Shown here: positions 1 to 64,000 of the stretch, piece by piece | Layout of the letters: every line of letters starts with the position of its first letter | How positions within the stretch are numbered: position 1 is the first letter of the stretch | Assembly: GCF_048771995.1 (NCBI RefSeq) | Contig: NC_133060.1 | Location: 3,529,501 to 3,593,500 of the forward strand | Source of the DNA: Taeniopygia guttata | Taxonomy: Eukaryota; Chordata; Aves; Passeriformes; Estrildidae | DNA: 64,000 nucleotides | Reading direction: 5' to 3' | The notes under the pieces: generated by a model | The model's input: only the letters and a program-made list of their open reading frames with translations | Database searches by the model: none | What the model was told of the DNA's origin: nothing | Program-made: the position numbers and the translations under genes

Positions 1-423
1 GTTACTGGCAGTTCCTCAGCCACCTGCAGTGCTGCACTTGGGAACTGCACACAGGGAGAGATCTGCAAGGCATCCCTAAAAGCCATAGCCCAAGTTGTAT
101 CCACAGAGTATTGAGGCATGGATCACTTCTTCTGAATCCCATACAAAGCAGCAGGGAGTGTGCTCAGAGGTTTGTGAGTGATAGCTGAGACACCACTGTT
201 AGCAAGTGGACACGGCAAAACCTCAGTGGCCCCGTGTCCTGTAACTGGCCTCCAAGGGCGCGGAGCAATGGGCTGTTGCAATGTCAGTTCCAGTTCCTGC
301 AGTGCCTAATCACGAGGCAGTTTGGCACAGATCGGCTGCGTCATTGCAAAATCACTCGCTCCATGTGCCTTGTGGTCTCGTGCCACCAACTTCTCAAGTT
401 ACTGATTTTCAGTGTCATTTTAG

Positions 424-3400
424 GTGGCCATAAAGAAAATAAGACTTAAAGGATTGAAGAGGAAGCAAGTAACCGTTAATGAAATCAGTATCATGAAGAG
501 GCATAGGAGTCCCAGTGTTGTGAATTATTTAGACAGGTGAGTGGTCATGGACTTATCCCATGAATGTGTGTTTACATACAGCAAACACGAGAGGTTAAAA
601 ACCCACTTTGGTCACTTCTAGAAAGTAGAGCTGTTAATTATTCTGTATTAATATTTCTCTACTCATCTCCAATGGATGAGAAGAGAGTGCATCTTGTCTG
701 CATGAGTCTTCCCTGGCGCACGTAGTTCGAAAATTATTCAGAAATTATTCAAAACCTGGATCATCTATATCTTACTAAGTTAATACCCTCTAAGTTCACT
801 GCCTCCACATTTTTTTGGGATAGATTTTTTAAAGTTTCTTAAATGCTGATGAACCATCCTAAAGCTGATTTCCCTTGGATTGTTGCCCTTCTTTTCCATT
901 GCTATGCATGCCAGGAAGACTAGGTGCTTATTTCCAGAAACACCATGCGTGACAGGCTTTTTATCTGGGCTGTTACTAAACCACACTTTCCGCTTGCTGG
1001 CCATCTAAGACATCTCCTTTTTCACAGCTGTTCTTTTCTCCTTGAGACTGCACAGATTGCAAACAACACACAGCCAAGAGGGAATGTCTATTGCTTTGAT
1101 TCTGCCTTTGTCTCAAAGGGACCTGAAAACAAGAATCAACCCCTGTCTTTTCCAAACAGCAATGTAGCCATGTACGTTCATCCCCGTGCCCTTGTTTCCT
1201 TCTTTCAGCTACCTTCTGGGTGAGGAACTCTGGCTGGTCATGCAGTACATGGACGGAGGCACTCTGAGCGATGTCATCAGCAAGACCTGCCTGTGTGAAG
1301 GTGACATAGCATCCATCAGTCAGGAGGTCAGCAATCCCACCTGTGCTTCCAAGGGTTTGGGCAGGATTGTCTGGGAAACAGGGGCTCAGAACAGGAGAGG
1401 TTTCATGTATAAAGCTTTGTTTCTGCATTGCTGGTATGCTATGGGCAAGTAAAAGCATCTCAAGTGAAATGCCTGCCAGTGCCCTCGCACTCACTGTACT
1501 CTGTTCTTGTACTCTTATCTCCTGCTGTTGTATTCTCACTCTGCCTCTTGTATTTGCTGTTCTCCATCTTGCCTCCTTAAACCTTTGCCTGTCTTCACTG
1601 CATTCCTTGCTTGTAAAAGCAAAGGTGCTGGTAGCAGGATTTGAAACGAACAGCAAAGGAAAAAGGGGAGACTCATTTCCCTCAGTCCTCAGCTAAAACC
1701 CATAGTAGTGCAGCCAAAATGCGCTTTGCTTCTGAGCACACCCACTGCAGCAGCAGTCATCCTGGCTGGTTTGCAGGGGACAGTGTACAACAACAGCAGG
1801 TGCTGTTGCTCTTTCAAAAGCTGGCATGCCTTTCCTTAGAAAGGTCCTGCTCTGCAAGTGTTGGAGCAGCAGCTCTTCCTCTCAATGGCGCTGCGTTCTG
1901 CCATTACTCGCCATTCCCCCGCACAGGGCATCTTTTAGATTCTTTGTTTCTTTTCTCGTGCCATGGAATCACAGCGCTCATTTTTGCCCTCCTGTTTCTG
2001 TTTTCTCTCTCAGTGCCTGCAAGGACTGGATTTTCTTCCCTCAAACCACGTAATCCACCGAGATGTGAAGAGCAGCAACATCCTTTTCGGAGCCGACGGC
2101 TCTGTCAAGCTGGGTCAGTATATCCTTGGTCAGGTGCAGTGTTCCAGGGATGTGGGGTGAGGGGCTGCTTTGGGTGACTGCCAGCTCCCCAAAAATGGTG
2201 CTGGGGGCAGTGCAGGGACCCCCCCACTGTGAGCTGATGGCACGGTTGCAATGTGCACAGAGGTATGACGAGGAACAAGCAGCCAAGAGTGGCATTGCTC
2301 TGTGTGTGTCCCTTCCAGAGGGAGGCAGTTACAAGTCTAAAGCTTCCAAAGAACAAAAGCCACTGCTGAAGGCAGTGTAAAAAATGTGGGGATTTTTAAA
2401 GTCACCAATACCATATTTCTTTGGCTAAAGTCCTGAGGAAACAGAGCAGGGACAGTTGTCCAGGACATTCAACAGCACGTTCTCAAACTTCTACTGGGGA
2501 ATTCCTTTGCTCAATTTCCTAATTGCACAGAATTCAAATAAAACCAGTATTTTGCTTTCCCCTCAGCTGATTTTGGCATCTCTGTTGAGCTCGGCCCTGA
2601 GGAGAAGAGACCGTCCTCGGTAGCCGGGACTCCTTGGTGGATGGCGCCTGAAGTGCTGATGCGTGAACCATATGGCCCCAAAGTGGACATATGGTCTTTT
2701 GGAATTGTGGGAATTGAAATGGTAGAACAAAATGTTCCTTACTGGAACCAAAGTCCTGCCACGGTAAGGAGCAAATACTGATCCCGCTTGTCTTTCTCAC
2801 CTGCCCCGTGTTCTGCGTGCCTTTGGACAAAATCCCATTGCCATCTGCTGGAACTACTTCCACCTAAAAATGTCCCTGCAACACATCAGCATCTGCTGCA
2901 GTTTTGGTTGCATCAGTGTGGAACTCAAGCCTTACCACATGCAAACAAACCCCATTCTCAGGCAACACTTTCCTTTGGGTTATAAGCGGTTCCAGTTCTT
3001 TTGTCTGTGTAGATGACCCCAATAGCAGAAACGAGCATCTTAGAACTGGTGTTATCCTTCCAGAAATGAAGGAAAGAACCCCAAACCCAGCAAAGTTTCC
3101 AAAACAGTGGTTTCTAGAGAGGAACTTAACCCCCTGTGCAGTTTCTGCTCACTGGGAAACATGCCTGAAACCTGGGCATGAGGCTTCAAGGCCACAGAGT
3201 CCCTTCTGCTTCTTGTGCAGTGTTGCTGAAACACTTAGTGGCCGTGTTTCTCTCATAGCCCAAGCCACGTTCTCCACGTCACCAAGCCGGAGCCTGGTGA
3301 GGGGGAGAGCCTGCCAAAACCTCCTGTTTGTTTCCTGGCATTTTCTGGGATGGGCCTACCACTCATGCATTGACTTGAGTAGGCAAATGAGCAGAGGGTG

Positions 3401-4220
3401 TCCATAGGGATGGCATTTCTCCTTTTTCTGAGCAGGAAAAGTTTTTCTTTTGCTGCATAAGGGAAGATGAAATTTTTAGACTGCTGAGAGACAGAGCTGC
3501 AGGTGGCTCCTGTGTGCCCAAGCAGGCATTTTCATCCCAATACATTTGTGCATGCATCTTAATGTGTCTGTGTTGAATATGGGATTGTAAATGTTTGTTT
3601 CTTTACCTGGGGATTAACTGATGGATTTCCTTTCTTTTCTTCCAATTACCATAGTTTTCAAGAGCAGGACTAAAAACTTGATGAGTCTTGTTCTATGGCA
3701 ACTGTGCTTAAGGGATCAACAAGCACTGCAGAGATGCCTTTCATGTACTAATCCTTGGAATTAGTTAACATAGCAAAGTCCCCCTTCCAAAAAGGCTGTC
3801 CAGCTGGTGTGACTCCTCAGAGAAGGAAATGTGCTTTTGCTGATGTAGCTCCCACTAACTAGGTCAGTCAATGAAATCGGCTGCCAAGGCAAGATTGGCA
3901 GGATGTTGGCAAAGCTGTGGCTGCATCAGAGTTTGGGTTTTTTGTTGGTAAAGGAAAGTCATCCCTGGGTCTCTGCCAGGGCAGAAACTGCCACTGCAGA
4001 ATGGAGGTTAAACAATGGGCTCTGGAGAGCAGTTACAGATGGGAAAGAAGCAGGTGGAGCCTCGTGTTCCCTTTTTCTCCAGACTAAACACCTGAGAGCC
4101 ACAGCAGGGACGCCTCAGCTGCGGCAGCCCAAGCTCCTCTCGGCTTGGCAGCGTGACTTCCTGAGCTGCTGCCTGCAGAGAGACGAGGAGCGGCGCTGGT
4201 CTGCCGACGAGCTCCTGCAG
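424..4220 (+). CDS. PAK-like Ser/Thr kinase, unit 1 (kinase-domain exons 3-7; 5' part outside window)
   Basis: This is a p21-activated kinase (STE20 group) catalytic domain, expected to phosphorylate Ser/Thr in the cytosol. Exons, all GT-AG and in phase, are 424-536, 1209-1326, 2014-2113, 2567-2763 and 4083-4220. Exon 424-536 has the VAIK lysine and the helix-C glutamate (NEISIM). Exon 1209 has the hinge (VMQY, where unit 2 has VMEY). Exon 2014 has HRDVKSSN. Exon 2567 has DFG, the activation loop [15 protein letters not shown] with Ser at the usual PAK Thr position, and the DIWSFG segment. Exon 4083 is the C-lobe ending in ELLQ. The glycine-loop exons precede the window. No terminal exon follows closely; the nearest candidate is 19232-19321, beyond a provirus. 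Silent intron positions and coding positions differ from unit 2 to a similar extent. Catalytic competence is likely from the motifs; expression is unknown. Confidence 0.85.
537..4082 (+). other. Introns of the unit 1 PAK-like gene
   Basis: The non-coding stretches 537-1208, 1327-2013, 2114-2566 and 2764-4082 hold splice sites and ordinary intron sequence. I see no further exon, RNA gene or complete mobile element in them. Bases 1-423 are the preceding intron, equivalent to 38128-38550 in unit 2. Confidence 0.6.
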
Positions 4221-4344
4221 GTAAAACGCAAAGGGGCTGCAGGTGAAAGAGTGTCCGAGGGATGGGCTCCTCCTCCAGTGAGGCCCGAGGCATCAGATGA
4301 GCCCCCTTCCTCCTCACCTCCTCCACTCTTGGTGCTCTTCAAAT

Positions 4345-4515
4345 GAAAATGCTGAGCAGTGCTGGGCTGGGCTGGGCTGGCAGGCCTCTGTAAAGTCCTC
4401 TGGTCCAAGTGTCCTGCAATGAGCAGGGACATCTTTAAAGAGATCAGGTTGCTCAGAGCCCTGTCCCACCTGACCTGGGATGGTTCCAGGGATGGGCACC
4501 TACAAGTCCTGGGAC
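4345..4515 (-). mobile_element. CR1 LINE 3' fragment
   Basis: The stretch contains the recognisable CR1 phrase of a short AGCAGGGACATCTTT-like block followed by a lead-in to CAGGTTGCTCAGAGCCC and CCACCTGACCT, in minus orientation. It is shared with unit 2 near 42470-42640. The flanking 4560-5180 is shared too but I could not assign it to a family. Confidence 0.5.
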
Positions 4516-5310
4516 AAAGTGTGCCAGAGTGGCACCATGCACCGAGTAAACCAGTTCTTCCTTAGACCTACTCTGATTAGATCCCCTTTGTGTTTAAAAC
4601 TGTTCACCCACATTCTATTGTAACTGGCCCTGTTAAAAAAGGTGTCCCCCACTTTCTTCAAAGCCACTCTGAAGTCTTGGAAAGCGGCAATAAAGTCTCC
4701 CTGGGGCCTGTTCTTCACAAAACTGAATACCTCCACCTCTTGGGTGCTCTGTTTTCTGACTGTCTCTGTTGCCCTGTTTTGGAACTTGGTGGTGTGTTCT
4801 GTTTTACCTAACAGCAAAAGAATTGAAGTAGAGCAATGCAGGGTACAGAGCCATGCAATGCTGGCAGAGGAACCCAAGGCTGCCAGCCCTGGCAGAGCAG
4901 TCTGGAGAGATTTGGCTGTGGGCAGGAGGGGCTGTGGGGCCTCCCTGTGAGCCTCTGAGGGGCCCTGGTTTGTGCCCCCCACCCCACCCTTAGAGGCTTC
5001 TGGCACACAAACAGGGACAGCTGGGAGGGACTTGTCCCAGCCCCGTCTGCTGCCTGGCACGCTCAGGCAGAGGGGAACTGGCCCAGGCTGCTGCCAGGTT
5101 GTGTGGCAGAGAGGTGCGGGGACGCTGTGCTCCAGGAGGGTTTGGATGGATGGAGACGAGAGATCTCTGAAGGCTGCTCTTAGAATATCAGGTTTGTTAC
5201 AGAGGGGGAAAGGTCCTGCGTGGAGCTGCCAGACGCAGCACGGGGCAGGGCCTGAGGGAGTGGGGAGGGAGAGACAAGGGGGAGAGAGAGACAAGAGGAT
5301 GCTCCAGGAG

Positions 5311-5432
5311 AGGGTGGAAGTTCCAAGAGGGGGGGAGTTCCAGGAGAAGGGGAGTTCCAGGAGAAGGGGAGTTCCAGGAGAAGGGGAGTTCCAAGAGGGG
5401 GGAAATTCCAAGAGAGGGGAAATTCCAAGAGG
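5311..5432. repeat. 17-base purine-rich minisatellite
   Basis: Tandem copies of a unit close to GGGGAGTTCCAGGAGAA, drifting at the right end to AAATTCCAAGAGAGGGG. The unit 2 counterpart (43440-43573) has a different mix of variants. The open frames it makes on the minus strand are repeat artefacts. Confidence 0.85.
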
Positions 5433-5600
5433 GCGTCTGGCTCCTCAGAGACTCCTTATCAGGGGGTTTCAAGGTGGGCTGGAACAAGACCTGGGCCAAT
5501 GGGGTCACAGACACCTGATGCTTCAGGGGAGGGTTACAGGTGTGGGATGAACCATACATTGGGGTGAGATCCAACAGTCCATTTGGCCTTTGGACCTATC

Positions 5601-6680
5601 TACTTCTCTAACTTCACTGGTTAAACTAACACTGCATCAATTCTCTCTTCTTATAAGGAAGAAAGTACAACAATTATTATTTACATGAACAGTGCATGAG
5701 AACTCTAGTACAAATATGTAAACATTAGGAGGCAGAGAAAACTTTTAAGAAAACTTTAAAGCATTTACAAGAGCAGGGTGAAATTACACAGCCTTCCTGT
5801 GATGTCACACACCCCTGTGATGTCACACAGACATCTATGGGATGTCATATTGACCCTGTGCTGACACACAGCTCTCTCTGATGTCATTCGGACATCTCTG
5901 TGATGTCACACAACACCCTGTGATGCCACACAGACATTTCTGTGATGTCATATTGCCCCTGTGATGTCATACCTCTATCTCTGATGTCACACGAACATCT
6001 CTGTGATGTCACACAGCAGCTGTGACATCACACCACTTTTTGTGATGTCACATGGACATCTCTGTGATGTCACACTGACCCTGTGACATCACACGACCTC
6101 CTGTGATGTCACTCTGACATATCTGTGATGTCATATTGCCCCTGTGATGTCACACAGACATATCTGTGATGTCACACAGCCCCTGTGATGACACACAGCT
6201 CTCTTTGATGTCACACGGATATCTCTGTGATGTCACACTGTTCCTTTGATGTCACACAGGTCTCTGTGATGTCACAGAGCCCCTGTGATGTCACACTCTT
6301 GCACTAGGACACAAAATAACTCACATCGTCATATTAAGATTAAAAGAGAAAAAGGAAGTAACTTTTATTTTTGCTTTATGTAATATATGAAATTTTTAAA
6401 GCGGCAATGGATTGGAGGATGTAATTACTACTTCTCTAACTTCACTGGTTAAACTAACACTGCATCAATTCTCTCTCCTTGTAAGGAAGAAAGTACAACA
6501 ATTATTATTTACATGAACAGTGCATGAGAACTCTAGTAGAAATATGTAAACATTAGGAGGAATAGAAAACTTTTAAAAGAACTTTAAAGCATTTAAAAGT
6601 GCAGGGTGAAATTACACAGCCTTCCTGTGATGTCACACACCCCTGTGATGTCACACAGACATCTATGGGATGTCATATTG
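5601..6680 (+). repeat. 828-base tandem duplication, unit 1 only
   Basis: The sequence starting TACTTCTCTAACTTCACTGG at 5601 recurs at 6429, followed both times by the same 200 bases and the start of the TGATGTCA satellite. Unit 2 has a single copy (from about 43740), and its coordinates shift by about 833 bases across this point. The duplication therefore arose in unit 1 after the units separated, or was lost from unit 2. Confidence 0.85.
5795..6297. repeat. TGTGATGTCACA satellite, block 1
   Basis: About twenty irregular repeats of 20-30 bases, each centred on TGTGATGTCACA or its reverse-complement form TGTGACATCACA. The core is nearly palindromic and resembles a weak CRE/ATF site, which may be coincidence. 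Confidence 0.9.
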
Positions 6681-6805
6681 CCCCTGTGATGTCACACTGA
6701 CATCTCTGTGATGTCACACTGACCCTGTGATGTCACACAGACATCTCTGTGATGTGACACTGATCTCTGTGAGGTTACACAGCCACTGTGATGTCACACT
6801 GTTGC
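6620..6805. repeat. TGTGATGTCACA satellite, block 2
   Basis: A shorter block of the same satellite, belonging to the second copy of the 828-base duplication. It matches the only block in unit 2 (43930-44095). Confidence 0.9.
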
Positions 6806-6879
6806 ACCAGGACACAAAATAACTCACGCACTCTTATTAAGATTAAGAGAGTAAAAGGAAACAACTTTATTTTTTAATC

Positions 6880-8207
6880 ACGGTATCACAGAATAATGAG
6901 GTTGGAAGAGACCTCTAAGATCATCAAGTCCAACCTGTGCCCTAACACCACAACCAGACTATAGCACCAAGTGCCAAATCCAGTCTTTTTTTAAACATAT
7001 CCAGAGATAGTGATTCCACCACCTCCCTAGGAAGACAATTCCAGTATTTTATTATTCTTTCAGTGAAAAAATTTTCCTAATATCCAACCTAAACCTTCCC
7101 TGACAAAGCTTGAGGCTGTGTCCTCTTGTTCTGCCAGTTGCTGCCCGGTGGAAGAGACCGACCCCCACCTGTCTGCAGCCTCCCTTCAGGAGCTGTAGAG
7201 AGCAGTAAGGTCACCTCTGAGCCTCCTCTTCTCCAGGCTGAACAACCCCAACTCCCTCAAACATTCCTCACAGGGCTTGTGTTCCCAGCCCCTCACCAGC
7301 CTCGTTGCCTCCTCTGGACGTGCTCAAGCATCTCAATGTCCTTCCTGAACTGAGGGCCCAGAACTGGACACAGCACTCAAGGTGCGGTCTCACCAGCGCC
7401 GAGTACAGGGGGAGAATGACCTCCCTGCTCCTGCCGGTCACACAATTCCTAATGCAGGCCAGGAGCCGTTGGCCTTCTTGGCCACCGAGGCACATTGCTG
7501 GCTCATATCCACCCGGCTGTCCACCAGCACCCCCGGGTCCCTTTCTGCCTGGACACTGTCCAGACACACTGTCCCCAACCTGTAATGCTGTCGGGGATTT
7601 TTGTGTCCAAAATGCAGAACTCGGCACTTAGACTTAGTAAACTTCATGCTGTTGGACTCTGCCCATCCGTCCAATCGATCCAAATCTCTCTGCAGAGCCC
7701 TCCTTCCTTCCAACAGATCAACACAAGCTCCCAGCTTAGTATTTCTGCAAATTGACCAATGAAGGACTCAATGCCCTCATCCCTGTCGTCTATAAAAATA
7801 TTCAATAGAACTGGTCCCAGCACAGAGCCCTGAGGGACACCACTGGTGCCTGTCCCCAGCTGGATGCAGCACCGCTCACCACCGCTCTCTGGGCCGGCCA
7901 TCCAGCCAGTTCCTAACCCAGCACAGAGCGCTCCTGGCCCAGCCGTGGGCTGCAGCTTTTCCAGGAGTGTGCTGTGGGAGACAGCATCAAAGGCCTTGCT
8001 GAAGTCTAAATAGCCAACATCCACAGACAGCCCTGCCTGCAGCCACCAAGTGGGTCACCTGGTCATAGAAGGAGACCGGGTTGCTCAGACATGATCTGCC
8101 CTGTGTAAACCCATGCTGCCTGGGTCTGGTACCCTGGCCATCCTGTAAGTGCTGTGTGATAGCACTCAGTATGAACTGTTCCATTACATTTCTATAAATA
8201 TATCTGG
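6880..8207 (-). mobile_element. CR1 LINE, 5'-truncated, minus strand (unit 1)
   Basis: The minus strand reads a CR1 reverse transcriptase C-terminal half: the motifs [13 protein letters not shown] and [20 protein letters not shown], then the typical [12 protein letters not shown] and AKKANG tail, broken by frameshifts. The 3' end lies at 6880-6930 with TCACAGAATAATGAGGTTGG on the plus strand. In the second box the expected YADD-type segment is not intact, so it is dead. The same element sits at 44172-45499, so it inserted before the units duplicated. Confidence 0.9.
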
Positions 8208-8624
8208 TGTGAGAAACTACAGATTGAGATATTGTTTATTAAGATATATGTAAAGGTTAGACAACTGTGAGAAAAATACAGACTGAGGTATTCTCTATTG
8301 AGATAAGGTTAGGCCACGGAGGTATGCAAACAGACAACGGACACAGCTGATGCAAGATAAGATCACAACAACCATTCACACCAGAGACTGCTTATACAAA
8401 CACAAGATAACGGCAGGAATTGGCTTGCAAATTCCAGGGAGACAAAAGAAGAAATTGGAATAAAAGGAGACCGTTTGAGCGAATCAAGGTAGCAGTCAGT
8501 GGAGCTTTGGTTTTTGAAGTTCTGTCTACTGCCCAGCGCTGTTACCCTTGTTCATATCCTACTTGCTGTAAATTAATAAAATTCTTAATTGGATTATGTT
8601 CCGTTGTGGCGCAAATTTATAACA
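8208..8624 (+). repeat. 5' LTR of ERV provirus 1
   Basis: Starts TGTGAGAAAC and ends TTTATAACA, matching the 3' LTR. A TATA-like ATAAAAGG lies at about 8460 and the polyadenylation signal AATAAA at 8575-8580. It lacks a 43-base segment found in the 3' LTR. Confidence 0.95.
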
Positions 8625-8629
8625 GTTTC

Positions 8630-8647
8630 TGGTGCTGTGACTCGGAT
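8630..8647 (+). promoter_or_regulatory. Primer binding site, tRNA-His type
   Basis: TGGTGCTGTGACTCGGAT, five bases after the LTR. It differs by one base from the tRNA-His primer site known from HERV-H-type elements. Confidence 0.8.
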
Positions 8648-9058
8648 AAGGAAGGGTGGGCTTTTGATCCTCCGGGGAAAGGCGCCCCGCGACATTTCGC
8701 GGCCCCGTGATCAACAGCTTACCCCAACCTTACCGACGAACCTAAAATCTAGGATAATGAACAAAGGAAAAAACCGGTAAAACCCCATAAAAATTCTGTG
8801 CACGGGAGTCCGGACAAAGATGCAGGACGCGTAAGTATATTGCGAAATTATTCACAGAGCGAAATTGTTCGCGGCGAAATTGTTTGCGGGTTTGCCGTTC
8901 GGGCGGGATTGGGTTTCGTGGAATATAACGAATGAGAGGTTCGATATACTGAACCAAGCAAGTGTGGACTCTTAAGTACTGCGTTTTCCATCTCCCGCGA
9001 GGGACTGGGCCAGGAACAAGAGGAGCGAGTGAGTGTGTGTTTGTGGATATTCCAGAAG

Positions 9059-10478
9059 ATGGGGGCGAAGGGCAGCAAGCCTTCGACTCCCATGGGGGGG
9101 GTACCCTCTGTACCTAAGAATACCCCTCTGGCATATATCTTAGATAATTGGAAGTATTTCCCTGGAACCCTAGGGAAAGATAAGCAAAAAATGATAGAAT
9201 ATTGTACTAAGATATGGGGAGGGAAGAAGATTTCTAAAAATGTCATTTGGCCAGTTTATGGGTCAGAAGAAGATTGGGTAAGACAGCAATTAAACCTCTG
9301 GGTTAATAATAAAAAATTCTTTAACCCGGAGGAGAGTCAATATGCGGAAGTGTGGCTAGAAAGACCGGGGGCTAGACTTTATCCGTTGAGTGAAATAAAA
9401 ACTAAACACCAGAAAAAGAAGGAAGAGTTAGACGAAACCCTTCTAACCCACCCTCCTTATATTCCTCCTCCTGTTCCCGCAGCCCCTCCAGAGGTCCCCA
9501 GAGCGCCCACTCCCCCACCAGAATCCGAACAAGGGTCCCCACCCCCTTCTAGACATGTAACTAGAAGTCAAAGAGGGGCAGCTCAGATGTACCCCCTAAG
9601 GGAAGTACCTATGGGAGGACCTCAACCTGTGGTTGGATATATTTCTGTACCCTTAAATTCTGCCGACTTACGAGATTTTAAAAGAACCGAGATGGGAAAT
9701 TTAGTTGAGGACCCACTCGGAGTAGCAGAAAGACTAGATCAATTTTTGGGACCAAACCTTTATACTTGGGATGAGATGCAATCTATCCTTGGTCAATTAT
9801 TTACTACCGAGGAAAGAGATATGATTAGACGAGCAGGAATGAGACTGTGGGATGCTCAGCATGCCCAGGGACCTCAAGCAGATATTAAATGGCCACTCCA
9901 AAGACCTAATTGGAATAATCAGGATCCGGCGCATAGAACTCACATGCAGGACCTGAGAACTATAGTAATTCAGGGAATTAGAGAAGCAGCACCCCGTGGG
10001 CAGAATATTCAATAAAGCATTTAATGAAATGCAAAAGAAAGATGAAAGCCCTACTGAGTGGCTGGAACGGCTGAGGAAAGCCCTTCAGCTGTACTCTGGG
10101 GTAAATCCAAACGACCCTTTAGGACAAGCGCTCCTCAAAACTCAGTTTGTGGCAAAATCATGGGAAGATATCAGAAAGAAGATTGAAAAGTTAGAGGACT
10201 GGCAGAATAGAGGGTTGGATGAATTATTGAGGGAAGCTCAGAAAGTCTACGTAAGGCGGGAAGAAGAGAGCAGCAAGCGACAAGTAAGAATGATGGTAGC
10301 AGCGGTCAGAGAGGATCGCAAAGGGCGAACTGGTGAACACAGATCTGCTAGGATGAAACAAGGAAAGGTAGTAATAGAAAAGGAACAGAGATCTTGTTTT
10401 TACTGTGGAAAGAAGGGACATATAAAGAAGAATTGCAGAGAAAGGATCAGGGACGAGGAAAATTTGAAAACGGAATAG
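9059..10478 (+). pseudogene. gag: gag of ERV provirus 1, one frameshift
   Basis: The gag polyprotein builds the virion core. The start chosen is ATG 9059 because it gives MGAKGSKPS, a myristoylation-type N-terminus; an upstream in-frame ATG at 9029 lacks this. A proline-rich segment with late-domain-like PPY and PP stretches follows (about residues 135-175), then a capsid-like region. The frame breaks near 10000: the first frame stops at 10013-10015 and the continuation is read in another frame up to 10478, so one base was gained or lost. The second part carries a single CCHC zinc knuckle (CFYCGKKGHIKKNC) near 10396-10440. It ends in TAG at 10476-10478, in frame with pol. Confidence 0.9.
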
Positions 10479-13400
10479 GAAAGTCAGGGGCTCTATATTT
10501 TAGGGGACCGGAGCCACCATGAGCCCTTGATAAAATTAAAAATAGGTCCCCATAAACAAGAGTTCACCTTTTTGGTAGACACTGGGGCTGAGAAATCAAC
10601 TATTAAGCAAATACCTGAGGGATATAAAGTTTCCCCTGAAAAGGTACAAGTAATTGGGGCAAAAGGGGAACCCTTTAAGGTAAGTAAAATCAAAAATGTG
10701 GTATTCGAAACTGAAAATAAATTTGGAATAGGTGAACTCTTGCTCGTCCCTGAAACAGAATTTAATCTGTTAGGACGAGATTTAATTGTTGAACTGCAAT
10801 TAGAAATTAAAGTAAAAAATCAAGAGTTGGCAGTATCTGCTTATCCTTTGACTGTGGATGATCAAAAACAAATTAACCCCAATGTCTGGTACTCTCCGGA
10901 CACAATTAGTAGACTGGAAATGCCACCGATTAAAATCCAAATTTCCGAACCCCACATACCTGTGAAAGTAAGGCAGTATCCCATATCCTTAGAAGGACGG
11001 AGAGGATTGAAGCCAGAAATTGATCGATTGTTGGCACAAGGAGTCTTAGAGCCTTGTATGTCACCCTTTAACACCCCCATTTTGCCTGTAAAAAAACCTA
11101 ATGGGAAATATCGGCTCGTACATGATCTAAGGGAAATAAACAAAAGAACTATCACTTGGTTCCCTGTAGTAGCAAATCCATATACATTGCTAAGCAAACT
11201 AGGACCACATAATTCCTGGTATAGTGTGATTGATTTAAATGATGCCTTTTGGGCCTGTCCGCTGGCAGAAGAATGCCGTAATTATTTTGCTTTTGAATGG
11301 GAAGACATAGAGACGGGCCGGAGACAGCAATTAAGATGGACCGTGCTCCCCCAAGGGTTCACTGAATCCCCTAATCTGTTTGGACAGGCTCTAGAAGAAC
11401 TCTTAACAGAATATCAGGTACAAACGGGAAATGTGCTGTTACAATATGTAGATGATCTGCTCATAGCAGGGAATAATAAGGAGAATGTAAAGAAAGAAAC
11501 CATTCGACTCCTAAACTTTCTTGCACAAAAGGGACTACGGGTATCACAAGAAAAGTTACAATTTGTGGAGGAAAAAGTGAAATATCTGGGACATTATCTG
11601 TTTAACGGCCAGAAGATATTAGATCCAGAGCGTATTAAAGGAATTCTGGAATTACCTATGCCTGTCACTAAGAGGCAAATTCGGCAGGCATTAGGACTAT
11701 TTGGGTATTGTAGGCAATGGATAGAGAACTACAGCTTTAAAGTTAAATTCTTATATGAACAATTGCCTAAAGGAAAAATACCCAAGTGGACTCCTCAGGA
11801 TCAAGAGCAGTTTGCCAGTCTCAAAAGGGAGCTAAGTCAAGCACCAGTTTTAAGTCTCCCAGATTTAAAACGGCCATTCCATTTATTTGTTAACATACAT
11901 GAAGGAACGGCATTCGGAGTGTTAACTCAGGAATGGGCCGGACAAAAGAAACCGGTGGCATACCTATCAAAGCTGTTAGACCCTGTGAGCAGGGGTTGGC
12001 CGAGCTGTTTACAAATCATTGTTGCTGCTGCCCTATTACTTGAGGAAACAAATCGCATTACTTTTAATGGAGAAGTTATCTTATATGCGCCTCATAACAT
12101 CAGGGGAGTGCTACAACAAAAAGCAGAAAAATGGTTTACAGATAGCCGATTATTAAAGTATGAGGGAATACATATAGAATCCCCTAAACTATCTTTAAAA
12201 ACTATTGGAGCAGTTAACCCCGCTGAATTTTTGTACCCAGGAGAAGGTAATGAACTATTGCACAATTGTTTTCAAACAATTGAACAACAAACACGCATTA
12301 GGTCAGACTTAGAAGAAGAAGAACTACAATGTGGAGAAGTATTATTTATAGATGGGTCATCACGAATAGTGGAAGGTAAACGATTGTCTGGATATGCCAT
12401 TGTTAAGTGGGAAAAAGGAGAATTTAAGATAAGGGAGTGCCAGCTGGTCAGCACAAGCTTGTGAGCTATATGCATTGTGGAAAGCATTAGTGTCGCTGAA
12501 GGGAAAGGATGGAACTATATATACAGACTCACATTATGCGTTCGGAGTAGTACACACTTTTGGGAAAATATGGGAGGAAAGAGGATTTATTAACTCACGG
12601 GGAAAAGAGCTGGTACACCAGGAATTAATTCGGCGAGTTCTGGGGGCATTGAAAATGCCAAATAAAATAGCAGTTGTACATATAAAGGGACACCAGCAAG
12701 GTACAAGTTATCAAGTTAGGGGAAATAATGCAGCTGATACAGAAGCAAAACGAGTGGCAGGCAATTATAATATAATTCTGACTATGCAACAAGTACCTGT
12801 TAGTAAAAATTTGAGTTTTGAGACTGCAGAAAAAGAAAAACTAGAACAAATGGGAGCTAAGGAACAGGATGGGAAATACATATTGCCAGATGGGAGAGAA
12901 GTCTTGCCGAAGGGCATAGCAATTGAAATATTTTCAAAAATACACAGCAAAACACACTGGGGAACTCAGGCGTTAGTTGATCATTTCAATCGACGGTATG
13001 CCTGTATAGGCGTATATAATATAGCAAAGACAGTCACGGCAGCCTGCGAGACCTGTCAAAAGGTTAATCGAAAAAACATAAAACAGAGACCTCTTGGGGG
13101 ACGTTCCCCAGCATACAGACCTTTCTCACATATACAAGTAGATTTTACTGAACTACCTAGAGTAGGGCGTTACAAATATTTATTAGTAATGGTGGATCAT
13201 TTAACACATTATGTTGAGGCTTTTCCTACCTCCAGGGCAACCACTAACCAAGTCACTAAAGTGTTACTTGAACATGTTATACCTCGATATGGAGTACCTG
13301 AAGTAATCGACTCGGACAGAGGAACGCATTTTGTGTCAAAATTTGTTAGAGATCTGACAGAAAGCTTGGGTATTAAGTGGGAATACCATACACCATGGCA

Positions 13401-13947
13401 TCCACAAAGTTCAGGAAAAGTTGAAAGGATGAATGGAGAAATTAAAACTATTTTGACTAAACTGATGATAGAAACCAAATTATCATGGATTAAATGCCTA
13501 CCTATGGCACTATTAATTCTCAGAACCAGACCCCGAGCAGATGTAGGAATATCAGCGTTTGAAATGGTGTATGGAATGTCCTACAGAATTGAAAGCCCAC
13601 AAACAAATGTTTTAATTAGAGACCGTGTGATTAATGAATATGTTTCACAATTAGCAGAACATCGTAACCAGCTTTGGGAACATGGACTGATTGTGCAACG
13701 ACCCCCGTTGGACTTAAAAATACACAAAGTTAAACCTGGGGATTGGATATTGATTGAAGTGTGGAAGGAACAAACCCTAAAACCCAATTGGGAGGGACCT
13801 TATCTCGTTTTGTTGACAACAGAAACAGCTGTCCGGACTGCTGAGCGTGGATGGACTCATGCCAGCCGCATTAAAGGCTCAGTGACGAGACCCCACTGGA
13901 AAGTAATCAGTACTCCAGGTGACACCAAGATAACTCTAAAAAGATAA
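10479..13947 (+). pseudogene. pol: pro-pol of ERV provirus 1, one frameshift in RNase H
   Basis: The pro-pol frame follows the gag TAG without a shift, the arrangement that gammaretroviruses use for stop-codon readthrough. Order: protease with LVDTGAEKS (DTG at 10578), reverse transcriptase with LPQGF and YVDD (about 11445-11456), RNase H starting LFIDGSS, integrase with HSKTH and CETC zinc ligands, catalytic D/D/E segments and a WEGPY tail. The frame breaks near 12440: the first frame stops at 12462-12464 while the RNase H continues in the next frame to 13947. The lesion removes most of RNase H and integrase from the translated product. Everything else is open. Confidence 0.93.
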
Positions 13948-13951
13948 CGAA

Positions 13952-14092
13952 ATGATAAAGACTTTATTTGATTTTTTTGCTGCATTACCTTTTGGTATAA
14001 AGTGTGTATTGCTGTTTATATTTGCTATAATTATTTCCTTTTTTATCTATTATATATGGAAGCGTACAACGTGTGCTGAAGGAAATTGTTAG
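13952..14092 (+). CDS. 46-residue membrane-type frame between pol and env
   Basis: An ATG five bases after the pol stop opens a 46-codon frame. Residues 18-36 are strongly hydrophobic (KCVLLFIFAIIISFF), followed by aromatic residues, WKR and a short tail with two cysteines. That is the layout of a single-pass membrane microprotein. No family is recognised. It could be chance coding in an A/T-rich inter-gene stretch, or an accessory protein read from a spliced env-type message. Confidence 0.35.
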   Translation: MIKTLFDFFAALPFGIKCVLLFIFAIIISFFIYYIWKRTTCAEGNC

Positions 14093-14102
14093 GCATATGT
14101 AG

Positions 14103-14585
14103 CCACACAATAGTGAATATGAAAGATATGCTGATGTAAATAATATATGTACTCTAGATATACAAATTAGTTGTAATGATTTAAACTACAGTTGTTATCC
14201 ATTTGCTTGTTTTAGGCATAAGGTATGCCGGGATAAATGGTGGACACGCTGTGAATGTGGATACCCTCAATATTATTGTTACCATTCCAATGAACCAGTC
14301 CTCTTTGTGGCTGAAATCTTGGTTATAAAGTGTAGAAGGGAAGTACTAACTGTGTCTTGCTTTGCCCCATTAGTTCAAGCTGCAAAGTGGGAAGCCTATG
14401 TAAACAGGCAGAAATCCCGAAACAGCTGTTCTCCTGAAGAATTCCCTTGCTGCCGAGATGTTACACCCCGTGACTCGAAGCAACCGAGTCGACGGGCGAG
14501 GCAGAAAAGGAACAGACTGTGGAGAAAAGAACCAGAACAATGGGACACAAAAGCAGGAACAACAGAGCTTCCCCAGGATTGGTAA
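14103..14585 (+). other. Cysteine-rich open frame overlapping the start of env
   Basis: The frame runs stop to stop for 160 codons. Its first third has nine cysteines in about 47 residues, including CFRHKVC and RCECGYPQYYC. There is no ATG before the cysteine cluster (the first in frame is at 14307), so it would need splicing or a non-ATG start. Its last third overlaps the env start in another frame. A second cysteine-rich frame follows env (16378-16593). Function unknown. Confidence 0.35.
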
Positions 14586-16377
14586 AAATCTACTTAAATT
14601 GGTAAAATTGACAGACACCCTTTTTCCTGGTATACCGTTAGTCTTGATATTGATAATAACCCTGGCAGAAGGGGGAAACCCACATGAACCATTCAAGTGG
14701 GAACTAATATCTTGGGAAGGAACGAGAACAATAGCCACTTTTAGCAACACAGGTCCACCTGAATTCATAGTAAAACTTTGTGATTTAGTACCGATACATT
14801 GTGAAAAAGGACCTCCATTTTATATATGCCCGGCTTCTGGACCGTCTTACTGTAATTATCCCGGACATTATTATTGTGGCTATTGGGGATGTGAAACAAT
14901 AGCCTCGGGCTGGTCAGTAAAGGCTCCTGATAAATATATAAAAGCAACCTGGACTCCTAACGGATGTGTACCTGAACAAACAGGTGTAGATCTTACAGGT
15001 CTGCGTGACGTGGATTATGTAGCTTCACAGGACAAGGAAGTCTGTACCCGCATCAAATTTCAAGTATTACATCCCCTAGGAGACAAGTGGTTAGTAGGAC
15101 TAACATGGGGAATACGTGTCTATGGAGGAATTCCTAAAGACGGGGGAGGGCATTTTCTCATAAGAAAAGTTAAAATACCACATGATTCACTCCCTGTTGG
15201 GCCGAATAAAGTATTGAATTCACCCATTTCCCCTACGAAAAAGATAGTCCCTGCAAGTGTTACAACCACTTGTCCAAACCCCTTATCAATAACAAATAGA
15301 ACAGCTAATGACGTGGTGACTGTTAGGGATTCAGGTGTGTTGAAATCCAAAGACCCTTTATGGGATTTAATGCAAGCCTCTTATCGTGCCCTTAATGAAA
15401 GCAAACCAAATTTAACTAAGGAATGCTGGTTATGTTATAATGTTAGACCACCATATTTTGAGGCGATTGGAAAACCAGCTAAGATTCAATGGTCTAGTGG
15501 TTCAAACCCACGAGAATGCCCATGGAATGACCAGAAAAACCATGCGCAGGGAATTACTATTCAATTAGTAACAGGTCAAGGAAAATGTATCGGTACAGTG
15601 CCCAAAAATTATCAGCCTTTGTGCAACCAAACGACAATAATCACTACAAAAACTATAAATAAACACAAGAATAGAAATGACAAATGGGCTATCCCGACAC
15701 CAGGAGCTAAATGGGTTTGTTCAGACATCGGAGTAACGCCTTGCCTATCCCTAAACGTGTTTGATCAATCTCAGTTTTGCGTACAGGTGATAATTGTTCC
15801 TCGTCTGATCTATCACACCTCTGAGGAAGTGTTACGCCACTTTGAAGGAGACCTGAATATACAAAAACGAGAACCAATTACAGTGGTAACCTTAGCTACA
15901 CTGCTGATAGCGGGTGGAGTTGGAGCAGGTACAGGCATAGCCTCCCTAGTAAAAAGTCAGGAATTACAAAGTTTACAGATGGCTGTAGATGAAGATTTAC
16001 CAAAAATAGAACAATCTATCCAAAATTTAGCCACTTCAGTAAAGTCTTTATCAGAATTAGTACTGCAAAATAGAAGAGGATTAGATCTATTATTCCTAAA
16101 AGAAGGGGGGTTATGTGTAGCTCTCAATGAAGAATGTTGCTCTTTTGCTGATGATACGGGAGTAGTTCAGGACACTATGTCTGAACTCTGGAAAAGGTTA
16201 AATCAACGTAGAAAAGATCGTGAGGCGGGCAGGACGTGGTATGAAAATTGGTTTAATGTTTCACCTTGGCTAACCACCTTGCTGTCTGCCTTAGCAGGAC
16301 TGCTTATTATATTGATTCTGGGACTTATATTCGGGCCTTGTATATTACGCTGTATTGTACACGATATTAAAAAATGA
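14458..16377 (+). CDS. env: env of ERV provirus 1, full-length open frame (639 aa)
   Basis: A gammaretrovirus-type envelope glycoprotein that would mediate receptor binding and membrane fusion. The N-terminus has an unusually long hydrophilic lead (about 45 residues) before the hydrophobic signal-like stretch PLVLILIITLAEG. The surface subunit contains CWLC, the motif used for disulfide linkage to the transmembrane subunit. A dibasic site (IQKRE) precedes a glycine/alanine-rich fusion-peptide-like stretch. The transmembrane subunit has a leucine heptad region, the conserved LQNRRGLDLLF segment and a CX6CC cluster, then a membrane anchor near the C-terminus. No stop or frameshift interrupts it, unlike gag and pol. 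An internal ATG closer to the signal peptide could be the real start. Confidence 0.9.
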   Translation: MLHPVTRSNRVDGRGRKGTDCGEKNQNNGTQKQEQQSFPRIGKNLLKLVKLTDTLFPGIPLVLILIITLAEGGNPHEPFKWELISWEGTRTIATFSNTGPPEFIVKLCDLVPIHCEKGPPFYICPASGPSYCNYPGHYYCGYWGCETIASGWSVKAPDKYIKATWTPNGCVPEQTGVDLTGLRDVDYVASQDKEVCTRIKFQVLHPLGDKWLVGLTWGIRVYGGIPKDGGGHFLIRKVKIPHDSLPVGPNKVLNSPISPTKKIVPASVTTTCPNPLSITNRTANDVVTVRDSGVLKSKDPLWDLMQASYRALNESKPNLTKECWLCYNVRPPYFEAIGKPAKIQWSSGSNPRECPWNDQKNHAQGITIQLVTGQGKCIGTVPKNYQPLCNQTTIITTKTINKHKNRNDKWAIPTPGAKWVCSDIGVTPCLSLNVFDQSQFCVQVIIVPRLIYHTSEEVLRHFEGDLNIQKREPITVVTLATLLIAGGVGAGTGIASLVKSQELQSLQMAVDEDLPKIEQSIQNLATSVKSLSELVLQNRRGLDLLFLKEGGLCVALNEECCSFADDTGVVQDTMSELWKRLNQRRKDREAGRTWYENWFNVSPWLTTLLSALAGLLIILILGLIFGPCILRCIVHDIKK

Positions 16378-16593
16378 TTTGTCATAGCTAAACTGCTAAT
16401 TTTAACTACGAGGTCGGGGGAAAAATATAAAAATGCATCTATTAATGAGAATGAAGATTGTTGTGAATGTGTTATGCCACGAGGGGGCTACGCCTATTGT
16501 AATTGTGAAGTATTACCATGTGAGTGTTATGATAAATGTTGGGATTGTGGAAAAAGGTTTATTTGCAGTGCCGAGAATGAAAGCAACGTCTAA
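16378..16593 (+). other. Cysteine-rich frame directly after the env stop, same frame
   Basis: Immediately after the env TGA the same frame stays open for 71 codons to TAA at 16591. It has ten cysteines in its last 50 residues, in pairs such as YCNC, PCECY and KCWDC, and no ATG before the cluster. It could be reached by env readthrough, by splicing, or be a remnant of an accessory gene. The spacing of its cysteines recalls the frame ahead of env, so the two may be related. Confidence 0.35.
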
Positions 16594-16610
16594 TAAACAA
16601 TAATAGGATA

Positions 16611-16628
16611 AAAAGAAAAAGGGGGGAA
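16611..16628 (+). promoter_or_regulatory. Polypurine tract
   Basis: An A/G-only run ending in six G and AA, directly before the 3' LTR; this primes plus-strand DNA synthesis in retroviruses. Confidence 0.85.
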
Positions 16629-16629
16629 T

Positions 16630-17089
16630 TGTAAGAACCTATAGATTGAGATATTGTTTATTAAGATATATGTAAAGGTTAGACAACTGTGAGAAAAATA
16701 CAGACTGAGGTATGGTCTATTGAGATAAGGTTAGGCCACGGAGGTATGCAAACAGCGAAGGGACACAGCTGATGCAAGGTAAGATAACAACCACTTACAC
16801 CGGAGACTGCCTATGCAAGATAAGATCACAACAACCATTCACACCAGAGACTGCTTATACAAACACAAGATAACGGCAGGAATTGGCTTGCAAATTCCAG
16901 GGAGACAAAAGAAGAAATTGGAATAAAAGAAGACAGTTTGAGCGAATCGGGGTAGCAGTCAGTGGAGCTTCGGTTTTTGAAGTTCTCTGTCTGCTGCCCA
17001 ACGCTGTTACCCTTGTTCATATCCTACTTGCTGTAAATTAATAAAATTCTTAATTGGATTATGTTCCAATGTGGCGCAAATTTATAACA
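16630..17089 (+). repeat. 3' LTR of ERV provirus 1
   Basis: Starts TGTAAGAACC and ends TTTATAACA; AATAAA at 17040-17045. Relative to the 5' LTR it has 43 extra bases near 16770-16815 that repeat neighbouring sequence (an imperfect GATGCAAGRTAAGAT / CCGGAGACTGC tandem). Confidence 0.93.
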
Positions 17090-17290
17090 TGATTATTGAT
17101 AAGTCACTGATACTGATTATTGATAACTCCTTGCTATTGATCATTGATAACTCCCTGCTATTATTTATTGACAATCCACTGCTATTGATTATTGATAACT
17201 CACTGATACTGATTATTGATCACTCCCTGCTATTGATTATTCACAGTTCACTGCTATTGTTTATTGATAACTCCCTGCTATTGAATTGGA
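17090..17290. repeat. 24-base minisatellite beside the provirus
   Basis: About eight imperfect copies of a unit close to CCTGCTATTGATTATTGATA plus ACTC. It abuts the 3' LTR directly and has no counterpart in unit 2 at the matching junction (45500). Confidence 0.85.
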
Positions 17291-17674
17291 GGTGGGGAGA
17301 TGAAGGAACAATGGGGGGAAATCTCCTTTTTTCCCTTTTCTTTCTCCTGTTTTTGCCCCTCTCTCTCCCACGACACAGACGAATGTGGGAGTTGTAATTT
17401 TTCTTCTTTCCCCCATTCCCCCTGCCGCTCCCCACGCGGTTCCCCTTGTGCTGCGACCCTGCCTCCCTCCCCCTCGCCACGCGGTCGCTCCCTCCGCCCC
17501 CGCCTTTCCCATGCCCGCCCCGTTCCCGGGGTCTCCTGCTTTCCCGGGGGGTTTCCCTGCCCCCGCCCCGTCCTCATCGGCTGCGGGTCCGTTTCCCCCT
17601 CCCCCAGTTCAGGGGATAGATCAGGTACCCCGCTGGTGCCCGGGGGCCTCGGGAAGCCGCACCCACAATAAACC
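17291..17674. other. Pyrimidine-rich, GC-rich stretch without a gene
   Basis: C/T-rich sequence ending in an AATAAA at about 17668. It could be an old LTR end, but I see no partner or clear boundary. The long open frames crossing it are caused by composition. Confidence 0.3.
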
Positions 17675-18066
17675 CGAGTGTGCCCCGAGCCCCGAGTGTG
17701 CCCCGAGCCCCGTGTGTGCCCCGTGTGTGCCCCGTGTGTGCCCCATGTGTGCCCCAAGCCCCGTGTGTGCCCCGTGTGTGCCCCGTCTGTGCCCCGTGTG
17801 TGCCCCGAGCCCCGTGTGTGCCCCCAGCCCCGTGGGGGCCCCGTGTGTGCCTGAGCCCCGTGTGTGCCCTGAGTGTGCCCCATGTGTGCCCCGTGTGTGC
17901 CCCGTGTGTGCCCCATGTGCGCCCCATGTGTGCCCCGTGTGTGCCCCGTGTGTGCCCCGAGCCCTGTGTGTGCCCCCAGCCCCGTGTGTGCCCCGAGCCC
18001 CGTGTCCGCCCCCAGCCCCGTGTCCGCCCCCAGCCCCGTGTCCGCCCCCAGCCCCGTGTCCGCCAT
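17675..18066. repeat. 11-base GC-rich minisatellite
   Basis: Repeats close to GTGTGTGCCCC, interspersed with CCGAGCCCC, ending in four copies of GTGTCCGCCCCCAGCCCC. It produces long meaningless open frames rich in Cys-Val-Pro on one strand and Gly-Thr-His on the other. Confidence 0.9.
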
Positions 18067-18645
18067 CCGTCTGTCCATGCGCTCAGACTGAGCCCGCAGC
18101 GCCCGGGGGAAAGCGGCGGCCGCCTCCCCGCTCCTCCCGCGCGTCCGCCAGCGCCCGCTCGGACTGGCCACGCACGGCAACACGAGATGGTGGGAGGAGA
18201 AGCTCCTTACTTCAAGGAAACGAGGCCATGGTCAGAGGCAAATTCTCCAGGGGCTGCAGAGCCCTGTGAGCACAGGGTGAACCTGCACTGGGAGCAGCAG
18301 CTGGAGGTTTCTGCACATGGGGAAGGGAATTCCCAGAGCACTCGAGCCTCAACACGGACAAATATTCTGCAGTCTCCAGCAACAACTGGCTTTGGGATTT
18401 ACGCTGTTGCAGCTCTTCTGGCTGTGAGGATGACCTGAAAATGTGAAGCAAGTGCATCATCTCTCCAATGGCTGTGGCAGCACCAGGGTTTGGGTTTTTT
18501 GGTTGACACAGGAAAATGAGCTGTGAGCAGCATCTGTGCCAGGGAGGAAAGTGCCCCTGGAGCTGGGGCTGAGAACCCGGGGTCGATGTGAGCACCTGTG
18601 GGTGGGAAGGAAGCTGGCAGAGCGCTGAGTTTGCTTTTCCTGCAG
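18067..18645 (+). other. CpG-rich stretch, then intron of the PAK paralogue
   Basis: 18067-18180 is CpG-rich with no gene seen. From about 18470 the sequence resembles the intron before the last kinase exon of units 1 and 2 (a shared GGGTTTGGGTTTTTT block, then a similar stretch), so it belongs to the PAK paralogue that follows. Confidence 0.45.
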
Positions 18646-19321
18646 GCTCGCGCTCTGATCCGGCACAACGGGCCCCCGCAGCTGCAGGAGCCCGGGCGCC
18701 TGTCGGCTCTGCTGCGGGACTGCCTCGAGTGCAGCCTGGAGCAGGACGAGGAGCGGCGCTGCTCTGCCCAGGAGCTGCTGCAGGTGAATGCCGAGCGGCT
18801 GCAGGGGAAGCAGCAGCGCCAGGGAGGGGTTTTCTGGTGGGGCCCTCCGATAGTCTCCAGTCTCGCTGCGTTCCACACGCAAAGCAAGCAGAACCCTCGC
18901 CTGGTTTGGCTTGGCAGGGTCCTTTCGAGGGCATCTGCACCTGGTGCCCCACAAGGAGCGGGGCCATCTTCAGGCAGGGCAGGTGCTCAGAGCCCTGCCT
19001 GACCTGAGCTTGGATGTTCCCAGGGAAGAGGCACCTCCCACATCTCTGGGCACCTTCTGTCAGTGTTTCCCCACTCTCCTGGCAAAAGGATTCTGCCCTA
19101 GATCTAACCTGAGCCTGCTTCCCTCTCCTGAGTTTCTGACCATTTCCCTTTGTCCTGTTGCAACAGAGCCTGTGAGGAAGTTGACTCTGGAAAGTAACGG
19201 TTCATTTCTTTCTTTTTTATCCTTTGGGCAGCACCCATTTTTATCATCAGCCAAGCTTCTCTCCAGCCTGACCCCTCTGATCACCGCAGCAAAGCAACTG
19301 AGGGAGCAGCGGAGGAGATGA
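18646..19321 (+). CDS. Last two exons of a diverged PAK-like kinase
   Basis: Exon 18646-18783 (138 bases, 46 codons) is homologous to the C-lobe exon of units 1 and 2; by hand alignment 25 of 46 residues match, so it is an older paralogue. It keeps DEERRCSAQELLQ. The final exon 19232-19321 encodes HPFLSSAKLLSSLTPLITAA and a short basic tail ending RRR, then TGA; it matches the C-terminus of PAK kinases. Acceptors and donors are GT-AG and phases fit. No earlier exon of this paralogue is present: upstream lie minisatellites and the provirus. It may be a 3' gene remnant, or it may supply the terminal exon for the unit 1 kinase, whose own last exon is missing. Confidence 0.8.
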
Positions 19322-19467
19322 AGCACTTGAAAACAGCTGTTAGTTACAGTAGTTAGTGAGGACAACTAGTTAGTGATGGTAGTTAGCAGTGCTAGTTGGT
19401 TATGTTGGTTAGGACACCCTGTTTGTTACAGTTCTTATGACAGCCTGTTTGGCATGGCAGTTTTTTG

Positions 19468-19473
19468 AATAAA
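19468..19473 (+). terminator. Polyadenylation signal of the PAK-like 3' exon
   Basis: AATAAA 147 bases after the TGA stop at 19319-19321. The 3' untranslated region between them has diverged repeats of a GTTAGT-type block. Confidence 0.6.
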
Positions 19474-19474
19474 A

Positions 19475-20483
19475 ACTCTGTTAAACCACAACTCCCTTGG
19501 CGTGTCCCTTCCTCCTCCCTCTGTGACTCAGCTGCCCGGAGCAATGTGAGGGGAGAGCGGGCCCAGCCTCGCCCAGAGCTGAGCCCCAGCAGAGCCCTGG
19601 CAGAGCCCAGAGCAGCCTGGGCATCTGCAGAGTCAGCCTGGAAGGAGGCGCTCGGAGCCTTCTCGGCTGCACCCGACTCTTGGGTACAAACTGCGTGTGC
19701 TGGAAAATGCCCCCGGCTCTGCCAGAGGGCAGAAGGGGCCCGGGGAAGGCCCCAGTGCTCCCTGCAAGGGAAACACCTGCCCTGGGTTTGTTATAAAGGA
19801 CTATGTAGTTGTGGCTTTTGCTGTGATGTCTTGGCTTCTGCAACTTATTCTTAATCGCAACGATTTAGATACAGTACAGCTTGTAATCACTTTTAACATG
19901 CATTTGCTGTAGTATAATTTGTCAGCTTTTTGTGGTCAATGCCCTGGCCCCTGTGTAGCTCATATCCTCAGAACATCATTCATGGATGATAGTTTAGTTT
20001 GTGCACAGTGTGAAAAACATACATGATAGTTTTGGCTTTTCCAAAATATTGAAGTGGATGCCATGTGTTGTGCATTAGAATGTTAACGTTTGCAGAAGTA
20101 GCTGTAGTTGTGAAATAATAACTAATGCTTTTCTTTTTGTTACTAACTGACAATAATAACTCAGAGATATTTGTGAAACAGCCAATGTTGATTTAAAGTA
20201 CTTGTGGAAGTAGCTAAGACCGTCTGCATGGCCAGATAACGTTTAAGGAACGGGTGTGATGAGGACCCTGCCGCTGACCCTTCGACTGTCAGTAACTGTC
20301 GCCTGCTGATGTGGAAACCCAGGGCACCGGGAATATTTCTCTGTCTGCTCTGGGGTGTCCTGACCCCCAGGGGAGCACTGACTTTGACCCTCATTCATGG
20401 AGAAAACTTCCAAAGCTTCAAAGTAAGCTAGAAACCACAAAAGTGTGAAATAGATTGTAGAGATTGCAGAGAGTAGTGGTGTA
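19475..20483. other. No gene seen
   Basis: A GC-rich stretch (to about 19790) and then A/T-rich sequence. I recognise no exon, RNA gene or complete element. The part from about 20160 runs into the LTR at 20484 and may be internal retroviral sequence. Confidence 0.4.
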
Positions 20484-20887
20484 TGTCACATGGGTGAGAA
20501 ATTTAGGTTTTAGAATTTTTAGTATGTTATAGATGGGTTCAAGATGGAGGACATAGGGTGTTGTCTTGAGTTCCCTTCTTCTTTCTTCTTCTTCTTCTCT
20601 TTCTTTTTGGGTTTATGTGGTATCCTGTAATTGGGTAGAATAATCTGCATTTTGGGTCTTTAGGGGTCAGTTACTGGGTTAGAAAGAAAACTAATTTCGG
20701 TGTCACTTCTTTATTGGGTAGCTTAGTTTTTCATTAGACTTACAAGGCCTTGTAACAAGAGATTGTTGGCCATTTTTGTGCTGTTTTCCTGCACACAGAG
20801 TCTGGTGCAGACAGTGTGCTGAAGTTTTGATAACAATAAACAGAAGCTGAAGACCGAAAAAGTCCAATGCAGCTCTGGTTCCTGACA
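20484..20887 (+). mobile_element. Probable LTR
   Basis: Begins TGTCACATGG and ends CTGACA, near-matching inverted ends; AATAAA at 20835-20840, about 50 bases before the 3' end, and a T-rich middle. No second copy lies nearby, so it is a solo LTR or the end of a decayed element. Confidence 0.5.
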
Positions 20888-21624
20888 CAGAACTGCTCCA
20901 GGAGGGTCCCCCTGCCAGGGGAGCCCTCAAGGAGTTGCCCAACTTGGGGCCCGCAAACTCCCAGCTGAATCGGGGATCAGGGGCTGTTGTGAGGAAGTGA
21001 CACACAACCCTCAAAACAACAATCCATGATTCCTGCACGGACTCTAGAAAGGCGGGTTGGGGGTCAAACCAAAAGAGTTCCTGGAAGAAGTAAATGAGTT
21101 CAAAGAAATGTTTGAATGTGTATAATCTTTATGAATATGTTTTTGGACAATACAATGGAAAAAGTAGATAAGAAGAGTTGCTATGGCTAACCAGTGTGCC
21201 TCTGGCCATTGCCAAGCACCCAGCGCTGTTATTGATTTGTCTCTAATTATCCCTTCTTAAAGTTTTAAAAATCGTCTTGCTCATTTTGCCCCTCTTTGGC
21301 TTCTTCTCCAGGAGCAGAGGGAGCCGGGGCAGAGACCGCTGTTCCTTCTGCCATCTGTGGCAAGAGAGAAGCATGAGGGACAGGCCGTTACCTCTCATTT
21401 ATAACCTCGTTCCTCCTCGGATCCACAAATACCACTTCCAAGGAGAAATCAGCAACTCTGTTAGCGATGGGATTCTAAGTGACTCTGACCAGATTAAAGT
21501 GGGTTAACTCAACAGAACTCTATTTGATGAACTCTATGAATTTGATAGTCCTCCCTGGCTGCTATCAGCAAGCAGCGGTGCCTCTGCACAATGCAGCTTT
21601 TAGCTCTTGAAAAAGCTGAAATGG
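20888..21624. other. No gene seen
   Basis: Mixed sequence between two retroviral elements. A short open frame near 21277-21507 resembles nothing I recognise. Confidence 0.35.
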
Positions 21625-21980
21625 TGTTGGCTTTATAAAGGACAACCAGGGACCTGGTTCAGATGGCAGCACGGCAGCCTGGTCTCGGCCGGGCTGCTCG
21701 GGCTAATCAACAGACGCATACACCAATGTGGCAGACGTTTGAAAAGCGTTTATTATCCTATCTCGTGGGTTTAAATAGTTTTGGGGGTTTTTGCTACGTC
21801 AGAGGGGGGTTGGGGGTCTTAGGGGTTAGTTGGGTAGTGGAAATTTACCAGGGCAGGTGTGGCTACATTCTTCTGAGGCTCCTGGGGTCAATAGATAGCG
21901 TGGGGGAGAGAGAGGGGGGAGGGGTCTATCTTTCCGTCACACCTCGTGATCTTCCGCTCGCCTGTCCCTTACCTACCACA
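21625..21980 (-). repeat. 3' LTR of ERV provirus 2
   Basis: Plus strand TGTTGGCTTTATAAAGGACA to CTACCACA; matches 27681-28027 over its length (shared CCAATGTGGCAGACG and CTCGTGGGTTTAAATAG blocks). The purine tract (minus-strand AAGGAGGGGGGAGA) abuts it at 21981-21995. Confidence 0.9.
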
Positions 21981-22148
21981 TCTCCCCCCTCCTTATCACA
22001 TACAAAATGAGGTAGTCGTAGGTAGAGGCACTGGAGTGAGGTACAAACTTCTAACTTGTTAAGGAAAGGGTGGTTTAGTAGATCTGGGTAGATTTTTCAA
22101 GGCAGGTGCTGAAGGCTTTAGCTACTGACTGTGTTTGCAGTTTTTGGT

Positions 22149-23493
22149 TTATAGCATTTGTTGGTGGCCTATGAACAGATTGTTTGCCCTTTCCAGACAG
22201 GCTTGAACAAACGAGACTAGTTTGTTCAGCAGGCATGGTCCTATGGTAATAGCCAAAAGCAGTATTGCCAGTGGACCTACCAGGGCGGAAATTAAAGTGG
22301 TGAGCCAAGGTGATTGATTGAACCAGGATTCAAACCAGCTCTGCTGGGTCTCCCTGTCTCTCTTTCTCTGAGCCAGTCTGTCTCGGAGTTCTGCCATGGA
22401 GTCTTTAATGACTCCCGTATGATCTGCATAAAAGCAGCATTCCTCCTTCAAAGCTGCACACAATCTCCCCTGCTGCATAAACAAAAGGTCTAGTCCCCGC
22501 CTATTTTGTAAAACTACTTCTGAGAGCGAAGAGACTGATTTCTGTAGGTAGGAGATGGATTTCTCGATCCTCTGCAGGTCTTCGTTGATGGTCATTTGCA
22601 GCTGAGAGAGTCCATGCTGCTGGGTTGCGATGGCTGAGACACCCGTGGCTGTGCCAGCTGCTCCCAAGCCGAGCAGCATTGCGATGGTTATACCTGTGAT
22701 AATTTCTTTTTTGTGGAGTCTGTCAGGTTCCTCGAGAAGATGGTATATCTCTTCGTCTGAGTGGTACAGGACCCTAGGAACAATCAGAACTTGGACACAG
22801 AAATCGATAGAGTCATTAAATTTGGCAAGGAACACACAAGGACTCACTCTGGATCGTTGGCAAACTCACATCCCAGACGCGGATGGGACCACCCACTTAT
22901 TGGTTTTTCTGTTGGGCTTGACAACTTTAGTGCAGAAGTTGCCTTTCTGCTTTGCTAAAGCTGCATTTCCAAAATATCTGCCCTGTCCTGTGATTTGACT
23001 CAGGGTGATTCTTCTGCAGGGAGTGTCCCATCTGCACTGGTGGGGGGCACTGGCTGTGGAGTAACTGAAGGGGGTTTCTAAAGCAATGCCTTCATAGAAA
23101 GGGGGTTTAATATTATAGCAAAGCTAACAGGGGTTAGTCAGGTTCGGTTTGGTTTCGTTTAGGGTTAGAAAGGTAGCTTCTAAACAGGTTGGCTATGTGG
23201 AACACGAAGGATGGGGTGTTCGCTGTGGTGACCTCTTTGAACACCTTGTCACTTGAAAGATGTTGCGTGACCCACCTAAATGGCTGGTGAGGGTAGTGGC
23301 CTGGGTCAGCTTGTCCCCCGGCCACAAGCCTGAACAGCAAAATCACACAGAGACACTGTGTATGTCTGGGTCTCACCGGTGTGGGACTCTCGGGTTTTGT
23401 CTGGCGGTTTGGTGGTCTGTCATCTCTCTCTGGAGCAGGGGTGTATGCGTCACGGGGACGGTCCACGAGCGTGTCCTGCAAACAAAAACTCAC
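22149..23493 (-). pseudogene. env: env of ERV provirus 2, internally deleted
   Basis: The leader and surface-subunit N-terminus are open from 23493 to 23134, with a hydrophobic signal-like stretch (CLCVILLFRLVAGG). Most of the surface subunit is missing; a C-terminal piece is readable at about 22850-23030. The transmembrane subunit is open at 22149-22847: dibasic HKKE site, fusion-like glycine/alanine stretch, heptads, LQNRRGLDLLFM, CX6CC and a membrane anchor. A splice-acceptor-like TTTGCAG lies at about 23480 on the minus strand, as expected for an env message. The protein is clearly related to the env of provirus 1, for example both have FCVQV before IVPR. Confidence 0.88.
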
Positions 23494-26204
23494 AGTTTTC
23501 CATTAATTTCATTCTGAAGGTCAGGTTTGATTGACCTGAGTGGACACCACCTGATCCTGTCCTCTTTTTTAACTGCCGCGTACCCTCGTCCCGTAAGCAC
23601 CAGTCTCCAGCCCCGTTCCCACTCGCCTAGCTCGTTTTTGACCATGACCTGCGGGCCCTTCTCTAGTGTCTGGGTGGCCCAGTGTTTTCGAATGGGACTG
23701 TTTGTTTCATCTCCCCTAGGGAATTGGTTCAGTGCTAGTAATGCGGTTGCTAGCATGCGCGTCTGGTCTCCTGAGGGAATGGAATTGGCAAAGCCCTCTG
23801 CCTTTGCCAATACTTCTAACTTGGCTTTTAGGGTCTGATTTGCTCGCTCGACAATGGCCTGTCCAGTGCTGTTATATGGGATTCCCTGTGCTAAGGTGAT
23901 ACCCCACACCGAGGCGAATTCCTGCACTGATTTGGAGATAAAATTGGAAGCATTGTCAGTTTTAATTTGCTTGGGGATACCAAGCCATGCCATAACTGTC
24001 AGCCAGTGCTGGATTGTGGCCTTGGAGTTGGGTTTGAGGTGCTGTGTTGCTATGATCACTCCGCTGTAGGTGTCCACTGTCACTGCAAGCCATGCTCGGG
24101 GCTTCAGCAGTTCGCAGAGAGTGAAGTCTGACTGCCAGATTTCTGAGGCCTTGAGGCCCCTCGGGTTGACTCCACCGGTCCATAGGGGTGACTTCTGGCA
24201 GTGGGGGCAGGTGGCCACTACGTGTCTCACGTCTGCTGTCGAGATCCCGCATCTCTTCGCCAGTGCTTTGGCCCCAATGTGGAGTGACTCGTGCAGTTGA
24301 CGAGCTTCCTGCAGCGTCCACACTCCCTTCGCTGCGGCATCTGCTTTGTCATTTCCAGTCTGGAAGAAGCCCTTGACTGGGTTATGGCTGTTGATGTGAA
24401 TGACAGACACGGTGCCCTGGCGTGAGGAGAGTGCCTCTTCGAGCATGGAGGCCGTCGTGGATGTTGACACGCCTGGTCTTGACATGGCTATGCAGAGCTT
24501 TGCCACGAATATAGAGTCTGTCACAATGTTGAGGTGTTCATCTTGGAAGAGTCCGCACGCCAAGACCACTGCTGCTGCTTCCAGCTGTTGCACTGACAGC
24601 GTGGGGTCACATGTTTTGACGCAATGCCATGTTTCTCCTGCCTGCCACGCCGCTGCTGCAGTAGAAGTCATGGAGGAGGCGTCTGTAAAGACCGTTGGTC
24701 CTGGTTGCGGTCGGTCCATGACCTTCGGTGGCACGTCTATGTCGACAATGGTCAGTAGCTGGGTCCAAGGTGGTTTGGTGGCGTAGGAGATTTCTCCTCC
24801 GAAGCCAGTGAGAGTGAGGGCCAGGTGCTCCGATATCGCAGTTGACTCCATGGTTGGTCGCTTGCGGAAGGGGAGGTGGATCCTTGCCGGCTCGATTCCC
24901 AGGTGTCTCAGGGCGAGTCTCCTGCCTTTCATGATGAGGTTAGCAACGCATTCAACTCCTGGGGAGAATGCGTGAGTTGGTCTTCCAAGGACCACCCATT
25001 GGATCGGCTGGGATTTTTCGGAAGGTCCTTGGGCAAGCGCTCCCACTCCTCCCTTCTGCGTGAAGTGGACGTATAAGTCCAGTGGTACGCTCGGGTTCCA
25101 CCTGGCAAGCAGGCTAGTGGACATCTGACGTTCGATGAAGTCGAGGGATTTCGTTGCTTGAGGCGTCAGCTCCTTGGGGTCCCAGGGGTGTTTTCCTTTC
25201 AGGAGGTCATACAGGGGGTCCATGACCTCTGGGGGAACTAGGACGATGTTGCGGAGCCACTGCAGAGATCCCACGAGTCGCTGCATGTCATGGAGGGTCT
25301 TGATGTCTCGGCGGACCTTTATCCTGGGTGGGGTCACGTAGGAATTTGTGATCCCCACTCCCAGGAAGGTCACGCACGGTCCTCTCTTGATCTTCGTGTT
25401 CGCGATCTCAAAACCGTTGGCCTGGAGAGTTTCCGTGATCGTGGACACTAGGTGATCCACTTGGCCTGCCGATGGTGCAGCGACGAGGATGTCGTCCATG
25501 TACTGAATGATGGTCGCAGCAGGGTGGGAGTGTCGGACTGGCATCAGTGCCCTGTCCACGGTGATCTGGCATATGGTCGGGCTGTCCACAAGGCCTTGAG
25601 GTAGCACCTTCCATTGGAAGCGGAGGTTAGGTCGCTCGCCGTTCGGGAACACGACGGAGAAGGCGAACCGTTCTTTGTCCTCGGCATGCAGGGGTATTGA
25701 AAAGAAACAGTCTTTGATGTCCAGCACTGCGCATGGCTGCCCTTCGGGGATGGCTGAGTTTGCGGGCAGCAGTGTCTGAACTGGACCCATGGGCTGAATT
25801 GTCTTGTTCACCTCCCTCAGGTCGTGGATGAGGCGGTAGCCTTCTCCTGATCTCTTGGGGATTACAAACACAGGGGTGTTCCACGGGCTGGTGGAGGGTT
25901 CTATGTGACCCTTTTGTAGCTCGCGGTCAACCAGTTCCAGCAAGGCTGTCATTCGAGGCTTTGACAGGGGCCACTGCTCAACCCATATGGGGTCTGGTGA
26001 TTTCCAAGTCAGTTTGATTGGCAGCAGTGGGTGTACAGCAGTGGCCCTCATTATAAATTTGTAATCCTGACTCCTAACATAGCAAGGATGTCCCTTCCTA
26101 TCAGGGGTGGAGAGTTTTGCAAAATGTAGGGGTGGATTGCCACTGTTTGTTCTGGTCCTTTTTGTGTATGAAGCATTATAGCTACCAATTGGGTGCTTTT
26201 CCAA
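23490..26204 (-). CDS. pol: pol of ERV provirus 2, uninterrupted (904 aa)
   Basis: Reverse transcriptase, RNase H and integrase in one open frame. Visible motifs: LPQGLVDSP, IIQYMDDILVA (catalytic YMDD, typical of beta/alpha-like and lentiviral pol), RNase H with FTDASS, integrase with LHESLHIG and CPHC zinc ligands, SDFT, KTDNASNF and the final catalytic Glu in VERANQ. The tail lacks a GPY motif. The absence of stops over 904 codons contrasts with the deleted gag and env and suggests either a fairly young element or mobilisation in trans. Confidence 0.93.
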   Translation of the reverse strand: MEKHPIGSYNASYTKRTRTNSGNPPLHFAKLSTPDRKGHPCYVRSQDYKFIMRATAVHPLLPIKLTWKSPDPIWVEQWPLSKPRMTALLELVDRELQKGHIEPSTSPWNTPVFVIPKRSGEGYRLIHDLREVNKTIQPMGPVQTLLPANSAIPEGQPCAVLDIKDCFFSIPLHAEDKERFAFSVVFPNGERPNLRFQWKVLPQGLVDSPTICQITVDRALMPVRHSHPAATIIQYMDDILVAAPSAGQVDHLVSTITETLQANGFEIANTKIKRGPCVTFLGVGITNSYVTPPRIKVRRDIKTLHDMQRLVGSLQWLRNIVLVPPEVMDPLYDLLKGKHPWDPKELTPQATKSLDFIERQMSTSLLARWNPSVPLDLYVHFTQKGGVGALAQGPSEKSQPIQWVVLGRPTHAFSPGVECVANLIMKGRRLALRHLGIEPARIHLPFRKRPTMESTAISEHLALTLTGFGGEISYATKPPWTQLLTIVDIDVPPKVMDRPQPGPTVFTDASSMTSTAAAAWQAGETWHCVKTCDPTLSVQQLEAAAVVLACGLFQDEHLNIVTDSIFVAKLCIAMSRPGVSTSTTASMLEEALSSRQGTVSVIHINSHNPVKGFFQTGNDKADAAAKGVWTLQEARQLHESLHIGAKALAKRCGISTADVRHVVATCPHCQKSPLWTGGVNPRGLKASEIWQSDFTLCELLKPRAWLAVTVDTYSGVIIATQHLKPNSKATIQHWLTVMAWLGIPKQIKTDNASNFISKSVQEFASVWGITLAQGIPYNSTGQAIVERANQTLKAKLEVLAKAEGFANSIPSGDQTRMLATALLALNQFPRGDETNSPIRKHWATQTLEKGPQVMVKNELGEWERGWRLVLTGRGYAAVKKEDRIRWCPLRSIKPDLQNEINGKL

Positions 26205-26685
26205 GCTTGGGACAGCCCTCCCACTCTGTTCATTGGGGGAACTCTTTGCATTGCCAGTGTCGGGGCCACAGTGCTTGGGGCAGGATCGAGCAGTCTGCTC
26301 CTGTGTCTGCCCAAAACTGAAGCCCTATTACGTGGGGGTCCCGACTGCCATAGAGGCGGCACGTCCCCCACACCCTCGGGGGCTCCTTCCCTATTTTCAG
26401 GGCCAGGGCCACCCAGGGGTCCCGTTCTGAGGCACCCCCTGCTGACCCTGCGGCACAGGCGGTGCTTGCGGTGGTAGTGGGTACGAAGGTGCCGCAGGCT
26501 GTGTCGTGAGACTCGCTGGCAGGGGTATGAAGTTGGCTGCTTCCTGTGGGAGAATGGGCTACGAGGGCTCCCCGCCCCATTGGGGGTTGGCATGGATGGG
26601 CCGCCTCATATTTGCAGCGGGAGGAGGCTGAGTGCGGCCCGCAGGCCCCCTCCCTTTCCTGTTTCCCTGGAGCCGGGACCTGCAT
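26051..26685 (-). pseudogene. pro: pro of ERV provirus 2, split between two frames
   Basis: The aspartic protease active site WADTGADCSIL is in the frame ending at 26230, while the C-terminal conserved GRDILAMLGV is in the frame ending at 26051. The switch falls near 26240-26270. That is not where a programmed shift is expected, so it is probably a lesion. Confidence 0.8.
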
Positions 26686-27593
26686 TCCTTAGTGAGATGC
26701 CCTTTCCTCCCGCAGCCCCAACAGGATCCCCACGGGCGTGTTTGAGGTGGAGGCGCTGCGGCGGGCCGCCGATTGGCTCCGTGCTCTCTGCCGCTCTCCG
26801 CCTCTTTCTCTCGCGCATGCGCATTCCTGAAATAGCGCGGCTCTCGAGTTTTCGCGCCGAGACCGGCCGCGCCCCGCCCCTCCCCACGGCGCCCGGCGCC
26901 ATTTTCAAAGGGCTGGGGCGACCACGCGGCCAGGACTTTCTCCCGAGCCGCGGCTTCCGCGATTCTGGCTTCTCCTGCCAGCTCCTGCCAGAAGCACTCC
27001 GTGCGCCGCTGCGCCTCTGACAACGGATCGCTGACCGGCGGCGGCGGCGGGACGGAGGAAGCTGCAGTTTCTCGGGGGGGTTTCGCGGCGGGGGTTTTTT
27101 GGGGCTTTTTCGCGGCCAAGGTTCTTCGAGGGGCTTCCGCGGCGGGGGTTGGGCTCTGATCTGGGGAAGGGGGCGATGCGCCGAGACCCCCCGGGTCCCC
27201 GCTCCCGGGCGGACTGTCTTCAGGGACGGTCTGCGCTTCTGTCCCCGTCCCGAGTCCGGGTCTAACTAATAAACACGTACGCGCCGCACTCCGCGTCTCC
27301 TGCTTTTCTATTGCTCCGCGTGGGGCTTTTTCTACTTTGCCCCGTGCCTTAGAGCTCTCGCCACTGCCTGAGGATTTCGTTTCCCCGGCCAGCGTGGCTG
27401 TACACTGTTCCCATATTCCCGGATGCATAGCATCCACTGGGCATTCGTCTGCCCCAAGCTCAAGCAGCCTTGCTATAGCAAGATAAAAGTCCTTGAGCTT
27501 AAATTCGATACCCCACTGCTTATAACTCACACTCATGACCCTTGCGATATTGTCCATGACGATCGCGGGTCCCAGGACGTCTCCCTGCGCCAA
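26559..27593 (-). pseudogene. gag: gag of ERV provirus 2, capsid region missing (344 aa)
   Basis: The N-terminal 70 residues look like a matrix domain. They are followed by a low-complexity Pro/Ala/Lys region and a CCHC zinc knuckle (CWGCGRKGHLTKEC) near the C-terminus. No capsid or major homology region is visible and the frame is roughly half the usual gag length, so an in-frame deletion removed capsid. The remaining frame is open. Confidence 0.85.
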
Positions 27594-27658
27594 GATACGG
27601 TCTGACCGCTCCGGCCGCTGCTCCTGTCCAGGAGTATCCCGTCAGCCGGGCGAATTTT

Positions 27659-27676
27659 TCCCGGGTTTCAGCACCA
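27659..27676 (-). promoter_or_regulatory. Primer binding site, tRNA-Phe type
   Basis: On the minus strand TGGTGCTGAAACCCGGGA, one base from the tRNA-Phe site TGGTGCCGAAACCCGGGA, four bases from the LTR. Confidence 0.75.
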
Positions 27677-27680
27677 AATA

Positions 27681-28027
27681 TGTTGCCTCACAAAGGACAA
27701 CTGGCGACCTGGTTCAGGTGGCAGCACGGCAGCCCGGTCTCGCCCAGGCTACTCGAGCTAATCAACGCACGCAGGCACCAATGTGGCAGACGGTCGAAAA
27801 ACCTTTATTATCTCATCTCGTGGGTTTAAATAGTCTTGGGGGTCTTTGCTACGTCAGAGGGGGGTTGTGGGGTCTCAGGGGTTAGTCGGGAGTGGAAAGT
27901 TACTGGAGCAGGTGTGGTTACATGCTTCTGGGGTTAATAGATAACGTGGGGCAGGGAGAGGGGGAGGGGTCTCTCTCTTTCCGTGACATCCCGTGATCTT
28001 CCGTTCGCCTGTCCCTACTGCTACACA
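27681..28027 (-). repeat. 5' LTR of ERV provirus 2
   Basis: Plus strand TGTTGCCTCACAAAGGACAA to GCTACACA. It shares TTTAAATAG and CTACGTCAGAGG with the other LTR. It ends about 75 bases before the left edge of duplication unit 2. Confidence 0.88.
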
Positions 28028-28474
28028 CTGGAAACCACAAACAGCATTAAAAATGATCATCTGCCTCATGGACAGTTCATAGAAGGACTTGATTTGTTTA
28101 CAAATTATTTCTCATGTTTACAACCAGTTTTTTCTGTTTACAGACTGTTTTTCGGAGTTTGGTTTTTCTCCAAGAGATCAAGTGCTTAAAGATTGTTTTT
28201 TAAAATTGTGTTTTTCTCTAAGGGCTAAATGGGCTCAGGGTTAAATAGCTTTCTGCTTTTAGAGATAAGTTCAATTTGTAACCAAGAAGCATTATGCCTG
28301 TGGCCTGAGTTCTCCCCTAACAGTTCCTGGAGGGGAATGCTGCAGCTCCAGTGTAAATTAGATGCACGCTGTTCTGTCACCATGTTTGCAAAGGGCCCTT
28401 GCAGATGGGTGACAGAGAACAATACACAGAATTTTATAAAGAAAAGAAGGGTGAGATGTTACCATGATTGACAG

Positions 28475-28690
28475 GGGTCCTGACCAATCAAATATCTCCC
28501 AAAACTGCAGGCACCTCACGGGCCAGAACCTGAAGGGGTGTGGAGCTCAAACCAATGAGAGCTTCCAGGCCTGGTCTTTCAAATGCTCTGTGTGAGGGGG
28601 AGCTTGGGAAATAGAATCTCTCTGTTGCCCCATGAACTCGGGAGGAGCAGTCTTTGTCTCCTGTGCCCTCGCTGCCCCACCAGACCAAAG
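28475..28690 (+). repeat. Inverted element, left copy, upstream of MROH-like gene
   Basis: The stretch from TTGACAGGGGTCCTG onward aligns with the reverse complement of 36125-36300: shared TGACAGGGG, CTCCCAA, CTGCAGGCA, CCAGAA and CTGAAGGGG blocks in order. It includes two CCAAT boxes (CCAATCAAAT and CCAATGAGAG), so it could also serve as an upstream promoter element. It is diverged, and probably an old LTR-like element. Confidence 0.55.
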
Positions 28691-29970
28691 AGATGTTCAC
28701 CAGGGCCCTCCCTGCTTGTGGCCGTCCAGTGCCGAGCTGAGCAGGCAGCCAGTTGTGCTTGCACGTGAGCTGCCACAGGAAGACACACAGCAGCTGGAGA
28801 TTTGAATAGCAGGGCTTGGGCCAATTCTTTTTCTTTCAGAGTGCAAGAAAGACACAAAAGCACAAGGAAACATGACAGTGTTTCGGTAGATTCTCTTTGT
28901 CCTGTGAAGTTGAGTAGCTGTTGGTGTTTCTGTGCTGCTGCTAATCCCTTCCATGAAAAAATCATTCCGGGAAGGAGCAACAACATCTGACACGCACCAA
29001 GTGTTGCCACCAGTTGCTCCAGGTGCTGCTACCAACAGCCCCTGTAGGACGGAGCACAGCCCCCAGTGCACACCAAAAGCCAGGGAATCTCAGGAAAACG
29101 GGAAACTGGACAAGACAAACACAGATCTGAACCAATGTGGTTAATCAAACGTTCTCCGTTTATTTGAGATAAGATGGTAGTTTATATAAGCTTCTACATA
29201 GTTTACAGAAACAAAGGCACTCTGATTGCTAGGCTAACAATGTTTACCTTTTCCTTAAAGTGGCTTGAGCCTTACACTATAAACGTATACTAATTCACAC
29301 CCAGACAGCCCAGTGGTCCCCGTCACACCTTAATAATATTTCTATCTGCGCCACAAGCTCTGAATTTCTAACTGCGTCAGAGGCTTGAAGGCCTCACAAG
29401 GCCCAAACCTGAGGCCTAGGCTGGAGTAGCTCAAATCTCATAACTCATGTCCTCTTTCTCTGAAAAATGCTGCAACACACACCACCTTTGGCTGCCCTCT
29501 GGCAGAGAAGCCCTTTTGGGGCACAGGTTTCTGGGGCAGCAGACGGGCACCGGTGCTGCCAGGGCTCGGAGGAACTCTGCTTCGGCGGGGACTGTGCCTC
29601 AGCGGCTGATGTCAGCGCTCCCCGGGCCCCAGGCTCAGAGCAGCATTCCTGCCCTGGCCCACACGTTCCTGGTCTGTGTCACACGGCCGTGCTTAGGATG
29701 GCCACCACGTGGGACGTGTCCCGAGGAGGCCGTGCCAGCTTCTGTGCAGGGCCCCGTGCCCTTCCCGCCGCGGCTGCGTCGGCAGCCCTGGGGGCTCCTG
29801 CTGCTCTGAGCCCGCAGAGCAGGGCAGCGTTTGCTGATGGTCTGAGCCGTTCCTAAAGATCCTGTTGGGCTGTCTGACACACCTGGGGCAAGGCATTCCT
29901 TCCAACCTGGGCCACTCTGGGGGGCTGGGGGTGGCCCCAGGGCAGGTGGCAGTGCATGCAAGGCCCTTTG
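28691..29970. other. 5' flank of the MROH-like gene, no exon assigned
   Basis: Shared with unit 3. It holds a candidate LTR at 29136-29327. I could not assign a non-coding first exon or a CpG-island promoter. Confidence 0.35.
29136..29327 (-). mobile_element. Candidate short LTR, minus strand
   Basis: Plus strand TGTGGTTAATC to CCCCGTCACA, TG...CA ends, TTTATT (minus-strand AATAAA) near 29160 and TATATAAG nearby. On the minus strand TGGTTCAGATC follows its 3' end like a primer site. Same in unit 3 (55343-55534). Confidence 0.35.
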
Positions 29971-30160
29971 TGACACGGTGCAGCATGGTCACCGTGGAAT
30001 GGAACGGGACAGGGTATCCAAGGGCCCTTTGTGACACGGTGCAGCATGGTCACCGTGGAACGGAACGGGACAGGGTATCCAAGGGCCCTTTGTGACACGG
30101 TGCAGCATGGTCACCGTGGAATGGAACGGGACAGGGTATCCAAGGGCCCTTTGTGACATG
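29971..30160. repeat. 61-base tandem repeat, three copies
   Basis: TGACACGGTGCAGCATGG recurs at 29971, 30032 and 30093. Unit 3 has two copies (56179, 56240), which accounts for the 59-base change of offset between the units. Confidence 0.9.
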
Positions 30161-30581
30161 CTGTGGCAAAGGTGTTGGAAGTGACAAGGCCACTCCACAG
30201 TGCTCTGTGCACGCGACAGGACAGGATGGAGAGAGCGGTGCTGTAAGGAGCATTGGCACAGCCACTCGTTCCTTGCTGACTTGGAGATTTCCCGAGGTAT
30301 TACTCCTGCAGGTGAGCTTGTGGCCAGACCAGAGCACTTGGTGACCCCTGGCCTTCCCGAGGCATCTCTTCTGCAGCTGCCCTCGAGGGCAGACCGTGGC
30401 ATTTGCTTTGCACAGTCCTTGACAGGAGTCTCCTGTCCTTGTGGCTGGAGCCCCCAAGACCAGAGTGCAGGACTCGCTGTCCTGTAGCCTTGCCAAGACT
30501 TCACTCTTGCAGGTGCCCTCAAGGCACGACTGCAGCACTTGCTGACTCAGACCTTTTCCTTTTCACCTTCTGCAAGTAGCC

Positions 30582-33500
30582 ATGAATCCAGGCAGTGACG
30601 CAGAGCACAGACCTGCGAGCGTGCCCAAGCTGGCCTGGGGGAAGGAGGAGAAAGAAGGCCCTGGAGCTGCCCCAGCACAGCAGCCTGAAGAGGTGGAGCA
30701 GTTCCAGCCACTGCAGAAGGGTGAGTGGCAGAGCTGGGCCACAGGGCTGGTGCCTGCAGCCAGCTTGGCCCCATGCCATGCCATGCCATGCCATGCCATG
30801 CCATGCCATGCCATGCCATGCCATGCCATGCCATGCCATGCCATGCCATGCCATGCCATGCCATGCTATGCCATGCCATGCCATGCCATGCCATGCAATC
30901 CCCTGGGGCCATGCCCATGGACAGGATGGAATAGGGGCCGGGCAGACACCCCACAGCCGTGCTCCATCCCCTGGGGCGGCGCAGGGCTGTCCCTGCCTGG
31001 GCAGCGCAGGGCTGGGCTGTGTTCTCCGGCCTCTCCCGCAGCCCCTCAGCTCGGGCTGCGCTCGCTCTTTGCCAGGTGCAGCCGTGCAGTGCACACGAGA
31101 GCAGGAACGCACCCGTGGCCGCTTCCGCAGAACAGCGCAGGTACCTGCAGCCATCCCCACCTGGGCTGGGCCTGCTGGCACTGCTCAGCCCAGCACTGTG
31201 CTCGGAGCACTCCATGCAACATCCCGGGCTTCTTGCCCTTCTGCTACAGATGGTTTGCAAATTCATGAAGAGGATTCGGGAGGAAGAGAGCAGCGTCATG
31301 GGCGCTGTGGTCAGAGCGTACTCTCCCATCTTCAAAACCAAGACCAGTGCTGCCCTGCTGGATATGCTTGTGGAGGAGGGTCCTTCCAGCCCAAAGCAAG
31401 TAAGCAGCCTGTGGCCAGGGTTTGATCCTCCCAGCAGTTGCGTGGCCTCCCAAGCCACGCCTGCTGCTCCCTGGAAGCCTTTGAGGCCATGGCAGTGTGG
31501 TGGCAAGGGAAGCAACTCTCTGGGGCAGCTGGGCACATTCCTTCCTCTGGCACCTTTCCAAGTCTCCCCTGCCTTCTCCAGGTGCCCGCCATGGTGAGGT
31601 ACATCCACCAGTGGCTGGTGGCCAATGAGTTTCCTGAGTACAATCTGTACAGGCCCCTTCTGGATCTGACAGAGGCACATCCCTCTGACGTGGTGATGGC
31701 TCTCCTGCGTGTGGCCCCAGTGTGTGACAGGTACGGGGCCCACGTGTCCACAAGGCTCAGCAGCCCTTCACCCTGTACAGCCTGTCCCAGGTGTCTGACA
31801 AACAGAGAATTCCAGGGCCCTCTGGCTGCTCCCTTTGCCAGCCCTGGCCCCTGCCAGCGCCCCAGCGTGCTGCCATGCTTCCCCCCTGCCCCTCAGGGGC
31901 CAGTCCCCACAGGGCTGGGCTGCCTGCGTGCTGCCAGGGAGGGGCAGTGGGCAGAGGCAGGGCTGGCAGAGCAGCTCATCTCCCCGCTGCCACCCAGGCC
32001 ACGCTGCTGTGTCCCAGACTCCTCTGAGACAGAGCTCTGACCCCACAGAGCTGCTTTGGCCATGTGGAAGAGCATCATGTGCTCGCCCAGGACTGCAGAG
32101 CCGGCCATGCTCGTACTCCTCGATGTGCTGGGGAGCTGGCCAGAGCACAGCACGTGCACCTCCGATGGGGACCACACGGCTGTCCTTGCCCTGGCTGTGA
32201 GTTTCTGCCTTTGCTGGCCCCAAGGCCACCTCTCCAGCAGCTCTCCATCCTCCCTCCCCCACGGCGTCTCCCTGCCTCAGGCACTGGGCTGAAACCTGGC
32301 CTTGGGGCAGCTTCAGGGCCACCAGGCCCGGTGCTCCCCCTTCGGTGTTCCCCCTTCGTCTCTCCGGACCTCTCCCTCCCGTACTGGGCCCTGCCACACG
32401 GACACCTCGGCACTGAGCGCTGTCTCGGGCTGCTCTGTCCTTTGCAGGCAACCGTGGTGATGTGGAAGATCCTCCAGCTGCCCTGTGTGCCACATGTAGT
32501 CACCGTGTGTTTCCCCTGCCTCTTTGTGCATCTGCTCTTCCAAGTGCTCTTCAGCACTCTGGATGTGCCAGAGGAGGTTGATACCTTCTGGAAGGGATGC
32601 CAGCAGCAACACGGCCTTGCCACCAACCCCAGCAGGTGCTCCATGCCAGTCCTCCTGTCCTTGCCACATCCCTGGGCAGGGGCCAGTGCCCCCAGCGTGA
32701 CCTGGGCTTTGCTCTGTGCACAGCTTTGCAGAGCAGACCCTGAAGGCCCTGCTCTGCCGACTGCACTATGAGGATGTGGTGGTGGCCATGGAAGACAAGG
32801 GTGGCTGGGACACACTGCTCTGTGCTGACACCCACCACTGTGCTGTGGGCGTGCTGGCCAGGTGAGACCCCCTGCTCCCCAGCTGTCCCCGGCATGTGTG
32901 CCCTGTGCCCCAGGTGCCCCACACAGTCCCCATGGCCGTGGGCCAGAAGCCCTTGTCACCAAGGGACGGCCAAGGAGGCTGCAAAAGGCTGGGAGAGGAG
33001 CGTGCCCAAGAGCAGCAAACTCCCAGAGGGCTCAGCTGCCCCTTGCAGGGTGCTGGAGAAAGGCCAGACCTCGGGGAGGCAGTCCTGGGAGAGGTTTGCC
33101 CCCGCTGGCTCAGGGGTTTGGCTCCTATTTCCTCCTGTCAGAGAAATGCGCCGCGCATCCGAAGCCGTGTGTTCCGCGATTGCATTCCAGCTGCTCGGGC
33201 TGCTCAGCAAAGACACGCCATGCCGGGATTTGGCCGCCCTGGCGTTCCTTGTGGAGGTGAGCCTGAAGGCCAGCGCTGCCTCGCTCAGCTGCCTCCCGGC
33301 TCTCTGCCCTCTCTTGGCCGCAGTGCCTGGGACGGAGCCCGCGCCCTGTGCTGCTGCCTGGGCCCGGCCCTGTGCGGTTCTGGGCTCCCGCCGGCCGCTC
33401 CCCCGTCACTGCCCTGTGCCTTTCAGATCCTGGAGCGCCTGAACCTGAGTGAATGCCGTGACAGCGTCCTGGAGTTCTTGTCAAAGAACCTGCAGAGCGA

Positions 33501-35457
33501 GTGCAGGGGGAGGCGTCGCTTGGCACTCAGAGGCCTCGTGGTGCTCGGCACCACCAGTGCCTCGGTGAGAAGAGCGCAGGGGCTGAAGCCGTGCTGCCAG
33601 CGTGGGGCTGGGGAAGGCAGACCCTGGGGCTCGGCTGGCCTTGGGGCACTGAGGCAGCTGCTGCTAGATCTCCTGCCTCCTGCTGCAGCTGCCCGAGTGC
33701 TTTGGCACAGGCCTTTGGCCCCTGGGCCCTGTGGCAGCAGGATGGTGTTTCACACATTTGTGTTCCACAAGTAGATGGCCAGAAGGATGTGGAGCCTGCA
33801 TGAAAGGCTCGTGGAGCTCCTGCAGGAAAATGACAGCGTCGTGCTCAGGATGACCACGGTTCTCCTCAGGGCTGTATTTCTCTGCAATGGTGCCCCAATG
33901 ACCAGCGCCCTCGCCCTGCAGCTGGCTGAGGCGCTCCTGCCACTCTTTGACAACGTAAGGCTCTGCGCCTCCAGCCACGGCCAGCGGGTGCTACCCGCAC
34001 ACTTTGTGCCCTGTGCACTTACAGGCTGTGCCCAGCTGGGCCTGAAGCAGCTGACGCTGAGGTCTTTCTTCCTTCCTTTCATACAGGAGGATAGCCAGGT
34101 GCAGTTGAGTTCCATGTTTATCTTCCGAGACATGCTGGATTGTTTTCCGGAAGAGGAAAAAAAGGCCCTGAAGGCACACGTGCGCCAGAGCCTGCTGCCA
34201 CTCTCCTTCCACTGCCATGATGAGAACCAGCGAGTGGCAGAGGTGAGGACTCGACAGCTGCTGCTGTTCCCTGGCAGGGGCTGGGCTGCCCCTGCCCTGG
34301 CACCTCGCAGGCTGCAGCCTCCTGCTGGCCCTGGCACAGGGACGGGTCCTGTGCCCTGGGCTGTGGGGCCATCTTCGCGTCTCTGCTGCTCTCCAGGCTT
34401 CTCAGGAAACGCTGCTTTGTGCGGCCGAGTTCCTGAAGCAGAGGGATCTCGAAAAGCTGCTGAAGAACCAGAAGCCATGGAAGTTCACCGAGTGCCTGGT
34501 AAGGAGGGCCGGGAAGCCGCAGCCCCAGCCTGGAGAAGCCCCCTGAGCGCGGTGCTCGGTGTGCGGGCTGGCAGCTGTGCCCCTGCCCGCTGCTGCAGCC
34601 CGAGGCCACGCGGGCTCTGCTCCAGGCTCCTGCGGCCCGAGCCGGGTGCCCATGGAGCCCCGGCCCGGCGGGGCTGCGGGGCCAACCCTTCCCTCCTGCC
34701 GCTCTCTGCAGCTGGCAGAGGACAGCAGCAGCGTGGCCGAGCACCTGCGCCGGGCCCTGCCCTACCTGCAGAGCCCACAGGAGCCCCTGCGAGAGGCGGC
34801 CGTCAGGTTCATGGGTGAGCCACGAGCCGGGCCAGGAGGCCGTGTGGGCACAGGGCTGGCAGCGCCGCTGGCAGGGAGCTGTGCCGCCGGGCCTGACAGG
34901 CTCTGTGTTCCCAGGGACGGCCGGGCGGTACCTGAGGGGGAGGAAGGAAGAGCTCCAGCTCATCTCTGAGGGTGAGTGAGGGCAGCGGGCTGCCAGCGGG
35001 GGCTGGCGGGGAGCTGCGAGCCCTGCCCCGGCTGCGGAGGGCTCTGCTCCCTGTGCGGACCAGGGCCGGCGTGGGCAGAGCACACAGAGGTTTCAGGGCA
35101 CCTGGGGGATTCCTGGCCAGCAGCTTCGGGCTGATCCAGCTGGTCCCTGCTCCCTGCTGGCCGTGGCCAGAGCCGGCTGGGATGGCCCTGGCACAGAGTC
35201 CCCTCGGGTCCCCTCAGATGTGGGAACTGACCATGGCTCTGTTCCTCTCTCTTTCAGCCCTTGAAGGCATGGCCAATGACATCAGTGTCCCTGTCGCAAG
35301 CCTGGCAGTTCAAACATTGTACGTCCTCCAGGGAACAGAGAGAGCTCCATACTCCATCTTTGACAACCTGCATGATCGGCTCCGCAGGGCATGGAGGAGA
35401 CGGCCTCGTCTGTCGGGGCTCGGCTGGCTGCGCTGCTGGAGCTCTGCAGAGAGCTGA
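30582..35457 (+). CDS. Maestro heat-like repeat (MROH) family protein, unit 2
   Basis: Fifteen exons join in phase with GT-AG sites: 30582-30720, 31076-31140, 31250-31399, 31582-31730, 32049-32196, 32448-32635, 32724-32861, 33142-33256, 33427-33564, 33775-33954, 34087-34242, 34397-34498, 34712-34814, 34915-34971, 35258-35457; 2028 bases, 675 residues plus TGA. The protein is a helical solenoid of HEAT-like repeats, recognised by [66 protein letters not shown] and [15 protein letters not shown] proteins probably act as scaffolds; their roles are poorly known. It is shorter than the long vertebrate MROH proteins (well over 1000 residues), matching the short avian forms. The ATG at 30582 was chosen because exon 1 is open and in phase from it; upstream exons are possible. 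The last 30 residues are Arg/Trp-rich and may be a degenerate tail. Confidence 0.88.
30771..30896. repeat. (CCATG)n microsatellite in MROH intron 1, unit 2
   Basis: About 25 units, one CTATG variant. It produces Met-Pro-Cys-His frames on one strand and Met-Ala-Trp-His-Gly on the other; these are not genes. Confidence 0.97.
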
Positions 35458-36639
35458 TCCCAGAGGCTCTGTCTGCTGGGGCCGCCCGAGCCAGCAGGAA
35501 TGTTTCGTTTCTTTAAGATTGTTCTTTCTGTCTCTTTGTTTTACTTTAGCATATAAATATAGGATGTGTTGTAATAGACAGACTCCCAGGATCTTTATTT
35601 TGCTGCCCAGGTTCTGCAGGGCCTAGGGGAAGAGGGACAAAAGGGATCCTGGGCTCAGCAAGCTGCCCAGGCATGCAGGGTTGCAGGGAAAATGGCCAGA
35701 AGCCCCTTGGCCTTTGGTGGTTCTGCCGAAGCCTTTGTGCTGCCCACAGAGCAGATGGGCAGGGGCTGGAGCTGTGGGGATCTCTGTGAGAGCGGTGCCT
35801 GGAGATGGCCACAAGCCCTGTCCCAGGCAGGAAGCGCCATCCGTGTCCTCCTGCCCGTGTGTTGCTGCCTGGATTGCTGAGGGCTCCCAGGTGCCTCTGG
35901 ATGGGCTCCTCTGGAGCTCCTGTGGGGCTGCGGCGCTGCTGCCGGGCAGGTTGGCCGGGCTGGGGAGAGCCTGAGGGGACGGGGCCACGAAGGGATGAGG
36001 GGCTGCGGAAGCCCTGACAGGACAAGGCAGTGGGAAGGCACGGGGGGGACGTGTGAGGGAGTGGGTAACGTTGGCTCGGGGAGGAAAGTGGGTTGGAGCC
36101 AAAGAGACAACTCACCCCGATGTTCCTGTGGCGAACAGAGCACGTTTATTCTCAAGCCCTTCCTTCTAAGGGCCTTTGAAAAACCCAGTCTGGATGATTT
36201 CACTGGTCTGATCTCTGTGCCCCTTCAGATTCTGGCCTGGGGAATGCCTGCAGCCTTGGGAGAGCTGTGATGGGCCAGGCCCCTGTCAGTCAAACCAGGG
36301 CTGGTACATTCACCCCGTACAAGCCAGCCTGCACGGTGACACGGCAACAGAGTGCGAGGCACAGCTGCGGGTGCTCCCCATGAACCTCAGCTCTGGGACC
36401 ACTGCCTGCCCCAAGCTTCAGGGGCTGCAGGGGGAGCCCGGCTGGGCTCTGCCCTGGGGCCATCCTGCAGGGACAGCTGCACACAGCTGCAGCTTTGGGA
36501 ATGGCATTAGTGCCTAGGCTGGGGGGGAAGCTGCAAGTCCTTGACTGCTGTCTTGTGTTGCTGAGAAGAGGAACGACATCTTAAAACTGGGGATGCTCTA
36601 TTTGAAGTCGAGCGGGCAACTTTGTGGTGGGGGAGCTGC
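35458..36639. other. Region between MROH stop and kinase, no gene
   Basis: Holds the 3' flank of MROH and the right inverted element (36125-36300). I looked for a CRIB/p21-binding motif (ISxPxxFxHxxH) ahead of the kinase and saw none. Confidence 0.45.
36125..36300 (-). repeat. Inverted element, right copy, downstream of MROH-like gene
   Basis: Its reverse complement aligns with 28475-28690. On the minus strand an AATAAA lies in AGAATAAACGTGCTCTG, consistent with an LTR-like polyadenylation region. The pair flanks the MROH gene in opposite directions. Confidence 0.55.
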
Positions 36640-36962
36640 GTGGGCCAAAAGGACGCAGGGGTGCCGGTCAAGAGCAGCTGAAGGTGGGCCAGTGTGTGGC
36701 CAGGTGGCCAAGAAGGCCAAGGATGCCCTGGCCTGTGTCAGCAGCAGTGGGGCAGCAGGAGCAGGGCAGTGACCGTCCCCCTGGGCTGGGCAGCGCTGCT
36801 GCCATGGCTGGGAGTGCTGTGTCCACTTGTGGGCCCCTCTGAAGCAGAAAGTCCTCGAGGGGCTGGAGCGTGTGCAGAGAAGGACACGGGAGCTGGGGAA
36901 GGCTGTGGAGTGCAAGGCCAAGGAGGAGGTGCTGAGGGAGCTTTAGCCTGGACAACGGGAGG
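36640..36962 (+). mobile_element. CR1 LINE fragment, plus strand
   Basis: Contains the CR1 phrases GTGGCCAAGAAGGCCAA, CCTGGCCTGTGTCAGCAG and GCAGAGAAGGACACGGGAGC. It ends within a few bases of the first kinase exon, so the kinase start may lie in or beside CR1-derived sequence. Confidence 0.8.
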
Positions 36963-36965
36963 AAA

Positions 36966-39900
36966 ATGGTGAACATGGAAAATCCCAAGATGAAATACAC
37001 TGAACTGGAAGATGTTGGCAAGGGGTGAGTCCAGCCACAGTTACTTCTGCACAACCATGGGCCAGGTGTTTTGCTGGTATATCAGGTGTTTCACTGGAAG
37101 ATCTATCCAGTGTGAACTCAGACCAGCTGCAAACGTGTTCAGATACTGGGGATAGATTGTCCCATCGCTTCAGTGCTGCTCAGAATTTGTGTGTGTGCTC
37201 AGAAAGCATTGTCAGAGACATCTCCATGTTGCTGAGGTCTTGCCTGCATCAAGGAACAGGACCTGGAAGATCTCTTTGTCTCTCAAGTGTGGGACAGCTC
37301 TGTGTTAACTTCTTTAGCATTTTTGTATGTCTCAAAATCACACTGCCACACTAATGAAAAAAGAAGAACCTTGCTTGCCTGAAAGAGCAACCTACCCCCT
37401 ATCAAAGCTGTGAAATAACAGTTCTCAGGAACATTTCTTTCCCATGGTCTGTGGAAGGAAATATTGCACGGTCAGGATAGGAACCACACAGTTTAGAAAC
37501 TGAAACCCAAGATGAAAGAATAAATTCCCTTTAGGAGCTGAGGCAGTAAACCCCAACGCTTCAGCAACCGGCCCAGGCACTGCCCATGCATTTGAGAGGA
37601 AAAAGGATCATCTGCCTTCTGACAGAGCCCTCCTGCATCCTGCAGGTTTTAGGCATTTACAGCAGAGATCTCCTGTGTGGGCTGGCTTTCACTCTAAGAA
37701 ATAAACAGCTTCTCCTTTCTCTGCTTCTGTTTTGTTTCTAGGACTTTTGGACATGTGGTTAGAGCACTCAACAAAGCCACAGGAGGAGAGGTAAATGTCA
37801 ACAGCCCCCGCAGACTCTGCTGCACCCGAGGGGCTTTCTCCTCTGGTGTGGGCAGCTGTGGCCAGAGCTTTGGGTAGAGCTGTGCTGAAAAGGCAAAAGA
37901 AGCACAGACTGGTGCCAGCCTGCAAAATACATTTGGGACAGTCTTTGTCCTTCTCAGCTGCCACAAAGAAGGCCCAGAGGGCAGCAGTTCCTTTCGGAGA
38001 AGGATGTGCTCACTCGCTCTCAATTGCTAAAACAAAGGTGGTGCCTTAGAGCATCTCACTGCTCTTTGGGGCGACAGCTTCCGAGTCCTGAATTCTCATC
38101 TCTGCCTGCCAGAAAATGCATCTGAAAGTTACTGGCAGTTCCTCAGCCACCTGCAGTGCTGCACTTGGGAACTGCACACAGGGAGAGATCTGCAAGGCAT
38201 CCCTAAAAGCCATCGCCCAAGTTGTATCCACGGAGTATTGAGGCATGGATCACTTCTTCTGAATCCCATACAAAGCAGCAGGGAGTGTGCTCAGAGGTTT
38301 GTGAGTGATAGCTGAGACACCACTGTTAGCAAGTGGACACGGCAAAACCTCAGTGGCCCCGTGTCCTGTAACTGGCCTCCAAGGGCGCGGAGCAATGGGC
38401 TGTTGCAATGTCAGTTCCAGTTCCTGCAGTGCCTAATCACGAGGCAGTTTGGCACAGATCGGCTGCGTCATTGCAAAATCACTCGCTCCATGTGCCTTGT
38501 GGTCTCGTGCCACCAACTTCTCAAGTTACTGATTTTCAGTGTCATTTTAGGTGGCCATAAAGAAAATAATACTTAAAGGATTGAAGAGGAAGCAAGTAAC
38601 TGTTAATGAAATCAGTATCATGAAGAGGCATAGGAGTCCCAGTGTTGTGAATTATTTAGACAGGTGAGTGGTCATGGACTTATCCCATGAATGTGTGTTT
38701 ACATACAGCAAACACGAGAGGTTAAAAACTCACTTTGGTCACTTTTAGAAAGTAGAGCTGTTAATTATTCTGTATTAATATTTCTCTACTCATCTCCAAT
38801 GGATGAGAAGAGAGTGCATCTTGTCTGCATGAGTCTTCCCTGGCACACGTAGTTTGAAAATTATTCAGAAATTATTCAAAACCTGGATCAGCTGTATCTT
38901 ACTAAGTTAATACCCTCTAAGTTCACTGCCTCCACATTTTTTTGGGATTGCTTTTAAAAAGTTTTTTAAATGCTGGTGAACCATCCTAAAGCTGATTTCC
39001 CTTGGATTGTTGCCCTTCTTTTCCATTGCTATGCATGCCAGGAAGACTAGGTGCTTATTTCCAGAAACACCATGCGTGACAGGCTTTTTATCTGGGCTGT
39101 TACTAAACCACGCTTTTCGCTTGCTGGCCATCTAAGACATCTCCTTTTTCACAGCTGTTCTTTTCTCCTTGAGACTGCACAGATTGCAAACAACACACAG
39201 CCAAGAAGGAATGTCTATTGCTTTGATTCTGCCTTTGTCTCAAAGGGACCTGAAAACAAGAATCAACCCCTGTCTTTTCCAAACAGCAATGTAGCCATGT
39301 ACGTTCATCCCCGTGCCCTTGTTTCCTTCTTTCAGCTCCCTTCTGGGTGAGGAACTCTGGCTGGTCATGGAGTACATGGACGGAGGCACTCTGAGCGATG
39401 TCATCAGCAAGACCTGCCTGTGTGAAGGTGACATAGCATCCATCAGTCAGGAGGTCAGCAATCCCAGCTGTGCTTCCAAGGGTTTGGGCAGGATTGTCTG
39501 GGAAACAGGGGCTCAGAACAGGAGAGGTTTCATGTATAAAGCTTTGTTTCTGCATTGCTGGTATGCTATGGGCAAGTAAAAGCATCTCAAGTGAAATGCC
39601 TGCCAGTGCCCTCGCACTCACTGTACTCTGTTCTTGTACTCTTATCTCCTGCTGTTGTATTCTCACTCTGCCTCTTGTATTTGCTGTTCTCCATCTTGCC
39701 TCCTTAAACCTTTGCCTGTCTTCACTGCATTCCTTGCTTGTAAAAGCAAAGGTGCTGGTAGCAGGACTTGAAACGAACAGCAAAGGAAAAAGGGGAGACT
39801 CATTTCTCTCAGTCCTCAGCTAAAACCCACAGTAGTGCAGCCAAAATGCGCTTTGCTTCTGAGCACACCCACTGCAGCAGCAGTCATCCTGGCTGGTTTG

Positions 39901-42347
39901 CAGGGGACAGTGTACAACAACAGCAGGTGCTGTTGCTCTTTCAAAAGCTGGCATGCCTTTCCTTAGAAAGGTCCTGCTCTGCAAGTGTTGGAGCAGCAGC
40001 TCTTCCTCTCAATGGCGCTGCGTTCTGCCATTACTCGCCATTCCCCCGCACAGGGCATCTTTTAGATTCTTTGTTTCTTTTCTTCTGCCATGGAATCACA
40101 GCGCTAATTTTTGCCCTCCTGTTTCTGTTTTCTCTCTCAGTGCCTGCAAGGACTGGATTTTCTTCCCTCAAACCACGTAATCCACCGAGATGTGAAGAGC
40201 AGCAACATCCTTTTCGGAGCCGACGGCTCTGTCAAGCTGGGTCAGTATAGCCTTGGTCAGGTGCAGTGTTCCAGGGATGTGGGGTGAGGGGCTGCTTTGA
40301 GTGACTGCCAGCTCCCCAAAAATGGTGCTGGGGGCAGTGCAGGGACCCCCCCACTGTGAGCTGATGGCACGGTTGCAATGTGCACAGAGGTATGACGAGG
40401 AACAAGCAGCCAAGAGTGGCATTGCTCTGTGTGTGTCCCTTCCAGAGGGAAGCAGTTACAAGTCTAAAGCTTCCAAAGAACAAAAGCCACTGCTGAAGGA
40501 AGTGTAAAAAATGTGGGGATTTTTTAAGTCACCAATACCATATTTCCTTGGCTAAAGTCCTGAGGAAACAGAGCAGGGACTGTTGTCCAGGACATTCAAC
40601 AGCACGTTCTCAAACTTCTACTGGGGAATTCCTTTGCTCGATTTCCTAATTGCACAGAATTCAAATAAAACCAGTATTTTGCTTTCCCCTCAGCTGATTT
40701 TGGCATCTCTGTTGAGCTCGGCCCTGAGGAGAAGAGACCGTCCTCGGTAGCCGGGACTCCTTGGTGGATGGCGCCTGAAGTGCTGATGCGTGAACCATAT
40801 GGCCCCAAAGTGGACATATGGTCTTTTGGAATTGTGGGAATTGAAATGGTAGAACAAAATGTTCCTTACTGGAACCAAAGTCCTGCCACGGTAAGGAGCA
40901 AATACTGATCCCGCTTGTCTTTCTCACCTGCCCCGTGTTCTGCGTGCCATTGGACAAAATCCCATTGCCATCTGCTGGAACGACTTCCACCTAAAAATGT
41001 CCCTGCAACACATCAGCATCTGCTGCAGTTTTGGTTGCATCAGTGTGGAACTCAAGCCTTACCACATGCAAACAAACCCCATTCTCAGGCAACACTTTCC
41101 TTTGGGTTATAAGCGGTTCCAGTTCTTTTGTCTGTGTAGATGACCCCAATAGCAGAAACGAGCATCTTAGAACTGGTGTTATCCTTCCAGAAATGAAGGA
41201 AAGAACCCCAAACCCAGCAAAGTTTCCAAAACAGTGGTTTCTAGAGAGGAACTTAACCCCCTGTGCAGTTTCTGCTCACTGGGAAAGATGCCTGAAACCT
41301 GGGCATGAGGCTTCAAGGCCACAGAGTCCCTTCTGCTTCTTGTGCAGTGTTGCTGAAACACTTAGTGACCGTGTTTCTCTCATAGCCCAAGCCACGTTCT
41401 CCACGTCACCAAGCTGGACCTTGTGAGGGGGAGAGCCTGCCAAAACCTCCTGTTTGTTTCCTGGCATTTTCTGGGATGGGCCTACCACTCATGCATTGAC
41501 TTGAGTAGGCAAATGAGCAGAGGGTGTCCATAGGGATGGCATTTCTCCTTTTTCTGCGCAGGAAAAGTTTTTCTTTTGCTGCATAAGGGAAGATGAAATT
41601 TTCAGACTGCTGAGAGACAGAGCTGCAGGTGGCTCCTGTGTGCCCAAGCAGGCATTTTAATCCCAATAGATTTGTGCATGCATCTTAATGTGTCTGTGTT
41701 GAATATGGGATTGTAAATGTTTGTTTCTTTACCTGGGGATTAACTGATGGATTTCCTTTCTTTTCTTCCAATTACCATAGTTTTCAAGAACAGGACAAAA
41801 AACTTGATGAGTCTTGTTCTATGGCAACTGTGCTTAAGGGATCAACAAGCACTGCAGAGATGCCTTTCATGTACTAATCCTTGGAATTAGTTAACATAGC
41901 AAAGTCCCCCTTCCAAAAAGGCTGTCCAGCTGGTGTGAATCCTCAGAGAAGGAGATGTGCTTTTGCTGATGTAGTTCCCACTAACTAGGTCAGTCAATGA
42001 AATCGGCTGCCAAGGCAAGATTGGCAGGATGTTGGCAAAGCTGTGGCTGCATCAGAGTTTGGGTTTTTTGTTGGTAAAGGAAAGTCATCCCTGGGTCTCT
42101 GCCAGGGCAGAAACTGCCACTGCAGAATGGAGGTTAAACAATGGGCTCTGGGAGAGCAGTTACAGATGGGAAAGAAGCAGGTGGAGCCTCGTGTTCCCTT
42201 TTTCTCCAGACTAAACACCTGAGAGCCACAGCAGGGACGCCTCAGCTGCGGCAGCCCAAGCTCCTCTCGGCTTGGCTGCGTGACTTCCTGAGCTGCTGCC
42301 TGCAGAGAGACGAGGAGCGGCGCTGGTCTGCCCACGAGCTCCTGCAG
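36966..42347 (+). CDS. PAK-like Ser/Thr kinase, unit 2
   Basis: Exons in phase with GT-AG sites: 36966-37024, 37742-37790, 38551-38663, 39336-39453, 40141-40240, 40694-40890, 42210-42347 (258 codons). The first two join to make [17 protein letters not shown], a perfect GxGxFGxV nucleotide-binding loop. VAIK, the helix-C Glu, VMEY hinge, [11 protein letters not shown] and APE follow. The activation loop has Ser where PAKs have the phosphorylated Thr. The proposed start is ATG 36966; it lies at the end of a CR1, 1.5 kb after the MROH stop, leaving no room for the usual N-terminal p21-binding and autoinhibitory region unless exons lie inside the MROH gene. The last PAK exon (about 29 residues) is not found after 42347; without it the frame would run into the intron and end with a novel tail. 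It differs from unit 1 at five residues and one silent site in shared exons. Confidence 0.85.
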
Positions 42348-42469
42348 GTAAAACGCAAAGGGGCTGCAGGTGAAAGAGTGTGCGAGGGATGGGCTCCTCC
42401 TCCAGTGAGGCCCGAGGCATCAGATGAGCCCCCTTCCTCCTCGCCTCCACTCTTGGTGCTCTTCAAATG

Positions 42470-42640
42470 AAAATGCTGAGCAGTGCTGGGCTGGGCTGGG
42501 CTGGCAGGGCTCTGTAAAGTCCTCTGGTCCAAGTGTCCTGCAATGAGCAGGGACATCTTTAAAGAGATCAGGTTGCTCAGACCCCTGTCCCACCTGACCT
42601 GGGATGGTTCCAGGGATGGGGCACCTACAAGTCCTGGGAC
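42470..42640 (-). mobile_element. CR1 LINE 3' fragment, unit 2
   Basis: Counterpart of 4345-4515, with the same AGCAGGGACATC and GATCAGGTTGCTCAGA blocks. Confidence 0.5.
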
Positions 42641-43439
42641 AACCTGTGCCAGGGTGGCACCATGCTCCGAGTAAACCAGTTCTTCCTTAGACCTACTCTG
42701 ATTAGATCCCCTTTGTGTTTAAAACTATTCACCCACATTCTACTGTAACTGGCCCTGTTAAAAAAGGTGTCCCCCACTTTCTTTAAAGCCACTCTGAAGT
42801 CTTGGAAAGCGGCAATAAAGTCTCCCTGGGGCCTGTTCTTCACAAAACTGAATACCTCCACCTCTTGGGTGCTCTGTTTTCTGACTGTCTCTGTTGCCCT
42901 GTTTTGGAACTGGGTGTTGTGTTCTGTTTTACCTAACAGCAAAAGAATTGAAGTAGAGCAATGCAGGGTACAGAGCCATGCAATGGTGGCAGAGGAACCC
43001 AAGGCTGCCAGCCCTGGCAGAGCAGTCTGGAGAGATTTGGCTGTGGGCAGGAGGGGCTGTGGGGCCTCCCTGTGAGCCTCTGAGGGGCCCTGGTTTGTGC
43101 CCCCCACCCCACCCTTAGAGGCTTCTGGCACACAAACAGGGACAGCTGGGAGGGACTTGTCCCAGCCCCGTCTGCTGCCTGGCACGCTCAGGCAGAGGGG
43201 AACTGGCCCAGGCTGCTGCCAGGTTGTGTGGCAGAGAGGTGCGGGGACGCTGTGCTCCAGGAGGGTTTGGATGGATGGAGACGAGAGATCTCTGAAGGCT
43301 GCTCTTAGAATATCAGGTTTGTTACAGAGGGGGAAAGGTCCTGCGTGGAGCCGCCAGACGCAGCACGGGGCAGGGCCTGAGGGAGTGGGGAGGGAGAGAC
43401 AAGGGGGAGAGAGAGACAAGAGGATGCTCCAGGAGAGGG

Positions 43440-43573
43440 TGGAAGTTCCAAGAGGGGGGAGTTCCAGGAGAAGGGGAGTTCCAGGAGAAGGGGAGTTTTA
43501 GGAGAAGGGGAGATCCAAGAGAGGGGAAATTCCAAGAGAGGGGAAATTCCAAGAGAGGGGAAATTCCAAGAGG
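43440..43573. repeat. 17-base purine-rich minisatellite, unit 2
   Basis: Counterpart of 5311-5432, with more AAATTCCAAGAGAGGGG variants and fewer GTTCCAGGAGAAGGGGA. Confidence 0.85.
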
Positions 43574-43929
43574 GCGTCTGGCTCCTCAGGGACTCCTTAT
43601 CAGGGGGTTTCAAGGTGGGCTGGAACAAGACCTGGGCCAATGGGGTCACAGACACCTGATGCTTCAGGGGAGGGTTACAGGTGTGGGATGAACCATACAT
43701 TGGGGTGAGATCCAATAGTCCATTTGGCCTTTGGACCTATCTACTTCTCTAACTTCACTGGTTAAACTAACACTCCATCAATTCTCTCTTCTTATAAGGA
43801 AGAAAGTACAACAATTATTATTTACATGAACAGTGCATGAGAACTCTAGTACAAATATGTAAACATTAGGAGGAATAGAAAACTTTTAAAAGAACTTTAA
43901 AGCATTTAAAAGTGCAGGGTGATATTACA

Positions 43930-44095
43930 CAGCCTTCCTGTGATGTCACACACCCCTGTGATGTCACACAGACATCTATGGGATGTCATATTGCCCCTGT
44001 GATGTCACACTGACCCTGTGATGTCACACAGACATCTCTGTGATGTGACACTGATCTCTGTGAGGTTACACAGCCACTGTGATGTCACACTGTTG
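43930..44095. repeat. TGTGATGTCACA satellite, unit 2
   Basis: Single block of the satellite described at 5795; it matches block 2 of unit 1. Confidence 0.9.
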
Positions 44096-44171
44096 CACCA
44101 GGACACAAAATAACTCACACACTCTTATTAAGATTAAGAGAGTAAAAGGAAACAACTTTATTTTTTAATCA

Positions 44172-45499
44172 CAGTATCACAGAATAATGAGGTTGGAAGA
44201 GACCTCTAAGATCATCAAGTCCAACCTGTGCCCTAACACCACAACTAAACTATAGCACCAAGTGCCAAGTCCAGTCTTTTTTTAAACATATCCAGAGATA
44301 GTGATTCCACCACCTCCCTAGGAAGACAATTCCAGTATTTTATTATTCTTTCAGTGAAAAAGCTTTTCCTAATATCCAACCTAAACCTTCCCTGACATAG
44401 CTTGAGGCTGTGTCCTCTTGTTCTGCCAGTTGCTGCCCGGTGGAAGAGACCGACCCCCACCTGTCTGCAGCCTCCCTTCAGGAGCTGTAGAGAGCAGTAA
44501 GGTCACCTCTGAGCCTCCTCTTCTCCAGGCTAAACAACCCCAACTCCCTCAAACATTCCTCACAGGGCTTGTGTTCCAAGCCCCTCACCAGCCTCGTTGC
44601 CTCCTCTGGACGTGCTCAAGCATCTCAATGTCCTTCCTGAACTGAGGGGGCAGAACTGGACACAGCACTCAAGGTGCGGTCTCACCAGCGCCGAGTACAG
44701 GGGGAGAATGACCTCCCTGCTCCTGCGGGTCACACAATTCCTAATGCAGGCCAGGAGCCATTGGCCTTCTTGGCCACCGAGGCACATTGCTGGCTCATAT
44801 CCACCCGGCTGTCCACCAGCACCCCCGGGTCCCTTTCTGCCTGGACACTGTCCAGCCACACTGTCCCCAACCTGTAATGCTGTCGGGGATTTTTGTGTCC
44901 AAAATGCAGAACTCGGCACTTAGACTTAGTAAACTTCATGCTGTTGGACTTTGCCCATCCGTCCAATCGATCCAAATCTCTCTGCAGAGCCCTCCTTCCT
45001 TCCAACAGATCAACACAAGCTCCCAGCTTAGTATTTCTGCAAATTGACCAATGAAGGACTCAATGCCCTCATCCATGTCGTCTATAAAAATATTCAATAG
45101 AACTGGTCCCAGCGCAGAGCCCTGAGGGACACCACTGGTGCCTGTCCCCAGCTGGATGCAGCACCGCTCACCACCGCTCTCTGGGCCGGCCATCCAGCCA
45201 GTTCCTAACCCAGCACAGAGCGCTCCTGGCCCAGCCGTGGGCTGCAGCTTTTCCAGGAGTGTGCTGTGGGAGACAGCATCAAAGGCCTTGCTGAAGTCTA
45301 AATAGCCAACATCCACAGACAGCCCTGCCTGCATCCACCAAGTGGGTCACCTGGTCATAGAAGGAGACCAGGTTGCTCAGACATGATCTGCCCTGTGTAA
45401 ACCCATGCTGCCTGGGTCTGGCACCCTGGCCATCCTGTAAGTGCTGTGTGGTAGCACTCAGTATGAACTGTTCCATTACATTTCTATAAATATATCTGG
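44172..45499 (-). mobile_element. CR1 LINE, 5'-truncated, minus strand (unit 2)
   Basis: Counterpart of 6880-8207 with the same truncation point. The minus strand reads [13 protein letters not shown] and [17 protein letters not shown]. It ends at CTGG (45499), after which the sequence has no match to unit 1. Confidence 0.9.
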
Positions 45500-45689
45500 G
45501 ATTCCATCGCTAATCCTGTGGGACAAATTGCACTGAAGTTCAATTCCACCTGTCCAATCTTTTACACCTTTGAGAAAGTCTGGGGCTGGGATTGGATCCA
45601 GCCACTCAGAGGCTCCTCTCTTTGAACAAATTTTAGAAGTCTAAACGTCCTGGAGGGTTTTGGGGTTTCAGGGTGGCTGCTGGGTATCA
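45500..45689. other. Unique sequence after unit 2
   Basis: No gene or repeat recognised. It marks the right breakpoint of the duplicated block. Confidence 0.4.
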
Positions 45690-46130
45690 TTTCTCCATCT
45701 CATGATTCAGCAGGAGTTTCTCCAATAAAGAAATAATGCTTTTGCCCGAAGCTCCCACTCTACTTGTGACAGAAGCCCCGTGAGTGTCTGGGACCTCCCG
45801 CCTCTTTGGCAGCCTGGCCACTCCTGGGATGTCACCGTGGAGCCCCTGTGAGTGCCTGTGACAGACCGGTGCCTTTGCAGCACAAGGTGCGCCGGGATGT
45901 TCACCATGGAATGGCTGTGACTGCCTCTGACCACTCGGCTCCTTACCATCCCCAGAAAGCCCTGGCAGGTCTCCACGGAGCCCCTGTCTCTCTGTGTGTG
46001 ACATTCCAGCTCTTGAAGAGCCTGGAGACTTGGGAAGTCCCCATGGAACCTCTCTGAGTGCCTGTGGCAACTCGGTTCCTTCACAGGCAAACATCACCAG
46101 CCCCTGTTGCTGTGCTCAGTTTCCATAGAG
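45690..46130 (+). repeat. Inverted repeat, left arm
   Basis: The reverse complement of this stretch recurs at 49262-49645 and 50057-50135. Shared blocks include CAAATATAAAG-free stretches such as TCCAATAAAGAAA, GGGACCTCCCGCC, GACCACTCGGCTCCTTACC and TGTGACATTCCAGCTCTTG. The two arms are separated by about 3.1 kb. Confidence 0.85.
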
Positions 46131-46335
46131 ACCATCATCAACCCCCCATTGCGATGGTCAGTTTCCATGGCAACCATCCCAGACCTGTTGCTATGGTCAG
46201 TTTCCATGGCAACCATCCCCAGCCCCTGTTGCTATGGTCAGTTTCTATGGCAACCATCCCCAGCCCCTGTTGCTATGGTCAGTTTCCATGGCAACCATCC
46301 CCAGCCCCTGTTGCTGTGGTCAGTCCCTGGGCAGC
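46131..46335. repeat. 41-base minisatellite
   Basis: About five copies containing GGTCAGTTTCCATGGCAACC and CCCAGCCCCTGTTGCT, period 41. It grows out of the end of the inverted-repeat arm. Confidence 0.9.
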
Positions 46336-46439
46336 TCCATGGAGATCCCATGCCAGGGGTGGTTGCCATGGACACCAGCTCAGGCCTGCAGCCACAGGCT
46401 GTTGCCATGGCAACCTCTGGCATCCCATTCTCAGGATCA

Positions 46440-46740
46440 TGGGATCCCAGAACCACAGAACTGGCTGAGCTGGGAGGGACCCATCAGGATCCTCGAGTCC
46501 AGCTGCTGGCCCTGCACAGGACACCCCAACACTGCCAGCCTGGGCCTGGCAGCGCTGTCCAAACGCTGCTGGAGCTCAGAGAGCCCTGGAGCTGTGACCC
46601 TTCCCTGGGGAGCCTGGGCAGTGCCCCAGCAGCCTCTGGGCAAAAACCTTTCCCCGAGATCCAACCTCAGCCTGCCCCGACTCAGCTGCAGCCGCTCCCT
46701 GCACTCCTGTCCCTGGGCACCAGAGTGAAGAGGTTCCCTC
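46440..46740 (-). mobile_element. CR1 LINE 3' fragment, minus strand
   Basis: Plus strand shows CCAGAACCACAGAACTGGCT, a GGAGGGACCCATCAGGATCC block and the typical CCAGCTGCTGGCCCTGC onward. Strongly diverged; no open frame. Confidence 0.7.
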
Positions 46741-47221
46741 AGCCCCAGCCAGGGACCCGCTCCCAAGGCTGCTGCCATGGCCACCAGGGCTGGCACCAGC
46801 TGGGATGCTCGGTTTCCGTGGGCCGGGCTTCAGGAATGGGATTCCCCAATTTCCTGCTCCCGCTAAAACCGCGCTGCCACTCGCTGCCCTCCCGCCTCCC
46901 ATGGAAAGCACAAAAGGCAAAGATCCTGAGCTGGGATTAGAACAATTTAATGGGAACAGCAACGAGATAAGGAACAAACAGGAACAGCGACAACAAAAGG
47001 GATAAGAAAAAACTATTTACAAGGAAAACTACAACACAATCAGTAGACCATATGTCATTCATCCACTCAGTTGTACATGCCACTGAACTGCTGCACCAGG
47101 GGACTGGCATTATCACACCTTGCGTTTCCCTTTGGCATTCTCTTTCAGGGCGCAGATGAGACAAAACCAAAAAGTTCAGCTTTAGTCAATCTTTACCTTC
47201 AAAGGAAATTCAGGACTGTGC
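46741..47221. other. No gene seen
   Basis: Ordinary sequence with an A-rich stretch near 46940-47040. No exon, RNA gene or complete mobile element recognised. Confidence 0.35.
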
Positions 47222-47640
47222 AGCAGAGACCAATGTTCTGCATGTCCAGGAATCTCGTGCAGAGAGCGATGCTCTGTGAAACCAGGAATCCCGTGCAGAG
47301 AGCGATGCTCTGTGAAATCTGGAATCCCTCGCAGAGAGTGATACTCTGTGAAATCAGGAATCCCGTGCAGAGAGCGATGCTCTGTGAAATCAGGAATCCC
47401 GTGCAGAGAGCGATGCTCTGTGAAATCAGGAATCCCGTGTAGAGAGTGATGCTCTGTGAAATCAGGAATCCCATGCAGAGAGCGATGATCTGTGAAATCA
47501 GGAATCCCGCGCAGAGAGCGATGCTCTGTGAAATCAGGAATCCTGTGCAGAGAGCGATGCTCTGTGAAATCAGGAATTCCGTGCAGATTGCGATGCTCTG
47601 TGAAATCAGGAATCCCGCGCAGAGAGCGATGCTCTGTGAA
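47222..47640. repeat. 36-base minisatellite, about 11-12 copies
   Basis: Unit begins GCAGAGAGCGATGCTCTGTG and continues AAATCAGGAATCCCGT. Because 36 is divisible by three, frames on both strands stay open and spell 12-residue repeats (for example LCEIRNPVQRAM on the plus strand). No start, splice or homology suggests a real protein. Confidence 0.92.
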
Positions 47641-48014
47641 CAATCACTCGGCCAATGGCCCAGTGCAGCCGCCTGCAGGAGCCCAGGCTGGCACAACCAG
47701 CCCGGAGCCGCTCTGTGGCTACTGAGCCGGGCCGAGCCGGGCCGAGCCGGGCCGAGCCGCAGCGATTTCCAAAGGAGATTGGCACTGGAGCTACTGACTT
47801 GACTTCGGTGCTTTCTGTGAAAAACGCCAAGCACTTGGTTTTTAAGATTTTAAAAGTTTAATAATTAGAGTAATAAATTAACACTTAGAGTAATCAAAGT
47901 TTAAGAGTTAGGACAATTACAAGACAATAAAAAGCAAAGAATTACGGACGTCCGGACGCTGTCTGTGAAAAACGCTGCGAGGCCTTTCCCGCCCTGCGCC
48001 GCCGGGATCTGCCC
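47641..48014. other. A/T-rich flank ahead of the MHC-like promoter
   Basis: Contains GAGCCGGGCC repeats at 47725-47758 and then A/T-rich sequence. CTGTGAAAAACGC occurs on both sides (about 47813 and 47963). No gene seen. Confidence 0.35.
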
Positions 48015-48127
48015 GGCGACCGATGACATCACTGGAGCCTCGAGCTGCCATTGGCGAGCCGCAAAGAGCGGAGCCAATGGCGGGGCCGGAGGCGGCTCTG
48101 GGGGCGGGGCCGCAGCGGAGCGGCGCC
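48015..48127 (+). promoter_or_regulatory. MHC class I-like promoter (X2/Y-type boxes, CCAAT, GC box)
   Basis: A CRE-like TGACATCAC at 48024-48032, then an inverted CCAAT (ATTGG, 48050-48054) about 20 bases on, then CCAAT (48074-48078) and a GC box (48101-48110), all just before ATG 48128. The CRE-like and ATTGG boxes are ordered and spaced like the X2 and Y boxes of the SXY module that drives MHC genes through RFX, CREB and NF-Y. Assignment depends on the MHC-like exon 1 next to it. Confidence 0.5.
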
Positions 48128-48830
48128 ATGGCTCCCGCGCTGGGGCTGGGGGCGCTCCTGGGCCCCGGGGCGGCGGCGAGAGGCGAGGGGGACCCCGGCA
48201 CCGGGAGGGACTCTTTGATCGCCCATTCCGGAGCACCGAGGGGCCTGAACCCCCATTCCCGGGCGCCGAGGACCCCCGCACCCCATTCCCGGCATGGGTT
48301 CTACCCTGCACCCCCTTATCTGGCACCAGCAACCCCCGCACCCCTTTCCCGGCCATCCCGCCTCTCCCAGCCCACAGAGCCCCCTTTTCCTTCACCCAGA
48401 GATCCCCTGGACCCCTATTCCTGCCTTTCCCAGCGCCCAGCCCCTCCTTTCCTCAACACCGAGGACACCCGGGACCCCTATTCCCAGCCAGCCCGGGTTT
48501 TCCCACCTTTTCGGGGAATGGGGACACCGGGGAGCCGTGGAGCTCCTTTCCCTGGATACAGGAACCCCCTTAACCCCGCCCATCCCACCTCTACCCACCC
48601 CAGCCTTCCCCTTTCTTAATCCTGGAACCCCCAAACCCCGTTCCCAGCTCTCCCGTTCCCCCTTTCCTTCCCCCGTGCCCCCCCAGCCCCAAATCTCCGT
48701 GTGCCCCCTTTCTCCTGTCCCTGCGTTCCCTGCCCGTGGCGCTGTCGGGGCCCGGCCCGGGGTTCCCGCAGTTCGTGTCCATGGGGTCCCTGGATGGGAT
48801 CCCCTTCCAGCGGAGCCGCAGCCGAGCCGG
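48128..48830 (+). pseudogene. MHC class I-like 5' fragment (exon 1, intron 1, part of exon 2)
   Basis: Exon 1 opens with ATG in a strong context and reads MAPALGLGALLGPGAAA, a signal peptide of the type seen in songbird MHC class I. A C-rich intron follows. At about 48715-48820 the frame reads LRSLPVALSGPGPGFP then QFVSMGSLDGIPFQR, corresponding to the start of the alpha-1 domain. The exon 1 donor GT and the exon 2 acceptor AG are not visible, homology fades after about 48830, and no alpha-2, alpha-3 or membrane exon is found. It is therefore a dead fragment. Class I fits better than class II by the PQFVSMG-DGIPF motif. Confidence 0.6.
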
Positions 48831-49261
48831 GATCTCGGCCCAGCCAGAGCCGGCACAAGGAGCGGAGGACTTCTCCTCCCCCTGCCTGCTGGCTGTGGGC
48901 GAATCTCAGCAGAGGCAGAGCCTTGGCTGGGCTGGCCCGGCCCGGGGCTGCTCCTGGGGCCTGGCGGCTCCTGGCTCGGCCTGGGCGAGCAGCAGGGTGG
49001 GCCTTAGCAGCGGCCAGATGTTGGCAGCTGCAGCCGCCAGAGCTCGGCCCCGCGGCCTCTCCTCCCGCTGCAGCTGGTGGGCTCCCCAGGAAGGGGATTT
49101 TTCCTTTTTTACCTGCATCTTCATAGAGACATATCAGCTTTCTCAGCGGTTTAACAGACTGTCATTGTCAAAGCTAATTACTGATTTGGTTTGTGTCAGA
49201 CACGGAGGAAACTGCTCGGAGCTTCTCTGTGCATTTCTTCCATAAGCACCTCCCATGCAAA
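48831..49261. other. GC-rich stretch after the MHC-like fragment
   Basis: Open but compositionally biased frames; nothing recognised. From 49090 the sequence becomes A/T-richer and leads into the inverted repeat arm. Confidence 0.35.
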
Positions 49262-50135
49262 ACCAGCCCAGGACAGCAACAGGGGGCTGGGGATGGAAAC
49301 TGAGCACAGCAACAGGGGCTGGTGATGTTTGCCTGTGAAGGAACCGAGTTGCCACAGGCACTCAGAGAGGTTCCATGGGGACTTCCCAAGTCTCCAGGCT
49401 CTTCAAGAGCTGGAATGTCACACACAGAGAGACAGGGGCTCCGTGGAGACCTGCCAGGGCTTTCTGGGGATGGTAAGGAGCCGAGTGGTCAGAGGCAGTC
49501 ACAGCCATTCCATGGTGACATCCCAGCGCACCTTGTGCTGCAAAGGCACCGGTCTGTCACGGGCACTCACAGGGGCTCCACGGTGACATCCCAGGAGTGC
49601 CCAGGCTGCCAAAGAGGCGGGAGGTCCCAGACACTCACAGGAGTTCCTGTCTATTGTAAATGCAGGCAAACCCAATGGGAAGAAATGATGATGTCTGACT
49701 CACTTCAGAAGGCTGAATGATTTCTTTATTATAATTATGGCTAAAATACATTAATATACTATATGAAAAGGAAGAGACTAAAACTACATACTGCTTTCTC
49801 TAATTCTATCTCTAACTATAACACAACTCGTGACCCTCTCTCCAGAGTCCAGACAAGGTGGGTTGGATTGGCCATCAGGCTCAAAGAATCCTCACCAGAA
49901 TCCAATCAAGCACTCACTCCACGTAAACAATTCTCCAAACACATTCCACATAGGAAAAACAAGGAGCGGAAATAGAAGTTGTTTTCTCTTTCATTTCACT
50001 CTGTGCACCTCTATGAAAAATCCTGAGAGGGAGAGAAATGTGCTGCCACACCTGTCATGGGCAGAGTGGGAGCTTCAGGCAAAAGTTTAGTTTCTTTATT
50101 GGAGAAATTCCTGCTGAGTCATGAGGTGGAAAAAT
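49262..50135 (-). repeat. Inverted repeat, right arm, split by an LTR-like insertion
   Basis: Reverse complement of 45690-46130. It is continuous with the left arm across 49262-49645 and again from 50057; the 400 bases between are an insertion (see 49652-50050). Confidence 0.85.
49652..50050 (-). mobile_element. LTR-like insertion with 6-base target duplication
   Basis: Flanked by CCTGTC at 49646-49651 and 50051-50056. The uninterrupted left arm of the inverted repeat has CTGTC once at the matching point, so it shows the empty site. On the minus strand the element starts TGTGGCAGCACATTT; TTTATT near 49722 is a minus-strand AATAAA. Six-base duplications are usual for class II LTRs. Probably a solo LTR. 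Confidence 0.7.
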
Positions 50136-50179
50136 GGCTTGGACTTTGGTTACAGGTACCTCTTCTAACTCTTCACTGT

Positions 50180-50757
50180 CTTTTTCCATCGTGTGCTATG
50201 ACCGCTACCTGTCCATCTGCAAAGCCCTGCACTACGGGACCCTCCTGGGCAGCAGAGCTTGTGCCCACACGGCAGCAGCTGCCCGGGCCAGTGGATTTCT
50301 CTTTTCACTGCTGCACCCGGCCAAAACATTTTCCCTGCCCCTGTGCCAGGGAAATGCATTGGGCCAGTTCTTCTGTGAAATGCCCCAGATCCTCAAGCTC
50401 TCCTGCTCCAAATCCTATCTCAGAGAACATGGGTTCATTGCCCTTAGTGCCTGTTTAGCATTTGGGTGTTTTGTGTTCATTGTTTTCTCCTATGTGCAGA
50501 TCCTCAGGGCTGTGCTGAGGATCCCCTCTGAGCAGGGACGGCACAAAGCCTTTTCCACCTCCCTCCCTCACATGGCCATGCTCTCCCTGTTTGTCAGCAC
50601 TGGCACATACTTGATGCCCCTTTCCATCTCCTCCCCATCCCTGGATCTGGCCCTGTCAGTTCTGTACTCGGTGCTGCCTCCAGCCCTGCATCCCCTCATC
50701 CACAGCCTGAGGAACCAGGAGCTCAAGGCTGCAGTGTGGACACTGATGACTGGATGA
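50180..50757 (+). pseudogene. Olfactory receptor, family 14-like, 5'-truncated
   Basis: The frame reads from the DRY motif (CYDRYLSICKALHYG) at the end of transmembrane helix 3 to the C-terminus, with the conserved FFCEMPQILKLSCS loop, the FSTSLPHMAMLSLF segment of helix 6, LPPALHPLIHSLRNQEL of helix 7, and a stop at 50755-50757. Helices 1-3 are missing; upstream is the inverted repeat. Avian receptors of this large (gamma-c) group share these motifs. The remaining frame is uninterrupted, so the truncation is probably not ancient. A few conserved positions differ (LIHSLRN rather than LIYSLRN). Without helices 1-3 it cannot form a receptor. Confidence 0.92.
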
Positions 50758-51872
50758 TTTCAGGAACACTAAACAGCTGGCCAATTTTTGCAAATCGCTT
50801 GTAATAAAAGTCATCTTTGGTACTTCTTTTTGTTTCATTTTGGAGGTTCTTTTTATTTGTAATACACATTTAACATTGTCCTCAAAAAATGTCATTGCTT
50901 GTGCCATTTCTCACTTTGTTTCACTCCACCTTCTCTGCGGCTACAGACTGTGTCAATGAGGTGCTGCGCTCTCAGTGACTTTAAAGGAACTAAAGGCTGT
51001 CCCAGCACAGTTTTCTGCAGAGATGCCCTTTTGTTGCCTTCTCTGGAGCTGCAGCAGCAATGTCCCAGAGCGTCCTCATGGAGCTGCCAACAACCTCCCC
51101 CCTCTGCAGCCCTGGCCTCTCCCCCAGCTCACAGAGGTGCCGCATCCTTGCAGGCACAGACACGGCAGCACTGGCTCAGCAGCCCCTGTTTGCACTGCAC
51201 ACAGCAGGCGGGAGCACCCCATGGTGTTGGTGTGGGGACATGGACCTGAGGCAGCACAAATGCCATCAGCCCCTGGGGCCAGGAAGGGCTGGGGGATGCC
51301 AGGGAAACCACTCAGCTTTGTCCTGGCCTCTGCAGTCAGCCAGAAAGTTTGTTCCCATCAGCTGGGAGTTTCCTGTCCCACTGCAGACGCTGCTGCTCAG
51401 AGCCAGGGCTGCCTGGCAGCCACCCCCAAACTGCCAGGAGCCTTTCCTTGGCTTCACTTTTTCTTTCTTTATTCCCCCTGCTACAGATTTCTTCCTGCTG
51501 CCCGCCCCTTTTCCCTCTCCTGCAAGCTGCCCATCCCTGTTTGCTCTTTCCTCTCTGGCCTCCAGTCCCCAAATTGGCACCAGAACCTCTCTTAGGGAGC
51601 AGGATCATCCTACAAGTGCTGCAGGAATTGTCTGCAGGCTCCTGCACTTCTCCCTGCTGCTCCCTTGCCAGAGGCACCCCAGGCCAGGGGGGCACATCTG
51701 GGCTGCTGTGTCTGGCTGTGGGGCTCCCTGTTCTAGGCAAGGAGCTGCAGAGGCTCTGCAGGACTGACAGGATGGGCTTTGGGGCTGTGAGGAGAAGCTG
51801 AGGGACCTGGGTTGATGCATCTTCTGAAGAGGAGGCCCAGGGCTCATCCTGCAACTGCTCCAAGGGTGGTTT
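50758..51872. other. No gene seen
   Basis: 3' flank of the receptor remnant and unassigned sequence; an AATAAA-like TGTAATAAAAG occurs near 50800. No exon or element recognised in 50900-51870. Confidence 0.35.
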
Positions 51873-52450
51873 CAGAGAATCACACAATCAGCAAGGTTGG
51901 AAAAGACCTTGGAGATCATCAAGTCCAACCTCTGTCCTGACACTGCCTTGTCTCCCCTGAACCTTCTCTTCTCCTGGATAAACAACCCCAGCTCCTTCAG
52001 CCGCTCCTCACAGGAATTGTGCTCCACACACCTCACCAGCCTTGTTGCCCTTCTCTGGACATGCTCCACCCCTCCATGTCCTTCCTAAATTGGTGGCCAA
52101 GAACTGGACACAGCACTCGAGGTGCTGCCCAACCAGTGCTGAACACACAGGAAGAATCACTGCCCTGCTGCTGCTGGCCACACCATTCCTGATCCAGCCC
52201 TGATCCATTGGCCTTCTTGGCCACCTGGGCACACTCTGGCTCATGTCCAGCCTGCTGTCCAGCAGTCCCTGCAGGTCCCTTTCTGCCTGGCTGCTGTCCA
52301 GCCCCTTTGTCCCCAGCCTGTAGCACTGCAGGGGTTGTTGTGGCCAAAGTGCAGGACCCGGCACTTGGACTTGTTAAACCTCACATTGCTGGATTTGGGA
52401 CCTCTGCAGAGTCCTCCTACCCTCCAGCAGATCAACATTCCCAGCCAGCT
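51873..52450 (-). mobile_element. CR1 LINE 3' fragment, minus strand
   Basis: Plus strand begins AGAATCACACAATCAGCAAGG and continues TTGGAAAAGACCTTGGAGATC and so on through CACAGCACTCGAGGTGC and TTGGCCTTCTTGGCCACCTG. It is interrupted on its right by the 40-base minisatellite. Confidence 0.88.
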
Positions 52451-52460
52451 TGGTGTCACC

Positions 52461-52740
52461 AGGCACGGCCTGTCCCCCTGGCCCAGCAGCAGGGGACAGG
52501 GGGCACGGCCTGTCCCCCTGGCCCAGCAGCAGGGGACGGGGGGCACGGCCTGTCCCCCTGGCCCAGCAGCAGGGGACAGGGGGCACGGCCTGTCCCCCTG
52601 GCCCAGCAGCAGGGGACAGGGGGCACGGCCTGTCCCCCTGGCCCAGCAGCAGGGGACAGGGGGCACGGCCTGTCCCCCTGGGCCAGCAGCAGGGACAGGG
52701 GGCACGGCCTGTCCCCCTGGCCCAGCAGCAGCCCCGTGCC
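52461..52740. repeat. 40-base minisatellite, about seven copies
   Basis: Unit: GGGCACGGCCTGTCCCCCTG followed by GCCCAGCAGCAGGGGACAGG, period exactly 40 (52501, 52541). It grew at the edge of the CR1 fragment. Confidence 0.95.
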
Positions 52741-53159
52741 CTGCCCAAGGCGCTCCCAGCAGGGGCTGGGCCCCAGAGGCAGGGGGAGACCCCAGTCCCG
52801 GGGCAGCGTTTCTGCCCCGTCCCCTGTCCAGCCCAGCCTGCCCCGTGTGCGCAGTGACCGCTGGCACGGGCTGCACTGGACACTGTGACCTGCTGGGGAC
52901 ACTGAGAGCTGCCCCGCTGTGACACTGCCGATAAACATGTTGAGCTAAGACAAGGATGGGGACATGGGGGGGATCTTGCAGGGGATGTGGGGGATGCTGG
53001 GTTTGAGGGACTTGAGGGTTCCTGGGAGGGACCTGGGAGTTGCTCAGGGCTTTGGGCACCCCAGGCTGAGCGGCTCCAGTTGCACTGGGAGACCCTGGTG
53101 GAGGTTCTGGGCAGCTGGTCAAGGAGCCCCTGCCCTGGAACTGTCCCCATGTGCCCCCA

Positions 53160-53461
53160 TCCCAATGCCCGGTCCCCCTGCAGTGGCTGCCCCATTCCTT
53201 ACTCCCCTTCCATACTCCCCTTGCCCCTGCCTGTTCCCATGTCCCCCCATCCCGTTCCCGTCCTGCTCCCATCCCAATCCGGACCCAATTCTTGATCCCT
53301 GTTCAGTATTCCCTGTCCCTGTCCCCATTCCCAGTCCTATTCCCTGTCCCCATTCCTGGTCCCTGTCCCCATTCCCTGTCTCTGTCACCACTCCCAGTCC
53401 CTGTCTCCATTCCCATTCCCCATTCCCTGTCCCCATTCCCATTCCCTGTCCCCATTCCCGG
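53160..53461. repeat. C/T-rich simple repeat
   Basis: Degenerate repeats of CCCATTCCC / TCCCTGTCC type. Bases 52741-53159 before it hold no recognised gene. Confidence 0.8.
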
Positions 53462-54107
53462 TGAGACATTAATTTGGAAGAATTAAGAATTTTAGGAAGT
53501 TAAGATGATAGTTAAATGAGTTGTTGCTGACTCATCGGAAGTAGATAAATAGGCTTTGTTCCTAGTTAACAGTAGCTGGATCTTAGATAAGATATCCAGG
53601 ATCTATTAACTCATTGCTTCTCAGCTTTATGTTTGGGTAGCTGTGCTTATCATGAGAAACAGAATGTGACAAACAGATTTCAGGGACACAAAAATAGTTG
53701 CAGACTTCCCATACTTTAGGAATCCATTAAGCACAGGAAAACGGCAAGGATTCATTTGTCACGTGTGCATGGGAAAGGCAGAAAGGTCAGAACGAGGAAG
53801 ACTTATTTTACTTCTTCATTTTGGAGACCCCTCCCCAAAATGGACCCCCGACTCATTTCAGGGAACAGAACTACACATGGTTAATAGCCTTTCTGCCAAT
53901 TAGCATCTGAAGCGGAGCAGAGGAAGTGACAGGGATATGAATATGCATTCATATTTTGTGTATTCAAGACTTCTGTCAATAAAAAAGCTTTGTAATACCT
54001 GTGATTTTTGCAGTGTGAATTAGGGAATTGTCCCAGGTACTGCCCGGCTGTCCCAATAAATATACACTTTCTAACTTTAAACTCTTAGAGAGTTTTTGTC
54101 TGTCTCA
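53462..54107 (+). mobile_element. Probable LTR with perfect terminal inverted repeats
   Basis: Begins TGAGACA and ends TGTCTCA, exact reverse complements, spanning 646 bases. AATAAA occurs in CAATAAATATACAC about 55 bases before the end and a TATA-like stretch in the 3' half. No partner LTR or target duplication is seen. It lies about 220 bases before the left edge of unit 3. Confidence 0.6.
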
Positions 54108-54682
54108 GTTGGATATCGATATTAGATCGATATTCATATTTTAGTAAACCATTGTCTTAAAGAAGTCCTAGTATGTGTATATGTCTTTTCTTAATATTCT
54201 AGTAATTATTCTTGCACTGCTTCAAGATAAACTGGTATGATTCAAAGAATATCCACTGAGGTACACATAGAACATGGAGTTTTCATAAGCAAATTGCAGT
54301 TGCAAAGTTTTTTCACAACTGTTTTTACTAACAGTTTTTCTGTTTACAGACTGTTTTCTGGGAGTTCGGTTTTTCTCCAAGGGATCAAGTGCTTAAAGAT
54401 TGTTTTTAAAATTGTGTTTTTCTCTAAGGGCTAAATGGGCTCAGGGTTAAATAGCTTTCTGCTTTTAGAGATAAGTTCAATTTGTAACTGAGAAGCATTA
54501 TGCCTGTGGCCTGAGTTCTCCCCTAACAGTTCCTGGAGGGGAATGCTGCAGCTCCAGTGTAAATTAGATGCTCGCTGTCCTCTGTCACCATGTTTGCAAA
54601 GGGCCCTTGCAGATGGGTGACAGAGAACAATGCACAGAATTTTATAAAGAAAAGAAGGGTGAGATGTTACCATGATTGACAG

Positions 54683-54900
54683 GGCTCTTGACCAATCAAA
54701 TATCTCCCAAAACTGCAGGCACCTCACGGGCCAGAACCTGAAGAGGTGTGGAGCTCAAGCCAATGAGAACTTCCAGACCTGGTCTTTCAAATGCCCGGTG
54801 TGAGGGGGGGGTAGGAAATAAAATCTCTCTGTTGCCCCATGAACTCGGGAGGAGCAGTCTTTGTCTCCTGTGCCCTCGCTGCCCCACCAGACCAAAGAGA
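54683..54900 (+). repeat. Inverted element, left copy, unit 3
   Basis: Counterpart of 28475-28690, with CCAATCAAAT and CCAATGAGAA boxes. Confidence 0.5.
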
Positions 54901-55342
54901 TGTTCACCAGGGCCCTCCCTGTTTGTGGCCGTCCAGTGCCGAGCTGAGCAGGCAGCCAGTTGTGCTTGCACGTGAGCTGCCACAGGAAGACACACAGCAG
55001 CTGGAGATTTGAATAGCAGGGCTTGGGCCAATTCTTTTTCTTTCAGAGTGCAAGAAAGATGCAAAAGCACAAGGAAACATGACAGTGTTTCGGTGGATTC
55101 TCTTTGTCCTGTGAAGTTGAGTAGCTGTTGGTGTTTCTGTGCTGCTGCTAATCCCTTCCATGAAAAAATCATTCCGGGAAGGAGCAACAACATCTGACAC
55201 GCACCAAGTGTTGCCACCAGCTGCTCCAGGTGCTGCTACCAACAGCCCCTGTAGGACGGAGCACGGCCCCCAGTGCACACCAAAAGCCAGGGAATCTCAG
55301 GAAAACGGGAAACTGGACAAGACAAACACAGATCTGAACCAA

Positions 55343-55534
55343 TGTGGTTAATCAAATGTTCTCCGTTTATTCGAGATAAGATGGTAGTTTATATAAGCTT
55401 CTACATAGTTTACAGAAACAAAGGCACTCTGATTGCTAGGCTAATAATGTTTACCTTTTCCTTAAAGTGGCTTGAGCCTTACACTATAAACGTATACTAA
55501 TTCACACCCAGAGAGCCCAGTGGTCCCCGTCACA
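55343..55534 (-). mobile_element. Candidate short LTR, minus strand, unit 3
   Basis: Counterpart of 29136-29327 with the same ends. Confidence 0.35.
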
Positions 55535-56178
55535 CCTTAATACTATTTCTATCTGCGCCACAAGCTCTGAATTTCTAACTGCGTCAGAGGCTTGAAGGCC
55601 TCACAAGGCCCAAATCTGAGGCCTAGACTGGAGTAGCTCAAATCTCATAACTCATGTCCTCTTTCTCTGAAAAATGCTGCCACACCCACCAGCTTTGGCT
55701 GCCCTCTGGCAGAGAAGCCCTTTTGGGGCACAGGTTTCTGGGGCAGCAGACGGGCACCGGTGCTGCCAGGGCTCGGGGGAACTCTGCTTCGGCGGGGACT
55801 GTGCCTCAGCGGCTGATGTCAGCGCTCCCCGGGCCCCAGGCTCAGAGCAGCATTCCTGCCCTGGCCCACACGTTCCTGGTCTGTGTCACACGGCCGTGCT
55901 TAGGATGGCCACCATGTGGGACGTGTCCCGAGGAGGCCGTGCCAGCTTCTGTGCAGGGCCCCGTGCCCTTCCCGCCGCGGCTGCGTCGGCAGCCCTGGGG
56001 GCTCCTGCTGCTCTGAGCCCGCAGAGCAGGGCAGCGTTTGCTGATGGTCTGAGCCGTTCCTAAAGATCCTGTTGGGCTGTCTGACACACCTGGGGCAAGG
56101 CATTCCTTCCAACCTGGGCCACTCTGGAGGGCTGGGGGTGGCCCCAGGGCAGGTGGCAGAGTGTGCAAGGGGCCTTTG

Positions 56179-56300
56179 TGACACGGTGCAGCATGGTCAC
56201 CGTGGAATGGAACGGGACAGGGTATCCAAGGGCCCTTTGTGACACGGTGCAGCATGGTCACCGTGGAATGGAACGGGACAGGGTATCCAAGGGCCCTTTG
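56179..56300. repeat. 61-base tandem repeat, two copies, unit 3
   Basis: Same unit as 29971-30160 but one copy fewer. Confidence 0.9.
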
Positions 56301-56728
56301 TGACATGCTGTGGCATAGGTGTTGGAAGTGACAAGGCCATTCCACAGTGCTCTGTGCACGCGACGAGACAGGACGGAGAGAGCGGTGCTGTAAGGAGCCT
56401 TGGCACAGCCACTCATTCCTTGCTGACCTGGAGCTTTCCCGAAGTATTACTCCTGCAGGTGAGCTTGTGGCCAGCCCAGAGCACTTGGTGACCCCTGGCC
56501 TTCCCAAGGCATCTCTTCTGCAGCTGCCCTCAAGGGCAGACCGTGGCATTTGCTTTGCACTTTCCTTGACAGGAGTCTCCTGTCCTTGTGGCTGGAGCCC
56601 CCAAGACCAGAGTGCAGGACTCGCTGTCCTGTAGCCTTGCCAAGACTTCACTCTTGCAGGTGCCCTCAAGGCACGACTGCAGCACTTGCTGACTCGGACC
56701 TTTTCCTTTTCACCTTCTGCGAGTAGCC

Positions 56729-59700
56729 ATGAATCCAGGCAGTGACGCAGAGCACAGACCTGCGAGCGTGCCCAAGCTGGCCTGGGGGAAGGAGGAGAAA
56801 GAAGGCCCTGGAGCTGCCCCAGCACAGCAGCCTGAAGAGGTGGAGCAGTTCCAGCCACCACAGAAGGGTGAGTGGCAGAGCTGGGCCACAGGGCTGGTGC
56901 CTGCAGCCAACTTGGCCCCATGCCATGCCATGCCATGCCATGCCATGCCATGCCATGCCATGCCATGCCATGCCATGCCATGCCATGCCATGCCATGCCA
57001 TGCCATGCCATCCCATCCCATCCCATCCCATCCCATCCCATCCCATCCCCTGGGGCCATGCCCATGGACAGGATGGAATAGGGGCCGGGCAGACACCCCA
57101 CAGCCGTGCTCCATGCCCTGGGGCGGCGCGGGGCTGTCCCTGCCTGGGCAGCGCAGGGCTGGGCTGTGTTCTCCGGCCTCTCCCGCAGCCCCTCAGCTCG
57201 GGCTGCGCTCGCTCTTTGCCAGGTGCAGCCGTGCAGCGCACACGAGAGCAGGAACGCACCCGTGGCCGCTTCCGCAGAACAGCGCAGGTACCTGCAGCCA
57301 TCCCCACCTGGGCTGGGCCTGCTGGCACTGCTCAGCCCAGCACTGTGCTCGGAGCACTCCATGCAACATCCCGGGCTTCTTGCCCTTCTGCTACAGATGG
57401 TTTGCAAATTCATGAAGAGGATTCGGGAGGAAGAGAGCAGCGTCGTGGGCACTGTGGTCAGAGCGTACTCTCCCATCTTCAAAACCAAGGCCAGTGCTGC
57501 CCTGCTGGATATGCTTGTGGAGGAGGGTCCTTCCAGCCCAAAGCAAGTGAGCAGCCTGTGGCCTGGCTTTTCTCCTCCCAGCAGTTGTGTGGCCTCCCAA
57601 GCCACGCCTGCTGCTCCCTGGAAGCCTTTGAGGCCATGGCAGTGTGGTGGCAAGGGAAGCACTTCTCTGGGGCAGCTGGGCACATTCCTTCCTCTGGCAG
57701 CTTTCCAAGTCTCCCCTGCCTTCTCCAGGTGCCGGCCATGGTGAGGTACATCCACCAGTGGCTGGTGGCCAATGAGTTTCCTGAGTACAATCTGTACAGG
57801 CCCCTTCTGGATCTGACAGAGGCACAGCCCTGTGACGTGGTGATGGCTCTCCTGCGTGTGGCCCCAGTGTGTGACAGGTACGGGGCCCACGTGTCCACAA
57901 GGCTCAGCAGCCCTTCACCCTGTACAGCCTGTCCCAGGTGTCTGACCAACAGAGAATTCCAGGGCCCTCTGGCTGCTCCCTTTGCCAGCCCTGGCCCCTG
58001 CCAGCCCCCCAGCATGCTGCCATGCTTCCCCCCTGCCCCTCAGGGGCCAGTCCCCACAGGGCTGGGCTGCCTGCGTGCTGCCAGTGAGGGGCAGTGGGCA
58101 GAGGCAGGGCTGGCAGAGCAGCTCAGCTCCCCGCTGCCACCCAGGCCACGCTGCTGTGTCCCAGACTCCTCTGAGACAGAGCTCTGACCCCACAGAGCTG
58201 CTTTGGCCATGTGGAAGAGCATCATGTGCACACCCAGGACTGCAGAGCCGGCCATGCTCGTACTCCTCGAGGTGCTGGGGAGCTGGCCAGAGCACAGCAC
58301 GTGCACCTCCGATGGGGACCACACGGCTGTCCTTGCCCTGGCTGTGAGTTTCTGCCTTTGCCGGCCCCAAGGCCACCTCTCCAGCAGCTCTCCATCCTCC
58401 CTCCCCCACGGCGTCTCCCTGCCTCAGGCGCTGGGCTGAAACCTGGCCTCGGGGCAGCTTCAGGGCCACCAGGCCCGGTGCTCCCCCTTCGGTGCTCCCC
58501 CTGCGTCTCTCCGGGCCTCTCCCTCCCGTACTGGGCCCTGCCACACGGACACCTCGGCACTGAGCGCTGTCTCGGGCTGCTCTGTCCTTTGCAGGCAACC
58601 GTGGTGATGTGGAAGATCCTCCAGCTGCCCTGTGTGCCACATGTAGTCACCGTGTGTTTCCCCTGCCTCTTTGTGCATCTGCTCTTCCAAGTGCTCTTCA
58701 GCACTCTGGATATGCCAGAGGAGGTCGATACCTTCTGGGAGGGATGCCAGCAGCAACACGGCATTGCCACCAACCCCAGCAGGTGCTCCATGCCAGTCCT
58801 CCTGTCCTTGCCACATCCCTGGGCAGGGGCCAGTGCCCCCAGCGTGACCTGGGCTTTGCTCTGCGCACAGCTTTGCAGAGCAGACCCTGAAGGCCCTGCT
58901 CTGCCGACTGCACTATGAGGATGTGGTGGTGGCCATGGAAGACAAGGGTGGCTGGGACACACTGCTCTGTGCTGACACCCACCACTGTGCTGTGGGCGTG
59001 CTGGCCAGGTGAGACCCCCTGCTCCCCAGCTGTCCCTGGCATGTGTGCCCTGTGCCCCAGGTGCCCCACACAGTCCCCGTGGCCGTGGGCCAGAAGCCCT
59101 TGTCACCAAGGGACGGCCAAGGAGGCTGCAAAAGGCTGGGAGAGGAGCGTGCCCAAGAGCAGCAACCTCCCAGAGGGCTCAGCTGCCCCTTGCAGGGTGC
59201 TGGAGAAAGGCCAGACCTCTGTGAGGCAGTCCTGGGAGAGGTTTGCCCCCGCTGGCTCAGGGGTTTGGCTCCTATTTCCTCCTGTCAGAGAAATGCACCG
59301 CGCATCCGAAGCCGTGTGTTCCGCGATTGCATTCCAGCTGCTCGGGCTGCTCAGCAAAGACACGCCATGCCGGGATTTGGCCGCCCTGGCGTTCCTTGTG
59401 GAGGTGAGCCTGAAGGCCAGCGCTGCCTCGCTCAGCTGCCTCCCGGCTCTCTGCCCTCTCTTGGCCGCAGTGCCTGGGACGGAGCCCGCGCCCTGTGCTG
59501 CTGCCTGGGCCCGGCCCTGTGCGGTTCTGGGCTCCCGCCGGCCGCTCCCCCGTCACTGCCCTGTGCCTTTCAGATCCTGGAGCGCCTGAACCTGAGTGAA
59601 TGCCGTGACAGCGTCCTGGAGTTCTTGTCAAAGAACCTGCAGAGCGAGTGCAGGGGGAGGCGTCGCTTGGCACTCAGAGGCCTCGTGGTGCTCGGCACCA

Positions 59701-61605
59701 CCAGTGCCTCGGTGAGAAGAGCGCAGGGGCTGAAGCCGTGCTGCCAGCGTGGGGCTGGGGAAGGCAGTCCCTGGGGCTCGGCTGGCCTTGGGGCACTGAG
59801 GCAGCTGCTGCCAGCTCTCCTGCCTCCTGCTGCAGCTGCCCGAGTGCTTTGGCACAGGCCTTTGGCCCCTGGGCCCTGTGGCAGCAGGATGGTGTTTCAC
59901 ACACTTGTGTTCCACAAGTAGATGGCCAGAAGGATGTGGAGCCTGCATGAAAGGCTCGTGGAGCTCCTGCAGGAAAATGACGGCGTCATGCTCAGGATGA
60001 CCACGGTTCTCCTCAGGGGTTTATTTCTCTGCAAAGAGGCCCCAATGACCAGCACCCTCGCCCTGCAGCTGGCTGAGGCGCTCCTGCCACTCTTTGACAA
60101 CGTAAGGCTCTACGCCTCCAGCCACGGCCAGCGGGTGCTACCCGCACACTTTGTGCCCTGTGCACTTACAGGCTGTGCCCAGGTGGGCCTGAAGCAGCTG
60201 ACGCTGAGGTCTTTCTTCCTTCCTTTCATACAGGAGGATAGCCAGGTGCAGTTGAGCTCCATGTTTATCTTCCGAGACATGCTGGATCGTTTTCCAGAAG
60301 AGGAAAAAAAGGCCCTGAAGGCACACGTGCGCCAGAGCCTGCTGCCACTCTCCTTCCACTGCCATGATGAGAACCAGCGAGTGGCAGAGGTGAGGACTCG
60401 GCAGCTGCTGCTGTTCCCCTGGCAGGGGCTGGGCTGCCCCTGCCCTGGCACCTCGCAGGCTGCAGCCTCCTGCTAGCCTTGGCACAGGGACGGGTCCTGC
60501 GCCCTGGGCTGTGGGGCCATCTCCGCGTCTCTGCTGCTCTCCAGGCTTCTCAGGAAACGCTGCTTTGTGCGGCCGAGTTCCTGAAGCAGAGGGATCTCGA
60601 AAAGCTGCTGAAGAACCAGAAGCCGTGGAATTTCACCGAGTGCCTGGTAAGGAGGGCCGGGAAGCCGCAGCCCCAGCCTGGAGAAGCCCCCTGAGCGTGG
60701 TGCTCGGTGTGCGGGCTGGCAGCTGTGCCCCTGCCCGCTGCTGCAGCCCGAGGCCGCGCGGGCTCTGCTCCAGGCTCCTGCGGCCCGAGCCGGGTGCCCA
60801 TGGAGCCCCGGCCCGGCGGGGCTGCGGGGCCAACCCTTCCCTCCTGCCGCTCTCTGCAGCTGGCAGAGGACAGCAGCAGCGTGGCCGAGCACCTGCGCCG
60901 GGCCCTGCCCTACCTGCAGAGCCCACAGGAGCCCCTGCGAGAGGCGGCCGTCAGGTTCATGGGTGAGCCACGAGCCGGGCCAGGAGGCCGTGTGGGCACA
61001 GGGCTGGCAGCGCCGCTGGCAGGGAGCTGTGCCGCCGGGCCTGACAGGCTCTGTGTTCCCAGGGACGGCCGGGCGGTACCTGAGGGGGAGGAAGGAAGAG
61101 CTCCAGCTCATCTCTGAGGGTGAGTGAGGGCAGCGGGCTGCCAGCGGGGGCTGGCACGGAGCTGCGAGCCCTGCCCCGGCTGCGGAGGGCTCTGCTCCCT
61201 GTGCGGACCAGGGGCGGCGTGGGCAGAGCACACAGAGGTTTCAGGGCACCTGGGGGATTCCTGGCCAGCAGCTTCGGGCTGATCCAGCTGGTCCCTGCTC
61301 CCTGCTGGCCATGGCCAGAGCCGGCTGGGATGGCCCTGGCACAGAGTCCCCTCGGGTCCCCTCAGATGTGGGAACTGACCATGGCTCTGTTCCTCTCTCT
61401 TTCAGCCCTTGAAGGCATGGCCAATGACATCAGTGTCCCTGTCGGAAGCCTGGCAGTTCAAACATTGTACGTCCTCCAGGAAGCAGAGAGAGCTCCATAC
61501 TCCATCTTTGACAACCTGCATGATCGGCTCCGCAGGGCATGGAGGAGACGGCCTCGTCTGTCGGGGCTCGGCTGGCTGCGCTGCTGGAGCTCTGCAGAGA
61601 GCTGA
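56729..61605 (+). CDS. Maestro heat-like repeat (MROH) family protein, unit 3
   Basis: Same 15-exon structure as the unit 2 copy, all splice sites and phases kept: 56729-56867, 57223-57287, 57397-57546, 57729-57877, 58196-58343, 58595-58782, 58871-59008, 59289-59403, 59574-59711, 59922-60101, 60234-60389, 60545-60646, 60860-60962, 61063-61119, 61406-61605; 675 residues. It differs from unit 2 at 25 residues by hand count, seven of them in exon 10 (59922-60101), while five other codons differ silently. Exons 7, 9, 13 and 14 are identical. The HEAT-like solenoid motifs ([52 protein letters not shown]) are intact. Exon 10 acceptor is TAG just before ATGGCCAGA in both copies. Confidence 0.88.
56918..57049. 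repeat. (CCATG)n-(CCATC)n microsatellite, unit 3
   Basis: About 18 CCATG units followed by about eight CCATC units; unit 2 has only CCATG. The long minus-strand open frame across it is antisense to the MROH gene. Confidence 0.97.
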
Positions 61606-62269
61606 TCCCAGAGGCTCTGTCTGCTGGGGCCGCCCGAGCCAGCAGGAATGTTTCGTTTCTTTAAGATTGTTCTTTTCTTTCTTTTTGTTTTACTTTAGCA
61701 TATAAATATAGGATGTGTTTTAATAGACAGACTCCCAGGATCTTTCTTTTGCTGCCCAGGTTCTGCAGGGTCTAGGGGAAGAGTGACAAATGGGATCCTG
61801 GGCTCAGCAAGCTGCCCAGGCATGCAGGGTTGCAGGGAAAATGGCCAGAAGCCCCTTGGCCTTTGGTGGTTCTGCTGAAGCCTTTGTGCTGCCCACAGAG
61901 AGATGGACAGAGACAGCTGTGGGGATCTCTGTGAGAGCGGTGCCTGGAGATGGCCACAAGCCCTGTCCCAGGCAGGAAGCGCCATCCGTGTCCTCCTGCC
62001 CGTGTGTTGCTGCCCGGATTGCTGAGGGCTCCCAGGTGCCTCTGGATGGGCTCCTCTGGAGCTCCTGTGGCGCTGCAGCGCTGCTGCCGGGCAGGTTGGC
62101 CGGGCTGGGGAGAGCCTGAGGGGACGGGGCCACGAAGGGATGAGGGGCTGCAGAAGCCCTGACAGGACAAGGCAGTGGGAAGGCACGGGGGGGACGTGTG
62201 AGGGAGTGGGTAACGTTGGCTCGGGGAGGAAAGTGGGTTGGAGCCAAAGAGACCACTCACCCCGATATT

Positions 62270-62450
62270 CCTGTGGCAAACAGAGCACGTTTATTCTCAA
62301 GCCCTTCCTTCTAAAGGGCCTTTGAAAAACCCAGTCTGGATGATTTCACTGGTCTGATCTCTGTGCCCCTTCAGATTCTGGCCTGGGGAATGCCTGCAGC
62401 CTTGGGAGAGCTGTGATGGGCCAGGCCCCTGTCAGTCAAACCAGGGCTGG
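62270..62450 (-). repeat. Inverted element, right copy, unit 3
   Basis: Counterpart of 36125-36300. Confidence 0.5.
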
Positions 62451-62786
62451 TACATTCACCCCGTACAAGCCAGCCTGCACAATGACACGGCAACAGAGTG
62501 CGAGGCACAGCTGCGGGTGCTCCCCGTGAACCTCAGCTCTGGGACCACTGCCTGCCCCAAGCTTCAGGGGCTGCAGGGGGAGCCCGGCTGGGCTCTGCCC
62601 TGGGGCCATCCTGCAGGGACAGCTGCACACAGCCTGCAGCTTTGGGAATGGCATTAGTGCCCAGGGTGGGGGGGAAGCTGCAAGTCCTTGACTGCTGTCT
62701 TGTGTTGCTGAGAAGAGGAAGGACATCTTGGAACTGGGGATGCTCTATTTGAAGTCAAGCGGGCAACTTTGTGGTGGGGGAGCTGC

Positions 62787-63109
62787 GTGGGCCAAAAGGA
62801 CGCAGGGGTGCCGGTCAAGAGCAGCTGAAGGTGGGCCAGTGTGTGGCCAGGTGGCCAAGAAGGCCAAGGATGCCCTGGCCTGTGTCAGCAGCAGTGGGGC
62901 AGCAGGAGCAGGGCAGTGACCGTCCCCCTGGGCTGGGCAGCGCTGCGGCCATGGCTGGGAGTGCTGTGTCCACTTGTGGGCCCCTCTGAAGCAGAAAGTC
63001 CTCGGGGGGCTGGAGTGTGTGCAGAGAAGGACACGGGAGCTGGGGAAGGCTGTGGAGCACAAGGCCATGGAGGAGGTGCTGAGGGAGCTCTAGCCTGGAC
63101 AACGGGAGG
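62787..63109 (+). mobile_element. CR1 LINE fragment, plus strand, unit 3
   Basis: Counterpart of 36640-36962, again ending just before the first kinase exon. Confidence 0.8.
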
Positions 63110-63112
63110 AAA

Positions 63113-63937
63113 ATGGTGAACATGGAAAATCCCATGATGAAATACACTGAACTGGAAGATATTGGCAAGGGGTGAGTCCAGCCACAGTTACTTCTACACA
63201 ACCATGGGCCAGATGTTTTGCTGGTATATCAGGTGTTTCACTGGAAGATCGATCCAGTGTGAACTCAGGCCAGCTGCAAATGTGTTCAGATACTGGGGAT
63301 AGATTGTCCCATCGCTTCAGTGCTGCTCAGAATTTGTGTGTGTGCTCAGAAAGCATTGTCAGCGACATCTCCATGCTGCTGAGGTCTTGCCTGCATCAAG
63401 GAACAGGACCTGGAAGATCTCCTTGTCTCTCAAGTGTGGGACAGCTCTATGTTAACTTCTTTAGCATTTTTGTATGTCTCAAAATCACACTGCCACACTA
63501 ATGAAAAAAGAAGAACCTTGCTTGCCTGAAAGAGCAACCTACCCCCTATCAAAGCTGTGAAATAACAGTTCTCAGGAACATTTCTTTCCCATGGTTTGTG
63601 GAAGGAAATATTGCACGGTCAGGATAGGAACCACACAGTTTAGAAACTGAAACCCAAGATGAAAGAATAAATTCCCTTTAGGAGCTGAGGCAGTAAACCC
63701 CAACGCTTCAGCAACCGGCCCAGACACTGCCCATGCACTTGAGAGGAAAAAGGATCATCTGCCTTCTGACAGAGCCCTCCTGCATCCTGCAAGTTTTAGG
63801 CATTTACAGCAGAGATCTCCTGAGTGGGCTGGCTTTCACTCTAAGAAATAAACAGCTTCTCCCTTCTCTGCTTCTGTTTTGTTTCTAGGACTTTTGGACA
63901 TGTGGTTAGAGCACTCAACAAAGCCACAGGAAGAGAG
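63113..63937 (+). CDS. PAK-like Ser/Thr kinase, unit 3 (first two exons; continues past window)
   Basis: Exons 63113-63171 and 63889-63937 with GT-AG sites encode the kinase N-lobe start: KYTELEDIGKG joined to TFGHVV, the glycine-rich loop. Against unit 2 it has Lys to Met, Val to Ile and Gly to Arg changes at three residues. The remaining kinase exons would lie after the window. Confidence 0.8.
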
Positions 63938-64000
63938 GTAAATGTCAACAGCCCCCGCAGACTCTGCTGCACCCAAGGGGCTTTCTCCTCTGGTGTGGGC

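Follow-up and report, generated by a model that had tools for sequence, protein, structure and literature searches.

How do two gene families that are expanding in songbirds come to be physically joined, and does the joining explain why both have multiplied? The window analyzed here (the whole 64,000-nucleotide stretch of zebra finch DNA) raises both questions at once; in it, an MROH-like gene and a PAK-like kinase gene lie side by side, and they do so repeatedly. We consider it likely that C37, the contig that carries the window, holds a chimeric MROH–PAK segmental-duplication unit that arose in one joining event and then spread by segmental amplification, with exchange among the copies. If so, a single event, resolved to the base, ties the two families together, and its apparent empty state survives in the same array. 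Questions about ampliconic evolution then become testable: does PAK borrow the transcription of MROH, is the pair transcribed in the gonad, and is the kinase spread or removed by exchange?

Three Pairs in the Window

The MROH and PAK-like pairs are indeed repeated in the window, and they continue beyond it. Self-alignment, which the first-pass annotation had proposed as a check, matches 28117–37853 with 54324–64000 at 97.1%, 1–5950 with 38128–44087 at 97.8%, and 6428–8207 with 43741–45499 at 97.2%. The 17.4-kb unit described in that annotation stands as a shared core and not as a repeat period, the spacing between pairs being 26.2 kb from B to C and 38.1 kb from A to B. Within the window, copy A is PAK only and copy C is mostly MROH; all three copies, called “seen or partly seen,” are full pairs once neighboring sequence is included, with the MROH of copy A at C37:3519366–3527672 and the PAK of copy C continuing at C37:3594148–3598345. 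PAK does lie about 1.5 kb downstream on the same strand (in the exon models, from the MROH stop at 35457 to the PAK ATG at 36966).

424–4220, + strand: PAK copy A, exons P3–P7 (P1–P2 and the MROH of copy A lie left of the window)
8208–17089, + strand: endogenous retrovirus carrying two LTRs and the domains gag p30, protease, and RT
18640–19318, + strand: older remnant of a PAK 3′ end (its final two exons), at about 67% to the PAK of the unit
22149–27641, − strand: second endogenous retrovirus with RT, integrase, and env domains
28117–45499, + strand: shared core of the repeat unit, copy B (self-alignment)
31250–35457, + strand: MROH-like gene, copy B, 13 exon blocks M1–M11 (M7 is three blocks), 607 aa (tblastn, splice-site model)
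36961–36962, + strand: 5′ join of MROH 3′ flank and PAK segment, 2-base overlap GG (vs. C40 PAK, C33 PAK, and PAK-free MROH)
36961–43239, + strand: 6.28-kb PAK segment of the unit, breaking off 3′ near 43239, ahead of native exon P8
36966–42470, + strand: PAK3-like kinase gene, copy B (domain match, splice-site model, open frame)
36947/36966–37024, 37742–37790, 38551–38663, 39336–39453, + strand: its exons P1, P2, P3, and P4
40141–40240, 40694–40890, 42210–42347, + strand: its exons P5, P6, and P7
42468–42470, + strand: stop codon of its read-through tail after P7
45500–54323, + strand: B–C spacer, with an olfactory receptor-like ORF at 50125–50757
57397–61602, + strand: MROH copy C, exon blocks M1–M11
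63094–64000, + strand: PAK copy C, first two exons (the rest lies right of the window)

The A–B spacer contains the two endogenous retroviruses and the older PAK remnant, which is convergent to a PAK-free MROH in both such copies that were mapped (C37:3.43 and 3.61–3.62 Mb). The junction between the remnant and the retrovirus at 8208–17089 recurs at C37:3603327–3615654, and thus, this retrovirus seems to have been copied along with the array. Portions of the B–C spacer likewise recur next to other C37 copies or repeat units.

An Array on One Small Contig

C37 is a 4.88-Mb contig in an assembly of 1.14 Gb and 41 contigs. Across 1.5 Mb, it carries at least 49 MROH and at least 25 PAK copies on both strands and with differing flanks; that is, many near-identical multigene units stand on one chromosome, as in an ampliconic multigene array. 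MROH sequence lies upstream of every one of the 25 PAK copies: the M7b exon at a distance of 6.2–8.3 kb in 22 and MROH 3′ sequence in the remaining 3. Read the other way, 22 of the 49 MROH copies have PAK exon 6 downstream, and 27 do not.

The Join

Where the C40 and C33 PAK genes keep CTCAGGGA.AATGGTG, C37 shows MROH flank, and the join falls some 4 bp upstream of the PAK ATG. Compared with C40 and C33, the PAK segment is without the native 5′ splice acceptor and the upstream part of the gene; compared with C33, its 3′ break leaves out the native last exon, and past 43239, C33 and C31 agree over the roughly 35 bases printed, whereas C37 departs. Twelve of the 25 joins were read directly, another 12 rest on a near-constant spacing to the MROH match, and in one (L036), the stretch ended 99 bp before the join. 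The five PAK-free MROH copies that were read all diverge exactly at the base of the join, and to judge from these five, they probably preserve the empty (pre-join) state. Behind the PAK segment in the window, no match to the flank of PAK-free copies turned up, and therefore, the join was not a clean insertion.

Two candidate features fell away. The stretch at 41250–43238, taken as a dispersed 2-kb mobile element (95% to C31), is PAK 3′ sequence, as the C33 gene makes clear. The idea of poly(A) capture was dropped also; neither AATAAA nor ATTAAA occurs between the MROH stop and the PAK ATG, and this absence is uninformative because the chance expectation is only 0.08 for each, the PAK-free flanks read are also without them, and a TATAAA lies 95 bp after the MROH stop.

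The Two Genes

MROH copy B has an open frame, its N-terminal exon or exons upstream being uncertain (a candidate first exon, M0, upstream of M1, clashes with M1 in phase). The 607-aa product matches nr proteins labeled Taeniopygia guttata at 97% and the listed proteins of other birds at 45–77% (best 120 listed), many of the avian matches being annotated as maestro heat-like repeat 5, 6, or 7. Maestro HEAT domains are present, in that full-length homologues contain PF21047 and PF23227; a partial MROH query gave HEAT_Maestro 24.4 bits, below the 27.4 cutoff. All 12 copies read (8 full and 4 partial of the 49) are stop-free, 11 of them without a frameshift, and the M7b exon has a stop in 1 of the 49 C37 copies.

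The PAK copy B translation has a Pkinase domain (4.4e-53) with VAIK, HRD, DFG, and APE motifs, which is the kinase domain of a group I, PAK3-like enzyme, closest to PAK1–3; its closest solved chain is PAK3 (E = 5.5e-83 for a query completed with the last exon of the 19.2-kb remnant). With its tail, the predicted kinase has 295 aa. An annotated protein, P0121, is almost identical in sequence and likewise ends in an intron-derived tail. No convincing exon for an N-terminal p21-binding/regulatory domain turned up in the stretches searched with tblastn and an approximate full-length PAK1 query, and PAK3L genes likewise have no regulatory domain, as reported in PMC13060935. The C-terminal exon (HPFL..PLI), which C33 and the remnant at 19.2 kb both have, was not found in the unit. 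All five full PAK copies are open (splice sites all intact in four), and exon 6 is stop-free in 25 of 25.

Does One Linked Unit Explain Two Expansions?

We scored 150 of 346 candidate PAK exon-6 matches (106 on C40, 25 on C37, 12 on C4, and 7 on six other contigs) and 150 of 430 MROH candidates. The proposal that MROH and PAK were amplified as one linked unit holds on C37, where all 25 PAK copies stand behind MROH, and is not supported as the cause of both songbird expansions. C40 and C4 carry the majority of the listed PAK matches and, between them, a single listed MROH match (on C40, 49% identity, 43 kb from a PAK match at 22.49 Mb); C4 has none among the 150 listed. C18 has a diverged MROH group (31 of the 150 listed matches, 48–50% identity) and no PAK among the 150 exon-6 matches listed. 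The idea was tempting, and it has to be corrected: most of the listed PAK matches and about two-thirds of the listed MROH matches lie outside the C37 array, and 48 listed close MROH relatives are on other contigs.

The first-pass annotation would have given up its proposal had MROH and PAK copies elsewhere never been adjacent. Among the matches listed, this is largely so on other contigs, and it limits the claim to the C37 array. Nine PAK exon-6 matches compared outside C37 (five on C40, two on C33, and one each on C26 and C35) have no listed MROH within 25 kb. Of 16 listed PAK 3′ fragments outside C37, 4 have MROH within 8 kb. In two of these (C35 and C31), the MROH lies upstream in the same orientation, 7.1 and 7.5 kb away; in the other two (C34 and C35), it lies on the downstream side. 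The upstream pairs were rejected as the same unit, the expected join site there being a minisatellite. Nor were fused proteins found in other birds, with an MROH domain in 0 of 120 listed PAK-like proteins and a kinase domain in 0 of 120 listed MROH proteins. Outside C37, the two families have mostly multiplied separately.

Divergence, Exchange, and Rival Explanations

Eight MROH copies differ pairwise by 1.0–2.4%. In line with homogenization by exchange, between 7 PAK-side and 5 PAK-free MROH copies, there are no fixed differences in 2860 columns and none in 669 positions of the 3′ flank. MROH types with and without PAK differ slightly more between than within, nonsignificantly (41 of 300 shuffles as large), and their flanks differ by 2.4% between types vs. 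2.0–2.2% within. The four-gamete test is failed by 808 of 1830 informative site pairs, which also points to exchange. Whether a pair fails is not clearly tied to distance, however (59 of 1000 permutations gave a value as low), and repeated CpG mutation could contribute some of the failures.

Could the PAK-free copies be secondary deletions of an ancestral MROH–PAK unit, the pair being older than the array? One MROH copy at C37:3472–3480 kb retains the join and has lost P3–P7, deletions or changes at L032, L034, L035, L036, and L037 point to PAK loss as common, and 21 further PAK-free copies lie outside the 5 read. Those five, however, all break where C40/C33 PAK homology begins, which is not expected from chance deletion; moreover, MROH outnumber PAK on C37 (49 vs. 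25), and the distribution of both families on other contigs tells the same way. We regard this history as quite improbable. Less probable by far is an assembly artifact, in which one or two loci or haplotypes were falsely duplicated. The copies are 97–99% alike, and such likeness is near within-species diversity; PAK3L arrays, furthermore, were assembly gaps on the zebra finch Z, according to PMC13060935. However, the 49 MROH and 25 PAK copies differ in flanks, orientations, and deletions on a single contig, and haplotype duplication yields at most two versions where eight distinct ones were compared. Judged from the sequence, assembly duplication is an unlikely source of the C37 array.

A harder question is whether the unit does anything. 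It may be a nonfunctional hitchhiker, a neutral repeat with frames open only through the youth of its copies, and we take this to be a real possibility toward which we do not quite lean. Exon divergence (1.66%) is close to intron divergence (1.75%), PAK dN/dS is 1.03 among C37 copies and 1.07 vs. C40, and the terminal exon and native upstream region are missing. Set against this, the C37 and C40 PAK genes share 212 codons without a stop or indel despite 63 substitutions, and stops are absent from all 25 copies of PAK exon 6 and from all but one of the 49 M7b exons. MROH dN/dS is 0.70 (58 nonsynonymous changes vs. 64 expected, SD 4.1; 177 of 2000 shuffles as low). Taken together, these counts would speak weakly for selection for function.

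How the Unit May Have Arisen

Returning to a single join followed by amplification, we suppose that PAK was joined a single time to one member of an MROH array that was repeated beforehand, through rearrangement at the DNA level with 2 bp of microhomology. The PAK would have come from a PAK3L gene of the type found on the Z-like C40. The C40 PAK is 88.5% identical to the unit across 4.2 kb, and its dS of 0.10 is far above the spread among C37 copies; thus, the sampled C40 gene is a relative and not a proven donor. Unequal exchange and inverted duplication may then have spread the joined unit within C37, with gene conversion keeping MROH copies alike whether or not they have PAK. The kinase, if made, would use an MROH-side promoter or read-through and end in an intron-derived tail; by analogy with what is reported for PAK3L, its expression would probably be germline. 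We go one step further only as speculation, which we think unlikely to prove right in full: a promoterless, tail-truncated PAK may have become the downstream partner of MROH, the two being maintained and amplified together as a single unit of expression (by read-through or as a spliced MROH–PAK RNA), probably in the germ line, as a tiny-chromosome counterpart of the Z-linked PAK3L arrays that could join sex-chromosome or meiotic conflict.

Comparison with Known Systems

The C37 product shares homology with the avian maestro heat-like repeat family, including annotated zebra finch proteins; what sets the C37 copies apart is that they are nearly identical, concentrated, and in 22 of 49 cases followed by PAK exon 6. 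In the blue tit, PAK1 and MROH1 of the germline-restricted chromosome are named as isoform-number exceptions in the available text of PMC10172847, which states no adjacency of the two; the families are the same as on C37, and germline restriction is a property of the blue tit chromosome that we do not claim for C37.

The nearest likeness is to the PAK3L ampliconic arrays of the zebra finch Z, which PMC13060935 (citing Kong et al. 2010) describes as kinase-only, multicopy, and mostly frameshift-free, set in large repeat units together with genes that were co-duplicated in particular clusters. Both systems, by that account, have multicopy, kinase-only PAK within multigene repeat units. The C37 array differs in its location, a small contig distinct from the Z-like C40, in having as its passenger MROH, a word absent from the main text of that paper, and in carrying a PAK without the native acceptor or the last exon, its join to MROH falling just before the start codon.

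Linkage of MROH and PAK

On C37, the small contig that carries the array (4,882,500 of the 1,140,912,852 bases searched across 41 contigs), the MROH exon M7b lies upstream on the same strand in 22 of the 25 PAK copies, 6.2–8.3 kb away (6.92–6.95 kb in 18 of these 22 pairs), and the remaining three (C37:2755686, 3027039 and 3046126) have MROH 3′ sequence, with deletions that take in M7b. Comparison with the first 40 MROH DNA matches only had linked 18 of the 25; the other seven were settled by reading. We have read the join itself—the place where the MROH 3′ flank meets the PAK segment just before the PAK ATG—in 12 of the 25 (copies A, B and C of the window, two more at 3.460 and 3.638 Mb, and stretches L002, L031–L035 and L037), and one further MROH retained the join with PAK exons P3–P7 gone. 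PAK exon 6 is absent downstream of 27 of the 49 listed C37 MROH copies; among the six of these that were read, five are PAK free (with no PAK behind them) and one is PAK deleted.

The first-pass annotation had described three copies of a 17.4-kb unit. The window spans C37:3529501–3593500, and its self-alignment bears out the three MROH–PAK pairs, A and C being completed by reading adjoining stretches, and 17.4 kb holds as the core that the copies share but not as their spacing, the distance from B to C being 26.2 kb. Parts of this B–C spacer, which has an olfactory receptor-like ORF within it, recur beside other copies, in one case partly inverted.

Features of the array (window positions, unless a contig is named)
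5786–6801 and 43937–44092: TGTGATGTCACAC-type minisatellite, downstream of PAK
8208–17089 and C37:3603327–3615654: endogenous retrovirus
30771–30896 and 56918–57046: CCATG pentamer array, about 25 copies, in the MROH 5′ region
31250: ATG of the MROH frame
36966: PAK ATG
42468: PAK stop codon, in intron read-through
45768–46126 and 49293–49651: two inverted repeats; the copy at C37:3630861–3634380 has the unit spacer inverted between them
C37:3414792–3415294 (L010) and 3515385–3515885 (L020), minus strand: other-kinase fragments (VLHRDIKAQ..LIDFG), possibly PIM-like, a few kb upstream of MROH copies

As modeled, MROH comprises 13 exon blocks with GT/AG sites and an open frame of 607 aa, to which annotated MROH proteins add N-terminal residues; the window copy reaches 97% identity with proteins named T. 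guttata. Some annotated MROH proteins start inside the pentamer array (MPCHAMPCH...). The PAK model is kinase only, with the P-loop, VAIK, HRD, DFG and APE all there and no convincing regulatory-domain exon in the stretches searched; where the last exon should be, the model reads on into the intron, and the annotated T. guttata protein P0121 has the same structure, read-through end included.

At their 3′ ends, both retroviral copies meet an older PAK remnant at a common junction, and the flanks of the window element, when compared, had no matching short duplication. The retrovirus would therefore either have been duplicated as part of the array or have undergone rearrangement of its 5′ flank.

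The Join

Across the join, the unit reads MROH flank ...CTTTAGCCTGGACAACGGGAGG and then AAAATGGTGAACATGG; at the same place, PAK-free MROH copies read ...CAACGGGAGG and then CTTGTGAGGGACC, and PAK genes outside the array read ...CCCTCAGGGAAAATGGTGAAC (on the Z-like contig C40) and ...TCCTCAGGGAGAATGGTGAAG (on C33). The overlap at the 5′ break is two bases, GG. At the 3′ end, C37 diverges at about 43239, where C31 and C33 are still alike over the bases printed, and the C33 PAK continues past the C37 break to P8, the native last exon. We sought the PAK-free flank on the far side of the PAK segment, within the window, and did not find it; the event was therefore no clean insertion but a rearrangement. 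Both PAK-free copies mapped run on into an older PAK remnant in convergent orientation.

Divergence and Exchange

Eight MROH copies diverge by 1.66% in exons and 1.75% in introns, with one indel event per 1824 exon columns and six per 2401 intron columns. Pooled dN/dS is 0.70 for MROH (58 nonsynonymous variants observed vs. 64.0 expected, SD 4.1) and 1.03 for PAK (five copies). Between the C37 and C40 PAKs, dN is 0.108, dS is 0.101 and intron divergence is 9.6%, with zero stops or indels across 212 codons. All of this fits young copies whose frames are open and on which measurable constraint is small.

PAK-side and PAK-free MROH genes have no fixed differences in 2860 columns (seven vs. five copies), nor do their 3′ flanks in 669 (13 PAK-side rows, with copy C twice among them, vs. 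five). Of the 1830 informative site pairs, 808 violate the four-gamete condition, with no clear dependence on distance. Exchange among copies is the simplest reading of both the absent fixed differences and the violations; recurrent mutation may account for part of the pattern.

MROH and PAK Across the Genome

MROH exon M7b at 82% or more: at least 97 rows (150 of 430 candidates scored; counts are lower bounds)
C37: at least 49 rows, 2.23–3.74 Mb
Other contigs, among the matches listed: C34 9, C32 8, C33 6, C31 6, C27 6
Further contigs, among the matches listed: C36 4, C18 4, C35 3, C26 1, C39 1

PAK exon 6 (150 of 346 candidates scored; counts are lower bounds, the larger C40 figure by subtraction)
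C37: at least 25, 96–100%
C40, next best: at least 5, 82–85%
C4: at least 12, 69%, about 120-kb spacing
C26, C33, C11, C6, C1 and C35: at least 7 together
C40, remaining: at least 101, 55–69%

The other 53 scored M7b rows include a diverged C18 group (31 at 48–50%), which C18:562643–2822612 spans, most with identical scores; no PAK was among the exon 6 matches listed for C18. The C4 matches (12 within C4:11383824–12754634, with identical scores, on one strand and about 110–140 kb apart) are evidently a second, regular PAK array.

The exon 6 PAK loci read outside C37 (L029 on C40 and L038 on C33) have no MROH in either 10-kb stretch, and the same holds for one stretch of C31 that carries a PAK 3′ fragment. 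With 40 of 244 candidates scored, the list has 16 PAK 3′ fragments on contigs other than C37. MROH lies within 8 kb of 4 of these, and in the two where it is upstream, a minisatellite occupies the expected join position. The minisatellite between MROH and PAK fragment in L039 (C31:1855001–1857200) and L040 (C35:3542301–3544500) is of the TGTGATGTCACAC type. The sole C40 MROH among the matches listed, at 22.444 Mb, and the PAK match at 22.487 Mb are separated by 43 kb, so that the two families are loose neighbors at least once on C40.

Discussion

The structural steps by which MROH and PAK were joined can be read in the assembled sequence, and from the break that the copies share, we infer the order of events. 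With the native acceptor and upstream region absent, PAK, if it is expressed at all, must rely on sequence from the MROH side.

Among the loci and proteins listed, the joined unit appears so far only on C37. Tiny chromosomes, however, are poorly assembled in most birds, and this calls for caution. The nearest listed PAK proteins of other songbirds reach 77–78%, and no MROH domain occurs in the 120 PAK-like proteins listed. The predicted Hirundo rustica protein P0276 has kinase and olfactory receptor domains together, and in the window, PAK is likewise followed by an olfactory receptor-like ORF; P0276 may be a gene-prediction fusion of neighbors.

We found no description of a linked MROH–PAK unit in the open-licence literature searched on MROH, PAK3 and songbirds, and papers on maestro heat-like proteins in birds include, judged by title, none on such an array. 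A word search for MROH or maestro in the main texts of PMC13060935, PMC13320880, PMC12954441 and PMC4377847 found none where asked. The blue tit germline-restricted chromosome paper names both families and, in the portion consulted, states no adjacency (PMC10172847). Three of the five intervals between the C40 PAK matches at 63.15–63.46 Mb are 59.1 kb, which equals the repeat unit reported for one array on the zebra finch Z (PMC13060935), and it is for this reason that we call C40 Z-like.
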